Shown one piece after another: positions 1 through 64,000 of a stretch of DNA of 64,000 nucleotides. The stretch covers positions 1-64,000 of the forward strand of contig NZ_WVUD01000014.1 in NCBI RefSeq assembly GCF_009856865.1, given 5' to 3'. The notes under the pieces were generated by a model. That model was not told the origin of the DNA. It ran no database searches and was given only the letters and a program-made list of their open reading frames with translations. Origin of the DNA: Solidesulfovibrio aerotolerans. Its GTDB lineage: Bacteria; Desulfobacterota; Desulfovibrionia; Desulfovibrionales; Desulfovibrionaceae. The position numbers and the translations under genes were made by a program. Position 1 is the first letter of the stretch, and each line of letters begins with the position of its first letter.

Positions 1-115
1 ACCCCCACCTTCCCCAAAAACTTTTTATGGGGGGATGTTTGATTGGTCCTGTCGCCGTTTTCATGCGGCTTGGTCAATTGCTTCAGAAAAGTTGTCGCTC
101 TCGACTTTAGAAAAT

Positions 116-136
116 GCGGCCCCGCTTCGGGGCCGC
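116..136. repeat. Short GC hairpin next to long palindrome A
   Basis: A 9-bp perfect stem (116-124 with 128-136) and a CTT loop. Its left flank, TTTAGAAAATGCGGCC-like, recurs at 10931-10953 next to palindrome B (TTCAGAAAATGCGGCC), so the short hairpin and its AT-rich flank form a conserved module. No function is known; a terminator or mRNA 3' structure is one possibility. Confidence 0.6.
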
Positions 137-147
137 TGGCGAGTTGA

Positions 148-216
148 TTGTTGGATTTTGGGGTGCCGGGCCGGTCGCGGCTTCCGCGAGTGGCCCGGCA
201 CCCCAAAATCCAACAA
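148..216. repeat. Long palindrome A (variable-stem hairpin)
   Basis: Perfect 25-bp inverted repeat (148-172 with 192-216), continued by an inner 6-bp stem (175-180 with 184-189) closing on a CTT loop (AAG in the sense of the minus-strand macro gene). The arm sequence is unrelated to palindromes B and C, but layout and loop are the same. See the finding on locus-specific hairpins. Confidence 0.75.
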
Positions 217-276
217 CCATTCTCTCTACGCCCACGCCCACCAACCCAACCCGCCCCCGCGTGCCTAACCCCATAC

Positions 277-362
277 CGGGGGGTCCGGGGGGATCATCCC
301 CCAGACCCCACCAGGGCAGAGCCCTGGTGGGGTCTGGGGCAAAGCCCCAGCCGCCGGAGGCA
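277..362 (-). repeat. Dispersed 3'-UTR repeat copy R1
   Basis: On the minus strand this reads CCTCCGGCGGC, then a GGGGC..GCCCC hairpin, an AGACCCCACC..GGTGGGGTCT hairpin, then the core GGGGGATGATCCCCC followed by GGACCCCC. It begins within 2 bp of the stop codon of the macro-domain gene and lies in that gene's sense direction. Confidence 0.75.
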
Positions 363-363
363 C

Positions 364-930
364 CTACCGCGTAATTTCACCAAATAAATCGTCTGCCGCA
401 CAACGCCAGAGGTCGAAGGCGTGTCTGCCGTGCAGATAGAGGCGTATTTCGGCCACTGCCCCGGCCATAAGCGCCTCGGCCATGGTGCCAAGGGCGATGG
501 GCGCGGCCAGTTCCACGGGATAGCCGTAGACGCCGGTGGACACGGCCGGGAAGGCGATGGTGGAAAGGTTGTTCTCTGCGGCCCGGGCCAGGGAGGCGGC
601 ATAGGCCGAGCGCAGGGCTTCGGGTTCGCCCTGATTGCCGCCGCGCCAGATGGGGCCGACGGTGTGGATGATAAAGCGGGCGGGCAGCTCAAAGCCGGGG
701 GTGATGACGGCCCCGCCGGCCGGCAGGTGGCCGATTTGGGCGATAATTTCGCGGCAGGCGGCGGGCAGTTTTGGTCCGGCGGCGCGGTGGATGGCTCCGT
801 CCACGCCGCCGCCGCCGGCCAGGGCGGCATTGGCGGCGTTGACGATGGCGTCGGCGTCGTCAAGGGTGATATCGCCTTCAATGAGGCGCAGCGTTCCGGG
901 GCCGAGGGCGAAGCTGGCGGATTGGGGCAT
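364..930 (-). CDS. Macro-domain protein (ADP-ribose/O-acetyl-ADP-ribose hydrolase family)
   Basis: A 188-residue single macro domain. The family binds ADP-ribose and often removes O-acetyl or ADP-ribosyl groups in the cytosol. The family signature GDITLDDADAIVNAANAAL lies near the N-terminus, followed by a glycine-rich GGGGVDGAIHRAAG loop, and the second ligand loop AFPAVSTGVYGYP is near residue 130. I start at the ATG at 930 because GGAGG sits 5 nt upstream; a TTG 12 nt earlier has no such site. It is the last gene of a minus-strand run after pspF and an M16 peptidase (about 20 nt after the peptidase). A repeat copy follows directly after its stop. The family is clear; the physiological substrate is not. 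Confidence 0.9.
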   Translation of the reverse strand: MPQSASFALGPGTLRLIEGDITLDDADAIVNAANAALAGGGGVDGAIHRAAGPKLPAACREIIAQIGHLPAGGAVITPGFELPARFIIHTVGPIWRGGNQGEPEALRSAYAASLARAAENNLSTIAFPAVSTGVYGYPVELAAPIALGTMAEALMAGAVAEIRLYLHGRHAFDLWRCAADDLFGEITR

Positions 931-949
931 GGGGGCCTCCAAAGGGCGG

Positions 950-2209
950 CTAGGGAAGGGCGGCGGTTGGTCCCATGATGCACAGACCGGTATTGGGCTG
1001 GGTGAAGGCGGTCCGGGCGGCGTCGGCCACGTCGGCCACGGTCACGGCATCCAGGGCGGCGGCGGTTTCCTCGATGGGAATGTGGCGATGAAACAGCAAA
1101 ATGTTGCGAGCCAGCCGCATCATGCGGTTTTCGGTGGATTCCGCGCCAAGATAGAGCAGCCCTTTTAGGTGCTCGCGGGTGTGGTCGAGTTCCTCGGCGG
1201 CCACGGCTCCGTCGGCCACGGCGGCCAGTTCGGCGGCGACGACTTTGAGGAGTTCGCCGGTGCGCTCCGGGTCCACGGCGGCCTGGATTTCCAGCAGTCC
1301 GGTGTCGGCCAGGCCGTTGACGCCGGCGTAGATGGAATAGGCCAGCCCGCGTTTTTCGCGCACTTCCTGAAACAGGCGCGAGGACATGTTGCCGCCAAGC
1401 AGCGTGGCCAGCAGCGTGTGGATGAAGCGGTCGGGGCTGGAGTTGCCCACGGACGGGTAGGCCAGGATGACGTGGTTTTGTTCCCAATCGCGGCGCAGGG
1501 CGATTTTGGGCGGCGTGTAGAGGCCGGCCGGCTTGGTCGGTGTGCTGGTTACGGCGGCAAGCGAGCCGAAGGCGGCGTCGGCCAGATCGGTGAGCGCCGC
1601 ATGGTCGATGGCACCGGCGGCCACTACGGTTATGGCATCGGGGCGGTAGTGGCTGCGTCGCCACTGGGCCAGGGAGGCGGCTGTGACGGCGGAGACCGAG
1701 GCCGGCGTGCCGGTGATGGAATGGGCCAGGGCGGCGTTTTCCCAGGCAGCGGCCCAGAAATCCTCGTGGACCTTTTCTTCGGGCGTTTCCTCGACCATGG
1801 AAATTTCTTGCAGGATAACGGCCTGTTCGCGGCCGAGTTCCTCGGGGTCGATAAGCGGATTGAGGACGATATCGCTTAAGATATCAAAGGCGCGGGCCAG
1901 ATGGGCGTCCATGACCCGGATATAAAAACAGGTGGCCTCACGGGAGGTAAAGGCGTTGGACAGGCCGCCCAGGGTGTCGAGTTCCTTGGCAATGGTCAGG
2001 GCGTCGCGCCGGGTGGTGCCTTTAAAGGCCATGTGCTCCATAAGGTGGGCCATGCCTTCCTGGCCCGGGGCTTCGTGGCGCGAGCCGGCTTCGATCCACA
2101 GGCCAAGGCTGATGGTCTTGGACTCGGGCATGCGTTCGGTGACGACGCGTACGCCGTTTGGCAGGCGGGTGACGCGGGAGTGGCTGTCAAATTCGGTAGT
2201 TTGGCGCAT
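950..2209 (-). CDS. M16 family zinc peptidase (processing-peptidase-like)
   Basis: A 419-residue M16 metallopeptidase. The inverted zinc motif HLMEH is present at residues 55-59, so the zinc ligands and catalytic Glu58 look intact; the third ligand is expected in the Glu-rich stretch near residues 130-140 (EISMVEETPEEK). The usual two-lobed architecture follows, with the second-lobe R/Y region around FQEVREKRGLAYSIYAG. Length is normal for bacterial single-chain M16 peptidases of the mitochondrial processing-peptidase branch (PqqL/YmxG type). No signal peptide is seen, so it is probably cytosolic. It starts 9 nt after pspF ends and probably shares its transcript. The substrate is unknown. Confidence 0.9.
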   Translation of the reverse strand: MRQTTEFDSHSRVTRLPNGVRVVTERMPESKTISLGLWIEAGSRHEAPGQEGMAHLMEHMAFKGTTRRDALTIAKELDTLGGLSNAFTSREATCFYIRVMDAHLARAFDILSDIVLNPLIDPEELGREQAVILQEISMVEETPEEKVHEDFWAAAWENAALAHSITGTPASVSAVTAASLAQWRRSHYRPDAITVVAAGAIDHAALTDLADAAFGSLAAVTSTPTKPAGLYTPPKIALRRDWEQNHVILAYPSVGNSSPDRFIHTLLATLLGGNMSSRLFQEVREKRGLAYSIYAGVNGLADTGLLEIQAAVDPERTGELLKVVAAELAAVADGAVAAEELDHTREHLKGLLYLGAESTENRMMRLARNILLFHRHIPIEETAAALDAVTVADVADAARTAFTQPNTGLCIMGPTAALP

Positions 2210-2218
2210 GGCCTGGGG

Positions 2219-3364
2219 CTACGGGGCTTTGGACGCGGCGTCAAGAGCGGCGGCATACTTGCGATATAGGCCCCGCATCTGGTGATAGGTCAGACCAAGA
2301 AGTGCGGCCGCCTTGCGCTGATTGCCACCGGCCCGGACCAGGGCACCGGCCAGCAGATCAATCTCGAACGCGGCGACGGCTTCGGTCCAGGTGAGGGGAA
2401 TAGGAGAAGAAAGAGAAGATGCCTCTGGCGGCCGGGGGGGATAATCCCCCCCGGACCCCCTTGAAGGGAAAAAGTGGGTTGGGGGGAGGGGAGTAGAAGA
2501 GAAGAGAGAAGAGGCCTCCGGCGGCCGGGGGGATGATCCCCCCGGACCCCCCGAATGGGAGAAGTGGGGTAAGGGGAGGGGGGCGTGGGGGTGGGCGAAG
2601 GGGTCGAGGGTGATGTGGTCGATGCGGGCGGTGGTGGTATGGAGCACGGCGCGTTCGACGACGGTTTTGAGTTCACGGATGTTGCCGGGCCAGGGGTGGG
2701 CGGCGAGGGCGGCCTGGGCGGCGTCGGAGAAGGTGGGCGGCTCGGGGCGGCCGATGGCGGCGGCAAAACGGGCGGCAAAGCGTTCGGCCAGATAGGGGAT
2801 ATCGCCGTGGCGGTGGCGCAGCGGCGGGGCGAACAGCACGGAAAAGGCCAGCCGGTCAAGCAGATCGGGCAGCAGGCGGCCACGGCGCACCAGTTCGCGG
2901 GGATCGACGTTGACGGCGGCAACGATGCGCACATCCACGGCCACGGGCTGGCTGGCCCCCACCCTGTCGATGGACCCGTATTCCACGGCCCGCAGGAGCT
3001 TGCCCTGCACAGCCACGGGCGCGGCTTGGAGTTCGTCGAGAAACAGCGTGCCGCCATCAGCGGTTTCAAAGCGTCCGGGGCGGCGTTTAAGCGCTCCGGT
3101 GAATGCTCCGGCTTCGTGGCCGAAGAGTTCGGCTTCGATGAGTGTTCGCGGCAGGGCGGCCAGATTGACCGGCACATAGGGGCCTTCCCAGCGTGGGGAA
3201 TGGTAGTGCAGGCGCGCGGCGGCCAGCTCCTTGCCGGTGCCGCGTTCGCCGATAAGCAGCGCCGGCCGGTCAACGACTGCGGCGCGGCCGACGTCTTCCA
3301 TAAAGCCGAGGAAGGCGTCGGACTGTCCGAGTGCTTCGGCGAGCCAGGGTGCGTCGGGTGCCAT
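2219..3364 (-). CDS. pspF: PspF-like sigma54 activator with repeat-derived linker insert
   Basis: Sigma54-dependent AAA+ activator of the phage-shock response, 381 residues from the ATG at 3364 (AGAGGT ribosome site upstream; a longer frame to 3448 would run into the promoter region). Walker A GERGTGKE is at residues 39-46, the sigma54-contact loop GAFTGA at 86-91 and Walker B GGTLFLDEL near 107-115. There is no N-terminal receiver domain, as in E. coli PspF, where PspA controls the ATPase directly. A Fis-type HTH (NQRKAAALLGLTYHQMRG) closes the protein. Between the AAA+ domain and the HTH lie about 55 extra residues rich in Pro, Ser and Gly, encoded by two tandem copies of the dispersed repeat. 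It is divergent from pspA. Confidence 0.93.
   Translation of the reverse strand: MAPDAPWLAEALGQSDAFLGFMEDVGRAAVVDRPALLIGERGTGKELAAARLHYHSPRWEGPYVPVNLAALPRTLIEAELFGHEAGAFTGALKRRPGRFETADGGTLFLDELQAAPVAVQGKLLRAVEYGSIDRVGASQPVAVDVRIVAAVNVDPRELVRRGRLLPDLLDRLAFSVLFAPPLRHRHGDIPYLAERFAARFAAAIGRPEPPTFSDAAQAALAAHPWPGNIRELKTVVERAVLHTTTARIDHITLDPFAHPHAPLPLPHFSHSGGPGGSSPRPPEASSLFSSTPLPPTHFFPSRGSGGDYPPRPPEASSLSSPIPLTWTEAVAAFEIDLLAGALVRAGGNQRKAAALLGLTYHQMRGLYRKYAAALDAASKAP
2401..2480 (+). repeat. Dispersed repeat copy R2 inside pspF
   Basis: On the plus strand: a purine tract (GAGAAGAAAGAGAAGATG), then CCTCTGGCGGCC, core GGGGGGGATAATCCCCCCC, then GGACCCCC. It lies inside pspF but antisense to it, unlike the seven copies that follow stop codons. 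Its translation on the minus strand supplies residues resembling GGDYPPRPPEASSL of the linker. Confidence 0.75.
2491..2575 (+). repeat. Dispersed repeat copy R3 inside pspF
   Basis: Second tandem copy in the pspF linker: a purine tract ending GAAGAG, then GCCTCCGGCGGCC, core GGGGGGATGATCCCCCC, then GGACCCCCC. On the pspF strand it encodes GGPGGSSPRPPEASSL, nearly the same peptide as R2, so both copies keep the same reading frame. Confidence 0.78.
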
Positions 3365-3402
3365 GGCGAATTTGACCTCTCTTGCAGCGGAATATGCCAA
3401 TA

Positions 3403-3420
3403 GTTGGCGCAATGCGCAAC
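3403..3420. promoter_or_regulatory. Candidate PspF upstream activator site
   Basis: Imperfect inverted repeat GTTGGCGCA / ATGCGCAAC about 50-70 bp upstream of the sigma54 promoter of pspA, in the pspF-pspA divergent spacer. Enhancer-binding activators of this class bind such dyads upstream of their promoters, and PspF of E. coli also represses itself from this position. The site is assigned by position and symmetry only. Confidence 0.45.
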
Positions 3421-3471
3421 GATAACCCGGCCACTCTGCGCCAACCACCTAAAATAACACCGTCTCTTATT

Positions 3472-3486
3472 TGGCACGCTCTCTGC
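3472..3486 (+). promoter_or_regulatory. Sigma54 promoter of pspA
   Basis: TGGCAC-N6-TGC with the invariant GG (3473-3474) and GC (3485-3486) separated by exactly 10 nt, as required for -24/-12 promoters. It lies 46 bp before the pspA ATG and faces it. With pspF divergent next to it, this is the classic phage-shock control layout. Confidence 0.85.
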
Positions 3487-3532
3487 TTTACTGGCCGGCA
3501 TGGCCGCACAGTCTGCGGCACGGAGGAACGCC

Positions 3533-4210
3533 ATGGGAATTTTCAGCCGCTTCAGAGACATCATCCATTCCAACATCAACGCCATGCTCGACAAGGCTGA
3601 AGAGCCGGAAAAGCTCATTCGGCTCATGATCCAGGAGATGGAGGAGACGCTGGTCGAACTCAAGGCCGATTGCGCCCGCACCATGGCCCAGGCCGCCAAG
3701 ATCGCCCGCGAACACGGCGCGCTGGCCGAACGGGCCGGGCGGTGGGGGCAAAAGGCCGAATTGGCCGTGGACAAGGGCCGCGAGGATCTGGCCCGGGAAG
3801 CGCTTTTGGAAAAGCGCGACATTGAAGCCCGGGCCGATGTTGTGGCCGGGGAATTGGCCGCCGTGGAAGGGCTGGTCGCAGCCTGCCGCGACGACATCGC
3901 CACCCTGGAGGACAAGCTCGTTTCGGCCAAGGAACGCCAGCGCACCTTGCTGGCCCGCCATCTGCGCGCCACCGGCAAAAAGCGCATGCGCGAAGACGTC
4001 TCCCGGGTCGATTCCGCCGACGCCCTGCGCCGTTTCGAGGAATTTGAAAACCGCATCGAGCGTATGGAAGCCGAAGCCGAACTGGCCGGAACCGCGACCT
4101 CGCGCCGCCCGGCCCAGGGCGACAGCCTGGACGCCCGCTTTGACCGCCTGGCCGCCGACGACGACGTCGAACGCGAACTGGCTCGTATAAAGGCCAAGCG
4201 GGTTGGCTAA
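3533..4210 (+). CDS. pspA: Phage shock protein A (PspA/IM30 family)
   Basis: A 225-residue PspA/IM30 (ESCRT-III-like) protein that oligomerises on the inner membrane face under envelope stress and, in the known system, also inhibits PspF. The N-terminal amphipathic start MGIFSRFRDIIHSNINAMLD is typical, and long Ala/Glu/Lys-rich helices fill the remainder (coiled coil about residues 25-190). I chose the ATG at 3533 with GGAGG 7 nt upstream. A sigma54 promoter lies directly before it. A type-2 copy of the dispersed repeat follows its stop, separating it from pspB. Confidence 0.96.
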   Translation: MGIFSRFRDIIHSNINAMLDKAEEPEKLIRLMIQEMEETLVELKADCARTMAQAAKIAREHGALAERAGRWGQKAELAVDKGREDLAREALLEKRDIEARADVVAGELAAVEGLVAACRDDIATLEDKLVSAKERQRTLLARHLRATGKKRMREDVSRVDSADALRRFEEFENRIERMEAEAELAGTATSRRPAQGDSLDARFDRLAADDDVERELARIKAKRVG

Positions 4211-4225
4211 GGGGCGCACGGGGGC

Positions 4226-4310
4226 GCGAGAGAGAAGAAGGCAGAAGAGTCTCCGGCGGCCAAAGGGGTGACCCCTTTGGAATCCCTCCTGGAAGGCAAG
4301 GGGTTAAGGG
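4226..4310 (+). repeat. Dispersed 3'-UTR repeat copy R4 (AAAGGGGTGACCCCTTT core)
   Basis: Starts about 15 nt after the pspA stop and lies in its sense direction. It has the same purine lead (GAGAGAAGAAGGCAGAAGAG) and CTCCGGCGGCC as other copies but a different palindromic core, AAAGGGGTGACCCCTTT, then GGAATCCCTCC and a tail TGGAAGGCAAGGGGTTAA. Copy R8 at 24.95 kb has the same core type. Confidence 0.75.
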
Positions 4311-4424
4311 GGAACGGCGTTGCTCCGGCCGCCGGGGTGAGCACAAGCCCCGGCTCCTCCAAAACGGTTGCGGTGACGGCGTTGCCGCCGTCCCGGCCAA
4401 GCGAGACAATGATAAGGACGCAAC

Positions 4425-4781
4425 GTGTTGGAACCTACCCTCTATATCGGCCACGTGCCGGGCATCATCAAAGTGCTGCTGGTGGTCGTGGCCATTGTCG
4501 CCCTTTACGAACTGCGCCGCCGCGACACCCGCAGCCGCAGCGCCGAGGACGCCGAGGCTCTGGCTGTCCTGGAAGACGTCCAAAAGACGCTGGTCCGGCT
4601 GGAAGAACGGATGGACAATCTGGAAACCCTGCTGCCGGGCACGTCCGGCCCAAACAGGGGGGCTGCCCGGCGTTCGGGCAGCCCGGGCGCGTCTGATCGG
4701 GATTCCCGGCATCCCGGGAGTTATGGCGCCAACGATACACAACCCCCGCAGTCGGGATATCCCGGCAAGAGAGGCCAATAA
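4425..4781 (+). CDS. pspB: PspB-like small membrane protein with extended tail
   Basis: 118 residues from a GTG (AAGGA 6 nt upstream). One transmembrane helix at about residues 12-28 (IIKVLLVVVAIVALYEL) is followed by a basic stretch and an amphipathic helix (VLEDVQKTLVRLEERMDNLETLLP) that matches the PspB leucine/arginine pattern. PspB acts with PspC as a membrane sensor that sequesters PspA. Unlike E. coli PspB (about 74 residues), this one continues for about 45 residues rich in Gly, Pro, Ser and Asp, likely disordered. Its stop overlaps the pspC start (TAATG). A shorter paralogue lies at 7.7 kb. Confidence 0.8.
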   Translation: MLEPTLYIGHVPGIIKVLLVVVAIVALYELRRRDTRSRSAEDAEALAVLEDVQKTLVRLEERMDNLETLLPGTSGPNRGAARRSGSPGASDRDSRHPGSYGANDTQPPQSGYPGKRGQ

Positions 4782-5134
4782 TGAGACAGAGCGAAACGAC
4801 TTCTTCCGGCCGACGGCTGTACCGTTCGCGTCGGGGACTGGTCCTGGGCGTATGCCGGGGACTGGCCGGTTACCTGGGCCTGCCGGTGCTGGTGGTGCGG
4901 GCTTTTACGGTGGTGTTGTGCGTGGCCACGGGCTGGGTGGGCGTGCTGGGCTATCTGGCCGGTGCTCTGCTTATGCGGTTGGAGCCGGTCGATGGCGAGA
5001 CCTCCGGGCGTCTGCACCGCGCAGTGGGCAAGCTGTCCCGCCGGGCCAGGGATCTTGACGCACGCATCGCCCAGGTTGAATCCCATGTAACTTCGCGGGA
5101 ATATGATTTTGACCGGCGTCTGCGGCGGTCGTGA
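4781..5134 (+). CDS. pspC: PspC-domain membrane protein
   Basis: 117 residues. The PspC domain spans about residues 10-70: RRLYRSRRGLVLGVCRGLAGYLG, then one or two hydrophobic segments (VVRAFTVVLCVATGWVGVLGY). The C-terminal helix ends SREYDFDRRLRRS, nearly identical to the end of the second PspC at 8.3 kb. In the known system PspC sits in the inner membrane and recruits PspA with PspB. Start codon overlaps the pspB stop, so translation is coupled. Confidence 0.9.
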   Translation: MRQSETTSSGRRLYRSRRGLVLGVCRGLAGYLGLPVLVVRAFTVVLCVATGWVGVLGYLAGALLMRLEPVDGETSGRLHRAVGKLSRRARDLDARIAQVESHVTSREYDFDRRLRRS

Positions 5135-5540
5135 AGCCGTCACGGCCCAGGATATTGTGATGATAGGAACTAAAAAGTAAGGAGAGGCGTTGATAATAGG
5201 GTATAAAATAGTGAAAAAAAGAACGAGCATGGACAGGAACGGCAGACGAAATCCAGAGGTGGCACTGCAAGGGCGTGTCGCTGAAAAGGTGTTGGCGCTG
5301 GCGGTTGTACCCCGGATCGAAGCCGCTAGAGGGCTTTGCGACGGGAAATAATAAAACAACGCCAGGTAAAAAAGCGGATGAATCCCGCAACATCTTCTGC
5401 AACAGAACAGATACATGCTTGTAAAATCCTGCTGCAAAGGCGGTCAATGTTCATGTAACAAGAGATAGTGTGGGGAATAATTACACAGTTAAACTGACAC
5501 TTGCGTCCTTTGTGCGGTGTTGTTAGACAGACAGATACCA
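5135..5540 (+). other. AT-richer intergenic leader before the chemoreceptor
   Basis: About 400 nt with visibly lower GC than its surroundings and no convincing gene. A weak GG-N10-GC match (TGGCAC at 5260-5265, GC at 5273-5274) and a possible sigma70-like pair (TTGCGT near 5503 and TTAGAC about 16 nt later) could drive the riboswitch-chemoreceptor transcript. Neither is strong. Confidence 0.4.
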
Positions 5541-5622
5541 ATAAGGCCACCCCTGCCGTGAGGCAGGTCCGGAAAGCCACGGGTCTCGGACGTTTGTCCC
5601 GAGACAGCCGGGCCGCTGGGCA
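5541..5622 (+). ncRNA. GEMM-type cyclic dinucleotide riboswitch (c-di-GMP-I class)
   Basis: The stretch follows the GEMM-I plan: AAGGCCACC, a 6-bp hairpin CCTGCC-GTGA-GGCAGG capped by a GNRA tetraloop, then GGAAAGCCACGGGTCTC, a second stem closed by GAGAC, and AGCCGGGCCGCT. AAAGCC..ACGGG and AGCCGGG are the most recognisable conserved blocks. It ends about 18 nt before the chemoreceptor ATG. The family senses c-di-GMP or, in some relatives, cGAMP. The first block reads GGCCACC rather than the usual GGCAAACC, and the segment after the first hairpin reads GTCCGGAAAGCC rather than GGACGCAAAGCC, so it is a divergent member and its ligand cannot be inferred. Confidence 0.75.
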
Positions 5623-5639
5623 ACACCGAGGGGGACGTC

Positions 5640-7688
5640 ATGCGGGTTTCCATCTCGACCAAAGTCATGACCTTGGTCATTGCTTCAGTCGTCGCGACCG
5701 TGGCCATCATCCAGTGCGTTGCCTTTAGCAGCGTGCGCAACGGATACAAGGCCATTACCAGCCAGGCTGTCCGCAGTTATCTCAATGTGTTCAATCGCCA
5801 AGTTGGGGACTACAAGGACACCTATCTGGACATGGCCCGCACCCAGGCGTCGCGGCCAACCATTGTTGACGCCATCCTGGCCGGCAATGCCGACCGCCTG
5901 CGCGAATTGGGACAAATGGTTCTGTCCGGCGGCAAAGTCGATCTGGTCGTTTTCACCGACGCCAAGGCCACGGTGGTCGCCCGGGCGCATACGGACAAGG
6001 CCGGGGACAACATCGGCAACCAGGAAGGCATCAAACGCGCCCTGGCCGGGGAGTCCGTCAGCCTGTTCGAGCCCGGCAACACCGTGGGTTTCTCCCTGCG
6101 CGCCTACGCTCCGGTCAAAAAAGACGGCGTCGTCGTCGGTGTGGTCATCATCGGCCAGGACGTGGCCAACAATACCGCCCTGGTGGACAGCGTCAAAAGG
6201 GATCTCGGGGCCGAGGCCACGATATTTTTCGGCGACACCCGCGTTTCCACCTCCCTTCTGATCGATGGCAAACGGGCCGTTGGCACCAAACTCGACAATC
6301 AGGCCATCCTGGAAGCCGTCCTGCGGCAGGGGAAAACCTTTTTTGGTGAAAACCGCATTTTTGGCCGCGAATTTCGCACCGCCTACGAACCGCTTAAAAA
6401 CGGCGAAACCATCGTAGGCATGGTGTTTATCGGCCTGGACATCACCGAAGCCCTGGCCGCTCGCGACGCAATCATTTTGCAGATCGGGCTGGCTGGCCTG
6501 GGCAGCATGGTCGTCTTTGCCGTTCTGTCCTGGCTGTTTGCGCGTGTGCTGACCAGACCGCTTTTGGCCTGCATGGCGTTCGCCCGGGCCGTGTCCAAGG
6601 GGGAAACCAACCAGGTCCTGGACGTCTCCCGCAAGGACGAAACCGGCGTCCTGGCCAAGGCGCTTACGGCCATGGCCGGCGACATCCGCTGCCGTATGGA
6701 TGAAGTGGCCCAGGCCAAGGAACTGGCCGAGGAAGAGGCCCAGCGCGCCCGGGCCGAGGCGGCCAAGGCCGACGAAGCCTGCCGGATGGCCGAAAATGCC
6801 AAGGTCGAGGGCATGATCCATGCGGCCGGGCGCATCGAGAGCGTGGTCGAGGCGGTGACTGCCTCGTCTGAGCAGCTGGCCGCCCAGATCGAACAATCCA
6901 GCCGGGGGGCCGAGGACCAGTCAAAGCAGGTGGCCGAAGCCGCCGGTTCCATGGATCAGCTCAATTCCACCGTGTTGGAGGTGGCCAAGAACGCCTCCCA
7001 GGCCGCCGATTCCGCCGACGCCGCCCGCACCAAGGCCGAGGAAGGGGCGGCCGTGGTCGATGCCGTGGTCAAGGGCATCGCCACCGTGGCCGATCAGGCC
7101 CGCACGCTCAAAGACGACATGGGCGCGCTTGGGCAAAAGGCCGAAGGCATCGGGGCCATCATGGACGTTATTTCCGATATCGCCGACCAGACCAATCTGC
7201 TGGCCTTGAATGCTGCCATTGAAGCCGCCCGGGCCGGCGATGCCGGGCGCGGGTTTGCCGTGGTTGCCGACGAAGTGCGCAAGCTGGCCGAAAAGACCAT
7301 GGCCGCCACCAAGGAAGTCGGCGCGGCCATCAAGGGCATCCAGGACGGCACCCAGCAAAATGTGGCCGGATTTGACAAGGCCGTGCAAAACGTCGAGGCC
7401 GCCACCACCATGGCCCGCCGCTCCGGCGAAGCCCTGACAGCCATCGTCGGACTTGTCGAAGTCGTGGCCGATCAGGTACGCTCCATTGCAACTGCGGCCG
7501 AGGAACAGTCCGCTGCGGCCGAAGAGATCGGTCGCACCGTGGATCGCATCAACCGTATTTCCGGCGAAACCGCCCAGGCCATGCACGCGTCTGCCGACGC
7601 CGTGGACAGTCTGGCCGGGCAGGCCAAGAATCTGCACGGGCTTGTGCTCGACATGCAAAACGAGGGGTCGGGAAAAGCCCTTGCCTGA
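5640..7688 (+). CDS. Methyl-accepting chemotaxis protein, periplasmic Cache sensor
   Basis: 682 residues. TM1 at about 9-31, a large periplasmic sensor (about 35-270) of double-Cache type with blocks such as [15 protein letters not shown] and [16 protein letters not shown]2 at about 280-300, HAMP to about 355, a coiled-coil region, then the signalling domain with the conserved hairpin tip [18 protein letters not shown]. No C-terminal CheR-tethering pentapeptide is seen. ATG follows GAGGGGGA. It sits between two pspB/pspC pairs and is preceded by a GEMM-type riboswitch, so expression is probably tuned by a cyclic dinucleotide. The ligand is unknown. Confidence 0.93.
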
Positions 7689-7708
7689 TCCCGTCCCAAA
7701 GGACGCAC

Positions 7709-7963
7709 ATGATGGGATTTCTTTCGGTTCTGGTCACGGCCGGGGCCACGCTGATCGGCCTGATCATCCTTGGTGTCATCTTATTGCTTGGCGTGCGCCT
7801 GGTGCGGCCAGCCGCGCCGTCTGTGCGTGGCAATGATCCCGAAGAAGCCCAACTTCTCCAAGAAATCCACCGCAGCCTGGGCCGCCTGGAAGCCCGGGTC
7901 GAGACCTTGGAAGCCCTGGTCCTGGATTCCCGGGCCAAGGGAGACGGGCCATGCGACACCTAA
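7709..7963 (+). CDS. Second PspB-like small membrane protein
   Basis: 84 residues, close to the usual PspB size. One transmembrane helix (about 8-30, LIGLIILGVILLLGVRLV) is followed by a helix LLQEIHRSLGRLEARVETLEALVLD that parallels the helix of the first PspB. ATG with AAAGGAC upstream, 20 nt after the chemoreceptor. It overlaps the next pspC-like gene by 13 nt. Probably a paralogue of the protein at 4.4 kb without its long tail. Confidence 0.7.
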   Translation: MMGFLSVLVTAGATLIGLIILGVILLLGVRLVRPAAPSVRGNDPEEAQLLQEIHRSLGRLEARVETLEALVLDSRAKGDGPCDT

Positions 7964-8337
7964 GCGAACTCGATTGGCAAAAGCTCTACCGCTCGCGCTC
8001 CGGCATGGTTCTGGGCGTGTGCAAAGGGCTGGCAACCTTTCTCGACGTGCCCACCGGGGCCGTGCGTCTGGCCGTGGTCGCCCTGGCCCCGTTTACCGGC
8101 CTGTGGCCCATGATCGCCGCCTATTTGATCGCCGGTTTCGTCATCAAGCCTGAACCCGTGCTGGCCCCGGATTCCGACGAGGAGCGCGCCTTTTACGACG
8201 ACTACGTGGCCTCGCGTACAAACGCCCTGGCCCGGGTCAAGCGCCGTTTCGAGCAGCTTGAGCGCCGGGTGCGCCGCCTGGAAGACCACGTCACCTCCCG
8301 CGAATACGACTTCGACCGCCGCCTGCACCGGTCCTGA
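7951..8337 (+). CDS. Second PspC-domain membrane protein
   Basis: 128 residues. PspC domain: KLYRSRSGMVLGVCKGLATFLDV followed by hydrophobic segments (LAVVALAPFTGLWPMIAAYLIAGFVI). The C-terminal coiled-coil-like helix ends TSREYDFDRRLHRS, almost the same as the first PspC, so the two pairs arose by duplication. It has about 20 extra acidic residues (PDSDEERAFYDDY) after the membrane segments. The gene is translationally coupled to the PspB-like gene before it and followed by a stem-loop. Confidence 0.88.
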   Translation: MRHLSELDWQKLYRSRSGMVLGVCKGLATFLDVPTGAVRLAVVALAPFTGLWPMIAAYLIAGFVIKPEPVLAPDSDEERAFYDDYVASRTNALARVKRRFEQLERRVRRLEDHVTSREYDFDRRLHRS

Positions 8338-8341
8338 CCAC

Positions 8342-8380
8342 GCTTGCCCCGGCGCAACCATCGGGAGCGCCGGGGCAAGC
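8342..8380. terminator. Stem-loop after the second pspC
   Basis: A 14-bp perfect inverted repeat (8342-8355 with 8367-8380, arm GCTTGCCCCGGCGC) and an 11-nt loop, immediately after the pspC-like stop, between convergent genes. There is no T-tract, so the terminator role is inferred from position. Confidence 0.6.
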
Positions 8381-8521
8381 CCCCAACCGCGCCCGAGCGC
8401 GCCCCCCCTGATCCCTCGGCAAATTGCCTGCCACCGCTCCCAAGCGCACCCCAAACGCAACAAAGCCGGGCGCAGGGGACTCTCCCCGCGCCCGGCCGCA
8501 GTAATCACAGTGACCGGCCGG

Positions 8522-9508
8522 CTACCAGCGTCCCGGCATCTGCGCCAGCCAACTTTCCGGGACATGCTCCCGGAAATCCTTGCCCACCTGCCACAGCTTG
8601 GTCAGGCGTCCTTCGATGACGATGGCCCGGGGCTTGGGCCGCAAGGCCCGGAAGTGCCGGGGCAGTTGGAAGCGGTTGTTTTTTGACAGGACCACGTCAA
8701 GTTCGGCATCGCGGTCGCGCACCACCAGGGCTTCCGGGAAAAAAATGGTCTTTTTAAGGCGCGGCGACAAAGCCGAAAACAGCGCCGCATGAATCTGGCT
8801 GAACGGTTCGGCCGACAGCCGGGCCTTGGGAGCCGGCACATTCTCGTTGCCTACAAAAGCCAGCTGGCCGTCCGGCAAACCGGCATACAGCGCCGGTTCA
8901 CGGGCATCGGCCACGATCACTTCGCCAATGCCCAGCGATTGGAGCAGTTCTCCCGTGCGCGCGCCGAGGACAGGATCAAGCTCCACCCCGATCAGCCGCG
9001 TGCGGGCCGCGCCGTTGCGCTTGGCCTGAAACCAGGCCGCCGCCAAAATGATGCCGCTACCCGTGCCCAGATCCAATCCCAGAAACGGGTCTTGCACCAT
9101 ATCCGGCGGCAAGGGCCGGTTGGCCACGGACCGGAAAATATGAGCCGTTCGCGGCAGATCGGCCAGCATCCGCATGGGAAAAGCGCTGTACGCGCCAGCC
9201 AGGGGCAGGTCCTGTTCCGCCGATTCTTCGCTCCACAAGTCGTAAAACTGGCCCAGCAGCGTGCTGATTTCCGCCAGCTTCACCGCATGATCCTGGGAGC
9301 CTGGATAGAGGCAAGCGTGGAAATACTTGAGTAAAAAGCTTAAGATATCGGCGTCGGCCATGGGCGTGGCCGGATTGGCCAGACGCTCGAAATCCGCCCG
9401 CAACGAACCGGTTCGATAGAGTTCCCGGGCAATAATGGTTTCCTGGCGACCGCCGGCCGGGATAACCTTGCGCGACGAAGTGGATGCGGCGTCAATGGGT
9501 CGCGTCAT
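8522..9508 (-). CDS. SAM-dependent methyltransferase-like protein
   Basis: 328 residues. A class I methyltransferase nucleotide-binding motif, LGLDLGTGSGIILAAA, lies near residue 145, followed by an acidic strand end LIGVELDP (the expected ribose-binding acid). The first 130 residues and the C-terminal 100 do not match anything I recognise. The ATG has a strong GGAAGGAG ribosome site. It is convergent with the psp locus and divergent from the nuclease-like gene. Substrate unknown. Confidence 0.7.
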   Translation of the reverse strand: MTRPIDAASTSSRKVIPAGGRQETIIARELYRTGSLRADFERLANPATPMADADILSFLLKYFHACLYPGSQDHAVKLAEISTLLGQFYDLWSEESAEQDLPLAGAYSAFPMRMLADLPRTAHIFRSVANRPLPPDMVQDPFLGLDLGTGSGIILAAAWFQAKRNGAARTRLIGVELDPVLGARTGELLQSLGIGEVIVADAREPALYAGLPDGQLAFVGNENVPAPKARLSAEPFSQIHAALFSALSPRLKKTIFFPEALVVRDRDAELDVVLSKNNRFQLPRHFRALRPKPRAIVIEGRLTKLWQVGKDFREHVPESWLAQMPGRW

Positions 9509-9698
9509 GAGCGCTCCTTCCTGAAATAATCGGTCCGAGCCCGACGGAAAAAAAAGCCGGGTCAGCGTAACCTATGCAGAATTAATGCCGTCGTTGCCGC
9601 CCTCGCCCGACCAGCGCCGCCCAACCCGTTGCAAACGCCTGTAAAATGACGTCTCCCCCGCCTGGGCACCCAGGCCCGATCCCCTGGCCGCCAACCAG

Positions 9699-10586
9699 TT
9701 GAGAAGCACTCTAAAAAAGCGTACTCGACCCGGCGTGCTCAACCATACCTTCCTGCACCTTCCCGGCCTTGGCCCGTCCACCGAACGCCGCCTGTGGGCC
9801 GCCGGCATCCTGACCTGGGACGATTTCCTCAATGCCCCGCAACCGCCCCTGGCTTCCGTCAAAGTCCCCCTGTGGCGCGACGAACTGCTCGCCTCCAAAG
9901 AGCGCCTGGACGCCGCAGACGCCGACTGGTTCGCCAGCCGCCTGCCCCCGGCCGAAGCCTGGCGGCTGTTCTACGATTTTCGCGACCAGCTCGCCTGCGT
10001 TGATATCGAAACCGACGGCACGCCCCAAAACGAAGTCACTGCCGTGGCCTTCTACGACGGCATAAATTGCGCCCGCACCTACGCCCACGGCAAAAATCTT
10101 CACGATTTCGTGGCCGATATCACCGCCAGCAAAGTCCTCGTCACCTTCAACGGCCGCTGCTTCGACGCGCCCATCCTCACCTCCCACCTCGGTGCCAGAC
10201 TCCCCAAAGCCCATATCGATCTGCGAAACGTCTTATGCGGCATCGGCGTCAAAGGGGGCCTTAAAAAATGCGAGGAACGCTACGGCGTGGATCGCGGCGA
10301 TCTGACCGGAGCCGATGGCTACCTGGCCGTACTCCTGTGGCGCGAATACGCCCGCCACGGCCACCCGGCCGTCCTGGAAACACTTCTCGCCTACAACGCC
10401 GCCGATGTCCTGGCCCTGCCCGTGCTGCTGGCCCACGCCATAAACGAACTGGTCGGCAAAACCCCCTTTGCCGCAACACACAGCCTGCCCATCCCCGCCC
10501 CCGGCGACAATCCGCACCGCCCCGATGCCGACGTGCTGCGCCGCGTCTGGCACGAACGCCGCCCCGGCGGCGGCTGGGGACGCTAG
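9699..10586 (+). CDS. RNase-H-fold 3'-5' exonuclease-like protein (YprB family)
   Basis: Up to 295 residues. The C-terminal 170 residues match the DnaQ/RNase-H-like YprB family: motif I ACVDIETDG (DxE), motif II TFNGRCFDAPIL and motif III YNAADVLAL, giving the acidic residues needed for two metal ions. A short N-terminal helical part contains HLPGLGPSTERRLWAAGI, a helix-hairpin-helix-like segment. The TTG at 9699 and the GTG at 9735 are both possible starts and neither has a clear ribosome site. The family acts on nucleic acid; the natural substrate is unknown. A repeat copy begins right after the stop. Confidence 0.75.
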   Translation: MRSTLKKRTRPGVLNHTFLHLPGLGPSTERRLWAAGILTWDDFLNAPQPPLASVKVPLWRDELLASKERLDAADADWFASRLPPAEAWRLFYDFRDQLACVDIETDGTPQNEVTAVAFYDGINCARTYAHGKNLHDFVADITASKVLVTFNGRCFDAPILTSHLGARLPKAHIDLRNVLCGIGVKGGLKKCEERYGVDRGDLTGADGYLAVLLWREYARHGHPAVLETLLAYNAADVLALPVLLAHAINELVGKTPFAATHSLPIPAPGDNPHRPDADVLRRVWHERRPGGGWGR

Positions 10587-10690
10587 GGAAGAGAAGACTG
10601 GGGCGTTGCCCCAGACCCCACCAGGAGAGGCTCTGCCTCTGCCTTACCCTCTCCGCCGGGGGGATGATCCCCCCGGACCCCCCGATTGGG
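10587..10690 (+). repeat. Dispersed 3'-UTR repeat copy R5
   Basis: Begins at the stop codon of the nuclease-like gene, sense orientation: GGAAGAGAAGACT, a GGGGCGTTGCCCC hairpin, AGACCCCACC, then CTCCGCC and the core GGGGGGATGATCCCCCC followed by GGACCCCCC. Confidence 0.75.
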
Positions 10691-10765
10691 GCGCAGGGTA
10701 TGGACGGGGGAAGGGGCTGCTGCGGGGGTGGGAGCGGGTGAAGATTCTGGGGCGCGTGAGCGCTG

Positions 10766-10854
10766 GCGGCTGCGCCGCATGGTTGGTCGCAATTGGGGCC
10801 GCCGACACTCCCCGCGAAGCGCGGGGAGCACGGCGGCCCCAATTGCGACCAACC
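10766..10854. repeat. Long palindrome C with adjacent short hairpin
   Basis: Short hairpin GCGGC-TGC-GCCGC (10766-10778), then a perfect 24-bp inverted repeat (10781-10804 with 10831-10854) enclosing a second perfect 9-bp stem (10809-10817 with 10821-10829) with an AAG loop. The arms share no sequence with palindromes A and B. In the sense of the upstream nuclease gene the loop is AAG, as in A and B. Confidence 0.78.
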
Positions 10855-10936
10855 GGTTCGCCCGGGAAAAGCAAAAGACAGGCTCGCTATTACAAAGCAT
10901 ATTCTCACGAACAAGCTTGAATTCACTTCAGAAAAT

Positions 10937-11032
10937 GCGGCCCTCCGGGCCGCTGGCGCGCTGGGGTCTGGGATTTGGCGGTTGGTTCCGGTCGGCTTCC
11001 GGCCGGAACCAACCGCCAAATCCCAGACCCCA
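10937..11032. repeat. Long palindrome B with adjacent short hairpin
   Basis: Short hairpin GCGGCCC-TCC-GGGCCGC (10937-10953), then a perfect 30-bp inverted repeat (10962-10991 with 11003-11032), one wobble position and a 3-bp inner stem closing on CTT (AAG in the sense of the minus-strand cytidylyltransferase gene). At 34 bp this is the longest hairpin of the three. Confidence 0.8.
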
Positions 11033-11096
11033 TCTCCTGCCCGCACCCGCACCCGTCAACCAACCCAGTCGCCACCCGCTTGCCACACCCCATCGC

Positions 11097-11173
11097 AGGG
11101 GTCCGGGGGGATCATCCCCCCGGTGGGGTTCGGGGCAAAGCCCCGATTCTCTTTCCTTCCTTCCGTCACACAC
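11097..11173 (-). repeat. Dispersed 3'-UTR repeat copy R6
   Basis: On the minus strand: directly after the cytidylyltransferase stop, a purine tract (GGAAGGAAGGAAAGAGAAT), a CGGGGCTTTGCCCCG hairpin, AACCCCACC, core GGGGGGATGATCCCCCC and GGACCCC. Sense orientation to the gene it follows. Confidence 0.75.
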
Positions 11174-12325
11174 TCACTCTCCAACCACATACGCTCCCTG
11201 ATAAAACGCCTCGCGCTCCATCCCGTCCGTGCCCTCCAGAAACCGCACCCGCTGGGCTGGGATCAGGCAGCTGGCAGCGTCGATGGGTGAGCCGAGGTTG
11301 CTGCGGTCGACGGGTGTTGGCGGCTGGTGCAGCGGCGAATCGCGGGCGATGACGCGCCAGCAGGGGCTGTGTTGGTAGACGGGCAGGCAGTGGGCGGTAT
11401 TGGCGGTGGCGATGTAGCGCGGCGACCAGGTGTGGTCCTGGGCCGTGGGGTTTAGGAAATGGAGTTCGGGCAGATCGCTGACGAGGCGGGCGGTAAACAG
11501 GGGTGGGGCGGGTTTCTGGAGCACCTGCGGCGGTTGGCCCGGATCAGCCAGGGCTTTGGGGCCGAGCCAGTCCAGGAAAGCTTCGGGGTCGGTCCCAAGG
11601 GGAGTTTGCACGAACCAGGGACCGATGGTGTGGGTGGCGAGGGGCGTTTGGCGGTAGCTGGCTCCGGCCTGGATTTTTTGGGCCAGGGCCAGATCGGCGG
11701 CGGTGTCGATATCGATGGTTTCCGGCAGTCCGATATCGAGGCGGTATTCGCGTTCGCCCAGGCGGTAGCCCAGGTACATGGCGTGGCAGTTCGGGGTTTC
11801 GCGCCGCCAGAGCATGTAGCTGGTGGAGGAAAACCGCAGCAGATTGGGGAAGCCGGCAAAGACCGGGGCATAGCCGCCGTCGGTCGGATAATAGTAGTCG
11901 CGGTCCCAGTATTGTTCGGGGCGAACGGCCTGGACGCGCAGGGGGTAGCCGGTGTGGATGGCGGCGGCGGCTTCGCGCAGGCGGTCGCAGCGGCGAAAGG
12001 GGAAGGTGGGCATAAAAAGGCCGCACCAGTCAAGATCGGGGCGATTGTCCTGGTAGTGCTCGGCCACCTGGGTCAGGGGGGAGTCGTCGCCGGCCAGGGA
12101 GTCTGGGCGCATAAGGACCGAGACGCTGGACCCCGGGTAGCGGCTGCGCACAAGCCCGGCCACGACCGGACTTTCGGTGGACACGGTGACATCGCAAAAA
12201 ACACCGCTTTCAAGCAGCACGTCCAGCGTCCAGCAGAGCAGCGGCTTGCCGGCCAGTTCGGTGATGTTTTTGCCGGGCAGGCGTTTGGACCCCATCCGGG
12301 CCGGGACCAGGGCTCCGATACGCAT
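11174..12325 (-). CDS. CMP-sugar synthase-like cytidylyltransferase with extra C-terminal domain
   Basis: 383 residues. The N-terminal 230 match the NeuA/KdsB-type cytidylyltransferase fold: nucleotide-binding start IGALVPARMGSKRLPGKNI, then LAGKPLLCWTLD, and a late DIDTAADLALA. Such enzymes activate an acidic sugar with CTP for transfer to a surface glycan. The last 150 residues form a separate segment I do not recognise. Start lies 3 nt after the end of the fusion glycosyltransferase gene, so it is the last gene of a three-gene glycan operon. Which sugar is activated cannot be told. Confidence 0.82.
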   Translation of the reverse strand: MRIGALVPARMGSKRLPGKNITELAGKPLLCWTLDVLLESGVFCDVTVSTESPVVAGLVRSRYPGSSVSVLMRPDSLAGDDSPLTQVAEHYQDNRPDLDWCGLFMPTFPFRRCDRLREAAAAIHTGYPLRVQAVRPEQYWDRDYYYPTDGGYAPVFAGFPNLLRFSSTSYMLWRRETPNCHAMYLGYRLGEREYRLDIGLPETIDIDTAADLALAQKIQAGASYRQTPLATHTIGPWFVQTPLGTDPEAFLDWLGPKALADPGQPPQVLQKPAPPLFTARLVSDLPELHFLNPTAQDHTWSPRYIATANTAHCLPVYQHSPCWRVIARDSPLHQPPTPVDRSNLGSPIDAASCLIPAQRVRFLEGTDGMEREAFYQGAYVVGE

Positions 12326-12328
12326 GAT

Positions 12329-14980
12329 TTACGACTCCTTGGACGGGCAGAAAAAAGGCCGATGGCGGGTGAGGCTTTGGTGGACCTCGCGCAGGTACTG
12401 GTCGCGGCAAAGGATGGCCCGGTTGCTGCCGTGCTGCCGGTAGCCGCCGAGCAGTCGGTCGATGGTGACCAGCGGGGTGTGTTTAAAAAACCGCAGCCAC
12501 AGGTCAAAGTCGCCGGCCAGGGGAAAATCCGGGTCAAAGGCGGCCCCGGCGGCCTGCCACAGTTCACGACTGAAAAAGGTGCTCTCCTGCTGGATAAAGG
12601 CCCGGAAATCGCCGCCGTAGAAGATCTCCGGGGTCCAGCGGGGCAGATCCGGGCGCACCCAGGTGACCTGGCCTGCCGCGTCGTAGGCGGTGGGGCGGCC
12701 GGTGAGCCAGCGGGTGTCGGGAGCGGCCAGGAAGGCATCGGCGATTTTAAAAAGCGCCTGGGGATGGAGCAGATCGTCGGCGTTGAGCCAGCCCAAAAGG
12801 GTGGCCGGGGCAGCGGCGGGGGCGGCAAAGCCTTCGGCCACGGCCGGGTAGTGGCCGGCGTCGGGCCGGCTGCGCCAGGCGCTTAGATGGTGCGAAACCC
12901 TGCGGATAAGGCGCTGGGAGCCGTCGGAACTGCCGCCGTCGAGGACCAGATAGGACAGGGCCGGGTAGTTTTGCGACAGGACGCTGTCCAGGGCGGCGGC
13001 CAGAAACGGGGCCTGATTGAGTGACGGCGTAACGAGGCACATGGCCGGCAAGGGCTGGCGCAAAAGGATTTCGGGCAGCCCCAGGCTGCGGGTGGCGTCG
13101 CGGGCCAGATGGACGGCCGGGGCATGGCCGGGAGCCTCGGGCAGATCCGGCGGCAGTTCTTGGGCGGTGAAAAAGAGATTCCAGGAAAAGGCCCGGCCGA
13201 AGGCGGCAAAGGGGACGCCGGTGACCGGCAGCCAGTTGCGCTCATAGGCGGCCTGGGACAGGTGGTGCCAGTCGGGATCGGCGGCAATTTCGTGAAATGG
13301 AATCAGTTCGTCGCGCCGGCCGAGCCGGGCCAGCAGATAGGGCAGAAAGCCGCAGGTCCAGGGGCCGTCCGGTCTGGCCACCACGTCGAACAGATGCAGA
13401 TGCAAACCCCCGGGCCGGGCCAGCCGGGCCAGATCGGCCGTCAGGTCGCGCCAGCCGTCCGGGTCGTCGGGCACATTCTCCAGGGCTGAGACCGAAAAGA
13501 CGGCGTCAAAGGAGGCGTTGGCCAAGGCGCTGGAAAATTCCCCCAGGGCGGCCCGCACCAGCCGGCCGGGGTATTCGGCCGGGGCGCTGGTGGGGCCGCT
13601 GCCGCAGCCGGCCAGGGGATCGAGGTTGGTATAGTCAAAGCGTGCGGCCAGGGCGTGGCCCAGGCGCGCGACGCCGCCGCCGATTTCCAGCACCCTGGCC
13701 CCGTCGGGCAGGGAGGCCGTGAGCACCTGCCAGGCGAGCAGATGCTGGTAGTATTTGAGATCAGCCAGGCCGGCGTCGCGAAAGGCCAGCGGCGGCGGCG
13801 GGGTAAACGCGGCAAAATGGCTTTTGCGGGAAGTGCGCCAAGGGAGAAAGTCCCGGCCCGAGGCAAAGGGCGGGCCTGGGTGGCCGGTTGCCGCCAGATG
13901 GCGCTGGCGGCGGGCCAGATTGACGGCTTCGGGCAGGGCGGCGGCGAAAAAGCGGGTTGCCGGCCGATCCAGGGACAAGGCCGGCTGGCGGCGCACGCTC
14001 CCGGGGTCGCGCAGGAGCCGCTCATAGGCTTCGACGTAAAAGGCCACCCGGGTCTTGGCGCTCCAATGGGCGTGCAGCCAGTCCCGCCCGGCCCAGCCGA
14101 CAGCGGCGGCAGCGGCGGGATCGTCCAACAGCGCCGCAATGGCCGCACCGGCATCTTCCAGACGCACATTGACAAAGGGGCAGCGGGACGTGCCGGCAAA
14201 GGCGGCCAGCAGTTCCAGGCAGCGGCCGTCGAGAAAGGACAGGGTCGGTTTGGCCATGGCCAGCCCTTCCAGGCCGGTCAGGTGGTAGCTGCCGCTGGCC
14301 AGATCGTCGATGACGAGTCTGGCCCGGCGTTTGCGGGCCAGAGCCTGGGCCAGGGGCAGGCCGCAGACGCAGTCGCGGGCCAGGGTGTGCTTTTGGGCGA
14401 GGTCCGCCAACAGGGCCAGGGTTTCCGGCGCGCCCTTGGTGTTCCAGCGATCCTCAAAAGCTCCGGTGGCCTTGGTGTGGCTGAAAAAGACGTCCACGGT
14501 CGGGGGGCCGTCGCCGGGCTGGTAGTCGGCTTCGTCTTCGGGCACGAAATTGGGCACCACCAGGGCGTTGGGATAGAGCCGCTCGGGATATTGGGCGATG
14601 ACCAGGGCGGGCAGGGGGTCGGCCAGCAGTTCGGCCACGGGGATACCCATGGTCCCGGCCACCAGTTCGGGGGTGCTGTGGAACTGGCGCACGACGGCCG
14701 CCCCCCGGCGGGCCAGGGCAGCAAAATCGATGGGGGCAAAGGCTGTGGAGCCAAGGCCCAGATAGTTGTGCAGATGGATGATATCGGCGGCCTCGGCCAG
14801 GGCCTGGGCCAGTTCGGGGGTTTCGTCAAAGACCACGTCCTGGCCGAAAAGGCCGAAGCGGCTGGCATCCACCAGCCGGGCTTCGATGCCGGCGTGGCGG
14901 GTGAGCGCGCGCACCAGACGCACGGGCATGCCGGCCAGCGGGGTGCGCGAAAAATGGACGACGCGAAGGGCGCGGCTCAT
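12329..14980 (-). CDS. Three-domain glycosyltransferase/methyltransferase fusion
   Basis: 883 residues. Residues 1 to about 340 look like a GT-B glycosyltransferase (LRVVHFSRTPLAG start, DIIHLHNYLG, and an acidic GLEGLAMAKPTLSF loop late). About 430-600 is a class I SAM methyltransferase (VLEIGGGVARLGHAL, then DAVFSVSALENVPDD). From about 650 to the end is a GT2 (GT-A) glycosyltransferase: MCLVTPSLNQAPFLAAALDS, VLDGGSSDGS, and the metal motif in GWLNADDLL. One polypeptide could thus transfer two sugars and methylate one. It overlaps the upstream CgeB-like gene by 4 nt (ATGA). Substrates unknown. Confidence 0.85.
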   Translation of the reverse strand: MSRALRVVHFSRTPLAGMPVRLVRALTRHAGIEARLVDASRFGLFGQDVVFDETPELAQALAEAADIIHLHNYLGLGSTAFAPIDFAALARRGAAVVRQFHSTPELVAGTMGIPVAELLADPLPALVIAQYPERLYPNALVVPNFVPEDEADYQPGDGPPTVDVFFSHTKATGAFEDRWNTKGAPETLALLADLAQKHTLARDCVCGLPLAQALARKRRARLVIDDLASGSYHLTGLEGLAMAKPTLSFLDGRCLELLAAFAGTSRCPFVNVRLEDAGAAIAALLDDPAAAAAVGWAGRDWLHAHWSAKTRVAFYVEAYERLLRDPGSVRRQPALSLDRPATRFFAAALPEAVNLARRQRHLAATGHPGPPFASGRDFLPWRTSRKSHFAAFTPPPPLAFRDAGLADLKYYQHLLAWQVLTASLPDGARVLEIGGGVARLGHALAARFDYTNLDPLAGCGSGPTSAPAEYPGRLVRAALGEFSSALANASFDAVFSVSALENVPDDPDGWRDLTADLARLARPGGLHLHLFDVVARPDGPWTCGFLPYLLARLGRRDELIPFHEIAADPDWHHLSQAAYERNWLPVTGVPFAAFGRAFSWNLFFTAQELPPDLPEAPGHAPAVHLARDATRSLGLPEILLRQPLPAMCLVTPSLNQAPFLAAALDSVLSQNYPALSYLVLDGGSSDGSQRLIRRVSHHLSAWRSRPDAGHYPAVAEGFAAPAAAPATLLGWLNADDLLHPQALFKIADAFLAAPDTRWLTGRPTAYDAAGQVTWVRPDLPRWTPEIFYGGDFRAFIQQESTFFSRELWQAAGAAFDPDFPLAGDFDLWLRFFKHTPLVTIDRLLGGYRQHGSNRAILCRDQYLREVHQSLTRHRPFFCPSKES

Positions 14981-16659
14981 GGAATGATCCCGGGATCAGG
15001 CACATGGATGCCGTGTTGCAGCAGGGCGGCGCGCAGCCGTCCGGCCGGGTCGGCCTGGGCCAGCCGGCGGGAGAAGCGGTCGAGCTGCCCCTGGGCGGCG
15101 GCGGCTTCGGCGGCGATGATGGCTTCCTCGATGCCGGGCTCGCGGCGAAAGGCGTGCAGATTGGTCAGCCCCAGTTCCAGGCCCAGCGACCAGTCGTTGC
15201 GGCGATACAGCGACAGGGTGGACAGCAAACCCACCCGCTCGGCCTGGGTTCCGGGCCGGCGGCGCAGCACAGCCGCCAGCCGGCGGTCGGCTTCCAGGGC
15301 GTCGGGGCGCAGGAGTTTGGCTGCCTGCAAACATTCCACTGCGTTTTCAGGCACATGTTGATCCGGGTCAAAGACCATCCCCGGAGCCCCGCCGTGGCCT
15401 TTGCCCTCCAGGGCGGCGGCGAAAAAGACCAGATAGTCGTAATGGGTATCCAGCCGGGCGGCCCGGGTCTTGCCGGCCGCGCCCACATAGGCGGCGTAGG
15501 CCCGTCTGGCCCCTTCCAGGTCGTTGAGGCGGCAGCAGGCCAGACAGGCGGCGGCAGCGGTCTGGACGTCGCCGGCCAGTTCTGGTCGGCCCAGGCACAG
15601 GCCGGCCAGATGGGCCAGGGCCGGCCGCTGGCCTGTCTGGCCGGCCAGACGGAGCATGGCGGCCGCCACGGCCGGGGTGATGGGTGCCCCTGCCAGCCGT
15701 TCCCAGACAGCGGCCTGGGGCAGGGCCATCTGGTCGCTGCGAAAAAGTGCAAAGAGGGTGAGTGCCGTGGCAGCGGCAGCGTCCGGCCCGGTGGCCGGAC
15801 TGCCCGGGGCGTTGGCGGCCTGCCCGGCCAGGGCCAGCAGGGCGGCGGCGCGGTGCTCGGCCAGATGGCGTTGCCCCACGGCGGCGTGGGCGGCCTGGGC
15901 CATTTTTTCGATGACCCCGGGATGGGCGGCGGCAAAGGCCAGCTGTCCGTCGAGTTCGAGCACGTCGTCGTAATAAAGGGCTTCGCGGTCCGGGACGAAC
16001 AGTTCGGCCACGCCCTCGGGGGTGCGTTCGGACAGCGGCAGGCAGCCGCTGCCGGCGGCCTCGAACAGGCGCTGGTTGACTTCGCCGGCGATACACTCGT
16101 TGGGGGCGAGGCGGGCGTCGTCGTACACGGCGGCCATGGCCTCGCCGTAGGCTGCCTGGCTGGGGACGAGGCCGTAAGCGGCCAGATGGTCGGCAAACCA
16201 CTGGCGGCGGCGGCGGTTGGGGGTGAGGCGCCCGACAAAGGCCAGGGTGTTGCGGCGGCGGGCAAAGGGAATAAAGGGGCGCTTGTGGCCGTGCCAGGTG
16301 ATCCAGGCGGTGTGCGCGGCTCCGGAGGCGGCAAAGGCTTGCGTCAGTTGCGGCTGGGTGCTGGCTGTGGCCGTGAACTGGCAGGCGTAGTGGCGCTGCC
16401 AGAAGAAGTTGAGATGGGGGTCGCAGGCCCAAAAAATCGTGGGGCAGGGGGCGGCGTCGATATCGGTGAGGATAAAGCGCTTGCCCAGGTGTTCCTGGTG
16501 GATGACGCAGTCGGGCGGTTCGGGCAGATCGGCCAGCAGGCTTGGCAGGCTGGCCGTGCCGGCGGGCGGGTCAAGGGACGTGACTGTCAGGCCAAGGCCG
16601 GCAAAAGCCCCGGCCAGGGAACAGTGAATGAGGCAAATGGTGCGTATCCGGGTGGCCAT
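14977..16659 (-). CDS. CgeB-like glycosyltransferase
   Basis: 560 residues from the ATG at 16659 (a TTG 30 nt earlier is possible; neither has a strong ribosome site). Residues 100-300 resemble CgeB/DUF3880-type GT-B enzymes: TIFWACDPHLNFFWQRHY, then RNTLAFVGRLTPNRRRR, then the donor-site region NECIAGEVNQRLFEAAGSGCLPLSE. The last 250 residues are Ala/Leu-rich helical hairpins, probably TPR-like. First gene of the glycan operon and 4 nt overlapped with the fusion glycosyltransferase. Probably used for glycosylation of flagellin or of a surface polymer, by analogy; not shown here. Confidence 0.78.
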   Translation of the reverse strand: MATRIRTICLIHCSLAGAFAGLGLTVTSLDPPAGTASLPSLLADLPEPPDCVIHQEHLGKRFILTDIDAAPCPTIFWACDPHLNFFWQRHYACQFTATASTQPQLTQAFAASGAAHTAWITWHGHKRPFIPFARRRNTLAFVGRLTPNRRRRQWFADHLAAYGLVPSQAAYGEAMAAVYDDARLAPNECIAGEVNQRLFEAAGSGCLPLSERTPEGVAELFVPDREALYYDDVLELDGQLAFAAAHPGVIEKMAQAAHAAVGQRHLAEHRAAALLALAGQAANAPGSPATGPDAAAATALTLFALFRSDQMALPQAAVWERLAGAPITPAVAAAMLRLAGQTGQRPALAHLAGLCLGRPELAGDVQTAAAACLACCRLNDLEGARRAYAAYVGAAGKTRAARLDTHYDYLVFFAAALEGKGHGGAPGMVFDPDQHVPENAVECLQAAKLLRPDALEADRRLAAVLRRRPGTQAERVGLLSTLSLYRRNDWSLGLELGLTNLHAFRREPGIEEAIIAAEAAAAQGQLDRFSRRLAQADPAGRLRAALLQHGIHVPDPGIIP

Positions 16660-16780
16660 GGGCAGGCTGGGGGTGCTTTTTCCGCACAAGGGCTAACGAA
16701 CCGGCGCAAAACCACCGGGCGTCGCCAGGGGGCTTACGGCTGGGGCGGCTGCGACAGGCCGGAACAGCCGGCTGCCGGGG

Positions 16781-17089
16781 TTAGACCGTGACCACGGCGT
16801 TTTCGCAATCGCCAAAGGGGCTGAAGGCGTATTTGTCGGCCTCAGGGTCGCTGATCCAGATTTCTCCGTTGATCAGGTAGCGGAATTGGTATTCGCGGCC
16901 TGTGTCCAGATCGAGGGTGGCGGTGAAGGAACCGTCTTTTTGCCGGCGCATGGGGGCGGCGTGGATATCCCAATCGTTAAATTCGCCAACGAGATGCACG
17001 CTGCCGGCACCCTTGGCCTGATCTTTGGTCAGGGTGAAGGACACTTTGCAGATGGGTTTGCTTTTGAGCGGCTTTTTCTTCAGCGACAT
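16781..17089 (-). CDS. Stand-alone CBM48 (glycogen-binding-like) protein
   Basis: 102 residues, one carbohydrate-binding module of the CBM48/AMPK-beta type: VSFTLTKDQAKGAGSVHLVGEFNDWD, then PMRRQKDGSFTATLDL, YQFRYLINGE and a closing Asp/Ala-rich strand. The aromatic pair W and F of the binding face is present. No catalytic domain is fused. Small CBM48 proteins of this sort occur in many deltaproteobacteria; binding to glycogen or another glucan is inferred. AGGAGGGG lies upstream of the ATG. Confidence 0.85.
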   Translation of the reverse strand: MSLKKKPLKSKPICKVSFTLTKDQAKGAGSVHLVGEFNDWDIHAAPMRRQKDGSFTATLDLDTGREYQFRYLINGEIWISDPEADKYAFSPFGDCENAVVTV

Positions 17090-17231
17090 ATCCCCTCCTT
17101 GTTGTTACGGCCCAAAACGACGTTGGCGTTCGGTGGTCGTCCGGCGCATTTCAGAGTGATACCCACAAAATATCCCCTCTTTGCGGCGTTGTAAAATCAT
17201 TTATTGGATAAAATGCCCTGCTGCGTCGGGG

Positions 17232-17627
17232 TTAGAGCACCCCTTCCTTGAGCAGGGTTTCCTGCATGGCCGAAAGGTTGAGCGGCTTGGTAAAAAAGCA
17301 GGTGACGTTGCCCCGGAAAAACGAGGTGGCCACGTTTTTCACGTCGTCGTGGCAGGTGATCATGACCGCCTTGGCCTCGCTGCCGGGCGGCGTGCCGCGC
17401 TCGCGTTCGATGGCCCGGATGGCGGTCAGGGCGGCCTGGCCGTCCATGACCGGCATCTGGATATCCATAAAGATCACCGAATAGGGGTCGCCATTATCCA
17501 GGGCCTGGGTGAAAAGGTCCAGCCCGTCGCGGCCGTTTTCGGCGCAGGTGCAGTGGCCGTACTTGGCCAGGGTCGCCTCCAGGGTCAGCCGGGAGAGTTT
17601 GTCGTCGTCCACGATGAGAATTTTCAT
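17232..17627 (-). CDS. Single-domain response regulator (CheY-like)
   Basis: 131 residues, receiver domain only: acidic pocket DDD near residue 8, phospho-acceptor Asp in IFMDIQMPVMDG, Thr in VMITCHDD and Lys in FFTKPLNL. There is no output domain, so it acts by protein contact as CheY does or as a relay. I start at the ATG at 17627 with GGGGAA upstream; the longer open frame has no support. The kinase partner is not adjacent. Confidence 0.9.
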   Translation of the reverse strand: MKILIVDDDKLSRLTLEATLAKYGHCTCAENGRDGLDLFTQALDNGDPYSVIFMDIQMPVMDGQAALTAIRAIERERGTPPGSEAKAVMITCHDDVKNVATSFFRGNVTCFFTKPLNLSAMQETLLKEGVL

Positions 17628-17850
17628 GCGGGTTCCCCTTTGCATTGGCCCAGCGGCGTGGGTGCAGCCTCTGGTGTTGCCAAAAAAGGATACCCGAGGC
17701 AAGGGCGGCGGCCCGGGTGGCGACCCGAATCAGGGCTGGGGCGAGGCCGAGAGACTGGATTTTTTCGGCGCAGAACCCTAGTATGCGCCTCGGCCCGGCC
17801 GTCCCCGCTTGCGGAGGCGGCCCTAACCTGCGTGCAAACGGACGTGGCGT

Positions 17851-18564
17851 ATGCGATCATTGTTTTTTAAGGTGGCGGTTGTGCCGCTGACCATTTTTTT
17901 CAGCAGCCTGTGCTGGCTGTTCGCCCGGGTGGGACAGCACGGCCGTTTCGCCCATCAGGTGGAATGTCTGTGGGGGAAAAGCCTGGTCTGGGCGGCCGGG
18001 GTGCGGATCGAGGCCGACCTGTCGGCCCTTGATCCCAAGGCCACGTATATTTTCATGGCCAACCACCAGAGCAACCTGGACATCCCGATCCTGTTTGCCG
18101 CCCTTAAGGGCTACAATTTTCGTTTTCTGGCCAAGGAGAGCCTGTTTGCCATCCCGGTGTTCGGCCCGGCCCTGCGCCGCATGGGCCATGTGGCCATTGA
18201 CCGGGGCAACCGGCGCAAGGCCATGGAATCGATTGACGCGGCCGTCAATCTGGTGTCCGGCGGCGTTGGCCTGCTGGTCTTTCCCGAAGGCACGCGGTCC
18301 ATGGATTTTACCAAGATCCAGGAATTCAAGACCGGTGGCATGATTGTGGCGCTCAAATGCCAGGCCATGGTCGCGCCGGTCATTGTGTCCGGTTCCGGCA
18401 ACGTTTTGGCCAAGCACGGTCGGCGTCTGACGCCCGGCGTGGTGCGGATACGGGCCTTGCCGCCCTTTGATGCGGCCGCCGCCTATACGCTCAAACAGCG
18501 TGAAGCCTTTAAAAATGATCTTTGGGACCGCATGGACGCGGCCTATCAGGAGATGCGCTCATGA
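17851..18564 (+). CDS. plsC: 1-acyl-sn-glycerol-3-phosphate acyltransferase
   Basis: 237 residues. The acyltransferase motif NHQSNLD (NHx4D) is near residue 70, with the substrate-binding block FPEGTRS near 147. An N-terminal hydrophobic segment (VAVVPLTIFFSSLCWLF) anchors it in the inner membrane, where it makes phosphatidic acid from lysophosphatidic acid. Its stop overlaps the start of the RNase J gene (ATGA). Confidence 0.93.
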   Translation: MRSLFFKVAVVPLTIFFSSLCWLFARVGQHGRFAHQVECLWGKSLVWAAGVRIEADLSALDPKATYIFMANHQSNLDIPILFAALKGYNFRFLAKESLFAIPVFGPALRRMGHVAIDRGNRRKAMESIDAAVNLVSGGVGLLVFPEGTRSMDFTKIQEFKTGGMIVALKCQAMVAPVIVSGSGNVLAKHGRRLTPGVVRIRALPPFDAAAAYTLKQREAFKNDLWDRMDAAYQEMRS

Positions 18565-20216
18565 ATTCGTCCTCCGCCGTGACCCTCTATCCCTTGGGCG
18601 GCCTCGGCGAAATCGGGCTCAACTGCATGGCCCTGGTGTCTGGCGATTCCATGATCGTCATCGACTGCGGCCTGATGTTTCCCGACGACTCCCTGTTCGG
18701 TATCGACGTGGTCATCCCGCGTTTCGATTTTATTTTGCAAAATCGCGACAAACTCAAAGGCATCATCCTCACCCACGGGCACGAGGACCACATCGGCGCG
18801 CTGCCCTGGCTCATGCGCTCCTGCGACGCGCCTTTGTACGGCTCGAAGTTCACCCTGGCCCTGGCCGGCAAGAAGCTCGAAGAGCATAATCTTAAGGAAT
18901 TCACCCGCTGCGAGCCGGTGGTCGCTGGCGACGTGCTGACGCTGGGCGCGTTTCGCGTCACGTTTTTTCCGGTCTGCCACTCCATCGTCCACGGGTTCGC
19001 CTTGGGCATTGAAACCCCGGCCGGACGCATCGTGCACACCGGTGATTTCAAGATCGACCGCAATCCCCTCGACGGCCACGCCACGGATCTCCCCGCCATC
19101 AAGGCCTTTGCCGCGCCCGGGGCCATGCTGCTGCTGTCCGATTCCACCAATGCCGAGCGCGAAGGCTTTGCCCTGACCGAGCGCGAGATCAAGGCGGCTC
19201 TGGGCGACATTTTCGCCGACGCGACCGGGCGCATTGTGGTGACGCTTTTTTCCAGCCACATCCAGCGCATGCAGGAAATCTTCGACCTGGCCGAGGCCAC
19301 CGGGCGCAAGGTGGCGGTGTCGGGCAAAAGCCTTTTCACCAACATCGAGATAGCCCGCAATCTGGGGCTGTTGCGGGTGCCGCCGGGAACCGAGGCCAGC
19401 CTGGACGAGCTGCCGGGCCTGCCCGACCATCAGGTCGTGCTGCTGGTCACCGGCTCCCAGGGCGAGCCCCTTTCGGCCCTGTCCCGGCTGGCCTATGGCG
19501 AACACCGGCAGGTGCGCATCCAAAAGGGCGACACCGTCTTATTGTCGTCGCGCTTTATTCCCGGCAACATCCGGGCCATCACCAAGCTGATCAACCGCTT
19601 GTATAAGCTCGGGGCCGAAGTGCTGTATGAGCGGGTCCAGGCCATCCATGCCTCGGGACATGCCCATGCCGAGGAACTGCGGCTTATGCTCAAAACCGTT
19701 GCGCCCAAGTTTTTCATCCCGGTGCACGGCGAATACCGGCATCTGGTCAAGCACTCCCGCATCGCGGTGTCCTGCGGCGTGGCCCCGGAGCGGGCGCTGG
19801 TCATCGAAGACGGCCAGCCCGTGACTTTTTCCGGGGGGCTCATCCGGTTGGAGGACACCATCCCGGTCGAGCACATCTATGTGGACGGCAAGGGCGTGGG
19901 CGATGTCGGGGTGACGGTGCTCAAGGAGCGCCAGCTGCTGGCCGGCGAGGGGCTGGTCATTGTGGTCATGGTGGTGGACGAAAAATCCGGCGAACTCACC
20001 TTTGGCCCCAACATCCTGTCCAAGGGTTTTGTCTTTGAGCAGCATTACAGCCATGTGCTGGAAGACGCCAAGTGCATCGTGCTGGACATCTTTGAAAACG
20101 TGCCCCCGGGCCAGTCCGATCTGCTCAAGGAGCGCATCCGCTCCGCCTTGCGACGGTTTTTCCGCAAGATCCTCGAACGTGACCCGGTGGTTGTCCCCCT
20201 GGTCATCACCCTGTAG
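18561..20216 (+). CDS. rnj: Ribonuclease J
   Basis: 551 residues, metallo-beta-lactamase/beta-CASP ribonuclease. Motif 2 THGHEDHIGALPW supplies most zinc ligands, DFKIDRNP and LLSDSTNAEREGF follow, beta-CASP motifs continue with ATGRIVVTLFSSHIQRMQ and VLLVTGSQGEPLSALSRLA, and the late IHASGHAHAEEL carries the final histidines. The C-terminal domain is about 100 residues. RNase J combines endo- and 5'-3' exonuclease activity in mRNA decay and rRNA maturation. The start overlaps the plsC stop. Confidence 0.95.
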   Translation: MNSSSAVTLYPLGGLGEIGLNCMALVSGDSMIVIDCGLMFPDDSLFGIDVVIPRFDFILQNRDKLKGIILTHGHEDHIGALPWLMRSCDAPLYGSKFTLALAGKKLEEHNLKEFTRCEPVVAGDVLTLGAFRVTFFPVCHSIVHGFALGIETPAGRIVHTGDFKIDRNPLDGHATDLPAIKAFAAPGAMLLLSDSTNAEREGFALTEREIKAALGDIFADATGRIVVTLFSSHIQRMQEIFDLAEATGRKVAVSGKSLFTNIEIARNLGLLRVPPGTEASLDELPGLPDHQVVLLVTGSQGEPLSALSRLAYGEHRQVRIQKGDTVLLSSRFIPGNIRAITKLINRLYKLGAEVLYERVQAIHASGHAHAEELRLMLKTVAPKFFIPVHGEYRHLVKHSRIAVSCGVAPERALVIEDGQPVTFSGGLIRLEDTIPVEHIYVDGKGVGDVGVTVLKERQLLAGEGLVIVVMVVDEKSGELTFGPNILSKGFVFEQHYSHVLEDAKCIVLDIFENVPPGQSDLLKERIRSALRRFFRKILERDPVVVPLVITL

Positions 20217-20226
20217 GGGCCGTTCC

Positions 20227-21000
20227 ATGAAGGTGCTTCGGGTGCGTCACGGCGACGCAACCTTTTATGCCCAATTGTCGGTGGAAGACAGCACCGTGCG
20301 CTGTCTCGACCGCGCCCTGGGCCTGGTCGATCCCCTGCCCCTGGCGACGGTGGCCGTGCTGCCGCCGGTGACCCCGTCCAAGGTGGTCTGCGCGGCCGGC
20401 AATTTTCGCAGCCGCCTGCGGGAACTGGGCCGGGACGCAACTGATGCCCCCTTGCTCTTTTTAAAACCGCCCTCGGCCGTCATCGGTTCCGGGCAGGCCA
20501 TCGTGCAGCCCAGGGCCGCCACACGGCTGGAGGCCGAGGCCGAACTGGCCATTGTCATCGGCCGCCTCTGTCGCAACGTGGCCCCGGGCGACGTTGCCAA
20601 GCATCTTTTCGGCTATGCCTGCGCCGCCGATGTCACGGCCGCGGATCTGCGCACCCAGGACGAGACTCTCGGGCGGGCCAAGGGATTTGACACCTTTGCG
20701 CCCATCGGGCCGTGGATCGAAACCGGCGTGGAGGATGCCTCGGCCCTGGGCCTGCGCCTGCTCGTCAACGGCCGCCGCGTCCAGGACGGGAACACCGGCG
20801 ACATGGTGGTTTCGCCCTTTGCCCTGGTCAGCTATGTCTCGACGATCATGACGCTTTTGCCGGGCGACGTGATCCTCTCCGGTTCTCCGGCCGGGCCGGG
20901 TCACATCGCCCCGGGCGACGAGGTGCGCATCGAGATCGACGGGGTGGGGGTGCTCATCAACACCGTGCGGGCCGAAGCCGACGCCGCGCCCCTGCAATAA
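20227..21000 (+). CDS. Fumarylacetoacetate hydrolase-family protein
   Basis: 257 residues with the FAH fold: VCAAGNFRSRLRELG start block, FLKPPSAVIGSGQAI, the metal-binding EAEAELAIVIGR, then GYACAADVTAADLRTQD, GRAKGFDTFAPIGPWI and SGSPAGPGHIAPGDEVRIEI. The family includes hydrolases, decarboxylases and oxaloacetate tautomerases; the substrate is not evident. 10 nt after the RNase J stop. Confidence 0.9.
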   Translation: MKVLRVRHGDATFYAQLSVEDSTVRCLDRALGLVDPLPLATVAVLPPVTPSKVVCAAGNFRSRLRELGRDATDAPLLFLKPPSAVIGSGQAIVQPRAATRLEAEAELAIVIGRLCRNVAPGDVAKHLFGYACAADVTAADLRTQDETLGRAKGFDTFAPIGPWIETGVEDASALGLRLLVNGRRVQDGNTGDMVVSPFALVSYVSTIMTLLPGDVILSGSPAGPGHIAPGDEVRIEIDGVGVLINTVRAEADAAPLQ

Positions 21001-21015
21001 GCCCCGACGCGAGGC

Positions 21016-21044
21016 TTGCCATTTCCTGTAAAGCGGTCTATACG
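21016..21044 (+). promoter_or_regulatory. Sigma70 promoter of the rpsB operon
   Basis: TTGCCA (21016-21021), a 17-nt spacer and TATACG (21039-21044). It lies about 100 nt before the rpsB start and after the FAH gene, which leaves a roughly 90-nt leader that could carry S2 autoregulation. Assigned by sequence match. Confidence 0.65.
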
Positions 21045-21141
21045 CCGCTGTTCATCCAACACACACGCCCTGCCTGTTTATCCTGGGTGCCGGACGGTCC
21101 GGTCGCTCTGGCGGGGTGGAGGGAAAACCCAAGGAGTTTTC

Positions 21142-21942
21142 ATGCCTTACGTATCCATGAAGCAGTTGCTGGAGACCGGCGTCCACTTTGGACACCAGAC
21201 CCGTCGTTGGAACCCCAAGATGCGTCCGTTCATCTTCGGCGCCCGTAACGGCATCCATATCATTGACCTCCAGCAGACGGTGAAGCTGTACCAGAAGGCC
21301 CACGATTTTATTTCCGATGTCGTGTCCGGCGGCGGCCGCGTCATCTTTGTCGGCACCAAGCGCCAGGCGCAGGAGTCCGTCAAAAAGGAAGCCGAGCGTT
21401 CCGGCCAGTATTCCGTGACCAACCGTTGGATGGGCGGCATGCTCACCAACTTCCAGACGATTAAAAAGAGCATCGACCGCATGAAGCTGCTTGAGCGCAT
21501 GTTCGAAGACGGCACCATCAAGCGTTTTCCCAAAAAGGAAATCGTCATGATGGGCCGCGAAGTCGCCAAGCTCAATGCCAACCTCGGCGGCATCAAGCAT
21601 ATGGACAAGCTGCCCCAGGCGGCCTTTATCATCGACCCCAAGCGTGAAGAGATCGCCGTCCAGGAATGCCGCAAGCTCGGCATCCCCATCGTGGCCGTGG
21701 TGGACACCAACTGCGACCCCGACGTCATCGACTTCGTGATCCCCGGCAACGACGACGCCATCCGGGCCATCAAGTTATTCGCCACCAGCATCTCCGAGGC
21801 CTGCCTTGAGGGCGCCGCCCAGAACAAGGACGTCGAGGAGATTTTGGACAAGGACGAAAAGCCCGAAGTTGTCGAGTCTGCCGCGCCGGCCGAACCGGTT
21901 GCCGCTGCAACTGAAGTCGTTACCGAAACCACTGGCGAGTAG
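21142..21942 (+). CDS. rpsB: 30S ribosomal protein S2
   Basis: 266 residues. The start [20 protein letters not shown] and the block [19 protein letters not shown] are diagnostic of S2. The last 40 residues are an acidic Glu/Ala/Val-rich tail, which varies between species. ATG with AAGGAG upstream. Head of the rpsB-tsf-pyrH-frr-uppS cluster. Confidence 0.98.
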
Positions 21943-21954
21943 GAGGATTTTCCC

Positions 21955-22557
21955 ATGTCGGCTATTACTGCTGCGAGTGTAAAGGCCCTGCGCGACAAGA
22001 CGGGCGCGGGCATGATGGATTGCAAGAAGGCCCTTGGCGAGTGCGGCGGCGACGAAGAAAAGTCCATCGCCTGGCTGCGCGAGAAGGGTCTGTCCAAGGC
22101 CCAGAAGCGGGCCGGCCGCGCCACCTCCGAGGGCGTTATCGGTTCGTATATCCACTCCAACGGCAAGCTCGGCGTCGTGGTCGAGATCAAGTGCGAGACG
22201 GACTTCGTGGCCCGTTCCGAGCGCTTCCTGGAGTTCGCCAAGAACGTGGCCATGCAGATTGCCGCGACCAATCCGGTGTGCGTTCTCCCGGAAGAAGTGC
22301 CGGCCGATCTTTTGGCCAAGGAAAAAGATATCTTTAAAAATCAGGCCATGGAAGAGGGCAAGCCCGAAGCCATTGCCGAGAAGATCGTCGATGGACGCGT
22401 TAAAAAGTTCTACAAGGAAATCTGCTTGATAGAACAGGCGTTTATCAAAGACGACAAGGTCACCATCAAGGATTTGATGAACGACTTGGTCGGCGTTATC
22501 GGCGAAAACGTCCAGATCGGGCGTTTTACCCGCATGGCCCTGGGCGAAGACGCCTAG
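21955..22557 (+). CDS. tsf: Elongation factor Ts (short form)
   Basis: 200 residues. Nucleotide-exchange factor for EF-Tu. N-terminal block [19 protein letters not shown] is diagnostic, as is [13 protein letters not shown] (TDFVA motif contacting EF-Tu). E. coli EF-Ts is about 283 residues; this one lacks one of the duplicated core subdomains, like the Thermus form. AGGAGGA upstream, 12 nt after rpsB, followed by a strong terminator. Confidence 0.97.
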
Positions 22558-22576
22558 GCGTCGCGCACCGACCAGC

Positions 22577-22603
22577 AAACGGGCCGCAAGGCCCGTTTTT
22601 TTT
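22577..22603 (+). terminator. Rho-independent terminator after tsf
   Basis: AACGGGCC-GCAA-GGCCCGTT followed by a run of T. It separates rpsB-tsf from pyrH-frr-uppS, although partial read-through is common in this cluster. Confidence 0.9.
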
Positions 22604-22738
22604 GCAATGCGGCAAGCGGGTCGGCCGCATGGCATTGGCATTTCCGCCCGACCCGGGCATGCTGGACAGGGACTGCGTTTGGCGCAGCCCTGTCCGCCCC
22701 GCGGACCACTTGTCTCCTTCCCTATCACGAGGTGCTCC

Positions 22739-23461
22739 ATGTCAAATTTGCGGTTTTCCCAGGTTTTGCTTAAGATCAGCGGCGAGGCCCTGGCGGGTGG
22801 TCGGCCGTTTGGCATCGACAACCAGACCATCACCAATTTTTGCCGGGAAATCGTTGACGCCACCGCCCTGGGGGCCAGAATCTCCCTGGTCATCGGCGGC
22901 GGCAATATCTTTCGCGGCGTTTCGGAGCAGGCCGCCGGCATGGATCGATCCTCGGCCGACTACATGGGCATGCTGGCCACGGTCCTAAACGCCCTGGCCG
23001 TTCAGGAAGGCCTGGAGAAGCAGGGACTAGCCACCCGGGTCATGTCGGCCATCACCATGCGCGAGGTCTGCGAGCCCTATATCCGCCGCCGCGCCCTGCA
23101 CCATCTGGAAAAAGGGCGGGTGGTGATATGCGCCGCCGGCACCGGCAATCCGTACTTCACCACGGATACGGCGGCTGCGCTGCGGGCCATGGAGCTGAAA
23201 AGCGAAGCTATCCTCAAGGGAACCAAGGTTGACGGCGTCTACGACAAAGACCCGGCCAAACATGCCGATGCCGTCAAATTCGACGAACTGACCTATATGG
23301 ACGTGCTGGAAAAGCGGCTGCGGGTTATGGACACCACGGCCATCAGTCTGGCCATGGACAATGCCATGCCCATTGTGGTTTTTAACATGTTTACCGCAGG
23401 AAACCTGAGCCGGGTGCTTCTGGGCGAGCCCGTTGGCACCGTCGTCAGAGGAGGCGAATAA
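22739..23461 (+). CDS. pyrH: UMP kinase
   Basis: 240 residues of the amino-acid kinase fold: [11 protein letters not shown] start, [10 protein letters not shown], then [19 protein letters not shown], and GVYDKDP near residue 165. Makes UDP from UMP for RNA and cell-wall precursor synthesis; bacterial enzymes are hexameric and regulated by GTP and UTP. Start at the ATG at 22739 after GAGGTG; an upstream in-frame start would cross the leader. Confidence 0.97.
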
Positions 23462-23462
23462 C

Positions 23463-24017
23463 ATGCAAGCAGTGCTCAAAGATGCCGAAGAACGGATGAA
23501 AAAGGTTCTGGCCACCCTGGACAAGGAATTTTCCCGGTTGCGCACCGGCCGGGCCTCTTCCTCGCTCCTCGATGGCCTTCGCGTGGACTATTACGGCACC
23601 ATGACCCAGCTCGACCAGCTGGCCTCGGTGGCCACCCCCGACAGCCGGTCCATCACCATCCAGCCCTGGGACCGCAAGGCTTTTTCCGAAATCGAGAAGG
23701 CCATCATGAAGTCCGACCTGGGCCTGACCCCGGTCAACGACGGCAAGGTCATCCGCCTCAATATCCCGCCCCTGACCGAAGAGCGCCGCAAGGATCTGGT
23801 CAAAATGGGCAAAAAGCACGCTGAGGAAGCCAAGGTGGCCGTGCGCAACATCCGCCGCGACGCCAACGAGCTGCTCAAAAAGAAGAAGAGCGACAAGAGC
23901 ATCAACGAAGACGACCAGCACAAGGGCCAGGAAGACGTGCAAAAGCTGACCGACAGCTATATCGCCAAAACCGATGAGGCCTTTTCCAAGAAGGAAAAGG
24001 AAATCATGGAGATCTAG
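23463..24017 (+). CDS. frr: Ribosome recycling factor
   Basis: 184 residues, normal for RRF. Conserved core [21 protein letters not shown] in the helical domain, then [19 protein letters not shown] and [16 protein letters not shown]. Splits post-termination ribosomes with EF-G. ATG directly after the pyrH stop with GGAGG overlapping the end of pyrH. Confidence 0.97.
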
Positions 24018-24052
24018 CCCTGGACAGCAAGAAATTACCGCTGCCGCGCCAT

Positions 24053-24739
24053 GTGGCCGTCATCATGGACGGCAACGGGCGTTGGGCCACCATGCGCGGG
24101 CTGCCCCGCAGCGAGGGACACCGGGCCGGCACCGAAGCCGCCCGGGCCATTGTCACGCGCTGCCGGGAGTTGGGTGTCGGCCATCTGACCCTCTACACGT
24201 TTTCCAAGGAGAACTGGGGGCGGCCCGCTGACGAGGTCAAATTCCTCTTCGATCTGCTGGTGCGGTTTCTCACGCGCGAACTGGACACGCTGCTGACCCA
24301 ATCCATCCGCTTTGTCGTGCTCGGCGAAATGGGCGCGCTGCCCCTGGCCACCCGCAAGGTGTTGGGTCATGTCATTGCCAAAACAGCCGGCTGCACCGCC
24401 ATGACACTCAATCTGGCGCTGAATTATTCCGGCCGCGACGAGATTTTGCGGGCCTGCCGCCGTCTCGTCGCCACGGGCGCGCCCCCCGAAGCCATCACCG
24501 AAGAAGCCTTGGCCGCCGAACTCTACACCGCCGGCCAGCCCGATCCGGACCTCATCATCCGCACCAGCGGCGAAATGCGCCTGTCCGGCTATCTGCTGTG
24601 GCAGTCGGCCTACAGCGAATTTGCCTTCCCCGAGACGCTGTGGCCGGATTTTTCCCCGGCCCATCTCGACGCCATTCTGGACGACTACCAAAACCGCACC
24701 CGCCGCTTCGGCCTCACCGGCGAGCAGATCGGCTCCTGA
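24053..24739 (+). CDS. uppS: Isoprenyl (undecaprenyl) diphosphate synthase
   Basis: 228 residues from the GTG at 24053. MDGNGRWA carries the catalytic Asp, then the helix GHRAGTEAARAIV, YTFSKENWGRP, and the conserved DLIIRTSGEMRLSGYLLWQSAYSE-type end region. The enzyme makes the C55 lipid carrier of the cell wall. Family members normally have LPRH before VAVIMDG. Those residues are encoded here upstream of the GTG, where no ATG, GTG or TTG occurs in frame, but a CTG at 24020 with GGAG upstream does. The true start may therefore be non-canonical. A repeat copy follows its stop. Confidence 0.93.
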   Translation: MAVIMDGNGRWATMRGLPRSEGHRAGTEAARAIVTRCRELGVGHLTLYTFSKENWGRPADEVKFLFDLLVRFLTRELDTLLTQSIRFVVLGEMGALPLATRKVLGHVIAKTAGCTAMTLNLALNYSGRDEILRACRRLVATGAPPEAITEEALAAELYTAGQPDPDLIIRTSGEMRLSGYLLWQSAYSEFAFPETLWPDFSPAHLDAILDDYQNRTRRFGLTGEQIGS

Positions 24740-24884
24740 CCGGCGCGCGCGCGAGCGAGAGCGAGAGCGAGAAAGAAGTAGCGAGAAGAGAAGAGAAGAG
24801 AAGAGAAGGCAGAAGATGCCTCCGGCGGCCGGGGGGATGATCCCCCCGGACCCCTGCACTTGGAGAAGTTTTTAAGGGGTTGCG
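24740..24884 (+). repeat. Dispersed 3'-UTR repeat copy R7 with long purine tract
   Basis: Directly after the uppS stop and in its sense direction. About 70 nt of GA-rich simple repeats (GAGCGAGAGC and AGAAGAG units), GGCAGAAGATG, CCTCCGGCGGCC, core GGGGGGATGATCCCCCC, GGACCCCTG and the tail TTGGAGAAGTTTTTAAGGGG. Confidence 0.8.
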
Positions 24885-24928
24885 ACGCTAGCTTGTACGG
24901 TGTCGGTTGTGGGTCGGGACAGCCGGCC

Positions 24929-25000
24929 CCTTTACCTCTTGCCTTCCAGGAGGGATTCCAAAGGGGCCACCCCTTTGGCTGCCGGAGGCTCTCCCTCTCT
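24929..25000 (-). repeat. Dispersed repeat copy R8, overlapping a reading frame end
   Basis: Minus strand: GAGAGCCTCCGGCAGCC, core AAAGGGGTGGCCCCTTT, GGAATCCCTCC, TGGAAGGCAAGAGGTAAAGG. Same core class as R4. It encodes the last 20 or so residues and the stop of the DUF1330 protein. It faces copy R7 45 nt away in inverted orientation. Confidence 0.75.
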
Positions 25001-25282
25001 CCCTTCCGTCAGCAGCACGCGATAATCGCAGCCAAGGTGCCTGTGCCGGCTCGCTTCCTGGTAGGCGGGACTGCAATAAAAGGCCCTGGCTTCTTCCCGA
25101 GAGGCGAATTCAAGGACAACGACGCCCTGGGCGTCAGGGCCTTCCAGCGTCTCGCAGGGACCGTAAACGACATGGGGCGTGAAGGCATGCCCCTGCATGG
25201 CTTCTGGAGCGAGTTGCTTGTAACGGTCGTACTCGGTTGCATCCCGCATTTTTTCGCGAATAAATATCAGATAAGCAGCCAT
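24932..25282 (-). CDS. DUF1330 family protein with repeat-derived C-terminus
   Basis: 116 residues. The first 95 match the DUF1330 fold, a small ferredoxin-like alpha/beta-barrel dimer: MAAYLIFIREKMRDATEYDRY, VVVLEFASREEARAFYCSPAY, and a final LGCDYRVLLTEG. No catalytic function is established for the family. Family members normally end near that point. Here translation continues through PPAAKGVAPLESLLEGK, which is dispersed repeat R8 read in frame, and the repeat also supplies the stop. Confidence 0.82.
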   Translation of the reverse strand: MAAYLIFIREKMRDATEYDRYKQLAPEAMQGHAFTPHVVYGPCETLEGPDAQGVVVLEFASREEARAFYCSPAYQEASRHRHLGCDYRVLLTEGREGEPPAAKGVAPLESLLEGKR

Positions 25283-25407
25283 TGATTCTCTCCTGAGCCT
25301 GGTTTCTGGACGGTTTTTGCAGTGTCGTGCGCGCTGATGTAAAGAGAATTCAATCTTGGTTTCGGTTCTCTGTCTGCGGTAAGGGCAATTGCCGAACGCA
25401 ACATATT

Positions 25408-26187
25408 CTAGACGACCGGAATCGTTCCGCCATCGATGACATACTCCGTGCCGGTGATCATTACCGCCCGGGGAGAGGCCAGGAACGCAATAAGCTGTGC
25501 CACCTCAAGCGGCGTTGCGGGGCGTCCAAGCGGAATGCCGCCCAGGGAATCCATAATGATCTGCTTGCCGCCGTCATAGTCCGTGTCGGCTTGGGCGGCG
25601 ATCCTTTTGACGAAAGAAACCGCCGCTTCTGTTTCCACCCAGCCGGGCGCGACGCGAACGACTCGAATGCCTTTGGGTGCAACCTCCTTGGACAGGCTCT
25701 TGCTGTAGGTCGAAAGCGCTGCCTTGGCTGCGGCATAGGCCGTTGTGGACTCCGGGAGCGGCAGTCGAGCCTGAATCGAGGTGATATGGATGATAACACC
25801 GGCACCCTGGGCGATCATGCCGGGCAGCAAAGCGCGATCCAGGCGCACGGCGGGAAACAGGTTGAGGGACAGTTCCTTGTGCCATGTCGCGTCGTCAAGG
25901 GCGGCAAACCCGCCTGCCGTGGCCACCGACCCTCCCAGCACATGCACGATGCTGTCCACGCCGCCGAGTCGCTCACCAACAGCCCGTACGACGGCGTCGC
26001 ATCCCGCAATGGTGGTGAGGTCTGCGGCAACAAAGGCGTCCGGCGAAAGCTGTTCCGGTTTCACCCGGGCAACAGCCAGCACGTTGGCCCCGTGTTGGCG
26101 AAATAATGCCGCGACGGCACCGCCGATGCCTTTTGTCCCGGCTGTGACAAGGACGCGCTTGCCCGTAAGCTCAAGATTCATGGACAT
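25408..26187 (-). CDS. Short-chain dehydrogenase/reductase
   Basis: 259 residues, classical SDR. Cofactor motif [12 protein letters not shown] (TGxxxGxG type), then HVLGGSVA in place of the usual NNAG, catalytic Ser in ITSIQAR, YAAAK (YxxxK) and the late GTEYVIDGG. Oxidises or reduces an alcohol/ketone with NAD(P); substrate unknown. Start at the ATG at 26187 with GGAG 8 nt upstream. Divergent from an HxlR regulator, which very likely controls it. Confidence 0.92.
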
Positions 26188-26331
26188 GGCTTGATCTCCA
26201 AATATGCAGCGACCGCATTCGGGAATTGTGTGTGCATTGCCGATCCATCCTTTGTTGCAATGTATTTGCGGCAAAGAGTATCTCCAGACGGGCCAAGCTT
26301 CAAGAACGCACGGAAAAGTGAGGGACTTCCC

Positions 26332-26688
26332 TTGAGGAAAGCATATACGCCCGAAACGGCTGCGGCAGATGTGGAGAAAACGCTGCATGTGCTTGGGGGG
26401 CGCTGGAAGCTGATTATTTTGTTCCACCTTTTTGGTGGAAAGCAGCAGCGATACAGCGAACTTGAGCGGCTTATTCCGGGCATTTCGCCCAAAATGCTGG
26501 CCCAGCAGTTGCGGCAGTTGGAGGGTGACGGCCTTGTCGCGCGAAAGCTGTATCCGCAAGTGCCGCCAAAGGTGGAATATCGTTTGACCGATTGGGGCCA
26601 AGCCCTCTGCCCGGCCCTGGATGCCGTGCTGCAATGGGCGGAGCAAAAGCCGGAGGCCGGCGCGCCTTGCGAAGAGGCCGGTTCCTAG
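26332..26688 (+). CDS. HxlR-type winged-helix regulator
   Basis: About 118 residues from the TTG at 26332 (GAGGGA upstream); an in-frame ATG at 26260 is an alternative. HxlR signature: [20 protein letters not shown], then [21 protein letters not shown] (recognition helix) and the wing [21 protein letters not shown]. The family typically senses aldehydes or redox stress and controls a divergent oxidoreductase gene, as here with the SDR. The 145-bp spacer would hold both promoters and the operator. Confidence 0.88.
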
Positions 26689-26802
26689 CCACGGCTGCCG
26701 CGAGCCCAGCCACAGGCATCCTTTCTCTCCAGCACACCCCCCAGGTCCAGGCCCGGGACCGGGGATATTGACTGCGTCGGGTGCCGGGCAGTGTCCTGGT
26801 GC

Positions 26803-28680
26803 TTACGCCAGGGCCGCCGGTGCGCTGGCGCGGGCTCCTTCGGTTTCCAGCTCCTGCATCAGCAGCGTCAGTTCCCGGGCTTGCCGGGTCAGCTCGGCCA
26901 CGGCCCGGGAGGCTTCGCCCATGGCCTGGGAGGTGGCGGCGGAAATGGCACTGACCGCATCCACGGACCGGTTGATCTCGTCGCTGGTGGAGGATTGTTC
27001 TTCGGCCGCTGTGGCGATGGAGCGGACCTGATCCGAGGCCCGTTCCACCAGCCCCACGATCTGGCCCAGGGAGTCGCCGGCGGTGGCGGCCAGGGTGGTC
27101 GCTTCGGCCACGGCCCCGGCCGCCGCGTCCACGTTGTCCACGTTTCGCCGGGCGGCCTGCTGGATACCGTCGATGGCGGTGCCGACTTCCTTGGTGGCGG
27201 TCATGGTTTTTTCGGCCAGCTTTCGCACCTCGTCGGCAACGACGGCAAATCCGCGTCCGGCATCGCCGGCCCGAGCGGCCTCGATGGCGGCGTTTAAGGC
27301 CAGCAGATTAGTCTGGTCGGCGATATCGGAAATAACGTTTAAAATGGCGCCAATATCCTGGGCTGAGCGGCCCAGGGTGTCCATGTCGGTTTTCATGACC
27401 AGGGCCTGCTCCTGCACCTTGGCGATGGCCGCCACCACCTTATCGACCACGCCGGCACCCTCGGCCGCCCTGCCCCGGGCCGCATCGGTGGTGGCGGCGG
27501 CGTTGGCGGCGTTTTTGGCCACTTCCAGCACGGTGGCGTTCATTTCTTCCATGGCTGTGGCCGTCTCGGTCATGCGCTGGGACTGCTCTTGCGCGCCTTG
27601 GGTGGACGTCTCAATGCGCTGGGAGAGTTCGGTCGAGGCTTCGGTCACCACAGACACCACCCCGCCCAGGCGTTGGGCTGCCTGGGACAGGCCCTCGGCT
27701 TTGGCCAGCTCGGCCTTGGCCGAGGCTTCCTGGGCCAAGGCCGTGGCCTGCTGGGCTGCCTGGGCCTTGTCCTGGGCCTCGGCGGTCTTGGCCTCAATAG
27801 CGGTGATGTTGTCCCGCAGGGTGACCACCATGGTGTTGAGCGCCGTCTGCATCTGGGCGGCCTCGTCGTTGCCGACGGCGTCCAGGCGCACGTCCAGGTC
27901 GCCGCCCGCGCAGCGCCGGGCCGCGTCGGTGGCTTGGCGGATGGGGCGGGTGATGGAGGCAATGATGAGCCCGCACAGACCGATCAGCACGGCCAAGGTT
28001 GCGACGCTGCATCCGGCAATGACGGCCAGCGTATCCCGGATGCGCTTTTCGCTGTCCTGGCGGATGGCGGCCTTGGCCCGTTCCACATTATCGATATAGA
28101 CGCCGGTGCCGATCCACAACTCCGTGCCCGGGATCATGGTGGCATAAGCCAGTTTGGGCTGCTCGCCCTGGCCGGGTTTGGGGAAGACGTAGGTAACGAA
28201 CCCGCCGCCGGCCTTGGCCCGGGCAAGGAGTTCGCGTACGAAATAGACGCCGCCGGAGTCTTTGAGATCGCCCAGATCCTTGCCTTGCTTGTCCTTGGCC
28301 GGCGGCAGGGCGATGTTGGTTGTGCCTTGGTAGACGAAGAAGTAGCCGGATTGGTCGTCTTCAAAGCGGTAGGCGTCAACCATGGTTCGGATGATGGTCT
28401 GGCGCGCCTGGGGCTGGGGCACGTCCTTGACCATGGCTGCGATGGCTGCGGCCATGGCGTCGGAGGCGATTTTGAGTTTTTGGCGTTGGCCGTCCAGCAT
28501 CAAGGCCTGGGCCGCAGCGACATTGTGTTCCAGAAGCTGTTGCAGGCCCAGATGGAAGGCCAGGAGCATGCCGGCGGCAAACAGGGTGATCAGTGTCAGG
28601 AGCAGGGCGAACCGCCACGTCAGGTTCACACGGCGCAGCAGGGAAGGCGAGCCACTTACAGTCGTGTCGGTCGCAGCCAC
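26803..28680 (-). CDS. Methyl-accepting chemotaxis protein, single Cache sensor
   Basis: About 625 residues from the GTG at 28680, chosen because GGAGGTG sits 5 nt upstream; an ATG at 28761 with AGGAA is the main alternative. TM1 about 20-42, a periplasmic single-Cache (sCache_2-like) domain with [32 protein letters not shown] and [18 protein letters not shown]2, HAMP ([15 protein letters not shown]), then the signalling domain tip [18 protein letters not shown]. sCache_2 domains of this kind often bind small organic acids; the ligand here is unknown. Downstream of the two-component genes on the same strand but separated by hairpins. Confidence 0.93.
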
Positions 28681-28796
28681 GGGAGCACCTCCGCCGGGTG
28701 TTTGAGGACAGGCAGCAGGATAAGGAATTTGGTTTCGACGATAGGATATCTCCAAAGCCATGACAATACGTTCCTGGGCTTTGGGAGAAAGGTGGA

Positions 28797-28852
28797 ACAA
28801 AAAAATGGCCCCCGCCGGGGAGCGGGGGCCTGGTCAAGGAGGGAGGAGTGCG
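28797..28852. repeat. Constant-loop hairpin H1
   Basis: Stem GGCCCCCGC / GCGGGGGCC (28807-28815 with 28822-28830), loop CGGGGA, plus-strand flank TCAAGGAGGGAGGAG. On the minus strand the stem is followed by ATTTTTTT, so in that direction it resembles an intrinsic terminator just upstream of the chemoreceptor leader. Confidence 0.7.
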
Positions 28853-29015
28853 TCTGCCATGGTGTCGCCTGGGGTGTCGCGCGCACCCTGAAGGCGGCGC
28901 AAACGACGTTCTGGTCCGAGGGGAGAACCATTGCGCCACCATACAGATAGGCAGCGAGGATGACAGGGCCATGGATGGGGCATGAACGTTGGGATGGATT
29001 TGACGCAGGGGGGCA

Positions 29016-29080
29016 CCTCCCTTGAAAAAGCGAAATCCCCGCCGGGGAGCGGGGATTTCGCTTTTTCAAGGGAGGAGGAG
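29016..29080. repeat. Constant-loop hairpin H2 (27-bp perfect stem)
   Basis: A perfect 27-bp inverted repeat (29016-29042 with 29049-29075) with the same CGGGGA loop and the same plus-strand flank CAAGGGAGGAGGAG. The middle of the stem (GAAAAAGCGAAATCCCC) is unrelated to H1 and H3. Confidence 0.78.
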
Positions 29081-29256
29081 AGACTGTGTTGCCTGCCGGC
29101 GGGGAGGGGACCGCCGGAGGTCTGGGGTGTTGCATCATCAAGGCCGGGTCGGCCGGAGGGGGTGGCCGCTTGCCGGTAAAGACAATCTAAGGCCGGTCCA
29201 TGAAGCGGCCATGGCCGCCGCATGAATTCTAATTAGGAATTGCTGGCCCCAAAGAA

Positions 29257-29300
29257 GAAGCCCCCGCCGGGGAGCAGGGGCTTCGTTCAAGGAGGGGGAG
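29257..29300. repeat. Constant-loop hairpin H3
   Basis: Stem GAAGCCCCCGC / GCAGGGGCTTC with one mismatch (29257-29267 with 29274-29284), loop CGGGGA, plus-strand flank TTCAAGGAGGGGGAG. On the minus strand it follows the sensor kinase stop by about 180 nt and could act as its terminator. Confidence 0.68.
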
Positions 29301-29464
29301 AGTGACCTTGGTTGCGCCTGGGATGGGAGGGGCCATCCGGTGCGGCGAAACAAGGCAGAGGGTTCGATTTTGCTTCTGGTCACAAACGGGGCTTTGGCCC
29401 CATCCGATGCCTCCCGTATAGGGGGCGGAGATGAAGCGTGAATGTCGGAAAAATGAACGAAAGT

Positions 29465-30844
29465 TTAGCTTTTTGTCCGACTGGCCGGGAAGAGCAGCGT
29501 GACGCACAAACCAGGGGCGTTATCGGACAGGGTCAGCTCGGCCTGATGCAGCCCGGCAGCGGCGGCCACCAGGGACAGGCCCAGGCCGCTGCCGGGGGTG
29601 TTGCGGCTCGATTCCAGGCGGGTGAAGCGTTCCAGCACCAGCTCCCGGTGCTCGGCCGGGATACCCGGGCCGGTATCGGCCACAGCCAGGGCCACGCCGA
29701 GCGGGCCGCTGGTGAGCGTTAGGCTGATGGAGCCGCCGGCCGGGGTGTATTTGACGGCGTTGTCCAGCAGATTGGCCAGGGCCTGGGACAGCAGGTGGCG
29801 GTTGCCGGGCACGGTCAGGCCCGGGGCCAGATCAAGGGTGAAGGTCAGGCCGGCTTCCTCGGCCACGGGCTCGTAGAGTTCGGCGGCGTCGGCGGCCAGA
29901 CTGGTCAGGTCGATGTCGGTGAAATCCTGGCGGCGCGCCCCGGATTCGGCCTGGGCGATGGTGAGCAAGGCGTTAAAGGTCTGGAGCAGCCCGTCGATTT
30001 CGGTGATGGTCTGTTCCAGGACCGCGCGGGAGGCTTCGGGGCTTTCAACGCGGGTGAGCGACATTTCCAGGCCCGAGCGGATTCGGTTTAGGGGGCCGCG
30101 CAGATCATGGGCGATGTTGTTGGAGACCTGCTTGACCCCTTCCATGAGCCGGACAATCTGGTCGAGCATGGCGTTTAAGTTTTCCGCCAGCCGGTCGAAT
30201 TCGTCGCCGGCCCCCCGGGTGGGGATGCGGCGGGTGAGGTCGCCGTTCATGATTTCGCGGCTGGCCTTGGTGATGACATCGATGCGCTTGAGCATCCAGC
30301 GGCTGGTCAGCACGCCCCCGGCCCCGCCAAGGACCACCGTGAGGAGCAGGCCCCAGAACAGCGCGTCCATGATCAGGCGTTCCACCTTGATGCGCTCGGA
30401 CACGTCGCGTCCGACCACGAGATGGAAATTGCCCGGCAGCAGGAAGTAGCGCATGCGCACGCGGTGGGGCTCAAAGCCTTCGGTGTCTTCCAGGGTGGCG
30501 TCGAACCAGCCGGAGCCGGTGTCCTTGAATTTGGGCCATTCCGGCAGATTGCCGGCCAGGGGATTGAATTTCCAGTCGGTGAGCAGATAGACGCTCGAAC
30601 CGTTTTTGTCCTTGGCCACCCGGGACTTGATGACCCGGATAAGGCCGGTCAGCCCGAGCTGGCCGTACTGTTCGGCCAGCCCCTGGATTTCGGCGTTTAT
30701 CGTCTCGTCGGTCTGGCGCTCCATGAATCCGGCCGTGGAGCTGTAGATAAACCACAGGAGCACCAGCACCGACAGGCCAAAGGCGGCCATGTGCAGGATG
30801 GACAGGCGAAGCGTGGAGGAGCGCAGCAGCTTAGTTGGAATCAC
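29465..30844 (-). CDS. Two-component sensor histidine kinase
   Basis: 459 residues from the GTG at 30844, overlapping the end of the regulator gene by 14 nt. TM1 (LSILHMAAFGLSVLVLLWFIY), a periplasmic domain of about 130 residues, TM2 (ALFWGLLLTVVLGGAGGVL), HAMP, the phospho-acceptor box NNIAHDLRGPLNRIRSG, then ATP-binding N box LANLLDNAVKYTP and G boxes ADTGPGIP and GSGLGLSLV. Architecture resembles heavy-metal/envelope sensors (CusS-like), but the stimulus is not evident. Confidence 0.93.
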   Translation of the reverse strand: MIPTKLLRSSTLRLSILHMAAFGLSVLVLLWFIYSSTAGFMERQTDETINAEIQGLAEQYGQLGLTGLIRVIKSRVAKDKNGSSVYLLTDWKFNPLAGNLPEWPKFKDTGSGWFDATLEDTEGFEPHRVRMRYFLLPGNFHLVVGRDVSERIKVERLIMDALFWGLLLTVVLGGAGGVLTSRWMLKRIDVITKASREIMNGDLTRRIPTRGAGDEFDRLAENLNAMLDQIVRLMEGVKQVSNNIAHDLRGPLNRIRSGLEMSLTRVESPEASRAVLEQTITEIDGLLQTFNALLTIAQAESGARRQDFTDIDLTSLAADAAELYEPVAEEAGLTFTLDLAPGLTVPGNRHLLSQALANLLDNAVKYTPAGGSISLTLTSGPLGVALAVADTGPGIPAEHRELVLERFTRLESSRNTPGSGLGLSLVAAAAGLHQAELTLSDNAPGLCVTLLFPASRTKS

Positions 30845-31508
30845 GCAGGCTGTATCCGGCACCGCGAATGGTGGAGAGCAGGGGCTTGTCGTGGCCCTTG
30901 TCGATCTTGTGCCGCAGGCGGCTGACGTGGACGTCGATGACGTTGGTTTGCGGATCGAAGGAATAGTCCCAGACGTTTTCGAGCAGCATGGTGCGGGTGA
31001 CCACATGGCCGGCATGGCGCATCAGGTATTCGAGCAGGGCGAATTCCTTGGGCTTGAGCTCAATGGTCTGGCCGGCCCGGCGCACCGTGCGGCCCACCAG
31101 ATCCATTTCCAGGTCGGCGACCTTGAGCAAGGTGCCCGGGGCGTCGGAACGGCCCCGGCGCAAGAGCGCTTCCAGCCGGGCCAGCAGTTCGGCAAAGGCG
31201 TAGGGCTTGACCAGATAGTCGTCGCCGCCGGCCTTGAGCCCCTTGACCCGGTCGTCCACATCGCCAAGGGCCGAGAGGATGAGCACCGGGGTCTGGTTGC
31301 CGGCCGACCGCATGGTTTTGACAATGGTCAGGCCGTCGACGCTTGGCAGCATCCGGTCCACCACCACCACGTCATAGGCTTCGGCGGCCACCCGGTAGAG
31401 CGCCTCGCGGCCGTCGGCCACATGTTCCACGACATAGCCGGACTCTTTGAGTCCCTTGACCATGTAGGCGGCGGCTTCCTGGTCGTCTTCCACGATGAAA
31501 ACGCGCAT
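30831..31508 (-). CDS. OmpR-family response regulator
   Basis: 225 residues. Receiver domain with the acidic pocket EDD, phospho-Asp in VVVVDRMLPSVDG and Lys in YLVKPYAF; winged-helix DNA-binding domain with LKPKEFALLEYLMRHAG and VIDVHVSRLRHKID. Transcriptionally pairs with the sensor kinase, whose start lies inside its last codons. 29 nt after the hybrid kinase gene, so all three may be co-transcribed. Confidence 0.95.
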   Translation of the reverse strand: MRVFIVEDDQEAAAYMVKGLKESGYVVEHVADGREALYRVAAEAYDVVVVDRMLPSVDGLTIVKTMRSAGNQTPVLILSALGDVDDRVKGLKAGGDDYLVKPYAFAELLARLEALLRRGRSDAPGTLLKVADLEMDLVGRTVRRAGQTIELKPKEFALLEYLMRHAGHVVTRTMLLENVWDYSFDPQTNVIDVHVSRLRHKIDKGHDKPLLSTIRGAGYSLRDSN

Positions 31509-31537
31509 GGCAGGCTCCTGGGGCGCTTGGGCGGCGG

Positions 31538-34042
31538 TCAGGGCCGGTCCGTCCGACTGCCCGCCCCGTTGGCAATGCGGGTCAGGGCCGCATCGAGTTC
31601 GTGCATGTCGATGGGCTTTGGCACGTAATCGTCAAAGCCGGCCTCAACCATGCGTTCGCGGTAGCCCTTGAGGGCATGGGCCGTCAAGGCCACCACCGGC
31701 GTCTGGGCGGCCTCGCCGAAACGGGCGGGATCGCGCAGTTGGGCCAGGGTCTCAGGCCCGGACAGCCCCGGCATTTCCACATCCATAAGCACGCAATGAA
31801 AGGGTGTTGTGGCCAGCAGTTCCAGGGCGGCCGCGCCTGAATCCACGGCCGTGACCACATGGCCGCGCCGCTCCAGCAGCCGTTTGGCCACGATCTGGTT
31901 GATGAAATTGTCCTCCACCAGCAGGATGCTCATGGGCGGGACGGTGGCGCCGGCTGTGGGGGCGGTGGCGGGTGTTTGCCCGTGCTGGGGCGCTTTTTCG
32001 GGGAGGTCGAAGGGGGCATTGAAAAAAAAGGTGCTGCCCTGGCCCGGGGTGGACTGGACCCAGAGGCGCCCGCCCATGAGTTCGACCAGGCTTTTGCTGA
32101 TGGACAGGCCAAGGCCTGTGCCGCCGGCACCCCGGTTGAGGCTGGCGTCGAGCTGGGTGAAATAGTCGAAAATGCGCTCCTGCTTGTCCGGGGGAATGCC
32201 GATGCCGTCGTCGGCCACGGAAAAAAGCAGGCCCACGGGAGCTGCCGGCTGCCTGCCGTCGGTGCCGGGCAGGGGCATAACCGGGGCCACGGTGACGCGC
32301 ACGGTACCCTTTTTGGTGAATTTAAGGCCGTTGGAAATGAGGTTGCCCACCACCTGGGCCAGCCTTCCGGGGTCGCCGATCAGGATTTTGGGCACAGCCT
32401 GGTCCACGGCGAGCACTAAGGAGTTGCCGTGGCGGGCGGCCAGACCGTCAAACAGACGCAGGCATCCTTCCAGGGTAGCGCGCACGGCAAAGGGCCGACG
32501 GGCCAGTTCCATGCGGCCGGCCTCGACGCGCGAGAAATCGAGGATGTCGTTGATGATCTCCAGCAGATTCTGGGCAGACTGGCGGGCCAGATCAATGTAT
32601 TCGTGCTGCTCGGGGGTCAGCTCCGTGGCCGTGGCCAGTTCAAGCATGCCCATGATGCCGTTCATGGGGGTGCGGATTTCATGGCTCATGGTGGCCAGAA
32701 ACTGCGATTTGGCCCGGTTGGCCGTTTGGGAGGCCTCCATGGCCTTGGTCAGGCGTTCCCGGGTGCGCATCAGCTCGGTAACGTCGATCATGGCCTCGAT
32801 GATATAGGGCGCGCCGGGCAGCTTGCGGGCGGTCTTGTACATGATCCGTTCGCCGTCCAGGGTCGTTACGGAGCATTCCCGGTCGCGCACCAGCCCCGAG
32901 GCGTCGGTGAGCACAGGGCAGGTCTCTTTGTTGCAGAGATAGGCTTTGCAGGATTTGCCCAGGTTCATCGGGCCGAAAATGCGTTCGGCGGCCGGGTTCT
33001 GGTATTCGAGGATGCGGTCTCCGCTCTCGGCCAGGCGCACCTTGACGATGGGGATGGGGGCGCTGTCCAGAACCGTTTCCAGATCGCGCCGGGCCAGCAC
33101 ACTTTCGGTGACGTCCAGGACCAGTCCCTGGACATCGATGACGGCACCGGCGGCGTTGCGGGTGAACTGGACGCGGTCGGTGACGTGGCGCACCTGCCCG
33201 TTTTTGGTCAGGATACGGTAGTCCAGGGCAAAGGCGTTGCGCCCGGAGGCGGCCTGATCGCGCAGGGCCGCCTCGACCCGGGGCAGATCCTCGGGATGGA
33301 CCAGACTTCGGGGCGAGCGCTCCCCGGAGAGGAGGTCTTCGCGGGAAAAGCCGAAGCGGGCGATATTGGAGGAGACAAACGATACCGGGCCGGGGTCGCC
33401 GTCGATGACGGGATAGCGGATGAGATAGGCCGGGCTGGCCTCAAGGATGAGGCTGGCCTGGCGCATGGTCTCGTTGGCTTCGCAGCGCAGGCTGACGTCC
33501 GCGACCATCATGCGCAGGGTCGTTTGGGCCGGGGGCAGATCCTGGCTGGTGCAGATTTCCGTCGTCAGTTCAGCGTAAAACCGGCTGCCGTCGCGTCGGG
33601 TCAGGCGCACTTCCAGGGTCTGGGGGAGACCGGTGTCCAGGGTGCGGCCGATGCCGGCGTGAAAGGCTGTCTGGTCCAGGCGGGCCACACGCACCCCAAA
33701 GGGCTTGCCGATCAGTTCGGTCCGGGGGATGCCGAGCATGGTCGAACCCTTGAGGTTGGCCTCCAGGATCACTCCCCGGGTATCCAGGGTGAAATAGCCG
33801 GCCGGAGCGAAATCGTAGAGATTGGCATAGCGGTCGCGGGTCTGGGCCAGTTCGGACTGGGTGCGGCGCAACTCTTCGTTTTGCAGCTCAAGTTCGATCT
33901 GGTTGACCCGCAGTTCATGCACCAGCCGGGCCAGTGCCTCCGCGGACATGGCCGCAGCTTCCGCCGGCAGTGCGTCCGTCGCCAGGGATTCGGCCTTGCG
34001 GCGCAACGTGGCAAGCATCTCGTCCGAGTCAGGGTCATGCAT
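31538..34042 (-). CDS. Hybrid sensor kinase with PAS domains and receiver
   Basis: 834 residues, no membrane segments, so soluble. An N-terminal coiled coil (HELRVNQIELELQNEELRRTQ) leads into PAS domains (about 70-190, 210-320 and 325-430), then HisKA with MSHEIRTPMNGIMGMLELA, HATPase (NLISNGLKFTKKG, ADDGIGIP) and a C-terminal receiver (SILLVEDNFINQIVAKRLL, phospho-Asp in CVLMDVEMPGLSG). The receiver follows the kinase in one chain, so output would need a further phosphotransfer or direct contact. The ATG at 34042 begins the frame. Confidence 0.93.
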   Translation of the reverse strand: MHDPDSDEMLATLRRKAESLATDALPAEAAAMSAEALARLVHELRVNQIELELQNEELRRTQSELAQTRDRYANLYDFAPAGYFTLDTRGVILEANLKGSTMLGIPRTELIGKPFGVRVARLDQTAFHAGIGRTLDTGLPQTLEVRLTRRDGSRFYAELTTEICTSQDLPPAQTTLRMMVADVSLRCEANETMRQASLILEASPAYLIRYPVIDGDPGPVSFVSSNIARFGFSREDLLSGERSPRSLVHPEDLPRVEAALRDQAASGRNAFALDYRILTKNGQVRHVTDRVQFTRNAAGAVIDVQGLVLDVTESVLARRDLETVLDSAPIPIVKVRLAESGDRILEYQNPAAERIFGPMNLGKSCKAYLCNKETCPVLTDASGLVRDRECSVTTLDGERIMYKTARKLPGAPYIIEAMIDVTELMRTRERLTKAMEASQTANRAKSQFLATMSHEIRTPMNGIMGMLELATATELTPEQHEYIDLARQSAQNLLEIINDILDFSRVEAGRMELARRPFAVRATLEGCLRLFDGLAARHGNSLVLAVDQAVPKILIGDPGRLAQVVGNLISNGLKFTKKGTVRVTVAPVMPLPGTDGRQPAAPVGLLFSVADDGIGIPPDKQERIFDYFTQLDASLNRGAGGTGLGLSISKSLVELMGGRLWVQSTPGQGSTFFFNAPFDLPEKAPQHGQTPATAPTAGATVPPMSILLVEDNFINQIVAKRLLERRGHVVTAVDSGAAALELLATTPFHCVLMDVEMPGLSGPETLAQLRDPARFGEAAQTPVVALTAHALKGYRERMVEAGFDDYVPKPIDMHELDAALTRIANGAGSRTDRP

Positions 34043-34377
34043 GGCAATACTTCCCGGGTGGGATAAACCGGCAAATCCCGGCGGTCCGCGCTTAAAGTAC
34101 AGTATATGTCAATGGACGCTGCTTGCAAAGAGGGATGCAGGCCCGGGGCAGGGCGGACACGCCTGATTTTGCAAAAAAACGGTGGCCTTGTCCTCCCGTG
34201 GCCTTTCTGGGACCGGCCGGGGCCAGCCCGCCAGCCCCGGGGAGCACGCGCCCCGTCAACCGTTCCGGCCTCCCGCGCGCCAACCGGCCAGCCCCGGAGG
34301 CACGGCTTGACGGCCGCCGCTAAAACCGTACACTTTGGGGCAGCGTCGCCGCATACGCTGCCTGGAGAATTTCCCAA
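34043..34377. other. Divergent promoter region, no gene seen
   Basis: 335 nt between the minus-strand hybrid kinase and the plus-strand carbonic anhydrase. It must hold both promoters, but I see no strong promoter match, repeat or conserved RNA. Confidence 0.4.
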
Positions 34378-35034
34378 ATGAAGGATATCCCTCGTTTTCT
34401 GGCTGGTTTCAAAAATTTCCAACGTACGTACTTTTGCGATGGAAGCCCTTCTTTTTCCGATCTCAAACAAGGGCAGGCACCCAAGGTGCTCGTGGTCGCC
34501 TGCTCGGACTCCCGGGTTGACCCGGCCATCCTCACGGGATGCGAACCCGGGGATATGTTTGTCATCCGAAACGTTGCCAATCTCGTGCCGCCGTATGAAA
34601 AAACGCCCGGCAACCACGGTGTCAGCGCGGCCGTGGAATATGCCGTCACCGTCCTTAACGTGGAGCACATCATCGTGCTGGGGCATTCGTGCTGCGGGGG
34701 CATTCAGGCGCTCATGAACCCAAAGACCGAGCAACTCGGCGAATTTATTGCCCCCTGGGTCAAAATCGCCGAGCCGGCCCTGCGCGAGGTCAACGCCCAA
34801 CTTGCCGGCAAGGACGCCGCCTTGCGCCAATACGCCTGTGAACAGGCGGCGGTGCTCATTTCCCTGGAAAACCTGCTGACCTTTCCCTGGGTCTTTGAGC
34901 GCGTCATGCGGGGCGAGGTCTACCTGCACGGCTGGTATTTCGATTTGGAAAAAGGCGAATTGTTAAGCTATCTGCCGGAAACAGGCGCGTTTGAGTCCCT
35001 GGTCGGGCGGTGTGAGACCGACGCCGCGCGCTGA
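34378..35034 (+). CDS. Beta-class carbonic anhydrase
   Basis: 218 residues. Zinc site: Cys42 in VACSDSRVDP (with the catalytic Asp-Arg pair D44/R46) and His/Cys in VLGHSCCGG near residue 103. Reversibly hydrates CO2 to bicarbonate in the cytosol. Length is typical. In a sulfate reducer it would supply bicarbonate for carboxylations or balance pH; that role is inferred. No signal peptide. Confidence 0.96.
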   Translation: MKDIPRFLAGFKNFQRTYFCDGSPSFSDLKQGQAPKVLVVACSDSRVDPAILTGCEPGDMFVIRNVANLVPPYEKTPGNHGVSAAVEYAVTVLNVEHIIVLGHSCCGGIQALMNPKTEQLGEFIAPWVKIAEPALREVNAQLAGKDAALRQYACEQAAVLISLENLLTFPWVFERVMRGEVYLHGWYFDLEKGELLSYLPETGAFESLVGRCETDAAR

Positions 35035-35079
35035 CCCGCCGGTCGGCTCCCGGCGCGGGAAAAAGGCCGGGCCAGGGCC

Positions 35080-37488
35080 TTAGACCCCTTCGGTGCGGGC
35101 CATGGCCTCCCGGGCTTCCTCGTCGCGGCCCTGGGCGGCGAGCGCCCGGGACAGTTCGGCCCAGAATTCCTTGCGATCCGGGCGAAGGGCCACGGCCTGG
35201 CGGGCCATGGCCTCGGCAATGGCCGGGTCTTCGCCTTCGGTGAGGTAGAGCCGGGCCATGAGTTGCAGGGAAAAGGCGTCCTTGGGATCGAGCAGCAGGG
35301 CCTGATGCAGGTGTTCCCGGGCCTCGTCCAGGCGGCCCCGGGTCAGGGCCAGCCGGGCCAGATGGCGCAGGGTCAGCGCCGGGGCATTGCCGGTGGCGCT
35401 GGCCCGGCGGTAGTATTTGAGGGCTGCTTCCAGGCGTCGGCTCTCCTCGGCCATGCGGCCCAGGCGCAGCAGGCTGGAGACGTGGCCCGGGTTGGCCCGC
35501 AGGCATTTCTGGAAGGCGGTGCGCGCCCCGGCCGCCTCGCCCAGGCGCTGGCGCACGCAGCCGAGGTTATAAAGGGCCATGGTGTTTTTGGGCTCGGCCG
35601 TGATGACGCGCTCGAATTCCGCCCGGGCCTGGGCCAGCCGGCCCAGGCGGGCCAGACAGATGCCGAGTGAATTGCGGGCCAGGACGTTGGTCTCGTCACT
35701 AAGCAGGGCCTGCTTGTATTCCTCCATGGCGGCATAGATGTCGCCATGGGCGAAATGGCGGTCGCCGCTGACCGTCAGCGACAGGGTGTCGAACACGGCC
35801 AGACGCGGTTCCTGCGGCAGGAGCAGGGCATGGTCGAGGGCCTTGCGGCAGTTTTCCGGCACATCGGTGCGGGCGTAGTTGAGACAAGGATAGCCGGCGA
35901 TGCCCACGGCGGCGGTCAATCCCAGGCGCTCGGCCAGGGCGGCGATCAGATCAGCGCCCGCTTCAGCCAGTTGCCCGGGGCTGCGTTCGGGCAGGAAAAA
36001 GACCAGCTTGGAAGCGCTAAAGCGCCCCCCAACGGCAGCAGGGCCGAAAAATTGGCGGCACACACTGCCCACTTCGGCCATGTCGGCTTCGGCCGGCCGT
36101 CCCGGACGGCGCTGGGTGGCCACCTCGGGCAGGACTACCAGGGCCAGGGAAAAAACCGGCCGTTTTTCCCGGTCAGCAGCAGTTGCCCGCAGAAAGTCGC
36201 GATGGGCGAAAAGGCCCGAGGCCGGGTCTTTGCGCGGCGCACCGACCGGGCAGCTTGCACCCGGCGCTTCGTCCTCGGTTTCCGGGATAAGGGCCAGCCG
36301 GTCGCCGGGCTCCAGAGGCAGATGGGGGTCGCTGACGTTGAGCGTTTCGGCAAAGGCCATGTCCTCGCCCACTTCCACCAGGACGATTTCGCCCTTGACC
36401 ATGGCCGGCGTGCGGCCGCTTAACCGCTGGCCGTCGGCTGTGCGCACATCCACCGTGCGCTCCAGCCGCGGCGACCAGACCAGAAACCGCTGTCCCGGTT
36501 CGGCGTCCACCCAGCGGCCAAGGCTGACGGCCAGCCGCGACAGGGGCAAAATCTCCAGCACCGCACCGCCCTCGGCCAGGATGCGGTTGTAGGGCATGGC
36601 CTGATTGCGGCCGAGATCCTTGGCCACAGCCAGGCCCTTTTTGGCCTTGCGCAAAAGCAGGCGCGCCTGTTCGGCCGGGGCGGCGGCGAACTGGCCGCCG
36701 CGCACGTCCTGGGGATAGGTGACGCAGCCGGCGCTGGCGGTAAGGGTCAACGACTCGCCCGTGGCGGCCAGGGGGAAGGCGGTGCGGGAAAGCTCCCCAA
36801 GCACCAATTCGGCGGTTTCCCGGCAGCGCGCTGCCGAGGCCCCGGGGAGAAAAAGGGCGAACAGGTCGTCGGTAAGGCGCGCCGCCAGCCCGCCTTCGGG
36901 GCACAGCCGGCCGATGACCGCCGCAGCCCCGACCAGGACATCCTCGGCAACCATAAAGCCGAACCGGCCGGCCACCCGGCTGAAATGGTCAAGATCCAGG
37001 ACCGCCAGGCCAAAGCCGCCGTGGCAGCCGGACAGCCCCGGGTCCACGAAACTGGCTGCGCCAGGGAGGATGCGGTCCTGGACGCATTCGATCTCCCGGG
37101 CGATTGCAGCGAGCAGCGCCTCGCCCGAGCCAAGGCCGGTGAGCCTGTCGGCGTCGGCGGCCAGCAGCAGGCCGAGCTGGGTCAGCGCCATGGCCCCCAG
37201 GCGCGGCAACAGCGGGAGCAGGGTGCGCGGCGCGCCAAGGCTGGCCCCCCGGGCCACGAACACCCCGAGCAGCCGGCCGTCGGCGCACAGCGGCGTCATG
37301 ACCTTGCGCTCGGCCGGCAGATGGACGGCGGTGGCGCATTGGGGACCAAAGCCGGCGGCCAGGGCGTCGTCCTCGGATTTGGGGAAATACAGGCTGTGGG
37401 TTTTAAAGGTGATGAAGCGGGAGAAGACGTCGCGCAAAAAAAGCTCGTGGGCGATAAGGTCGCGTTGGGTCAAGGCTGGCGCGGACAT
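35080..37488 (-). CDS. Protein with two degenerate GGDEF-like domains and TPR repeats
   Basis: 802 residues from the ATG at 37488 (GGGAGAA upstream). Residues about 120-280 look like a GGDEF domain (GLGSGEALL, LAVLDLDHFSRVAGRFGF), but the signature reads LTDDLFALFLP instead of GGDEF, so diguanylate cyclase activity is unlikely. A second related region near 450-590 has VGGRFSASKLVFFLPE at the equivalent position. The C-terminal 200 residues are TPR repeats (NVLARNSLGICLARLGR, NTMALYNLGCVRQRLGE). Probably a c-di-GMP-signalling-derived scaffold or GTP sensor; function unknown. Convergent with the carbonic anhydrase gene. Confidence 0.85.
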   Translation of the reverse strand: MSAPALTQRDLIAHELFLRDVFSRFITFKTHSLYFPKSEDDALAAGFGPQCATAVHLPAERKVMTPLCADGRLLGVFVARGASLGAPRTLLPLLPRLGAMALTQLGLLLAADADRLTGLGSGEALLAAIAREIECVQDRILPGAASFVDPGLSGCHGGFGLAVLDLDHFSRVAGRFGFMVAEDVLVGAAAVIGRLCPEGGLAARLTDDLFALFLPGASAARCRETAELVLGELSRTAFPLAATGESLTLTASAGCVTYPQDVRGGQFAAAPAEQARLLLRKAKKGLAVAKDLGRNQAMPYNRILAEGGAVLEILPLSRLAVSLGRWVDAEPGQRFLVWSPRLERTVDVRTADGQRLSGRTPAMVKGEIVLVEVGEDMAFAETLNVSDPHLPLEPGDRLALIPETEDEAPGASCPVGAPRKDPASGLFAHRDFLRATAADREKRPVFSLALVVLPEVATQRRPGRPAEADMAEVGSVCRQFFGPAAVGGRFSASKLVFFLPERSPGQLAEAGADLIAALAERLGLTAAVGIAGYPCLNYARTDVPENCRKALDHALLLPQEPRLAVFDTLSLTVSGDRHFAHGDIYAAMEEYKQALLSDETNVLARNSLGICLARLGRLAQARAEFERVITAEPKNTMALYNLGCVRQRLGEAAGARTAFQKCLRANPGHVSSLLRLGRMAEESRRLEAALKYYRRASATGNAPALTLRHLARLALTRGRLDEAREHLHQALLLDPKDAFSLQLMARLYLTEGEDPAIAEAMARQAVALRPDRKEFWAELSRALAAQGRDEEAREAMARTEGV

Positions 37489-37654
37489 GGCGTTCTCCCA
37501 TTTTATCGATTGGCGCGGCAACCTGTAGCGCCCCCGGGCCGGGAAAACAAGGGCAGGCCGGCCCTTGACGCCAGGGGGCCTGACGCGGCAGACCGGAGAT
37601 GCGGTGTGCCGGCTGCAGGCGCGCCAGTCCCGCAGCGTTTCCCTGGAGGCTTTG

Positions 37655-38281
37655 ATGGATATTGTTTCTTTTCCCCTTGGACCCCTTGAGACCAATTGTT
37701 ATCTGGCCGCAGCGGGTTCTCTGGCCGTGGCCGTGGATGTGGGCGGCGATCCGGCCCCGGTGCTGGCCCACCTCAAAACCCACGGCCTGACGCTGACGGC
37801 CATTTGCTTAACCCATCTGCACTGCGACCACCTCTACGGCGTGGCCGCCCTGGCCCGGGAGACCGGCTGCCGGGTGCTGGCCGGGGCCGAGGACGCCATG
37901 CTCATGGACCTGGATCTGGGCCGGGGGGGACTTATGGGCCTGCCCCTGGTCGAGCCGTTTGACTGGGAACCTGCTCCCCCGGGCGAGACGGCTTTTATGG
38001 GCCAGGCCTGCCGGGTGCTGGCCACGCCGGGCCATTCGCCGGGCAGCCGGTCGTTTTATTTTCCCGAAGCCGGGGTGGTCTTTGTCGGCGATCTGCTCTT
38101 TTACCGCTCCATTGGCCGCACGGATTTTGCCGGCGGCGATTACGACACCCTGATTCAATCGGTCGCGACGCAGATTTTCACCCTGCCGGATGCGACGCTG
38201 GTCTATCCCGGCCATGGCCCGGCCACGACGGTGGGTGATGAAAAGCGCCACAATCCGTTTTTCTCGGAGTTCGCCCGGTGA
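37655..38281 (+). CDS. Metallo-beta-lactamase-fold hydrolase (glyoxalase II-like)
   Basis: 208 residues. Metal motif THLHCDHLYG (HxHxDH), later His in ATPGHSPGSRSFYF, Asp in VFVGDLLFYRSIGRTDF and the final His in YPGHGPATTVGDEK. This pattern fits the glyoxalase II/YcbL group that hydrolyses thioesters. ATG after CTGGAGG. Its stop overlaps the next gene (GTGATG), which places it at the head of a three-gene cluster. Confidence 0.92.
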   Translation: MDIVSFPLGPLETNCYLAAAGSLAVAVDVGGDPAPVLAHLKTHGLTLTAICLTHLHCDHLYGVAALARETGCRVLAGAEDAMLMDLDLGRGGLMGLPLVEPFDWEPAPPGETAFMGQACRVLATPGHSPGSRSFYFPEAGVVFVGDLLFYRSIGRTDFAGGDYDTLIQSVATQIFTLPDATLVYPGHGPATTVGDEKRHNPFFSEFAR

Positions 38282-38889
38282 TGTCCGGGGCACCGGTCAT
38301 TTTTTTGTGCGGCCCGCGGGCCGGCGGCAATTCCGACACGGCCGGACTGGCCTTTGCCGACGGGGTGACCCGGTCCGGGCGCGTGCCCCGGGTGATCGCC
38401 CTGCGCGAACTGGCCGTGGCCCCCTGCCGGGGCTGCGGGGCGTGTGCCGGGGCCGGGCACCGCTGCCCCCTGGACCGGGAGGGCGACGCTGCCGCCAGCG
38501 TGTTTGCCGCCATGGATGCCGCACCATTTGTGGCTTTTGCCGCACCGATCTATTTCTACCATCTGCCGGCCCTGTTTAAGGCCCTTATTGACCGGGCGCA
38601 GCGTCGTTACGAGATTCGGGTGGCCACCGGGGCCACGCCGGCGTCCGGTGGCGCGGGCGAGACCACGCGCCCGGCCTATCCGCTGCTGGTGGCCGGGCGG
38701 CCCCAAGGCGAGCGGCTCTTTGAAGGAGCTCTTTTAACGCTTAAATATTTCCTGTGGCCCTTTGGCTTTGCCCTGGCCCGGCCGTGGTTGCAGCGCGGCC
38801 TGGACGCGCCTGGTGATCTGGCCGGCCAGACCGAGGGGCTGGCCGCGCTGGCCGCGCTGGGCGCGCTGGGCGAGGCGGCCGGGCGGTGA
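38278..38889 (+). CDS. Flavodoxin-fold NAD(P)H-dependent FMN reductase-like protein
   Basis: 203 residues. The flavin-phosphate loop PRAGGNSDTAG and the block APCRGCGACAGAGHRCPLD near residues 45-65 fit the NADPH-dependent FMN reductase / iron-sulfur flavoprotein group. The Cys cluster might bind an Fe-S centre, though spacing is not the usual isf pattern. APIYFYHLPALFKALIDR is the conserved flavin contact. Overlaps its neighbours on both sides, so it is part of the MBL-flavoprotein-comF cluster. Confidence 0.85.
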   Translation: MMSGAPVIFLCGPRAGGNSDTAGLAFADGVTRSGRVPRVIALRELAVAPCRGCGACAGAGHRCPLDREGDAAASVFAAMDAAPFVAFAAPIYFYHLPALFKALIDRAQRRYEIRVATGATPASGGAGETTRPAYPLLVAGRPQGERLFEGALLTLKYFLWPFGFALARPWLQRGLDAPGDLAGQTEGLAALAALGALGEAAGR

Positions 38890-39650
38890 GGCCGCTTTGG
38901 GCCGGCCTGGGGCATCTGGCCGGGCGGCTGGGGCGGGCGTTGACCCCGCTGTGCGACCGCTGCCAGGTCTGCCGGGGCCTGCTCCCCGGGGGCGGGAGCC
39001 ATCCGGTCTGCCCGGCCTGTGCCACCGGGCTGGCTGCGCGATTGGGCGGCTTTTGCCCGCGTTGCGGGGCGTTTGCGGCGGATGCTGCCGCGCCGGTGGC
39101 CCTGTGCCTGGACTGTCGCTGCCAGGGGCGGGCCTGGGACGGCTTTGCCTTCCACGGCCGCTACGAGGGCCATCTGCGCCAGTTGGTGCTGGGCTTTAAA
39201 TTTGGCGGGCGTCTCGGCCAGGGGAGGCTGCTGGCCGGTTTTTTGGCCGAGGCCTGGCAGCGGGCCGCCGGGCGCAGCGGCGACGGGGCCATGGACGCCG
39301 GCGTGCCGGCCTGTCTGGTGCCGGTGCCGCTGCATCCCAAACGCCTGTCCTGGCGGGGATTTAACCAAAGTCTGGAACTGGCCCGGTTTCTGGGCCGGGA
39401 GCTTGCCCGGCCGGTATGCGCCGAGGGGCTGACGCGTGTGCGCAACACCACGCCCCAAAGCCAACTGCCGGGGCGGGCGCGCCTGAGCAATCTGGCCGGG
39501 GCGTTTGCCGGCCAGGAGCGGCTGGTGGCCGGCAGGCACGTGCTGCTCGTGGACGATGTCATGACCACCGGGGCCACGGTGGATACGGCGGTTCGGGCTT
39601 TGCGCGCGGCCGGGGCGGTCCGGGTGGACGTGGTGGTGGTGGCCCGCTGA
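38886..39650 (+). CDS. ComF-family phosphoribosyltransferase-like protein
   Basis: 254 residues. An N-terminal Cys-rich segment with CDRCQVC, CPACATGL and CPRCGAF (likely zinc ribbon), a central LVPVPLHPKRLSWRGFNQS, and the PRPP-binding loop VLLVDDVMTTGAT. Homologues (ComF/GntX) are linked to DNA uptake or purine-pathway chemistry, but the reaction is not established. 4-nt overlap with the upstream flavoprotein gene. Confidence 0.93.
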   Translation: MRPLWAGLGHLAGRLGRALTPLCDRCQVCRGLLPGGGSHPVCPACATGLAARLGGFCPRCGAFAADAAAPVALCLDCRCQGRAWDGFAFHGRYEGHLRQLVLGFKFGGRLGQGRLLAGFLAEAWQRAAGRSGDGAMDAGVPACLVPVPLHPKRLSWRGFNQSLELARFLGRELARPVCAEGLTRVRNTTPQSQLPGRARLSNLAGAFAGQERLVAGRHVLLVDDVMTTGATVDTAVRALRAAGAVRVDVVVVAR

Positions 39651-39661
39651 AGCGGGCGCGC

Positions 39662-40819
39662 TCAGGTGGCGTCGTACAGGTCGGGTTCCAACGGCAGGCG
39701 GACCCGAAAGACAATGCCTTCGCCCGGGTTGACGGTAAACGACGCCCGGCCGCCGAGATAGCGCTCGGTCAGCAGTTTGATGCTGTAGGTGCCAAGGCCC
39801 CGGCCCAGGCCCTTGGTGGAAAACGACCGGCTAAAGATGCGCATTTGGACGCTGCGCGGGATCTCCCCGGCGTTTTGCACCCAAAATTCCACAGCATCCG
39901 CCAGGGGCGTGCAGCCCAGGCGCACCAGACCGCCCGGGGGCGTGGCCTCCAGGGCGTTTTTGACCATGTTGCCCAGCACCCGGCGCAGTAGCACCGGATC
40001 GGAATGAAACACCACCTGGCTGCAGCCGTCGTGGCGTTCGAGGCGTTTTTGCCGGGCTTGTTCACCGTTTTGAAAAGTGGCTTCCACCACGTCGAGGATG
40101 TCCACGGACCGCAGCGGGGTGATGTTGGTTTCCAGTTCGTTGGTTTCGGCAGCCAGGAGCTGCTTTTGATAGGTGATCTCGTCGGTGAGCTGGGAAACGG
40201 CCCGGTGGATGAGTCTGGCGTCGGCTTGCAGCGATTGCGGGGCCTCCTCCACCAGAAATTCCATCAGTCCCTGGACACCGCCCACGGTATTGAGCATGTC
40301 GTGGAAAAAAAGCCGTTCAAGGGTGCGCCGACGTTTCTCGTGGCTCACGTCGGATATGGAAAAAATCAAATAATGTTCTGCATTTAAATGGATAGAGGCC
40401 GAGGACACGCGCAGGTCCAGGGCTTCAATGCCGGTTCCGGCGTCGCGGTTGATGGCGCATTCCTGGATGTTGTCCTGGCCGGCCAGACCCAGCAGGATGG
40501 AGCGCACTGCCCCGCATTGGGCGCAAAATTCGCTGGAACCGCAGCCGCCCGGGTGTTCGGCGGCATGGACGCAGCGAAAGGCCTCTCCCGGACGTTTGCC
40601 AAGGGCCTCGCGGATGTCGCCGATGCCGATGACGTCTACGAACTTGCGGTTGCCGTGGACCACCTGGCGCTGCCGGTTGAGCACCATGGCGATGATGGGG
40701 ATGGCGTTTAAGACACCGGGGATGGCGTGGTTGGCGAGAATCGAGAATTGTCGCTGGATTTCATCGCTGCAAGCCCGTTCGGACGGGGCAAAGCATGTCG
40801 GGTCGGGCTCGTCGGCCAT
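39662..40819 (-). CDS. PAS sensor histidine kinase-like protein (soluble)
   Basis: 385 residues from the ATG at 40819 with AGGAG upstream. A PAS-like domain (NAIPIIAMVLNRQRQVVHGN) includes a Cys-rich stretch CVHAAEHPGGCGSSEFCAQCG that could bind a metal or Fe-S cluster. The dimerisation region has FFHDMLNTVGGVQGLMEF: a His followed by Asp-Met, so a likely acceptor. The HATPase has LGNMVKNALEATPPGG and KGLGRGLGTYSIKLL. No membrane segment. Partner regulator not adjacent. Confidence 0.85.
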   Translation of the reverse strand: MADEPDPTCFAPSERACSDEIQRQFSILANHAIPGVLNAIPIIAMVLNRQRQVVHGNRKFVDVIGIGDIREALGKRPGEAFRCVHAAEHPGGCGSSEFCAQCGAVRSILLGLAGQDNIQECAINRDAGTGIEALDLRVSSASIHLNAEHYLIFSISDVSHEKRRRTLERLFFHDMLNTVGGVQGLMEFLVEEAPQSLQADARLIHRAVSQLTDEITYQKQLLAAETNELETNITPLRSVDILDVVEATFQNGEQARQKRLERHDGCSQVVFHSDPVLLRRVLGNMVKNALEATPPGGLVRLGCTPLADAVEFWVQNAGEIPRSVQMRIFSRSFSTKGLGRGLGTYSIKLLTERYLGGRASFTVNPGEGIVFRVRLPLEPDLYDAT

Positions 40820-40995
40820 GGCGGCTCCTGGCGTTTGATCCGTGAAAAAGGACGCCATAAATCATTAAGAAGACTGCGGGGAATGTAAAGACCCAAAACA
40901 GACCCCGGGCCGCTGTCTGGCGGGTGCGGGGCGGGGATAATGCGTATTCGTCTTGGCAGGGCGGGCAGGGCGGTCTGGCCCGGGCGTGGATAGTT

Positions 40996-41517
40996 TTAGG
41001 TGGTTTCCGTGCCCTGGCTGGCGACCAGATAGCCGATCAGCGCTGCGTTAAGGATCATCCCGGGCGTGCCGCCGGCGGCCGCAGTGGTCGTGGCGGCGGC
41101 AAAGGCCGAGGTGGCGGCCGCGGTTGGCTGCAGGGCTGTGGTGTCGGCTGTTGTTGCGGACAGGGCGGCAGTTTGGGCATCCGTCGTGGTGGCCGTGGAC
41201 GTTGGTATGGTGACCTCGCCCAGGGTTGTCAGCAGGCTGTCCGTGGCCGCCTGGCGTTCCTTTTCGGTGGTGGCGCTGCCCAGGGCGGTATTGTAGCTGG
41301 AATAGGCGTCGAAATACTGGAACTGCACGCTGGTCTGGGCCTCTTCGGGCACGAGGCTCTTCATGGTGGCGTTGAAGCTGGCCTGGGCTGTGGTGATGTC
41401 CTTGCTGCGCGTGGCCGACGAGCTGGCCCCGTTCTGGGCGCTGGTGAGCTTGGCGCAGGCCAGGTTGTATTGGTACGCCCAGTTAACGACTTCGCTGGTG
41501 TCAATCGAGGTGGCCAT
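40996..41517 (-). CDS. Small Ala/Thr/Ser-rich protein, sigma54-promoted
   Basis: 173 residues, no family recognised. The first half is mixed (SEVVNWAYQYNLACAKLTSAQ); the second half is dominated by Thr, Ala and Ser (about residues 100-150) with a short hydrophobic stretch near the end (MILNAALIGYLVASQ). ATG at 41517 with GGAGG. A strong -24/-12 promoter match lies 65 nt upstream and a hairpin (41543-41561) lies in the leader. Sigma54 control would fit surface, motility or stress functions, but none is shown. Confidence 0.7.
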   Translation of the reverse strand: MATSIDTSEVVNWAYQYNLACAKLTSAQNGASSSATRSKDITTAQASFNATMKSLVPEEAQTSVQFQYFDAYSSYNTALGSATTEKERQAATDSLLTTLGEVTIPTSTATTTDAQTAALSATTADTTALQPTAAATSAFAAATTTAAAGGTPGMILNAALIGYLVASQGTETT

Positions 41518-41581
41518 GGGTGCCTCCAGGCGGCAAGTTCGGCCCTCCTGCGGCAGGAGGGAACCGTGTGGCCTGGGAAAA

Positions 41582-41598
41582 AGCAAGAAGCCTGCCAC
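41582..41598 (-). promoter_or_regulatory. Sigma54 promoter of the Ala/Thr-rich protein gene
   Basis: Minus strand TGGCAGGCTTCTTGCTT: GG and GC separated by exactly 10 nt, with -24 TGGCAG and -12 TTGCT. It differs from the consensus TGGCAC-N5-TTGCA/T by one base in the first block. It ends about 65 nt before the ATG at 41517. Confidence 0.75.
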
Positions 41599-41818
41599 CG
41601 GATAATCGGGCTTAACACCAAGCAATCATAGGCGTTGTCTCTGACAGGTGGCGGCAGATTTTGCCGCCGGGCCAAAGCACCCTTGGCCGGGCGTCACGCA
41701 GTCTCCACACAGCCGTCACCACCCTTTCAAATCTCCCGGGCAAAAAGCGAGCATACGGTTCCTGCGGGATGGCCCGCGCCACGCAGTCATTACAACCGAG
41801 GCCAAGGGAGAACGCGCC

Positions 41819-42214
41819 ATGGGACAGCTCGACGTGGAACGGATCAGCGAAGTGTTGTGCGACATGCTCGAAACCCTGAAAGGCAAATCGCGTGAGTCGC
41901 TGGATATAATGGCCAGGGAAGAGACGGTCTATGCCGACGTGGCCGACCGGGCGGCTGTTGAGTCCGACCGGCACATGGCCCTTATCATGGGCGAGCGCGA
42001 CCGTCGCTGCATCAGCGAAATCCATGAAGCCCTGACCCGGGTTAAAGACGGTGAATACGGCATCTGCCAGGAATGCGGCGAAGACATCGGTCTGGCCCGG
42101 CTGCGGGCCAAGCCCACGGCTTCGTTGTGCGTCCACTGCCAGTCGCTGCTCGAAGACAGTGGCCGGCCGTATTTGCAGGGCCTGCGGGGCGAATCGGCTT
42201 TTCTGGAAGAATAG
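41819..42214 (+). CDS. DksA/TraR-type zinc-finger protein
   Basis: 131 residues. A helical N-terminal part (coiled-coil region about 1-75) ends in the four-Cys finger CQECGEDI..CVHCQ, the DksA/TraR C4 type. DksA binds RNA polymerase through the secondary channel and tunes transcription, often with ppGpp. The family also includes small stress-linked paralogues; which one this is cannot be told. ATG at 41819 after AAGGGAGAA. Confidence 0.92.
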   Translation: MGQLDVERISEVLCDMLETLKGKSRESLDIMAREETVYADVADRAAVESDRHMALIMGERDRRCISEIHEALTRVKDGEYGICQECGEDIGLARLRAKPTASLCVHCQSLLEDSGRPYLQGLRGESAFLEE

Positions 42215-42380
42215 GGGGCGCACGCATCCACGTACGTGTGTTGTGGTGGCAGGAGAGGCAAAATACGGGGTGTTTAATCCCGGCAAGTCCTCTCGTGCAT
42301 TGCCGAGCCCGCCACGAGACGTTTTGGATTGGGGCGCAGTGGATGCAGCCGCGCCGCTGGCTGACGCAGCGGGCCGGCCC

Positions 42381-43487
42381 TTAAATGGTCGGCTGGGCCG
42401 GTAAAACGAGCCGGGCCAGCCCGCCCCCCTGTGCGCCCCGGGCCAGGGTCAGGCTGCCGCCCATGTCCTCGGCCCGTCGCCGGGCCATGGGCAGCCCCAT
42501 ACCGACGCCCACGGCTTTTGTGGTCGCAAAGGGGTCAAAGGCAAAGGCCAGGACGGCTTCGTCCGGTCCTGGCCCGTTGTCGGTCACGGTCACGGACACG
42601 GCGGTGTCCAGCCAGGCAAAGGTCAGGCCCACCACCCCGTTCCCTGCCGCCGGGCCGTTGGGGCCGCACAGGGCTTCCAGGGCGTTGGCGCACAGTTCGG
42701 TCAGGATTTCGGTGACAAGCGATGCATCGGTGAGCAGTTGCCCTGTGGCCACGGTGAGGGCCAGCCGGGCCGTTGCCCCGGTGCGAAGTGCTGCCGCCCC
42801 AAAGGCCCGGGTGGCCAGGTCGGCCGGATCGCACAGCGCCGGCGTCGGTTCCCGCCGCCGGGCATAGGCCGAGACCGCCTGCACCACCGCTTCCAGCCGT
42901 TTGGCACCATCCAAAATCATGGTCAGGGCTTCGGCCTCGGGATCGTCGGCCGCCTTGCCCCGCAGCAGGCGTCCGGCAAAGCCGCCGACGACCATCAGCG
43001 GGTTTCGGATCTGATGGGCCACGGCCAGGGAAAACTGGCCAAGGCTCTCGATGCGCTCCCGCTGGACGGCCTGGATGCCGAGCAGCATGGACCGTTCGCG
43101 CTCGTGGAGACGATAAATTTCGGTGACGTCGGTGATTTCGATAAGAATGCCAAAAATCTTGTGGTTTTCCAATAAAAGCGAACCCGACAGGCGAAAGCGG
43201 CGCAGGCTGCCGTCGGGATGGGCATAGGCGATGCCCACGGGCTCGGGTTTGCGGCTGTGCTTGAGCGGTGCGGCCAGAAACCGGGCCACCCGCCGGGGTG
43301 CGTCGACACGGGCGATGATGGCGGCGGACAGTCCCGGATCGGCCAGTTCGCCGGCGCTGTAGCCCAAAAGGGCCGTGGCGGCGTCATTGGCGGCGTAGCA
43401 AAGGCCCTGGCTGTTGAGAATGACCACGCCGGCGGAAAAGCTGCCGAGCAGATCGTGAAAATAGTTGGAATTGGCAAAGATCAACAT
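42381..43487 (-). CDS. PAS-domain sensor histidine kinase
   Basis: 368 residues from the ATG at 43487 (GAGG upstream). PAS domain about 12-130 (GVVILNSQGLCYAANDAATALLG), then HisKA with LAVAHQIRNPLMVVGGFAG (His-Gln-Ile-Arg-Asn-Pro, phospho-acceptor) and HATPase with LCANALEALCG, TDNGPGPDE and GVGMGLPMARR. No membrane helix, so soluble. Divergent from the internal-repeat protein gene. Confidence 0.9.
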   Translation of the reverse strand: MLIFANSNYFHDLLGSFSAGVVILNSQGLCYAANDAATALLGYSAGELADPGLSAAIIARVDAPRRVARFLAAPLKHSRKPEPVGIAYAHPDGSLRRFRLSGSLLLENHKIFGILIEITDVTEIYRLHERERSMLLGIQAVQRERIESLGQFSLAVAHQIRNPLMVVGGFAGRLLRGKAADDPEAEALTMILDGAKRLEAVVQAVSAYARRREPTPALCDPADLATRAFGAAALRTGATARLALTVATGQLLTDASLVTEILTELCANALEALCGPNGPAAGNGVVGLTFAWLDTAVSVTVTDNGPGPDEAVLAFAFDPFATTKAVGVGMGLPMARRRAEDMGGSLTLARGAQGGGLARLVLPAQPTI

Positions 43488-43677
43488 ACGGGCCTCGCAG
43501 GGTATGGATTGGCCGTGCGAGTATGGGCCGGGCGGGTTACGGCCCGGTGACGCGGCGGGAAACGACGTTTTTGTCGGGTGAGAAGACGCTTTTGTCCGGC
43601 AGCGGGTGACCAAGCGTTGGCAACAGGCCGGAAAAATTGTGGAAGGCAAATGGACCGCAATTTGCTAAAGAGCCGTT

Positions 43678-44628
43678 ATGGACACCCTTGATACCCGCTA
43701 CGGCTCCCTGTCGGCTGACGGCCCGGTGGAACGCCACCCGGACGGCGGCCTGCGCGCAGCCTTCCTCGTCGCCCCATTCGCCCTGGACACCACCGCCGGC
43801 CGGCTCACTCCGCAACATTCCAGTGACGACTCCCGGCGCATGTTCAAGCCGCCTTTGACCTTTCATCCCAACGGGCAGGTCCGTTCCGTGCCGCTGGAAA
43901 CCCGCACCGTGGTGCATACCCCGGTCGGGCCGCTGCCGGCCGAACTGATCACCTTTCACGAAAACGGGGCGATTGCCCGGGTGTTTCCCTTAAACGGCAA
44001 GCTGTCCGGCTATTGGACCGAGGCCGACGAGGGCGGGCTGGCCGAGCCCCTGCGCATCGCCACCCCCATCGGAACCCTGGCCGCCAAATTCGTGGCCGTG
44101 GCCTTTGACCCGGCCGGCCGGCTGCGCAGCCTGACCCTGTGGCCCGGGGAGGAAATCGTGGTGCGCGCGCCGTGCGGCAACGTTCCGGTGCGCCTGGGTT
44201 TGTCCTTTCATGCCGGCGGCACGGTGTGCTCGCTGGAACCGGCCCGGCCCCTGGAGGTATCCACCCCGGTCGGCTCGATCTGGGCCTATGACCCCGATGC
44301 TGTCGGCATCAGCGGCGATGATAATTCCCTGGTCTTTGATGGCGACGGGCAGGTGGTGCGGGTGGCCACCGTGCGCTCGAGCGTTCTGGCGCAGTTGCCG
44401 GACGGTTCGCGCCAGGAGCTTTCCCCGCTGGTGCGCGACAGCATCTGCGGCGACGGCGACCAGGAACTGACAGCGCTTATCCTGGAATTTGCCGCCGACA
44501 GCCTGACCGCCCGCCACGGGGTTGCCGCGCCCGTGGCCGTTTTCCCCCGGGCCGGCGTCCATTATGCGACCCGCCCCTTCGTGGCCGCCTTTGCCCTGAG
44601 CTTCGCGCCTAAACAATGTTCCATGTAG
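43678..44628 (+). CDS. Uncharacterised protein with about four internal repeats
   Basis: 316 residues, no family recognised. Blocks spaced about 45-50 residues apart have the pattern TPxGxL..F..xGx(I/L).(S/R)V.P: for example TPVGPLPAELITFHENG, TPIGTLAAKFVAVAFDPAG, APCGNVPVRLGLSFHAGG and TPVGSIWAY..SLVFDGDG. The pattern suggests a repeated beta-strand structure, loosely like MORN or YwqK-type repeats. No signal peptide or membrane segment. ATG at 43678. Confidence 0.7.
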   Translation: MDTLDTRYGSLSADGPVERHPDGGLRAAFLVAPFALDTTAGRLTPQHSSDDSRRMFKPPLTFHPNGQVRSVPLETRTVVHTPVGPLPAELITFHENGAIARVFPLNGKLSGYWTEADEGGLAEPLRIATPIGTLAAKFVAVAFDPAGRLRSLTLWPGEEIVVRAPCGNVPVRLGLSFHAGGTVCSLEPARPLEVSTPVGSIWAYDPDAVGISGDDNSLVFDGDGQVVRVATVRSSVLAQLPDGSRQELSPLVRDSICGDGDQELTALILEFAADSLTARHGVAAPVAVFPRAGVHYATRPFVAAFALSFAPKQCSM

Positions 44629-44639
44629 GCCGCTTTCCC

Positions 44640-44670
44640 TTGACGCCCCCCCCTTTCGGACTGATATAAG
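44640..44670 (+). promoter_or_regulatory. Candidate sigma70 promoter of the Tim44-like gene
   Basis: TTGACG (44640-44645) and GATATA/TATAAG (44663-44670). The spacing is 17 nt with GATATA and 19 nt with TATAAG. The predicted leader is about 170 nt. Sequence match only. Confidence 0.5.
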
Positions 44671-44843
44671 AAAGCATCCAGAACCGAAGCCGGCCGCAAG
44701 CCTTCTTGGGCTGCGGCTGCGGCGCGGGCAAGGCCTGCTTCCCTGGCGATGTGCACGGAATCCTTCCGTTGCGCTGACGCTGGCGGGGCCGGCGCACTGC
44801 ATCTTTCGGGCGAGCGCACCGGGATGCACCAAGGAGGTCTTTC

Positions 44844-45752
44844 GTGGGTAAAACCACAAGCGTCTTGCTGGCTGTGTTTTTTTTGCTTTTTGCAAGCGTG
44901 GAGTTTGCCGCAGCCAAACGGCTCGGCGGGGGCGGCTCCATGGGCAACCGGCAGTCGTTTAGTTCATCCACCACGCCTCGTCCGTCCATGGCCCCGCCAG
45001 CGGGCGGGTTTACCTCGCCGCAATCGGGCGCAGCCAATCCGGGCGGCGGCTTTTTCTCCCGTCCGGGGATAGGCGGCATGTTCGGCGGTCTGCTTGTGGG
45101 CGGGCTTTTAGGCTCGATGCTTTTTGGCGGCGGCCATGGCGGCGGCGGTCCGGGCCTGCTCGATATGCTGCTGATTGGCGGCGGGTTATTTTTGCTGTTT
45201 AAGTTCCTGCGCGCCCGTCGCGCGGCCACGGCCGGCGGGCCGGGCGTTGGCCAGCCCATGGCCCGGTCCTACGAGTCCGAGCCGTTGGGGCAGGCGAGGC
45301 AGGCGGCGGCCGGCGGCTGGAGCAATCTCGGGGCAGACCCGAGCGGCCCGGCTGGCCCGACGGGGCCGGATCTGCCGCCCGGCTTTGACACCGAGGAGTT
45401 CCTGGCCGGGGCCAAGGCGCTGTTCGCCCGGCTGCAACGCTCCTGGAGCAGCCGCAATCTGGCTGACATCGAAACCTTTGCCACCCCGGCTTTTATGGCC
45501 GATGTGCGTAAGCAAGCGGCAGACGACCCGACGCCGACACCGACCGACGTCTTGCTGGTGGACGCCAAGCTGTTGGAAGTGCGCAGTCAGGGCGGAATGA
45601 CCATCGCTTCGGCCTATTTCGATACGCTGCTGCGCGAAGACCCCAAGGCCGGGCAACCCGAGCAGGTGCGTGAAGTCTGGCATTTCGTGCGCCGCGAAGG
45701 TGTTGCGGGCGACGCCTGGAAGCTCGACGCCATCCAGCAGATGGACGCGTAA
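44844..45752 (+). CDS. Tim44-like domain protein, membrane or exported
   Basis: 302 residues from a GTG with AAGGAGG 7 nt upstream. N-terminal hydrophobic signal (SVLLAVFFLLFASVEFAAAK), a Ser/Gly/Pro-rich low-complexity linker with a glycine-rich stretch (GGMFGGLLVGGLLGSMLFGGG) and a second hydrophobic segment (LLDMLLIGGGLFLLFKFL), then a C-terminal Tim44-like domain (FLAGAKALFARLQRSWSSRN, LLLVDAKLLEVRSQG, REVWHFVR). Bacterial Tim44-like proteins are membrane-associated, of uncertain role. Followed by a clear terminator. Confidence 0.87.
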   Translation: MGKTTSVLLAVFFLLFASVEFAAAKRLGGGGSMGNRQSFSSSTTPRPSMAPPAGGFTSPQSGAANPGGGFFSRPGIGGMFGGLLVGGLLGSMLFGGGHGGGGPGLLDMLLIGGGLFLLFKFLRARRAATAGGPGVGQPMARSYESEPLGQARQAAAGGWSNLGADPSGPAGPTGPDLPPGFDTEEFLAGAKALFARLQRSWSSRNLADIETFATPAFMADVRKQAADDPTPTPTDVLLVDAKLLEVRSQGGMTIASAYFDTLLREDPKAGQPEQVREVWHFVRREGVAGDAWKLDAIQQMDA

Positions 45753-45783
45753 CGGGCACTGCGGCCGACTGGCCGCCGACGCC

Positions 45784-45816
45784 AAAAGGGAGGGGGACGG
45801 CCCCCTCCCTTTTTTT
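45784..45816 (+). terminator. Terminator after the Tim44-like gene
   Basis: AAAAGGGAGGGGG-ACGG-CCCCCTCCC followed by a run of T. About 30 nt after the stop. Confidence 0.9.
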
Positions 45817-45905
45817 GTGCCCGCGCCGCAGCAACGGTGATGTCCGTCAAGTGCAAACAGCGTTTCCCTATCCATAGCCGACCAGATTGCCAGCCAGCGC
45901 CAAGA

Positions 45906-46038
45906 ACCCCTTAAAAACATCTCCAGTTGGGGGGTCCGGGGGGATCATCCCCCCGGCCGCCGGAGGCTCTTCTGCCTTCTGCCTTCTGCCTTCTATCTTC
46001 TGCCTTCTTCTCTCTCTCGCCCCCTGGCCGCCGGGCGG
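45906..46038 (-). repeat. Dispersed 3'-UTR repeat copy R9 with 7-bp tandem repeat
   Basis: Minus strand, directly after the AAA ATPase stop and in its sense: GCGAGAGAGAGAAGAAGGCAG, then several units of AGAAGGC, GCCTCCGGCGGCC, core GGGGGGATGATCCCCCC, GGACCCCCC, CTGGAGATGTTTTTAAGGGG. The 7-bp unit AGAAGGC is repeated about four times, which suggests slippage growth of the purine tract. Confidence 0.8.
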
Positions 46039-46041
46039 GGC

Positions 46042-47121
46042 TTAATAGCGCGAATAGGTCACAACATCCTCCTGGAACTGGGTCATCACTTCGTCGGTCA
46101 GGGAGGGACGGACCAGCGTGATCTTTTCCAGGATGCATTCCGTGGTCACCACAAAGTCTTTTCCGGTCTCGTATTCCCGGTCAAAGGCGTATTGGGCGAT
46201 GAGCTGATACAGGTGTTCCAGATCAGCCGGTGTATAGTGCCGCGTCTGTTTGACAATGCAGTCCAGGTCGATATCCCCGACATTGATCCGGGCGTTGTGG
46301 TGTTGCAGGATCGTCCGCCGCCCATCGTCGTCGAGGACGCCCACCGGGATGATGCAGTCAAAACGGCCGGGCCGCAGCAGTGCCGCGTCCAATTGCCGCA
46401 CATAGTTGGTGGCGCACACCAGGAGCACCTTGTTGCCCTGACTCTTGAGCAGGGGAACCTGCTTGAGGAATTCGTTGGTGATGGAGCGGTCGATGCGGTC
46501 GGCCTCGTCCCGGCTGGCCGCGAGTTCCTCGAATTCGTCAATAAAGATGACGGCTTCCTCAAGGCGACGGGCCTTTTCCATGGTGGCGCGCAAGTTGGCA
46601 CCGATTTTGTCCACGCCTTCGGCCATGAGCATGCTGGGCGCGATTTCGATGAACCACCAGCCGAGAAACCCGGCCATGGCTTTGACGAAATGTGTTTTCC
46701 CCGTGCCCGGAGGGCCGAAGAAGACGATGGCTTTGGGGGTGACAACGCCGTGTTTCTTGGACAGGCCTTCTTCCTGAAGCGGTCGGATGATGCGTTTCTG
46801 GACGAGTTGCTTGGGCGGTTGCGAATCGGAGATGGTTTTCCAGATGTCGCGGTCGATGTATTGGGCACCCATTTCGCCGAGAAGGTCGGCCTGGCGTCCC
46901 AGCCGCAGATCCTGCCCGGCCACGAAGTTGTCCAGGAAATCGATACAGGCGGCCCGAAAGCCCACGTCCCGGCCGAGTTTTTCGGACAAGACCCATTTGT
47001 GGTCCATGATTTTCTGCCACAGGTCGGCGGCAATGGCTTCATCGAATTTAATGCCGCTGGCCTCAAAGATGTCCGTACTGTAATCTGTCGGCATAACGCT
47101 ATTAACTGTCTGCGTTTGCAT
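46042..47121 (-). CDS. AAA+ ATPase with an unrecognised N-terminal region
   Basis: 359 residues. About 100 residues of unrecognised N-terminal sequence (ASGIKFDEAIAADLWQKIMD) precede an AAA domain: Walker A FFGPPGTGKTHF, Walker B AVIFIDEFEEL, sensor-1 LLVCATNYVRQLD and arginine finger LLRPGRFDCII, as in the FtsH/Cdc48/proteasomal group. No protease or membrane domain is fused. GAGGAGG upstream of the ATG. Substrate and partner unknown; the N-terminal region may be the substrate adaptor. Confidence 0.87.
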   Translation of the reverse strand: MQTQTVNSVMPTDYSTDIFEASGIKFDEAIAADLWQKIMDHKWVLSEKLGRDVGFRAACIDFLDNFVAGQDLRLGRQADLLGEMGAQYIDRDIWKTISDSQPPKQLVQKRIIRPLQEEGLSKKHGVVTPKAIVFFGPPGTGKTHFVKAMAGFLGWWFIEIAPSMLMAEGVDKIGANLRATMEKARRLEEAVIFIDEFEELAASRDEADRIDRSITNEFLKQVPLLKSQGNKVLLVCATNYVRQLDAALLRPGRFDCIIPVGVLDDDGRRTILQHHNARINVGDIDLDCIVKQTRHYTPADLEHLYQLIAQYAFDREYETGKDFVVTTECILEKITLVRPSLTDEVMTQFQEDVVTYSRY

Positions 47122-47672
47122 AGGGTATCCTCCTCAATGGCAGAGACAATTCATTTCAAAAATGAATCTGCCTTGGAATGCGTCGGAGTGGAATAGTGGG
47201 TGGAGCGTGCGAAGTGGAGCGTAGAAGTGTCTTGGACAATGGGCGTGATGCCTGTTGCTGTCAACTGTTTTTTTGACAGCATTGTTTTTCAGGGCGGCGA
47301 GCGGTTGGTGTTTGCCCGGTCAGGGCGTTCCCGCAGCCGGCTTATGCGTTCGGTTCGGGGGCGTTGGCGGTCCGCTCGCGCCCCAAGGCGACAACCGGGT
47401 CAGCGCAGAGGGGAGCTGCGCCGCCCTGCCCTGGAGAGCCCGGCCGCCCCGACCACGCCCGCCCCGGCCCCCGCTGCATGGCATGGACTCCGGGCGCGGC
47501 ATCGGGTAAGCAGGCTGGCGGCCCCAGGCGTCCTGTTCCCGTGCGGATTGGGCTTTGGGAAACGGCTGCAGACGATGGCCGCGACCACGTTTTGGACGCG
47601 GCAGCGGTCCGAACAAGCAGGCTTTGCCCTTTCGGGCCAGCGACCAAGCACCTCTTTTAGCCCAGGCGCACC
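47122..47672. other. Intergenic region, no gene supported
   Basis: About 550 nt between divergent genes. The part next to the ATPase (47122-47290) is AT-richer and probably holds its promoter; a TTGACA at about 47270 has no matching -10. A 159-codon plus-strand frame (47200-47676) reads through a low-complexity Arg/Pro/Ala region with no recognisable family and is not called. Confidence 0.5.
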
Positions 47673-49814
47673 ATGAAGACCAACACCCTGTCGGCCCGAT
47701 GCCCCTTGCCCAAAGTGCGCTGCACGCTCCCGGCGCTCCTTGTCCTCATGCTCGCGGTGGGGGTCTTTGTTTCCGGCTGCGCCAGGGTTTCCATCCGGGA
47801 AGTCCCCATTGCCCAGCGCTACGACGCCCTGGACCGCTCGGCCATTAATTCCGACCGGCCCAGCGAATTGACCCTGGCCTTTTTAAAGCAGCGCGACCTG
47901 GACGGGCAATGGAAAAGCGATCCCGACAGCCTTATCACCGCCCTGGACGCCAAGTATCAGGCCGATCCGGGGCCGGGGACGCTGTTTGCCCTGATCGAAC
48001 TGACCCACCTGCAAGCCAAGCGCTACGCTGCCCAGCCCGAACAGTCTGCGCCCTTTGACCTTTCCTGCGCCGTTTATTCCTATCTGTTCCTGTTTGATCC
48101 CAAGGTCGCCCCGGACAAGGGCTATCTGCGCCCCAACGCCCGGCTGGCCGCAGAGTTTCACAACCGTTCGTTGTCGCGCTATCTGCTTTACGCCCGCGCG
48201 GCCGGCATTGGCTTCAGTCCGGGACAGACCCTGGCCACGGCCAACGCCTCGGTGGAACTCAAGGATCGGGAATATGGCCTGGCCTTTGCCCCGGACGAGA
48301 TCAGCAGCTACCATCTGGCTTACGAATACGCCGTCTCCGGCCTGGACGTGACCTATACCGTGCCGGGCCTGGGCGTGCCGCTGATTCTCGTGCGCGAGGC
48401 TGGCGCGGCCCGGGACGACCGGCCGGAAGAACGATTTCTCACCCGGGTGCGGCAAGTGCTGGCCGCAACGCTCTTTTTGCGCATCGAGACGGAACCGGCG
48501 ACCGGTCGCGGCGGGCGGCGGGTCTACCGCAGCCGCCTGGAACTCTACGACCCCATGCGGGTCAATACCGTGGCTGTTGATGGCATGACCGTGCCCCTTG
48601 AGACGGACATCTCCACGCCGCTGGCCTGGATGGCCGCCCATGCCCCGGCCCCCCAGGGCATCAAGGGACTCATGGACCCCCAGGCTTTCCAGTCGGACCA
48701 GGGCCTGTACATGCTCCAGCCCTACCAGAAGGACAAGATTCCGGTGGTGTTCGTCCACGGCCTCATCAGTTCCCCCATGACCTGGCTGCCCATGATCAAC
48801 GGGCTTATGGGCGATCCGAAACTGCGGGAACGCTACCAGTTCTGGTATTTTTCCTATCCCACCGGCAACCCGGTGCTGTACTCGTCCATGCTGCTGCGCC
48901 AGGCCCTTTTAAGCGCCCAGGCGACCTTTGATCCCACCGGGTCCAATCCGGCCTTTAACAACATGCTCATTGTCGGCCATAGCATGGGCGGGCTTTTGAC
49001 CAAGGACATGGTGCAGGACTGCGGGGACCTGCTGTGGAACACCATCTCCAAAACGCCCGTAGCGCAGTTGGCTTTGCCCCCGGACATCCAGGAGCAGGTA
49101 GAAAAATTGTTCTTTTTCAAACGCTTGCCGTTTGTGACTGAGGTCATATTTATTTCCACGCCCCATCGGGGATCGGAAATGGCCCTGGGGACTATCGGAA
49201 AGATCGGCAAGGCCCTGGTCACCTTGCCGCTGACCCTGGTCAAGGCCAGCGCCACGCTTTTTACGTCCCTGGCCCGGCACGGCATGCATCTGCCCATCAC
49301 CGGCGTGCCCACGGGCATCGACGGGCTTTCGCCGAAAAATCCCCTGCTGGAACTCACAGCCGCCATGCCCGTGGCCGTGCCCTTCCACTCCATCATCGGC
49401 AACGAGGCAAAGGGCGGCGTGGCCGGCGGTTCCGATGGTGTGGTGCCTTATCGAAGCTCCCATCTGGACGGGGCCGCGTCCGAACTGATCGTCAAATCCG
49501 GCCACGGTGCCCACGAGCATCCCCTGGCCATCCGCGAGGTGCGGCGCATCATGCTGGAGCACATGCGCACGACCGATGCCGCCACGTCAGAGGCGACGGT
49601 CGCGCCTGACGTGACAACCGCGCCGGCAAAGCCAAACGGGCGAGGGAAGCCGGCCGTGCCAGCAAAACAGAGTGAGCCGGCAAGACCGACTGCACCAAAG
49701 CAGGCCGTGCCGGCTCAACGGAACGCGCCCGCCGCTCCGGCCGCCGCAATCCCCCCGGTCCCATGCGCCGTGCCGCCAGCGGCAACTGCCGCAACGGCCC
49801 CGACTGCGCCGTGA
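47673..49814 (+). CDS. Exported lipoprotein alpha/beta-hydrolase
   Basis: 713 residues. Lipoprotein signal: hydrophobic ALLVLMLAVGVFVSGC with lipobox VSGC (Cys about residue 36). After a 300-residue N-terminal region of unknown fold comes an alpha/beta-hydrolase: oxyanion VVFVHGLISSPMTW, nucleophile elbow VGHSMGGLL, then the late FHSIIGNE and HGAHEHPLAI for the acid and His. It may be a triacylglycerol/PGAP1-like esterase. A Pro/Ala/Thr-rich tail (about 620-713) ends the protein. Overlaps the DUF4105 gene. Confidence 0.85.
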   Translation: MKTNTLSARCPLPKVRCTLPALLVLMLAVGVFVSGCARVSIREVPIAQRYDALDRSAINSDRPSELTLAFLKQRDLDGQWKSDPDSLITALDAKYQADPGPGTLFALIELTHLQAKRYAAQPEQSAPFDLSCAVYSYLFLFDPKVAPDKGYLRPNARLAAEFHNRSLSRYLLYARAAGIGFSPGQTLATANASVELKDREYGLAFAPDEISSYHLAYEYAVSGLDVTYTVPGLGVPLILVREAGAARDDRPEERFLTRVRQVLAATLFLRIETEPATGRGGRRVYRSRLELYDPMRVNTVAVDGMTVPLETDISTPLAWMAAHAPAPQGIKGLMDPQAFQSDQGLYMLQPYQKDKIPVVFVHGLISSPMTWLPMINGLMGDPKLRERYQFWYFSYPTGNPVLYSSMLLRQALLSAQATFDPTGSNPAFNNMLIVGHSMGGLLTKDMVQDCGDLLWNTISKTPVAQLALPPDIQEQVEKLFFFKRLPFVTEVIFISTPHRGSEMALGTIGKIGKALVTLPLTLVKASATLFTSLARHGMHLPITGVPTGIDGLSPKNPLLELTAAMPVAVPFHSIIGNEAKGGVAGGSDGVVPYRSSHLDGAASELIVKSGHGAHEHPLAIREVRRIMLEHMRTTDAATSEATVAPDVTTAPAKPNGRGKPAVPAKQSEPARPTAPKQAVPAQRNAPAAPAAAIPPVPCAVPPAATAATAPTAP

Positions 49815-50857
49815 GCCGCCGGGCCAGCCTGATCCGCGTGGTCCTGACGGTGCTGGCGGCGCTGGCCGTGGCGCTTATGACCGCCTGGGCCGCCCTGGCC
49901 GTCTACTGGTCGGATATCCCCGGCCAGACCCTGCGTCTGGTCCTGGCCGCCGGGGTGGTCCTGGCCACGCTTGCGGCCTTTGGCCTGACCCGCCGCCGGG
50001 GCTGGACGCTCCTCGCCTTTCTTGCGGCCTTTGCCTGCTTTGTGGTGTGGTGGTCCGGCATAAAGCCCGCCAATGACCGGGACTGGCAGCCCGATGTGGC
50101 CGTATTGCCCTATGCCGACGTTTCCGGCGACAGTGTGACCGTGCACAACATCCGCAACTGCGACTATCGCAGCGAAACAGACTATACGCCGCGCTACTAC
50201 GACAAAACCTTTGATCTGGCGCACTTGGACTCTGTTGATCTCATTGCGGTCTATTGGATGGGTGACGCCATCGCCCATGTGATGCTCAGCTTCGGCTTTG
50301 CCGGGCAGGACTATTTGTGCTTCTCCATCGAGACCCGCAAGGAGCGCGGCGAAGACTATTCCTCGCTCAAGGGCTTTTTCAAACAGTACGAGCTCATCAC
50401 CGTGGCGGCCGACGAGCGCGATCTGATCCGGTTGCGCACCGAGTATCGCCGGCCGCCGGAAGATGTCTATCTGTACCGCACGCGCCTGAAACCTGACGTT
50501 GGCCGCAAACTTTTTCTGGAATACGTCAAGGAGATGAATCGGCTGCGCCAAACGCCGGAATTTTACAACACCCTGACCACCAACTGCACCACCAATATCG
50601 TGCGGCATTTTCGGGCTTTTGGCGATCTGGTGGGCTACAACTGGAAGATTCTCTTTTCAGGCTTTGCGCCGCTCTACGCGTATGAATTGGGCGGGCTGGA
50701 CGATGCTTTGCCCTTTGCAGCGCTTCGGGCCAAAAGCCTGATCAATCCGGTGGTCCATGACGCCGGGGACGGATCGGATTTTTCCCGGCGGATTCGGGCG
50801 GGGTTGCCGGGAATTGATCCGGCCCAGGCGCGGCAGCCGGCTGCCGTCAGCCCTTGA
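49811..50857 (+). CDS. DUF4105 membrane protein
   Basis: 348 residues from the GTG at 49811 (GTGA overlap with the previous stop); an ATG at 49763 would overlap further. Two to three transmembrane helices at the N-terminus (LIRVVLTVLAALAVALMTAW; LVLAAGVVLATLAAFGL; LLAFLAAFACFVVWW), then the DUF4105 domain: VTVHNIRNCDYRSETDYTP, VYWMGDAIAHVMLSFGF, YSSLKGFFKQYELITVAADE and FYNTLTTNCTTNIVRH. The conserved Cys and His suggest a papain-like or related hydrolase fold facing the periplasm; not proven. Its end overlaps the convergent PilZ gene by 11 nt. Confidence 0.87.
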   Translation: MSRRASLIRVVLTVLAALAVALMTAWAALAVYWSDIPGQTLRLVLAAGVVLATLAAFGLTRRRGWTLLAFLAAFACFVVWWSGIKPANDRDWQPDVAVLPYADVSGDSVTVHNIRNCDYRSETDYTPRYYDKTFDLAHLDSVDLIAVYWMGDAIAHVMLSFGFAGQDYLCFSIETRKERGEDYSSLKGFFKQYELITVAADERDLIRLRTEYRRPPEDVYLYRTRLKPDVGRKLFLEYVKEMNRLRQTPEFYNTLTTNCTTNIVRHFRAFGDLVGYNWKILFSGFAPLYAYELGGLDDALPFAALRAKSLINPVVHDAGDGSDFSRRIRAGLPGIDPAQARQPAAVSP

Positions 50858-51281
50858 CCACGCAGGAAAGGTCGTTCGGGCTGGTGAACAGGGGCTTGTC
50901 AAAGGCGATGCCGAATGCGTCGTCTTCCACCCAGCGCACCGTGGCCATGCGAAATTCGCCCAGCGGCCCCACCGGCTGGAGTCCGGCGTTAAATAGGATT
51001 TTGTCGTGCTCGGCCACCGGGAAGCCCTTGGCCTCGACAAAGCGCAACCGCGCGCCAAGCTCGCTCAGGTCAATGATATGCACCTCGGCGGCCTGATGGC
51101 GCGTCTGCACATGCCCCCGGTGCAAGGCGTCGTCGGCGCAGAAGGACACGCGTTTGGCCGACCGGCGATCCCCGCACTCCCGGCAGCGCCAATAGCACGG
51201 CGCGGGCGGTCCGCGATCGACCAGCTCGTGCCAGGCCGACTTGCCGCAGGCCGCGCATTTTCGAAGTTCCACCAGCGGCAT
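50847..51281 (-). CDS. PilZ-domain protein with zinc-ribbon-like N-terminus
   Basis: 144 residues. Four Cys near the start (CAACGKSAW and CYWRCREC) form a probable zinc ribbon. The PilZ domain follows: RRSAKR (RxxxR) and IDLSELG (DxSxxG), the two motifs that bind c-di-GMP, both intact. The output may therefore respond to c-di-GMP and would act through the ribbon. Convergent with the DUF4105 gene. Confidence 0.85.
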   Translation of the reverse strand: MPLVELRKCAACGKSAWHELVDRGPPAPCYWRCRECGDRRSAKRVSFCADDALHRGHVQTRHQAAEVHIIDLSELGARLRFVEAKGFPVAEHDKILFNAGLQPVGPLGEFRMATVRWVEDDAFGIAFDKPLFTSPNDLSCVVKG

Positions 51282-51573
51282 GGCGAGTGTCCTTTGGCTG
51301 CGGGTATTTATTATCTGAATCTGTTATCAGGTTACGTGGTTAACCCGTTGCCGTAAAGACCTGCAGACGCCGGGCCGCCGGTCGTGTGCCAACAGCCGGA
51401 CGCGTTGGAGTGTACGGGCCGGGCTTGCGGCGCTAGCGGTCGCGGTCCTTTCAAAGGTCTGCCCAAGCCAACTGCGGCTGCGTACCGAGCGTCCCCTCGA
51501 CGCCGCCTGCCCGGCGTGGTAGCCCCTCTCCCGTCGCCTCCGCCTGCCATAAACCTGCCAACCGGACGAATCT

Positions 51574-52812
51574 ATGGCCTCTGAAATCTTTGGCAACCGG
51601 GCCTTTACGCGTTTTTGGACTGCGCGCAGCGCCTCCGGCTTTGCCTACCACATGACCGCCGTGGCCGTGGGCTGGCAGGTGTATGACCTCACCGGCAGCG
51701 CCTTGATGCTCGGGCTGGTCGGGCTGGTGGAATTTTTGCCCCAGTTCCTGCTCACCCTGGTGGTGGGGCAGGTGGCCGACCGTTTCGACCGCCGCCGCAT
51801 TGCCGGCGTGTGCCAGTTGGTGGAAGCCGCCGCCCTGCTGTTGCTGTTGGCCGAGGCGGCCGGCGGCCTTCTGGGCCTTGGCGGCATCTTCGCCTGCGTG
51901 GCCCTTATCGGTGCGGCCCGGGCTTTTGAGACGCCGACCCTTCAGGCTTTGTTGCCAAGTCTCGTTGCCCCGGAGTCTTTGCCGCGCATGCTGGCCTGGA
52001 GCGGCTCGGTCTGGAAGACGGCCATGATCCTCGGGCCGGCGGCCGGCGGCGTGCTTTTTATGCTGGGGCCGGGCGTGGTCTACGGTCTGGGCGCTCTGGT
52101 CTATGTCCTGGCCAGCTTGGCGGTCCTGTCCATTCCGGCGGCGGCCAAGGTACCCGCGCCGGCCGGGAGCTTGTGGAGCACGGCCCTGGACGGGCTGCGC
52201 TTTATCCGTCGCCGGCCGATCATTTTCGGGGCCATCTCCCTGGATCTGTTTTCCGTGCTCCTGGGCGGGGCCACTTCGCTGCTGCCGGTCTTTGCCCGCG
52301 ACATCCTGGCTGTGGGGCCGGGCGGGCTGGGAGCCTTGCGGGCCGCACCGGCGCTTGGAGCCCTGGCCATGTCGCTCTATCTCACCCGTTTTCCGCTTAA
52401 GCGCCGGGTGGGGCGCACCATGTTCGCGGCGGTGGCTGTGTTCGGCCTGTCCACCATCGTCTTTGGCCTGTCGCGCTCCTTTCCCTTGTCCGTGGCCGCC
52501 CTGGCCGTACTGGGGGCCGGGGACATGATCAGCGTGGTCATCCGCTCCACCCTGGTGCAGATCGACACACCCGATGCCCTGCGCGGCCGGGTCAGCGCTG
52601 TCAACGCCGTCTTTATCGGCACCTCCAACCAGCTTGGCGATTTCGAGTCCGGGCTTATCGCAGCGGCGCTCGGCGCAACCGGGGCCGTGGTGGTCGGCGG
52701 GCTGGGGGCCTTGGTCGTGGTGGCCCTGTGGATGCGCTTTTTCCCGGAACTGGCCCGGCGCGACCGGCTGGTTCCCCATGTTCCCGCCGTCGGCCGGCCG
52801 GGGGAGACATAG
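51574..52812 (+). CDS. Major facilitator superfamily exporter
   Basis: 412 residues, about 12 transmembrane helices. MFS motif A, VVGQVADRFDRRR, between helices 2 and 3. Similar in layout to the EntS/MFS_3 group (enterobactin and drug exporters). No assigned substrate. A weak ribosome site lies before the ATG at 51574. Followed by the class V enzyme gene 150 nt downstream. Confidence 0.9.
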   Translation: MASEIFGNRAFTRFWTARSASGFAYHMTAVAVGWQVYDLTGSALMLGLVGLVEFLPQFLLTLVVGQVADRFDRRRIAGVCQLVEAAALLLLLAEAAGGLLGLGGIFACVALIGAARAFETPTLQALLPSLVAPESLPRMLAWSGSVWKTAMILGPAAGGVLFMLGPGVVYGLGALVYVLASLAVLSIPAAAKVPAPAGSLWSTALDGLRFIRRRPIIFGAISLDLFSVLLGGATSLLPVFARDILAVGPGGLGALRAAPALGALAMSLYLTRFPLKRRVGRTMFAAVAVFGLSTIVFGLSRSFPLSVAALAVLGAGDMISVVIRSTLVQIDTPDALRGRVSAVNAVFIGTSNQLGDFESGLIAAALGATGAVVVGGLGALVVVALWMRFFPELARRDRLVPHVPAVGRPGET

Positions 52813-52962
52813 GCGAGGCAGGAGCGCAACGAAAAGGACCGAACGCGCCACCCGGCCAGCCGCCGTCAGGCCGGCCGGGCTGGAGCCATGCCTTGTCTTG
52901 GGGGCGGTTGCCCCGTATCGAAAAGGCGGCGCGCCGCAGTATCGGCAGCCCGGGGAGGCATT

Positions 52963-54087
52963 ATGGACATACAGGATTGGCGTGGGGAATTTGCGGTTAC
53001 GGCCGATACGGTGTTTTTTAACCACGCAGCGGTGTCGCCGCTGCCGCGTCGGGCCTGTCTGGCCGGGCACGAAGTCTTTGCCGAGCGCTGGCGGCGGGCG
53101 TCCAAGGACTATATGCGCTGGCTGGCGCTGGTGGCCGAGGCCAGGGACCGGGCCGCCCGGCTGCTTGGCGCTGCCGCTACCGACGTGGCCTTTACCGGCA
53201 ACACCTCCTGCGGCCTGTCGCTGGTGGCGGCCGGCCTTGCCTGGCAGCCCGGCGACCGGGTGGCTGTGACCTGGCCGGATTTCCCGTCCGTGCGGTTTCC
53301 TTTTGACAATCTGGCCCGGCTTGGCGTCACGGTGGTGGAAATCCCCAAGCACGACGGCGTGGTGGACATGGAGGCCGCGGCCCGCCTTATTCCGGGTTGC
53401 CGGCTGGCGGTTGCTTCCACGGTGGACTGGATGACCGGCGCGGCCCTGGACTGCGCCGCCTTTGTGGGGCTTTGCCGGCAATCCGGGGCGCTTAGCTGCC
53501 TGGACGCCATCCAAAGCCTTGGGGCGCTGCCCTTTGACGCCTCGGCCCTTGGCGTTGATTTCGTGGCCGCCGGCTGCCACAAATGGCAGCTTGGCCCCAT
53601 GGGGCTGGGCATTTTTTACGTGGCCCCGGCGGCCGCCCCGACCTTGGCCACGGTGCTGGCCGGCTGGCGCAGCATGCGCGACGAGGAGCGTCTGGGCGAG
53701 GCGTTTTGCTTAAAAGACGGGGCCGGGCGCTTTGAGCCGGGCACCCAGGACATTACGGCCATTGCGGCCTACGGCGAGTCCCTGGCCTTACTGGAAGAGG
53801 TCGGAATGGAGCGCGTTGGCCAGCGTATTTTTGCCGTAACACGCGGGCTGGCCGAGGGACTGGCCGAACGCGGCCTGACCGTCGTCTCGCCCCAGGGGGC
53901 CGGACAGTGTTCGGGCATCCTGTCCTTTGCCCATCCCGATCCGACCGGGCTTTTCACCCATCTGGAAGCTGCCGGCGTGGCTGCCTCGCCCCGGGGCGGG
54001 CGCATCCGGCTGTCGCCGCATTTTTATAACGACCACACCGACGTGGCCCGGTTTTTCACCATCCTCGACGCTTTCGACAGGCGGTAA
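52963..54087 (+). CDS. Cytosolic class V PLP-dependent enzyme (aminotransferase/epimerase-like)
   Basis: 374 residues from the ATG at 52963 with GGGGAGG. Fold-type I, class V: FFNHAAVSPLPRR start, AFTGNTSCGLSLVAAG, CLDAIQSLGALPFD (Asp contacting PLP nitrogen) and the PLP lysine in AGCHKWQLGPMGLG. The group includes isopenicillin N epimerase-like enzymes and cysteine desulfurase relatives. No signal peptide. The gene after it encodes a Tat-exported relative. Confidence 0.9.
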   Translation: MDIQDWRGEFAVTADTVFFNHAAVSPLPRRACLAGHEVFAERWRRASKDYMRWLALVAEARDRAARLLGAAATDVAFTGNTSCGLSLVAAGLAWQPGDRVAVTWPDFPSVRFPFDNLARLGVTVVEIPKHDGVVDMEAAARLIPGCRLAVASTVDWMTGAALDCAAFVGLCRQSGALSCLDAIQSLGALPFDASALGVDFVAAGCHKWQLGPMGLGIFYVAPAAAPTLATVLAGWRSMRDEERLGEAFCLKDGAGRFEPGTQDITAIAAYGESLALLEEVGMERVGQRIFAVTRGLAEGLAERGLTVVSPQGAGQCSGILSFAHPDPTGLFTHLEAAGVAASPRGGRIRLSPHFYNDHTDVARFFTILDAFDRR

Positions 54088-54508
54088 ACGACCGCTTGTG
54101 CCGGGGCTCGCCCGACTTTGGGCGCGGGCGGGCCATAGTAAAAGGGCTGGGGCAAGCGGGAGTGGCGCGGGCTTGGTTGCGGGCCAAAAGCGGTGAGTGC
54201 TTTATTGCTGTAATCAGACGGATGGCGGCAAGATACTTCTAGGGTGCAGCCTGTCGATTTTTGAGGCTGTTAAGTATTCTGAATGAAAGACTTTCACAAC
54301 GTTCCAAACCGTTGTCAATACCATGGCATAGCAACGCACCGCCCACTTTGCCGGCAAGACTTCTTCCCCTGAGTTCCAATACAGTGCTACAAGGCACCAT
54401 GGAATCCGCGTTTAGCCCCCGGCATGCAGTTGCGTGGAGGACTCTTCAGGGTTGCCTTCCCTTCAAAGCATTCCGGCAACGCCTCAAAACCACCAAGGAA
54501 CTTTTCCC
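54088..54508. other. Intergenic region before the Tat-exported enzyme, no gene seen
   Basis: About 420 nt, AT-richer in the middle (54230-54330). No repeat copy, terminator or strong promoter is evident. Confidence 0.4.
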
Positions 54509-56137
54509 ATGAACGAAGTCACCCGTCGCAAATTCCTCGGCGTCGCCCTGGGCGCAGGGTCCATGGCCATGCTTCCCGGGCTGGCCTTCGGGTCGGCCAA
54601 GGCCGCAAAGACCGCAGCCAAACAAACCAGCCTGGCCACCGGACAGGCCATGGCAAGTATCAAAGCGCTTATTGACGAACTGCGCGCCGAAGGCCGGGCC
54701 TTTGCCGCCGACACCCTGGCCAGCGACAACAACGCCCAGTGGGATCGTCTTCTGGAGCACTATTTTGACCGCAAAAAATTCGCGTCCATCTCGGTCAACG
54801 CCGCCAATCTGTGCCCGTCCCTGCGGCCGGTCAACCGTATGTCCGCCCTGGTGCGCGACATGCTCGAAGCCGACATCTCCTTCCCCATGCGCGGTGAACT
54901 GGCCCAGGCCAGCCTTGGCTATGGTCTCAGTGCGGTCAAGGACTGGTTCGGTCTGGGCGGCTCGGACGCCAAGGCCGATTTCCTGCTGGCCCTGACGGCC
55001 AATTCCACCATGGGTAACAACTTCGTCAACAACGGTTTGGTGACCTCTGGCTTTATGGACCCGCAAAAGGACAACATCGTGGTCTGGGACGTCAATCATC
55101 CCACCAACTACGATGCCTGGATGTATCGCAAGGCCACCCAGGGCTGGGGAGCCGACTCCATCAGGATACTTAAGACCAAAATGTTTTCAAGCACCGTGAC
55201 CGATGCGGAACGCAAAGCCGGCACCATCCCCTCTGACCCGCAAAGCGAGGACGAGATTATCGCTGCGCTGCTCGCCCTGGTCGACGAGCGAACCAAGCTG
55301 GTGACCCTGTCCTGGCAATCCAACGAATGCGGCATGGTGTTGCCCATGCAGCGCATCGTCCAGGAGCTGCGTGCGGTCAATAAGAACATCCATATCCACG
55401 CCGACAGCGCCCAGACCTTCGGCGTCCTCGACCTCAAGCTCGGGCAGGTGGACGTGGACAGCATCGCCGGCAGCTTCCACAAATGGCCCTGTGGACCCAA
55501 GATGGTCGGCATCCTGTACATGAACAACAAACACGGCGCGGCCGAGCGATTCACCCCAAGCATCTGGGGATACGACGAATACATCAACACCCCGGCTGAT
55601 TATGGCTTTGCTGCAAATACCGGCACTATCGACCCCAATGCCAAGCGATTTTCCTATCTCGGCCAGCAAAATGATGCCACGCTGGTCGGCTCCTGGATGG
55701 CTGCTCTCTTTCACACCGGCCAGATTCATCCGGGAGTCACCGCAGCCAGGATTGAGGCCCGCATTCACTATCTCGGCGGGCAGGTCAAGAATTCTCTATT
55801 TAAGCATTTGCCGAAGATATTTCCAGATTTCACCCCAAAAACGGCGGCCCAATGGATCGCAACGCCGACGAGCAACGACAAGTTGCGCAGCTCGGTGTAT
55901 CTCTTCAAGGCCCCTGAGGGTATCGTCGCTGGCGACGTCATGAAGCATGTGTACGAACAGCATCGGTTTGCTATTGCCAACCTCAAGGTCATGGGCCACG
56001 ATCTGCTGCGGATTTCGCCTACCATCTGCAACAGTGCCAAGGACGTCGATGACGTGGTGGCAGCTGTGGTGGATGTCGTTTTGGCCATGAAAAAGAAGAC
56101 TCTTGCCAATAACACCCATACGCGGTCCTACGCTTAG
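54509..56137 (+). CDS. Tat-exported class V PLP-dependent enzyme
   Basis: 542 residues. A twin-arginine signal TRRKFLGVALGAGSMAM is at the N-terminus, followed by a cleavage-like AFGSAKA. The body is a class V PLP enzyme: NSTMGNNFVNNGLV, WQSNECGMVLP, HADSAQTFGVLDLK (PLP Asp) and the lysine in GSFHKWPCGPK. It is much longer than its cytosolic neighbour (374). A folded, PLP-loaded protein in the periplasm needs Tat export, so the signal makes sense; substrate unknown. AAGGAA upstream. Followed by a symmetric terminator. Confidence 0.88.
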   Translation: MNEVTRRKFLGVALGAGSMAMLPGLAFGSAKAAKTAAKQTSLATGQAMASIKALIDELRAEGRAFAADTLASDNNAQWDRLLEHYFDRKKFASISVNAANLCPSLRPVNRMSALVRDMLEADISFPMRGELAQASLGYGLSAVKDWFGLGGSDAKADFLLALTANSTMGNNFVNNGLVTSGFMDPQKDNIVVWDVNHPTNYDAWMYRKATQGWGADSIRILKTKMFSSTVTDAERKAGTIPSDPQSEDEIIAALLALVDERTKLVTLSWQSNECGMVLPMQRIVQELRAVNKNIHIHADSAQTFGVLDLKLGQVDVDSIAGSFHKWPCGPKMVGILYMNNKHGAAERFTPSIWGYDEYINTPADYGFAANTGTIDPNAKRFSYLGQQNDATLVGSWMAALFHTGQIHPGVTAARIEARIHYLGGQVKNSLFKHLPKIFPDFTPKTAAQWIATPTSNDKLRSSVYLFKAPEGIVAGDVMKHVYEQHRFAIANLKVMGHDLLRISPTICNSAKDVDDVVAAVVDVVLAMKKKTLANNTHTRSYA

Positions 56138-56188
56138 GGGAAATCACGCATTCGCCCGAGTCTGCCATTGCACGCGTCGGAGAACCGA

Positions 56189-56226
56189 AAAAAAGCCGGG
56201 GAACCATATGGTTCCCCGGCCTTTTG
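56189..56226. terminator. Bidirectional terminator
   Basis: Perfect palindrome GCCGGGGAAC-CATATG-GTTCCCCGGC (56195-56220) with A-run before and T-run after, so it can end transcripts from both the Tat enzyme gene and the convergent SLOG-like gene. Confidence 0.85.
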
Positions 56227-56241
56227 GCGTGGCGCGGTTGT

Positions 56242-56796
56242 CTAGGCCGGAAACGAGCGGGCGAACAGATCGGCGATGGCGGCCAGGGCTGCCTCGTTGG
56301 GAAAGCGCGTGCCCGTGCCGGTGAAATGGGTCTGGGTGATGACCGGGGCCGGGGCGGCCTGCCAGGCGCCGCTTTTCCAGGTGTACCAGCTGTTTTTCTC
56401 CTGGCAAAAGACGAACAGGGGTTTGTTGCAGATTTTGGCGAATTCCGCGCCCCAGCCCGTGCCGCCGGTGACGGTGCCGTCTTCGTGGATGACGCCGATG
56501 ACAAAGACTTCCAGGCCGGCGTCCACCTGATGCATGATGGTGCGCAGCACCATGCGGATTTGCGGGCCGTTGCTGAATTTGCGGTCCAAAAGCTTGGAGA
56601 CGTAGGTCAGGCTCACGTCTTTTTTGACCAGCTCTTCGTTGGTCAGCACGCGGATGCCGCGGGTGCGGTCGATGCGGTGGCCTTCGAAGGTGAAATTGAC
56701 TTCCTGGACGCCGTACCGTTCGGCCTGGCGTCCGAATTCGGCTTCAGCGCCCTGGGCGCCGCCGCTAAAGAGCGTGAAATTCGTGGCGTTGGGCAT
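56242..56796 (-). CDS. SLOG-like Rossmann protein
   Basis: 184 residues. LFSGGAQGAEAEFGRQAERYG at the N-terminus and VTGGTGWGAEFAKICNKPLFVF in the middle match the SLOG superfamily (DprA, LOG, TIR-associated), which binds nucleotides or nucleotide-derived signals. No catalytic or effector domain is fused. The FVIGVIHEDG between them is hydrophobic. Between a Tat-exported enzyme and the hydrogenase-like operon but with its own terminator; role unknown. Confidence 0.7.
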   Translation of the reverse strand: MPNATNFTLFSGGAQGAEAEFGRQAERYGVQEVNFTFEGHRIDRTRGIRVLTNEELVKKDVSLTYVSKLLDRKFSNGPQIRMVLRTIMHQVDAGLEVFVIGVIHEDGTVTGGTGWGAEFAKICNKPLFVFCQEKNSWYTWKSGAWQAAPAPVITQTHFTGTGTRFPNEAALAAIADLFARSFPA

Positions 56797-56903
56797 TTCG
56801 ACTCCTATGGGTTGCGGATCAAGGCCGGATGGGTTCGCCGATCCTTCCTATTGCACCTTTGCCGGCTGTTTCGCAACACCGGGGCAGAGGGTCGCGGCCA
56901 TAT

Positions 56904-57665
56904 CTACGGCGTTTTGAGGCCAATAAGGCGCAACAGCCCATCGAGGATGGTCAACGGATGGGGCGGGCAGCCGGGTACAAAAAGGTCTACGGGCAGATGG
57001 GGGGTGGCCCCGCCGGTGGTTTCCGGGCTGTCGGCGAAAAGACCGCCCGAGATGGCGCAGGCCCCAACGGCTATGGCCACCCGGGGATCAGGCACGGCGT
57101 CAAAGGTGTCGCCCACGGCGGAAAGCATGTTGCGCGTCACCGGGCCGGTGACGACCACGCCGTCGGCGTGGCGCGGCGAAGCCACAAAATCGATGCCGAA
57201 GCGGCCAAGATCAAAAACGATGGTGGTCAGCACGTTGATGTCGGCCTCGCAGGCGTTGCAGCCGCCGGCACTGATCTGGCGCAGCCGCAGCGAACGGGCG
57301 AAGAGCTTTTGCCGGGCCGGCTCCAGGGGCGTGACCGTCGGGCGCGTGCCCGGCCGCAGGATAAGCCCCTCCCGGGTGCTGGAGGCCAGCCGGTGGTCGC
57401 CGGAAAACGACACCCGCCCGCCCGGACAGGCCCCGGCGCAGGCCCCGCACAGGATGCAGCGGCCAAGATCGAGATAAAGGCCATCTGCGTCGGCACCAAG
57501 GGCACGACTCGGGCAGACCCCGGCGCAGGAGCCGCAGCCCGGGGCGCAGGGTCCGGCACTGAGGATGGGCAGGCCCCGGTATCGCGGCGGCAACGGCGGC
57601 AGGCTCGCGGGGAAGGCGATGGTGCGATGGCCCTGGCGCAGGCGTTCCAGCAGGATGTTGAGCAT
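56904..57665 (-). CDS. Hydrogenase-like small subunit fused to a 2[4Fe-4S] ferredoxin domain
   Basis: 253 residues. The N-terminal 100 residues carry two ferredoxin motifs (CAPGCGSCAGVCP and CILCGACAGACP), as in HyfH/NuoI. The rest is the NuoB/HyfI-type small subunit: CNACEADI (CxxC), GPVTRNM, VAIAVGACAISGG and VPGCPPHPL, the four Cys that ligate the proximal [4Fe-4S] cluster. So an electron-transfer chain is present. In Hyf, Hyc and Nuo the two parts are separate proteins; here they are fused. Last gene of the operon, 11 nt after the large subunit. Confidence 0.88.
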   Translation of the reverse strand: MLNILLERLRQGHRTIAFPASLPPLPPRYRGLPILSAGPCAPGCGSCAGVCPSRALGADADGLYLDLGRCILCGACAGACPGGRVSFSGDHRLASSTREGLILRPGTRPTVTPLEPARQKLFARSLRLRQISAGGCNACEADINVLTTIVFDLGRFGIDFVASPRHADGVVVTGPVTRNMLSAVGDTFDAVPDPRVAIAVGACAISGGLFADSPETTGGATPHLPVDLFVPGCPPHPLTILDGLLRLIGLKTP

Positions 57666-57676
57666 AGCTGCGTATC

Positions 57677-59164
57677 CTAAAGATCGTGGCCGCAGTACGA
57701 CAGGTTAAAGCTCTTGTTGCACAGCGGGAAATCCGAGACTTGTTGGCCGCGAAGGGCCAGGGCCAAGCCGAACCAGTTGTGAAAGGACGGATCGATGATC
57801 TTGTAAGCCGCAAATTTTCCGTCGGCATCGGTTGCGGCCACGTGGCGGATTTCGCCGCGCCAGCCTTCGACCAGCCCCACGGCCAGACTGTGGGGCGGCA
57901 GTGCGTCCGGCAGGGCCGCACGCACCGGCCCGGCCGGCAGATCGGCCAGGGCTCCTGCAATGAAATCCAGGGAGGCTTCCACTTCCAGCCGGCGTACAAG
58001 CCCCCGGGCCTGGACGTCGCCCGAGTCGTTGAGCTGCATGGGGATGTCCTTGGCTCCGGCCCCGGGCAAGGGGAAGGAGTGGCGGGCGTCGCGGGGCAGG
58101 CCGCAGGCCCGGGCCGGCGGACCGACCAGCCCGATGTCCCGGGCGGTTTCGGCGCAAAGCCGCCCCGTGCCCTCGAAACGGGCCAGGGCGGTGGAGGAAA
58201 TAAAGAGAATGGCGGCGGCACCGAGAACTGCCCGGCCGGCATCGGCCACGCGCCGGGACAGTTCCTCTATTTCCGGCTGACCCAGATCCCAGGCCGTTCC
58301 GCCCGGCCGCACCAGTCCCCGGCCGAAGCGGTTGCCGCAGACAACGCCGGTGCAGTTGAGGAAATCGCCCCGGATGCGGCCGCAAAAGGACATGGTGGGC
58401 AGATAGCCGACGTCGCCGGCCAGGGCTCCGATGTCGCCGGTGTGGTTGGCCAGCCGTTCCAGTTCCAGGGCGATGCGCCCGATAGCCCGGCCCCGGGCCG
58501 GGGCGGTTAAGCCGGTCAGCGTCTCCAGCACGGCGGCGTGGGCCAGGCAGTGGCCGATGGTGGTGTCCCCGGCGGCAGTCTCCATAAAATGGACGGTGCG
58601 CCGGTCCGGGCCGCCGGCAAGTGCGGCCTCGATGCCCCGGTGCTGAAAACCCAGGCCGATCTCCAGGTGAATAACTTCCTCGCCGAAGCACTGGAACCGG
58701 AAATGCCCCGGTTCGATGATGCCGGCATGGACCGGCCCGACCGCCACTTCGTGGACCTGCTCGCCGCGCACCTGGAAATACTCCGTCACCCCCGGGGCCG
58801 GACGCGGCGTATCGGGCCGGGCCGGACAGCCGGTGAACCGCACGGGCTTGAGCCAGGGATGGCCCGTTGGCATGATGCCCCACTGCTCGTAGATCTCGCG
58901 TTCAAACAAGTGGCACTGGGGGCACTCGGGGGTCAACGAAGGATAGGCGGTGAGCGGGGCGGTGCGCAAAAAACTGAGCTGGCCGTCGTGGTCGCGGCCC
59001 ATGAGGCAGCACAACTCCCGGCCGCCGGCGTCGCCGGGTAGGGTGAAAAGAGCCAGCACCCGCCAGCCCTCGGCCACGCGGTCAAGCACGCGGCAACGAA
59101 AGGCGTCCACAGGGGTCACCGGAACGGTGGTCAGGTCCAGGCGCTCGGTAGCGGCAAATTCCAT
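57677..59164 (-). CDS. Group 4 hydrogenase-like large subunit lacking nickel ligands
   Basis: 495 residues. NuoC-like N-terminal part (PECPQCHLFEREIYEQWGIM) fused to a NuoD/HycE-like large subunit, as in HycE/HyfG. The expected CxxC near the start of the NuoD part is replaced (MEAxxGDTTIGHC), and the C-terminal DPCxxC motif reads DPSFHNWFGLAL, so neither pair of [NiFe] cysteines exists. This fits the energy-converting hydrogenase-related (Ehr) group, where the site is not a nickel centre. The real reaction is unknown. It is encoded directly upstream of the small subunit and downstream of the membrane genes. Confidence 0.9.
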   Translation of the reverse strand: MEFAATERLDLTTVPVTPVDAFRCRVLDRVAEGWRVLALFTLPGDAGGRELCCLMGRDHDGQLSFLRTAPLTAYPSLTPECPQCHLFEREIYEQWGIMPTGHPWLKPVRFTGCPARPDTPRPAPGVTEYFQVRGEQVHEVAVGPVHAGIIEPGHFRFQCFGEEVIHLEIGLGFQHRGIEAALAGGPDRRTVHFMETAAGDTTIGHCLAHAAVLETLTGLTAPARGRAIGRIALELERLANHTGDIGALAGDVGYLPTMSFCGRIRGDFLNCTGVVCGNRFGRGLVRPGGTAWDLGQPEIEELSRRVADAGRAVLGAAAILFISSTALARFEGTGRLCAETARDIGLVGPPARACGLPRDARHSFPLPGAGAKDIPMQLNDSGDVQARGLVRRLEVEASLDFIAGALADLPAGPVRAALPDALPPHSLAVGLVEGWRGEIRHVAATDADGKFAAYKIIDPSFHNWFGLALALRGQQVSDFPLCNKSFNLSYCGHDL

Positions 59165-59170
59165 GGCGGG

Positions 59171-60646
59171 TCAGCCTCCCAGGGACACGGCGGCGGCCGC
59201 GCGTTCAAGCAGGCCCGTCACGGCCTCGGGAATATACAGCCCAAGCACCAGCGTGGCGGCCAAAAGGAGAAGGGGCGGAACCACGGAGAGGAGTTGCTCC
59301 CGGCCCGGATGGGGCACGGCCGGGGGCAGCGGTCCCTGGATCATGCGGCAGACCGGCGTGGCCATGCCGATGAAAATGACCGCCAGGGCTACCATATAAA
59401 ACGTGGCGGCAAACCCGTGCCCGCCGGCCAGCATGGCTTTGAGGATGGTCAGTTCGCTGACAAAAATGCCAAAGGGCGGCGAACCGACGATGGCCAGAAA
59501 GCCGGCCGTCCACAGGGCGGCGGTCACCGGCAGGGCGCGCGACAGGCCCCGGGCGTCGTAGCAGGAGCGGGTGTGGTACAGGGCCAGGATGTTGCCGGAA
59601 ATGAGAAAGAGCGCTCCCTTGGTCAGGGAGTGGTTGACGGCGTGGAGCATGGCCCCAAACGTCGCGCCGCCGCCGATGCCCACACCAAGTGCCAGGATGC
59701 CCATGTGCTCGACGCTGGAATAGGCCAGCAAGCGCTTGTAATCACCCTGCCCGACGATAAAGACAGCGGCCGTGCCCATGGAAACAAGACCGAAAAGCAC
59801 CAGCAGTTCACCGCCAAAGTCGCCCATGCCGGCGGCGACAAGCAGTTGCTGGGCACGCAGGATGCCAAGGAAGGCGCAGTTTAAAAGCGCCCCGGACAGC
59901 ATGGCCGACACCAGGGACGGCGACTGGCTGTGGGCGTCGGGCAGCCAGTTGTGCATGGGGGCCAGACCCATTTTCGAGCCGTAGCCGACCAGCAAAAAGA
60001 TAAAGGCCGCCCGCAACCAGGGGTGGGCCGCCCCTGCGGCCCGGGGGAGCATCTCGGTCAGGCCCATGGAGGTGAGTGGGCTGGCCGGATCGTAAAAGGC
60101 CACGGAAAATAAGATATTGCCCAAAAGGGCCAAGGCGATGCCCACGGAACAGATGACCAGGTATTTCCAGGTGGCTTCCAGGGACCGCCGGTGGCGGTGG
60201 AAATAGATCAGCGGGGCGCTGGAAAGGGTGGTGGCTTCGATGCCGACCCATAAGACAGACAGGTTGCGCGTGGCGCACACCACGGTCATGGCCGCCAGAA
60301 ACAGCAGCAGGCACATGGTGAAAACGCGTTCCGGGGCGTTTACAAAGGCCGCGCCGTCCTGGAAATCGCGGCGGGGACCAGCCCCTTCATGGCCCAGATA
60401 GCCCACGGCGTAGCAGGAGGCAGCCACAAAAAGGAGGCTGGCCAGGGTCAGAAAAAGCTGCCCCAGGGCGTCGAGTTCGAGCAGTCCCCCGTAGGCCGGG
60501 GCCGGCGGGTGGACAAAGCAGGCCAGTGTCAGGGCTAAATGGATCAGGCCCGCGAGCACCAACAGCGCCCGGCGCGGGCCATCGGCCGGCAATGCCAGGG
60601 CGAGAAGGCCGGCCAGCAGGGGAACCAGGGGCAGAACGGTCAGCAT
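59171..60646 (-). CDS. HyfF/NuoN-like proton-translocating membrane subunit
   Basis: 491 residues from the ATG at 60646, with about 14 transmembrane helices of the antiporter-like family. The conserved TM7 lysine region KMGLAPMHNWLPDAHSQ and TM12-like area EHMGILALGVGIGGG are visible. An ATG 5 nt after the upstream stop is the likely start. Works in the membrane arm of complex-I-type enzymes. Confidence 0.92.
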   Translation of the reverse strand: MLTVLPLVPLLAGLLALALPADGPRRALLVLAGLIHLALTLACFVHPPAPAYGGLLELDALGQLFLTLASLLFVAASCYAVGYLGHEGAGPRRDFQDGAAFVNAPERVFTMCLLLFLAAMTVVCATRNLSVLWVGIEATTLSSAPLIYFHRHRRSLEATWKYLVICSVGIALALLGNILFSVAFYDPASPLTSMGLTEMLPRAAGAAHPWLRAAFIFLLVGYGSKMGLAPMHNWLPDAHSQSPSLVSAMLSGALLNCAFLGILRAQQLLVAAGMGDFGGELLVLFGLVSMGTAAVFIVGQGDYKRLLAYSSVEHMGILALGVGIGGGATFGAMLHAVNHSLTKGALFLISGNILALYHTRSCYDARGLSRALPVTAALWTAGFLAIVGSPPFGIFVSELTILKAMLAGGHGFAATFYMVALAVIFIGMATPVCRMIQGPLPPAVPHPGREQLLSVVPPLLLLAATLVLGLYIPEAVTGLLERAAAAVSLGG

Positions 60647-60651
60647 GTCGA

Positions 60652-61290
60652 TCAATCCCGCAGGCTGCAAAACCGTCCGACGTCGATGGACTCGAAGGTT
60701 TTATTGATATGGTGCAGGGCAATGCCCATGACGAAAACGGCCACGAAGACGTCGAGCAGAACCGACAGTTCCAGCCAGACCGAGCCTTGGGCCAGGGGCA
60801 CGCCCAGGAGGAAAATGCCGTTGTCGGCGGCCAGATAGCCGATGACCTGGGTGATGGCCTTGCGCCGCGCCACCACCAGGGCCAGCCCGGAAAAAATCGA
60901 GGTCAGGGCGGCCGGGAAGAGCAGCGGCGGGAACAGGCCCGGCGGAAAGGGCAGCCGCGTCTCCAGCCACAGGGAAAAAAGCAGCCCGGCCACGCCTGAT
61001 AAAAGCGACAGGTTAAATCCCAGATACGGCTCGACCACGGGATCGCCGCTTAAGCGCGACAGGGTGCGGGCCAACAACCAGGGGAAGCCGATGGCTTTGA
61101 TGGCAAAGACGCCAAGGGAGAGGATCAGGGCATGGCTGTGGGGGTCCGGGCCAAGGACGGCCAGGGGCATGGCGGCCAAAAGCAGGCCCTGCACGGCAGT
61201 GATGCGGGTCAGTGTAATAAGGCGTGTGACAGCCAGATAGGCCAGATTGACGCAGACCAGGGCCACCAGCAGATATTGGGTCATTTCCAT
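60652..61290 (-). CDS. HyfE-like membrane subunit
   Basis: 212 residues with about six transmembrane helices; a NuoK-like part is contained in the second half (VVARRKAITQVIGYLAADNG). HyfE/HycD-group proteins belong to the membrane arm of group 4 complexes. Starts 3 nt after the HyfC-like gene and ends just before the HyfF-like gene. Confidence 0.85.
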   Translation of the reverse strand: MEMTQYLLVALVCVNLAYLAVTRLITLTRITAVQGLLLAAMPLAVLGPDPHSHALILSLGVFAIKAIGFPWLLARTLSRLSGDPVVEPYLGFNLSLLSGVAGLLFSLWLETRLPFPPGLFPPLLFPAALTSIFSGLALVVARRKAITQVIGYLAADNGIFLLGVPLAQGSVWLELSVLLDVFVAVFVMGIALHHINKTFESIDVGRFCSLRD

Positions 61291-61293
61291 GGC

Positions 61294-62193
61294 CTACCTC
61301 CACACCGTCAGGACCAGGGACAAGGCGGCCAGGGCACCGGCCCCGCCCAAAAGACGCGGCACCCGCATGAGCCGCAGCCGGGCCATGACCGATTCCACCA
61401 GCCCGATGGCCACGGTGACGAGGAGCATGCCGGCTAAAAAGGCGGCCCAGCCGGCGGCCGGCGACAGGGAGCGCACCGGCAGGACGGCCAGCACGGTCAG
61501 GGCGGCAAAAAACCAGAGCTTGAGCGCAGCGCCGTAGACGATAAAGGCCATGTCCGGGCCGGAGTGGTCGAGGACCATGACTTCGTGGATCATGGTCAGT
61601 TCCAGGTGGGTGGTGGGGTCGTCCACGGGGATGCGGCAATTTTCGGTCAACAGGACAATGAAAAGGATCAGCGGCACGAACAGGCGTTCCGGGGCCAAAA
61701 CGCCGGTCAATCCCCGGCCGAGCATGCCGGACAGGGAGATTTCCGGCGCGCCGACGGCCAGGACCAAAAAGCTTAAAAACAGCACCGGTTCGGCCAGGGC
61801 GGAAAAGGCGGCCTCGCGGCTGGCCCCCATGCCTTCAAAGCTCGATCCGGTGTCCAGGGCGGCCAGGATCAGGGCCAGCCGGGACAGGCCCAGGCAGTAG
61901 GCGGCCAGCATGAAATCGCCGGTAAATGAGACGGGCGCGGGGCTGGCCGGACCGGGCAGCAGGAGCAGGGCGCAGCCGACGGCGGCCAGGGACACGGCCG
62001 GCCCGGCTGCCAGCATCCAGGTGGCGGTGTGGCTTACCACCACGCCTTTTTGGATGAGCTTGGCCAGATCGTAATAGGTCTGCAGCAGCGGCCGGCCGAC
62101 GCGCCCGGCCATGCGGGCTTTGACCCGGTTGATGATACCCGGGATAAGCGGCGCCAGGACCAGGGCGGCGACGATGTGGGTGAGCGCATTCAT
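61294..62193 (-). CDS. HyfC/NuoH-like membrane subunit
   Basis: 299 residues, about eight transmembrane helices. NuoH signature blocks: RVGRPLLQTYYDLAKLIQKG and the cytosolic loop TENCRIPVDDPTTHLELTMIHE (quinone-chamber acidic loop). NuoH homologues connect the membrane arm to the peripheral subunits. Between the HyfB-like and HyfE-like genes. Confidence 0.92.
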   Translation of the reverse strand: MNALTHIVAALVLAPLIPGIINRVKARMAGRVGRPLLQTYYDLAKLIQKGVVVSHTATWMLAAGPAVSLAAVGCALLLLPGPASPAPVSFTGDFMLAAYCLGLSRLALILAALDTGSSFEGMGASREAAFSALAEPVLFLSFLVLAVGAPEISLSGMLGRGLTGVLAPERLFVPLILFIVLLTENCRIPVDDPTTHLELTMIHEVMVLDHSGPDMAFIVYGAALKLWFFAALTVLAVLPVRSLSPAAGWAAFLAGMLLVTVAIGLVESVMARLRLMRVPRLLGGAGALAALSLVLTVWR

Positions 62194-62195
62194 GG

Positions 62196-64000
62196 TTAGA
62201 GTTTCCAGGCCAGCAGGGCGACGACCGTGGCCAGGACGTAGAGGATGTAGAGGTGCACCCGGCCGTGCTGCACCACCTTCAGGGCATCGCAGCCCCGGGC
62301 CACGGCCTCAAAGATCGGCGTGAAAAACCGGTTCTTGACGGCGTCGGGGGTGGCCACGGTCAGTGTGGCCCGGGCCGGAAACAACCCCGGGTCCATGTCC
62401 AGCTGGATGGTCATGCCCATGGGCACGGGCATGATCCGGGCGGTTGGTTCGACAAAGGAGCCGGCTGTGTACTGCATGCGGGCTGTTGGGGCGGTATAGG
62501 CGCAGCCCCAGGTGGGGGCGGCGCGGCGGCCATGGGCGGCGGTTAACCGGTTGCGCAGCAGCAGCAAGGCCGCGGCCAAAACGACCAGGGCGGCCGAAAT
62601 CAGACAGACGGTGCGGGTGGTGGCCAGGGCCATGGTCAGGGCGGCCCGGGCCGGGGCCAGATCCATGCCCGGAAAATTGAGCGCCGCCTGTCCGGCCAGG
62701 GACAAAAGGGCCGGGGCGAACAGGGCGGCCAGAACCACGCACACAGCCAAAAAGACCAGCGGCGCTTCGGCCAATCGGCCCCGGCTTTGGGCCTTGGCTG
62801 CGGCCGGAGTGCGGGGCTGGCCGAGAAAGGACAAGCCGCCGGCCTTGGCAAAGGCGGCCAGGGCAAACCCGCCCACGGCGGCCAGGGCGGCCAAAGCGCC
62901 GGCCATGCCCACTTTGGGGAGCAGGCCCGGCAGATCCAGCCCGGCCAGCATGGCCAGGGCCAGGACCAGTTCGCCGATAAAGCCCGACAGCGGCGGCAGA
63001 CCGGCGATGCCGGCGGCGGCTAATAGAAACAGTCCGCCAACCAGCGGCATTCGCTTGGCCAGACCGCCCAGATGGGCGATGCGGACGCTGCCAACCACCA
63101 AGAGCACCTCGCCGGCGCATAAAAAGAGCAGCCCCTTAAAGGCGGCGTGGCTTAAGACGTGAAACAGCGCGCCGCAAAGGCCCAACATGGCCACGGCGTC
63201 GTCGCCGGCGGCCCGGCCGACCAGACCCAGGCCCAGCCCCAGGCAGACCAGCCCCATGTTTTCCACGCTGGAATAGGCCAATAAGCGCTTTAAGCCCCCC
63301 AGTCCCTGGGCACGCAGGATGCCGAACAGGGCGCTGACCAGGCCCAGCCCCACCAGCAGCCAGCCCTGCCAGGCAACCGGCGGGCCGAGCATCTCCAGGG
63401 CGCGCCACAGGCCGTAGACGCCGACGTTGATCATGCCGGCGGACATGACGGCGGTGACGTGGCTGGGCGCGGTCGGGTAGACCTCGGGCAGCCAGATATG
63501 GAAGGGGAACAGCCCGATTTTGGCGGCAAAGCCGGCCAGGGCCAACAGGAAAAGGAGTGCGGGCGCGGTCAGGCGGCCGTCCCCGGCGGCGGCAGCGATG
63601 GTCTCGAAACTACTCCCCCCGGCCTGGACCATGGCCAGGGTGAAAAAGGCGATGAGGCAGGCCGCGCCGATATGGGCGGCCACAAGATAGATCCAGGCGG
63701 CCTCGCGCACTTCGGATTCGTCATCATGCAGGCTGATTAAAAAAAACGGGGCCAGGGACATGATCTCCCAGGCAATGAGAAAACAGACGGCGTCCCGGGC
63801 GGTCATGACCAGGGAAAGGCCAAGGAGCAGCAGATTGAAAAAAAACCAGTGGGTGCCGCGCCGGTCGCTGCAGGCGTCGTGCCCGGCCAGAGCCGAGGCC
63901 CCGGAAACGGCAGCGGCCGCGCCCAGGACATAGACTGGCAGCAGGAACAGCCGGCTGGCCGGATCGAGGCCCAGGGAAAAGGCTCCCAGGGGCAGTCCCC
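62196..64000 (-). CDS. HyfB/NuoL-like antiporter subunit, partial
   Basis: At least 601 residues; the frame stays open through the right edge of the window, so the start lies outside. An ATG at 63806 is internal (upstream codons continue the membrane sequence). Antiporter-like helices with the TM7 block KIGLFPFHIWLPEVYPTAPSHV and GLKRLLAYSSVENMGL are conserved. First visible gene of the operon; more genes may precede it. Confidence 0.9.
   Translation of the reverse strand, partial: GLPLGAFSLGLDPASRLFLLPVYVLGAAAAVSGASALAGHDACSDRRGTHWFFFNLLLLGLSLVMTARDAVCFLIAWEIMSLAPFFLISLHDDESEVREAAWIYLVAAHIGAACLIAFFTLAMVQAGGSSFETIAAAAGDGRLTAPALLFLLALAGFAAKIGLFPFHIWLPEVYPTAPSHVTAVMSAGMINVGVYGLWRALEMLGPPVAWQGWLLVGLGLVSALFGILRAQGLGGLKRLLAYSSVENMGLVCLGLGLGLVGRAAGDDAVAMLGLCGALFHVLSHAAFKGLLFLCAGEVLLVVGSVRIAHLGGLAKRMPLVGGLFLLAAAGIAGLPPLSGFIGELVLALAMLAGLDLPGLLPKVGMAGALAALAAVGGFALAAFAKAGGLSFLGQPRTPAAAKAQSRGRLAEAPLVFLAVCVVLAALFAPALLSLAGQAALNFPGMDLAPARAALTMALATTRTVCLISAALVVLAAALLLLRNRLTAAHGRRAAPTWGCAYTAPTARMQYTAGSFVEPTARIMPVPMGMTIQLDMDPGLFPARATLTVATPDAVKNRFFTPIFEAVARGCDALKVVQHGRVHLYILYVLATVVALLAWKL

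Follow-up and report, generated by a model that had tools for sequence, protein, structure and literature searches.

A Mosaic Palindromic Repeat Past Stop Codons in Solidesulfovibrio aerotolerans and Its Relatives: Partly Inherited Gene Ends, Mostly Non-Inherited Cores

A dispersed palindromic repeat has been disclosed in the genomes of Solidesulfovibrio aerotolerans and its relatives, and its analysis revealed that the gene ends bearing a copy are partly inherited, whereas the resident core mostly is not. It is best read as a palindromic repeat of mosaic build that resembles REP/BIME elements in kind and is lodged in 3' untranslated regions (3' UTRs). With moderate confidence, we propose a REP/BIME-like mosaic that once spread in a non-autonomous way and is now rewritten in place by ectopic gene conversion. 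The window is the whole 64,000-nt stretch of contig NZ_WVUD01000014.1 that was analysed.

Structure of the Repeat and Copies in the Window

The unit consists of a purine-rich spacer starting from or near the stop codon, a constant head GCCTCCGGCGGCC, a palindromic core and a tail; the core is drawn from a pool of types, and the tail type goes with the core type. The stem is flanked by CTCCGGCGGC(C/T) on one side and by GAC/GAA on the other, and GGACCC, GGAATC or similar follows the core on its 3' side. Some copies are longer by about 100 bp and terminate alike on the 3' side, in GACGGGAACCACCGTTGCTCCGGCGG; others occur as a lone 5' part or form inverted pairs. Two different interiors were found with both ends in common, and neighbouring tandem copies may carry differing cores (R2/R3, and C161:10996 and 11119). 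In the first 24 nt past the stop, the purine fraction is 0.80 at ends with a copy (head at least 34 nt away) versus 0.48 at ends without. A preliminary description of this DNA recognized two core types; the 142 post-stop matches of seven species contain 47 distinct core strings, a few of which are chance hairpins. Two-sided changes that keep the pairing were seen at five of the seven stem pairs (18 distinct rows, 2 non-standard cells of 126), a count set aside as evidence because the scan itself demands a perfect stem of 5 or more. An echo of the arm after the core (GGA and then the outer arm repeated), striking by eye, was dropped as not significant, 410 of 5000 shuffles being as low.

The copies of the window are listed in Table 1. 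All seven stretches of the preliminary description contain what it had reported, at about the places it gave. In R1, R4, R7 and R9, head and core lie in the sense of the adjoining gene; R5 and R6 also lie past stops and in sense, with core GGGGGGATGATCCCCCC, and lack the head CTCCGGCGGCC. These six copies follow a stop codon, as had been described; R8, which forms an inverted pair with R7, does not, as it encodes in sense the final ~18 residues of the DUF1330 ORF, and the stop codon falls inside its tail. The statement that the copies are always in the sense of the gene had left R2 and R3 out of the seven, both being antisense inside pspF, and it fails on these two and on the antisense arms of inverted pairs. 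At the gathering score, no Rfam 15 family matches the repeat in the window, the sole match being an unrelated c-di-GMP-I riboswitch (5536-5620).

Table 1. Repeat copies in the window and the gene that harbors two of them.
Feature	Position	Strand	Description
pspF-like sigma-54 activator	2219..3364	-	best NCBIfam match PspF, below cut-off
R1	277..362	-	head CTCCGGCGGCT, core GGGGCTTTGCCCC, hairpin array; head 4 nt past stop of Macro-domain gene (364-930, minus)
R2	2400..2480 (also as 2423-2452)	+	purine tract, head CTCTGGCGGCC, core GGGGGGGATAATCCCCCCC, tail; antisense in pspF
R3	2493..2575 (also as 2516-2543)	+	purine tract, head, core GGGGGGATGATCCCCCC, tail; antisense in pspF
R4	4226..4310	+	purine tract, head, core AAAGGGGTGACCCCTTT, A-type tail; head 40 nt past stop of pspA (3533-4210)
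R5	10587..10690	+	purine tract, hairpin array, core GGGGGGATGATCCCCCC, no canonical head; directly past stop of RNase_H_2 gene (9735-10586)
R6	11097..11173	-	hairpins GGGGCTTTGCCCC and GGGGGGATGATCCCCCC, no canonical head; past stop of CTP_transf_3 gene (11174-12325, minus)
R7	24740..24884	+	long purine tract, head, core GGGGGGATGATCCCCCC, tail TGGAGAAGTTTTTAAGGGG; head 80 nt past stop of prenyltransferase gene (24053-24739)
R8	24929..25000	-	head CTCCGGCAGCC, core AAAGGGGTGGCCCCTTT, A-type tail; 3' end of DUF1330 ORF (24932-25282, minus)
R9	45906..46038	-	purine tract, head, core GGGGGGATGATCCCCCC, tail; head 76 nt past stop of AAA ATPase gene (46042-47121, minus)

Part of the linker that joins the AAA lid (residues 183-255) to the HTH (331-364) of the PspF-like protein is encoded by R2 and R3. 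A repeat is present in this gene in all 14 orthologs of the genus, with several cores, and is absent from all 13 readable orthologs outside the genus. In-frame copies were seen in pspF, in the R8 ORF and in one gene of the G005/G008 pair of genomes; those of pspF represent a control located in coding sequence.

Abundance

The scan retrieved 88 repeats in 864 kb of the own genome, most contigs of which were chosen from the hit list, and this figure gives no basis for a whole-genome copy number. The pattern composed of the head plus a G-run matched the own genome 142 times on the forward and 383 times on the reverse strand (overlapping matches), the reversed pattern once and never, respectively. 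Of 297 genomes searched, 286 lie outside the family; each of these gave 0 to 11 pattern matches, and the reversed pattern reached as many as 8. No paper on this repeat was found in a literature search, a weak result, as most subscription journals lie outside its coverage.

Placement and Orientation at Gene Ends

In the own genome, a sense copy lies within 110 nt past the stop at 62 of 684 gene ends, whereas the mirrored test, run upstream of start codons, gave 8 of 684; for six relatives pooled, the two values are 79/993 and 20/993. Convergent gaps harbor 1.07 copies per kb, tandem gaps 0.53 and divergent gaps 0.15. A single copy is found in 47 tandem and 35 convergent gaps, and an exact inverted pair, with one arm in each direction and the heads outward, in 12 and 17, respectively. 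The upstream neighbour is in sense for 66 of 83 intergenic copies, a count that is less informative because a sense neighbour is automatic in a convergent gap; the informative counts are therefore the solitary copies of tandem gaps and the distances from the stop. In the seven species, 38 of the 47 solitary tandem copies are in sense and 9 antisense (p = 2.5e-5), and all 38 sense copies have the head 4-63 nt from the stop; in convergent gaps, the head of 34 out of 35 solitary copies is nearer to the stop of its own gene. Hence, the non-random placement that had been proposed is corroborated by the gap densities and by the stop-proximal, sense-biased solitary copies. The orientation is a bias rather than strict, given the nine antisense tandem copies, the inverted-pair gaps holding both directions and the copies inside pspF. 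Heads at most 5 nt from the stop (7/141) are about as frequent as expected from an even spread over 110 nt, so that no clear avoidance of the ribosome's reach emerges.

The orientation bears on the idea of a directional barrier to antisense transcription, since in the reverse reading the hairpin is followed by a C/U-rich tract. Rho is loaded on C/U-rich tracts, and this one could load it, stopping antisense RNA before its entry into the gene. The head side does face the gene and the tract, purine-rich in sense, is hence pyrimidine-rich in antisense, a point of composition only; however, the far arms of inverted pairs face the start of the next gene, and we regard such a barrier as very unlikely.

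Terminators and a Possible Role in the RNA

The preliminary description had suggested a role in termination, which the data do not support. The GC-rich hairpin with a direct U-tract of an intrinsic terminator was not found in the repeat, no U-tract being present past the core, and at convergent ends predicted intrinsic terminators are as frequent with a copy (10/76) as without (29/202; p = 1.0), so that the copies were rejected as terminator substitutes there. At tandem ends, they occur at 3/47 ends with a copy versus 60/345 without (p = 0.057); a stricter scan found few in either class. Thirteen ends possess both a copy and a terminator: in 12 of them, the T-run is located 103-250 nt past the stop, that is, downstream of the copy, which would therefore be transcribed, and the thirteenth is apparently an ordinary terminator that matches the head by chance. 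That ordinary intrinsic terminators were multiplied through sequence similarity would account for GC-rich hairpins at gene ends, but the lack of a U-tract and the separate terminators further downstream in 12/13 cases make it extremely improbable.

A functional 3'-UTR module under selection is a possible, though unlikely, explanation: the purine spacer and stacked hairpins would shield the 3' end of the mRNA or restrict read-through, and selection would retain a hairpin of some kind at the address while its sequence drifts or is exchanged. The stop-proximal and sense-biased copies, their rarity in divergent gaps, the addresses kept while cores change (see below) and the 12/13 co-occurring terminators lying further downstream all agree with it. 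Against it stand the vacancy of about half of the addresses in relatives, the copies in coding sequence and the unchanged terminator frequency at convergent ends.

Partly Inherited Addresses and Changing Cores

In 12 of 16 species pairs, gene ends with a copy tend to have orthologous ends that also bear one (p < 0.05); for the own genome, p is 2.4e-5 versus G007, 2.0e-6 versus G008, 6.8e-3 versus G010, 1.0e-3 versus G004 and 5.4e-3 versus G005. In the other four pairs, no significant sharing was observed (p 0.07, 0.09, 0.16 and 1.0), and of 44 addresses of the own genome, 21 lack a copy in the compared relative. Core identity is lost at divergences where addresses persist: in the closest pair, G005/G008, cores are identical at 12/14 common addresses, and this retention drops to 4/49 in 13 comparisons of diverged species, which share species and genes and are not independent; random pairing expects about 3.4 (summed over per-pair expectations).

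At one G005/G008 locus, the 7-nt inner core differs at five positions, and both versions are palindromic; head and tail are identical, the match running over 23 nt ahead of the inner core and 30 nt behind it. Immediately beyond the 23 nt, on the upstream side, the two genomes differ by a 6-nt gap and some substitutions. At a second locus, core and tail have been replaced in place. The same-place repeat with a different centre in relatives suggests that repeats are overwritten in place, even though the contents of post-stop addresses would likewise become random if copies were lost and reinserted again and again at favoured gene ends.

The latter would be the behaviour of a still-active, non-autonomous transposable repeat (REPIN- or MITE-like), for which gene ends would be safe or preferred targets, with old copies lost and new cores inserted, so that contents would differ without conversion. 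The outward-headed inverted pairs, the two interiors with both ends in common, the tandem neighbours with different cores and the vacancy of about half of the addresses are in favour of this scenario; the G005/G008 inner-core change between identical head and tail, the pspF linker copy in 14/14 genus members and the findings on transposases and empty sites that follow argue against it, and we hold it to be rather unlikely. No clean occupied/empty pair and no target duplication were found among the compared gaps, most of which are too diverged, and the mobile element targeting terminators of the preliminary description is, as worded, not borne out. Y1 transposase (PF01797) matches, 15 in all, occur in 8 of the 14 genus genomes; the five that were classified are above the IS200 cut-off and below the RAYT cut-off, and the other 10 include several fragments. 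No RAYT was identified among these matches (5/15 classified), and G004, G010 and G012 harbor zero PF01797 matches yet 163, 453 and 238 overlapping pattern matches; dispersal by a RAYT is accordingly not supported. The common ends and the inverted pairs nonetheless suggest past mobility of the repeat.

According to the favoured reading, rewriting by gene conversion, the units might once have spread as non-autonomous elements, and other copies would now overwrite the resident ones in place through ectopic conversion, with the head and the core flanks providing the common homology. In the transcript, each copy would form a 3'-UTR hairpin preceded by an unstructured purine spacer; the copy would be tolerated there and might slow 3' exonucleases. 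A further reading appears quite unlikely to us, namely that the constant head is an exchange site and that cores are swapped among copies by a dedicated activity, not by ordinary recombination; hairpin cores would then be exchanged perhaps as single-stranded DNA, and 3' UTRs and the PspF linker rewritten repeatedly with positions unchanged.

Transposition versus gene conversion of bacterial palindromic repeats is reportedly an old question, treated in a review of 1988 (cited in PMC12306157). Here the two can be separated by counting, the address being partly inherited and the core not. If conversion holds, such repeats would serve poorly as locus markers across species, and protein segments (the linker of a regulator, C-termini) could be written by a repeat that receives its sequence from elsewhere in the genome.

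Comparison with Known Palindromic Repeats

Gene conversion has reportedly been proposed for REPs (Higgins et al. 1988, cited in PMC12306157). The BIMEs of E. coli are mosaics of a palindrome and other short modules, a combination also seen here; unlike in BIMEs, it is the palindromic core that is exchanged, and its in-place change was observed at orthologous addresses.

REP elements of the GTAG and CGTC superfamilies are described as high-copy palindromes that lie for the most part in convergent and unidirectional gaps close to the 3' ends of ORFs; they often form inverted dimers, and some are in frame inside genes (PMC3733652). The repeat resembles them in its high copy number, its inverted pairs, its in-frame copies and its placement, both in the gap densities given above and in stop proximity. 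It differs in lacking a GTAG/CGTC tag at the stem end (the reported CGTC variant CCTC is present in the head, at a distance of several bases from the stem), in its longer unit, which includes a purine tract, a constant head and a tail specific to the core, in the many stem types found behind one head in one genome and in that no RAYT was identified. The inverted pairs also resemble REPIN units (PMC3116915), and a non-autonomous spread is probable in both; unlike the REPIN/RAYT system, Y1 matches are present in only 8/14 genus genomes, with all classified ones IS200-type, and, compared with the two-palindrome REPIN unit, inverted pairs are frequent here and solitary copies more so. Finally, Rickettsia palindromic elements (PMC3733652) are palindromic repeats read in frame inside proteins, as are some of the present copies; unlike them, most copies of this repeat lie in 3' UTRs.

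Placement of the Repeat

The analysis of gene ends, called with our own simple codon-score caller, revealed a sense copy of the repeat no more than 110 nt past the gene end in 62 of 684 cases in Solidesulfovibrio aerotolerans and in 79 of 993 in six related genomes. Run in mirror image upstream of starts, where it also catches the far arms of inverted pairs (two copies in opposite orientation, heads outward), the test gave 8/684 and 20/993, respectively. The distance from stop to head was 20-45 nt in 45 of the 62. Across the seven species, 1,046 gaps of at least 60 nt were surveyed; with a looser scan, copies per kb of gap amounted to 1.07 in convergent, 0.53 in tandem and 0.15 in divergent gaps. 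Solitary copies in tandem gaps are in the sense orientation in 38/47 (p = 2.5e-5), all 38 having the head 4-63 nt past the stop and farther from the next start, and in convergent gaps the head lies closer to the stop of its own gene in 34/35. Inverted pairs occupy 17 convergent and 12 tandem gaps.

The sequences attributed by the preliminary description to seven copies of the window (R1 and R4-R9) were found in all seven stretches when these were re-read, R5 and R6 being without the canonical head. The seven do follow a stop codon, as had been claimed, with the exception of R8, which forms the end of an ORF. The sense orientation, described as strict, applies to most copies, among them most of the solitary ones of tandem gaps, but not to R2 and R3, on the opposite strand inside a pspF-like gene, nor to inverted pairs, which carry one arm each way; part of the apparent strictness arises because one arm of such a pair is sense by geometry. 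In the R8-bearing DUF1330 ORF, the Pfam match stops at residue 94 of 116; its counterparts in G007 and G005 are shorter orthologs. The genome is a 4.6 Mb draft in 161 contigs (the window covers bases 1-64,000 of contig C41, which has 89,529), and repeats of this kind may cause breaks in the assembly.

Coordinates of individual features
Feature	Position	Strand	Remark
Start of contig	window 1-37		by eye, resembles the tail of another copy truncated at the contig start
c-di-GMP-I riboswitch	window 5536-5620	+	51.7 bits; directly upstream of called gene 5640-7688
DUF1330 ORF	window 24932-25282	-	last ~18 residues and stop supplied by R8
Clearest core swap	G005 22288 / G008 32928		preceding 23 nt and following 30 nt identical

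Structure and Abundance

The first 24 nt past the stop have a purine fraction of 0.80 with a copy vs 0.48 without. The purine tract, frequently terminating in GGCAGAAGA, is followed by the head GCCTCCGGCGGCC. Next come a palindromic core, then GGACCC or GGAATC, and finally a tail matching the core type. Copies with G-type and A-type cores, different in their interiors, have a common 3' end, GACGGGAACCACCGTTGCTCCGGCGG, whose first 17 bases were found (≤3 mismatches) in 21 of the 88 copies that a stricter scan yielded in 864 kb of S. aerotolerans. At least two of the 88 resemble chance hairpins, and their density is biased upward because most contigs scanned (C41 up to 84,000 and portions of 11 others) were picked from the pattern hit list. 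In G004, the core seen most often past stops (5/13; stretches L200-L202 and L247-L255) has a far longer stem, (C)AGGGGGAAACTTTTTGAAAAAAGTTTCCCCCT(G). Stretches L188-L197 of G005 and G008 show arrays of differing short hairpins, with ACCC between them, past the stops of orthologs of the window genes around 24-28.6 kb.

A head-plus-G-run pattern gave 142 + 383 overlapping matches in S. aerotolerans, and 1 + 0 when reversed. At least one match is present in 89 of 149 family genomes, among which nine genus members have 143 to 507 overlapping matches apiece; 286 genomes outside the family have 0 to 11.

Partly Inherited Addresses and Probable Exchange of Cores

Orthologous gene ends were compared by reciprocal best hits, excluding those too near the end of a stretch.

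Gene ends bearing a copy in S. aerotolerans and in a relative
Relative	Both	S. aerotolerans only	Relative only	Neither	Identical cores
G007	5	6	1	96	1/5
G008	7	7	3	123	0/7
G010	4	3	2	28	0/4
G004	4	3	3	63	0/4
G005	3	2	2	41	0/3

Among the 16 of 21 species pairs having at least 15 ortholog pairs, address sharing gave an uncorrected Fisher p < 0.05 in 12; the others were G007/G010 (0.07), G007/G013 (0.09), G010/G004 (0.16) and G008/G010 (1.0, with zero common addresses). In the 13 diverged pairs with at least one common address, among which species and genes are reused, cores are identical at 4 of 49 common addresses, about 3.4 being expected by chance. G005 and G008 are closely related (median protein identity 97.4%), and their cores are identical at 12/14 addresses, and at 13/14 with at most one mismatch; G007/G013 have an identical core at their one common address.

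G005 and G008 were also compared by hand (300 kb each, 180 kb aligned), following G005 copies into G008. Of 27 copies with a recognisable core, 20 keep the same type, some of them altered at one or two positions or by a small deletion, and two are swapped; two are without a clear counterpart (one apparently decayed, one adjoining a rearranged stretch), and three lie in unaligned parts or were not examined. At the clearest swap the inner core is CCTAAGG vs GATGATC, differing at 5/7 bases, each within a G5/C5 stem; one version, GGGGGGATGATCCCCCC, is a common genus type, and the other is one base away from the common type GGGGGCCTGAGGCCCCC. On its upstream side the identical stretch is bordered by a 6-nt gap and some substitutions. 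Point mutation is unlikely to have turned one core into another existing type; the simplest cause is conversion from another copy. By our reading of the sequence, this copy continues the reading frame of the upstream gene and encodes its C-terminus in both genomes.

Possible Function and Dispersal

Predicted terminators occur at 10/76 convergent ends with a copy vs 29/202 without, and at 3/47 vs 60/345 tandem ends. Ribosome stalling has been reported in E. coli for REPs lying no more than 15 nt from the stop (PMC12306157); in the present set, 7/141 heads begin at most 5 nt from the stop, about what an even spread gives. It is reasonable to regard the copy as a putative 3'-end barrier; its composition might also suggest an antisense-Rho reading.

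Eight of the 14 genus genomes contain Y1 transposase matches, 15 altogether. Five (L031, L203-L206) score above the IS200 cut-off and below the RAYT one, and no repeat copies were found in their loci; a different or since-lost transposase may have been the agent of dispersal.

Copies Inside the pspF-like Gene

R2 and R3 correspond to about residues 274-314 of the pspF-like protein, in the linker that joins the AAA lid (183-255) to the HTH (331-364). The gene adjoins pspA, and its best NCBIfam name is PspF, below the cut-off (402.5 vs 443.55). The 13 readable orthologs outside the genus (L147-L160 minus L152) are without the repeat, two short motif matches in L155 being unlike it. All 14 genus orthologs (L133-L146) carry a repeat in this linker, in frame in 13, with undetermined bases at the repeat in L145 and one stop reported somewhere within the matched stretch of G007; the linker cores vary from species to species.
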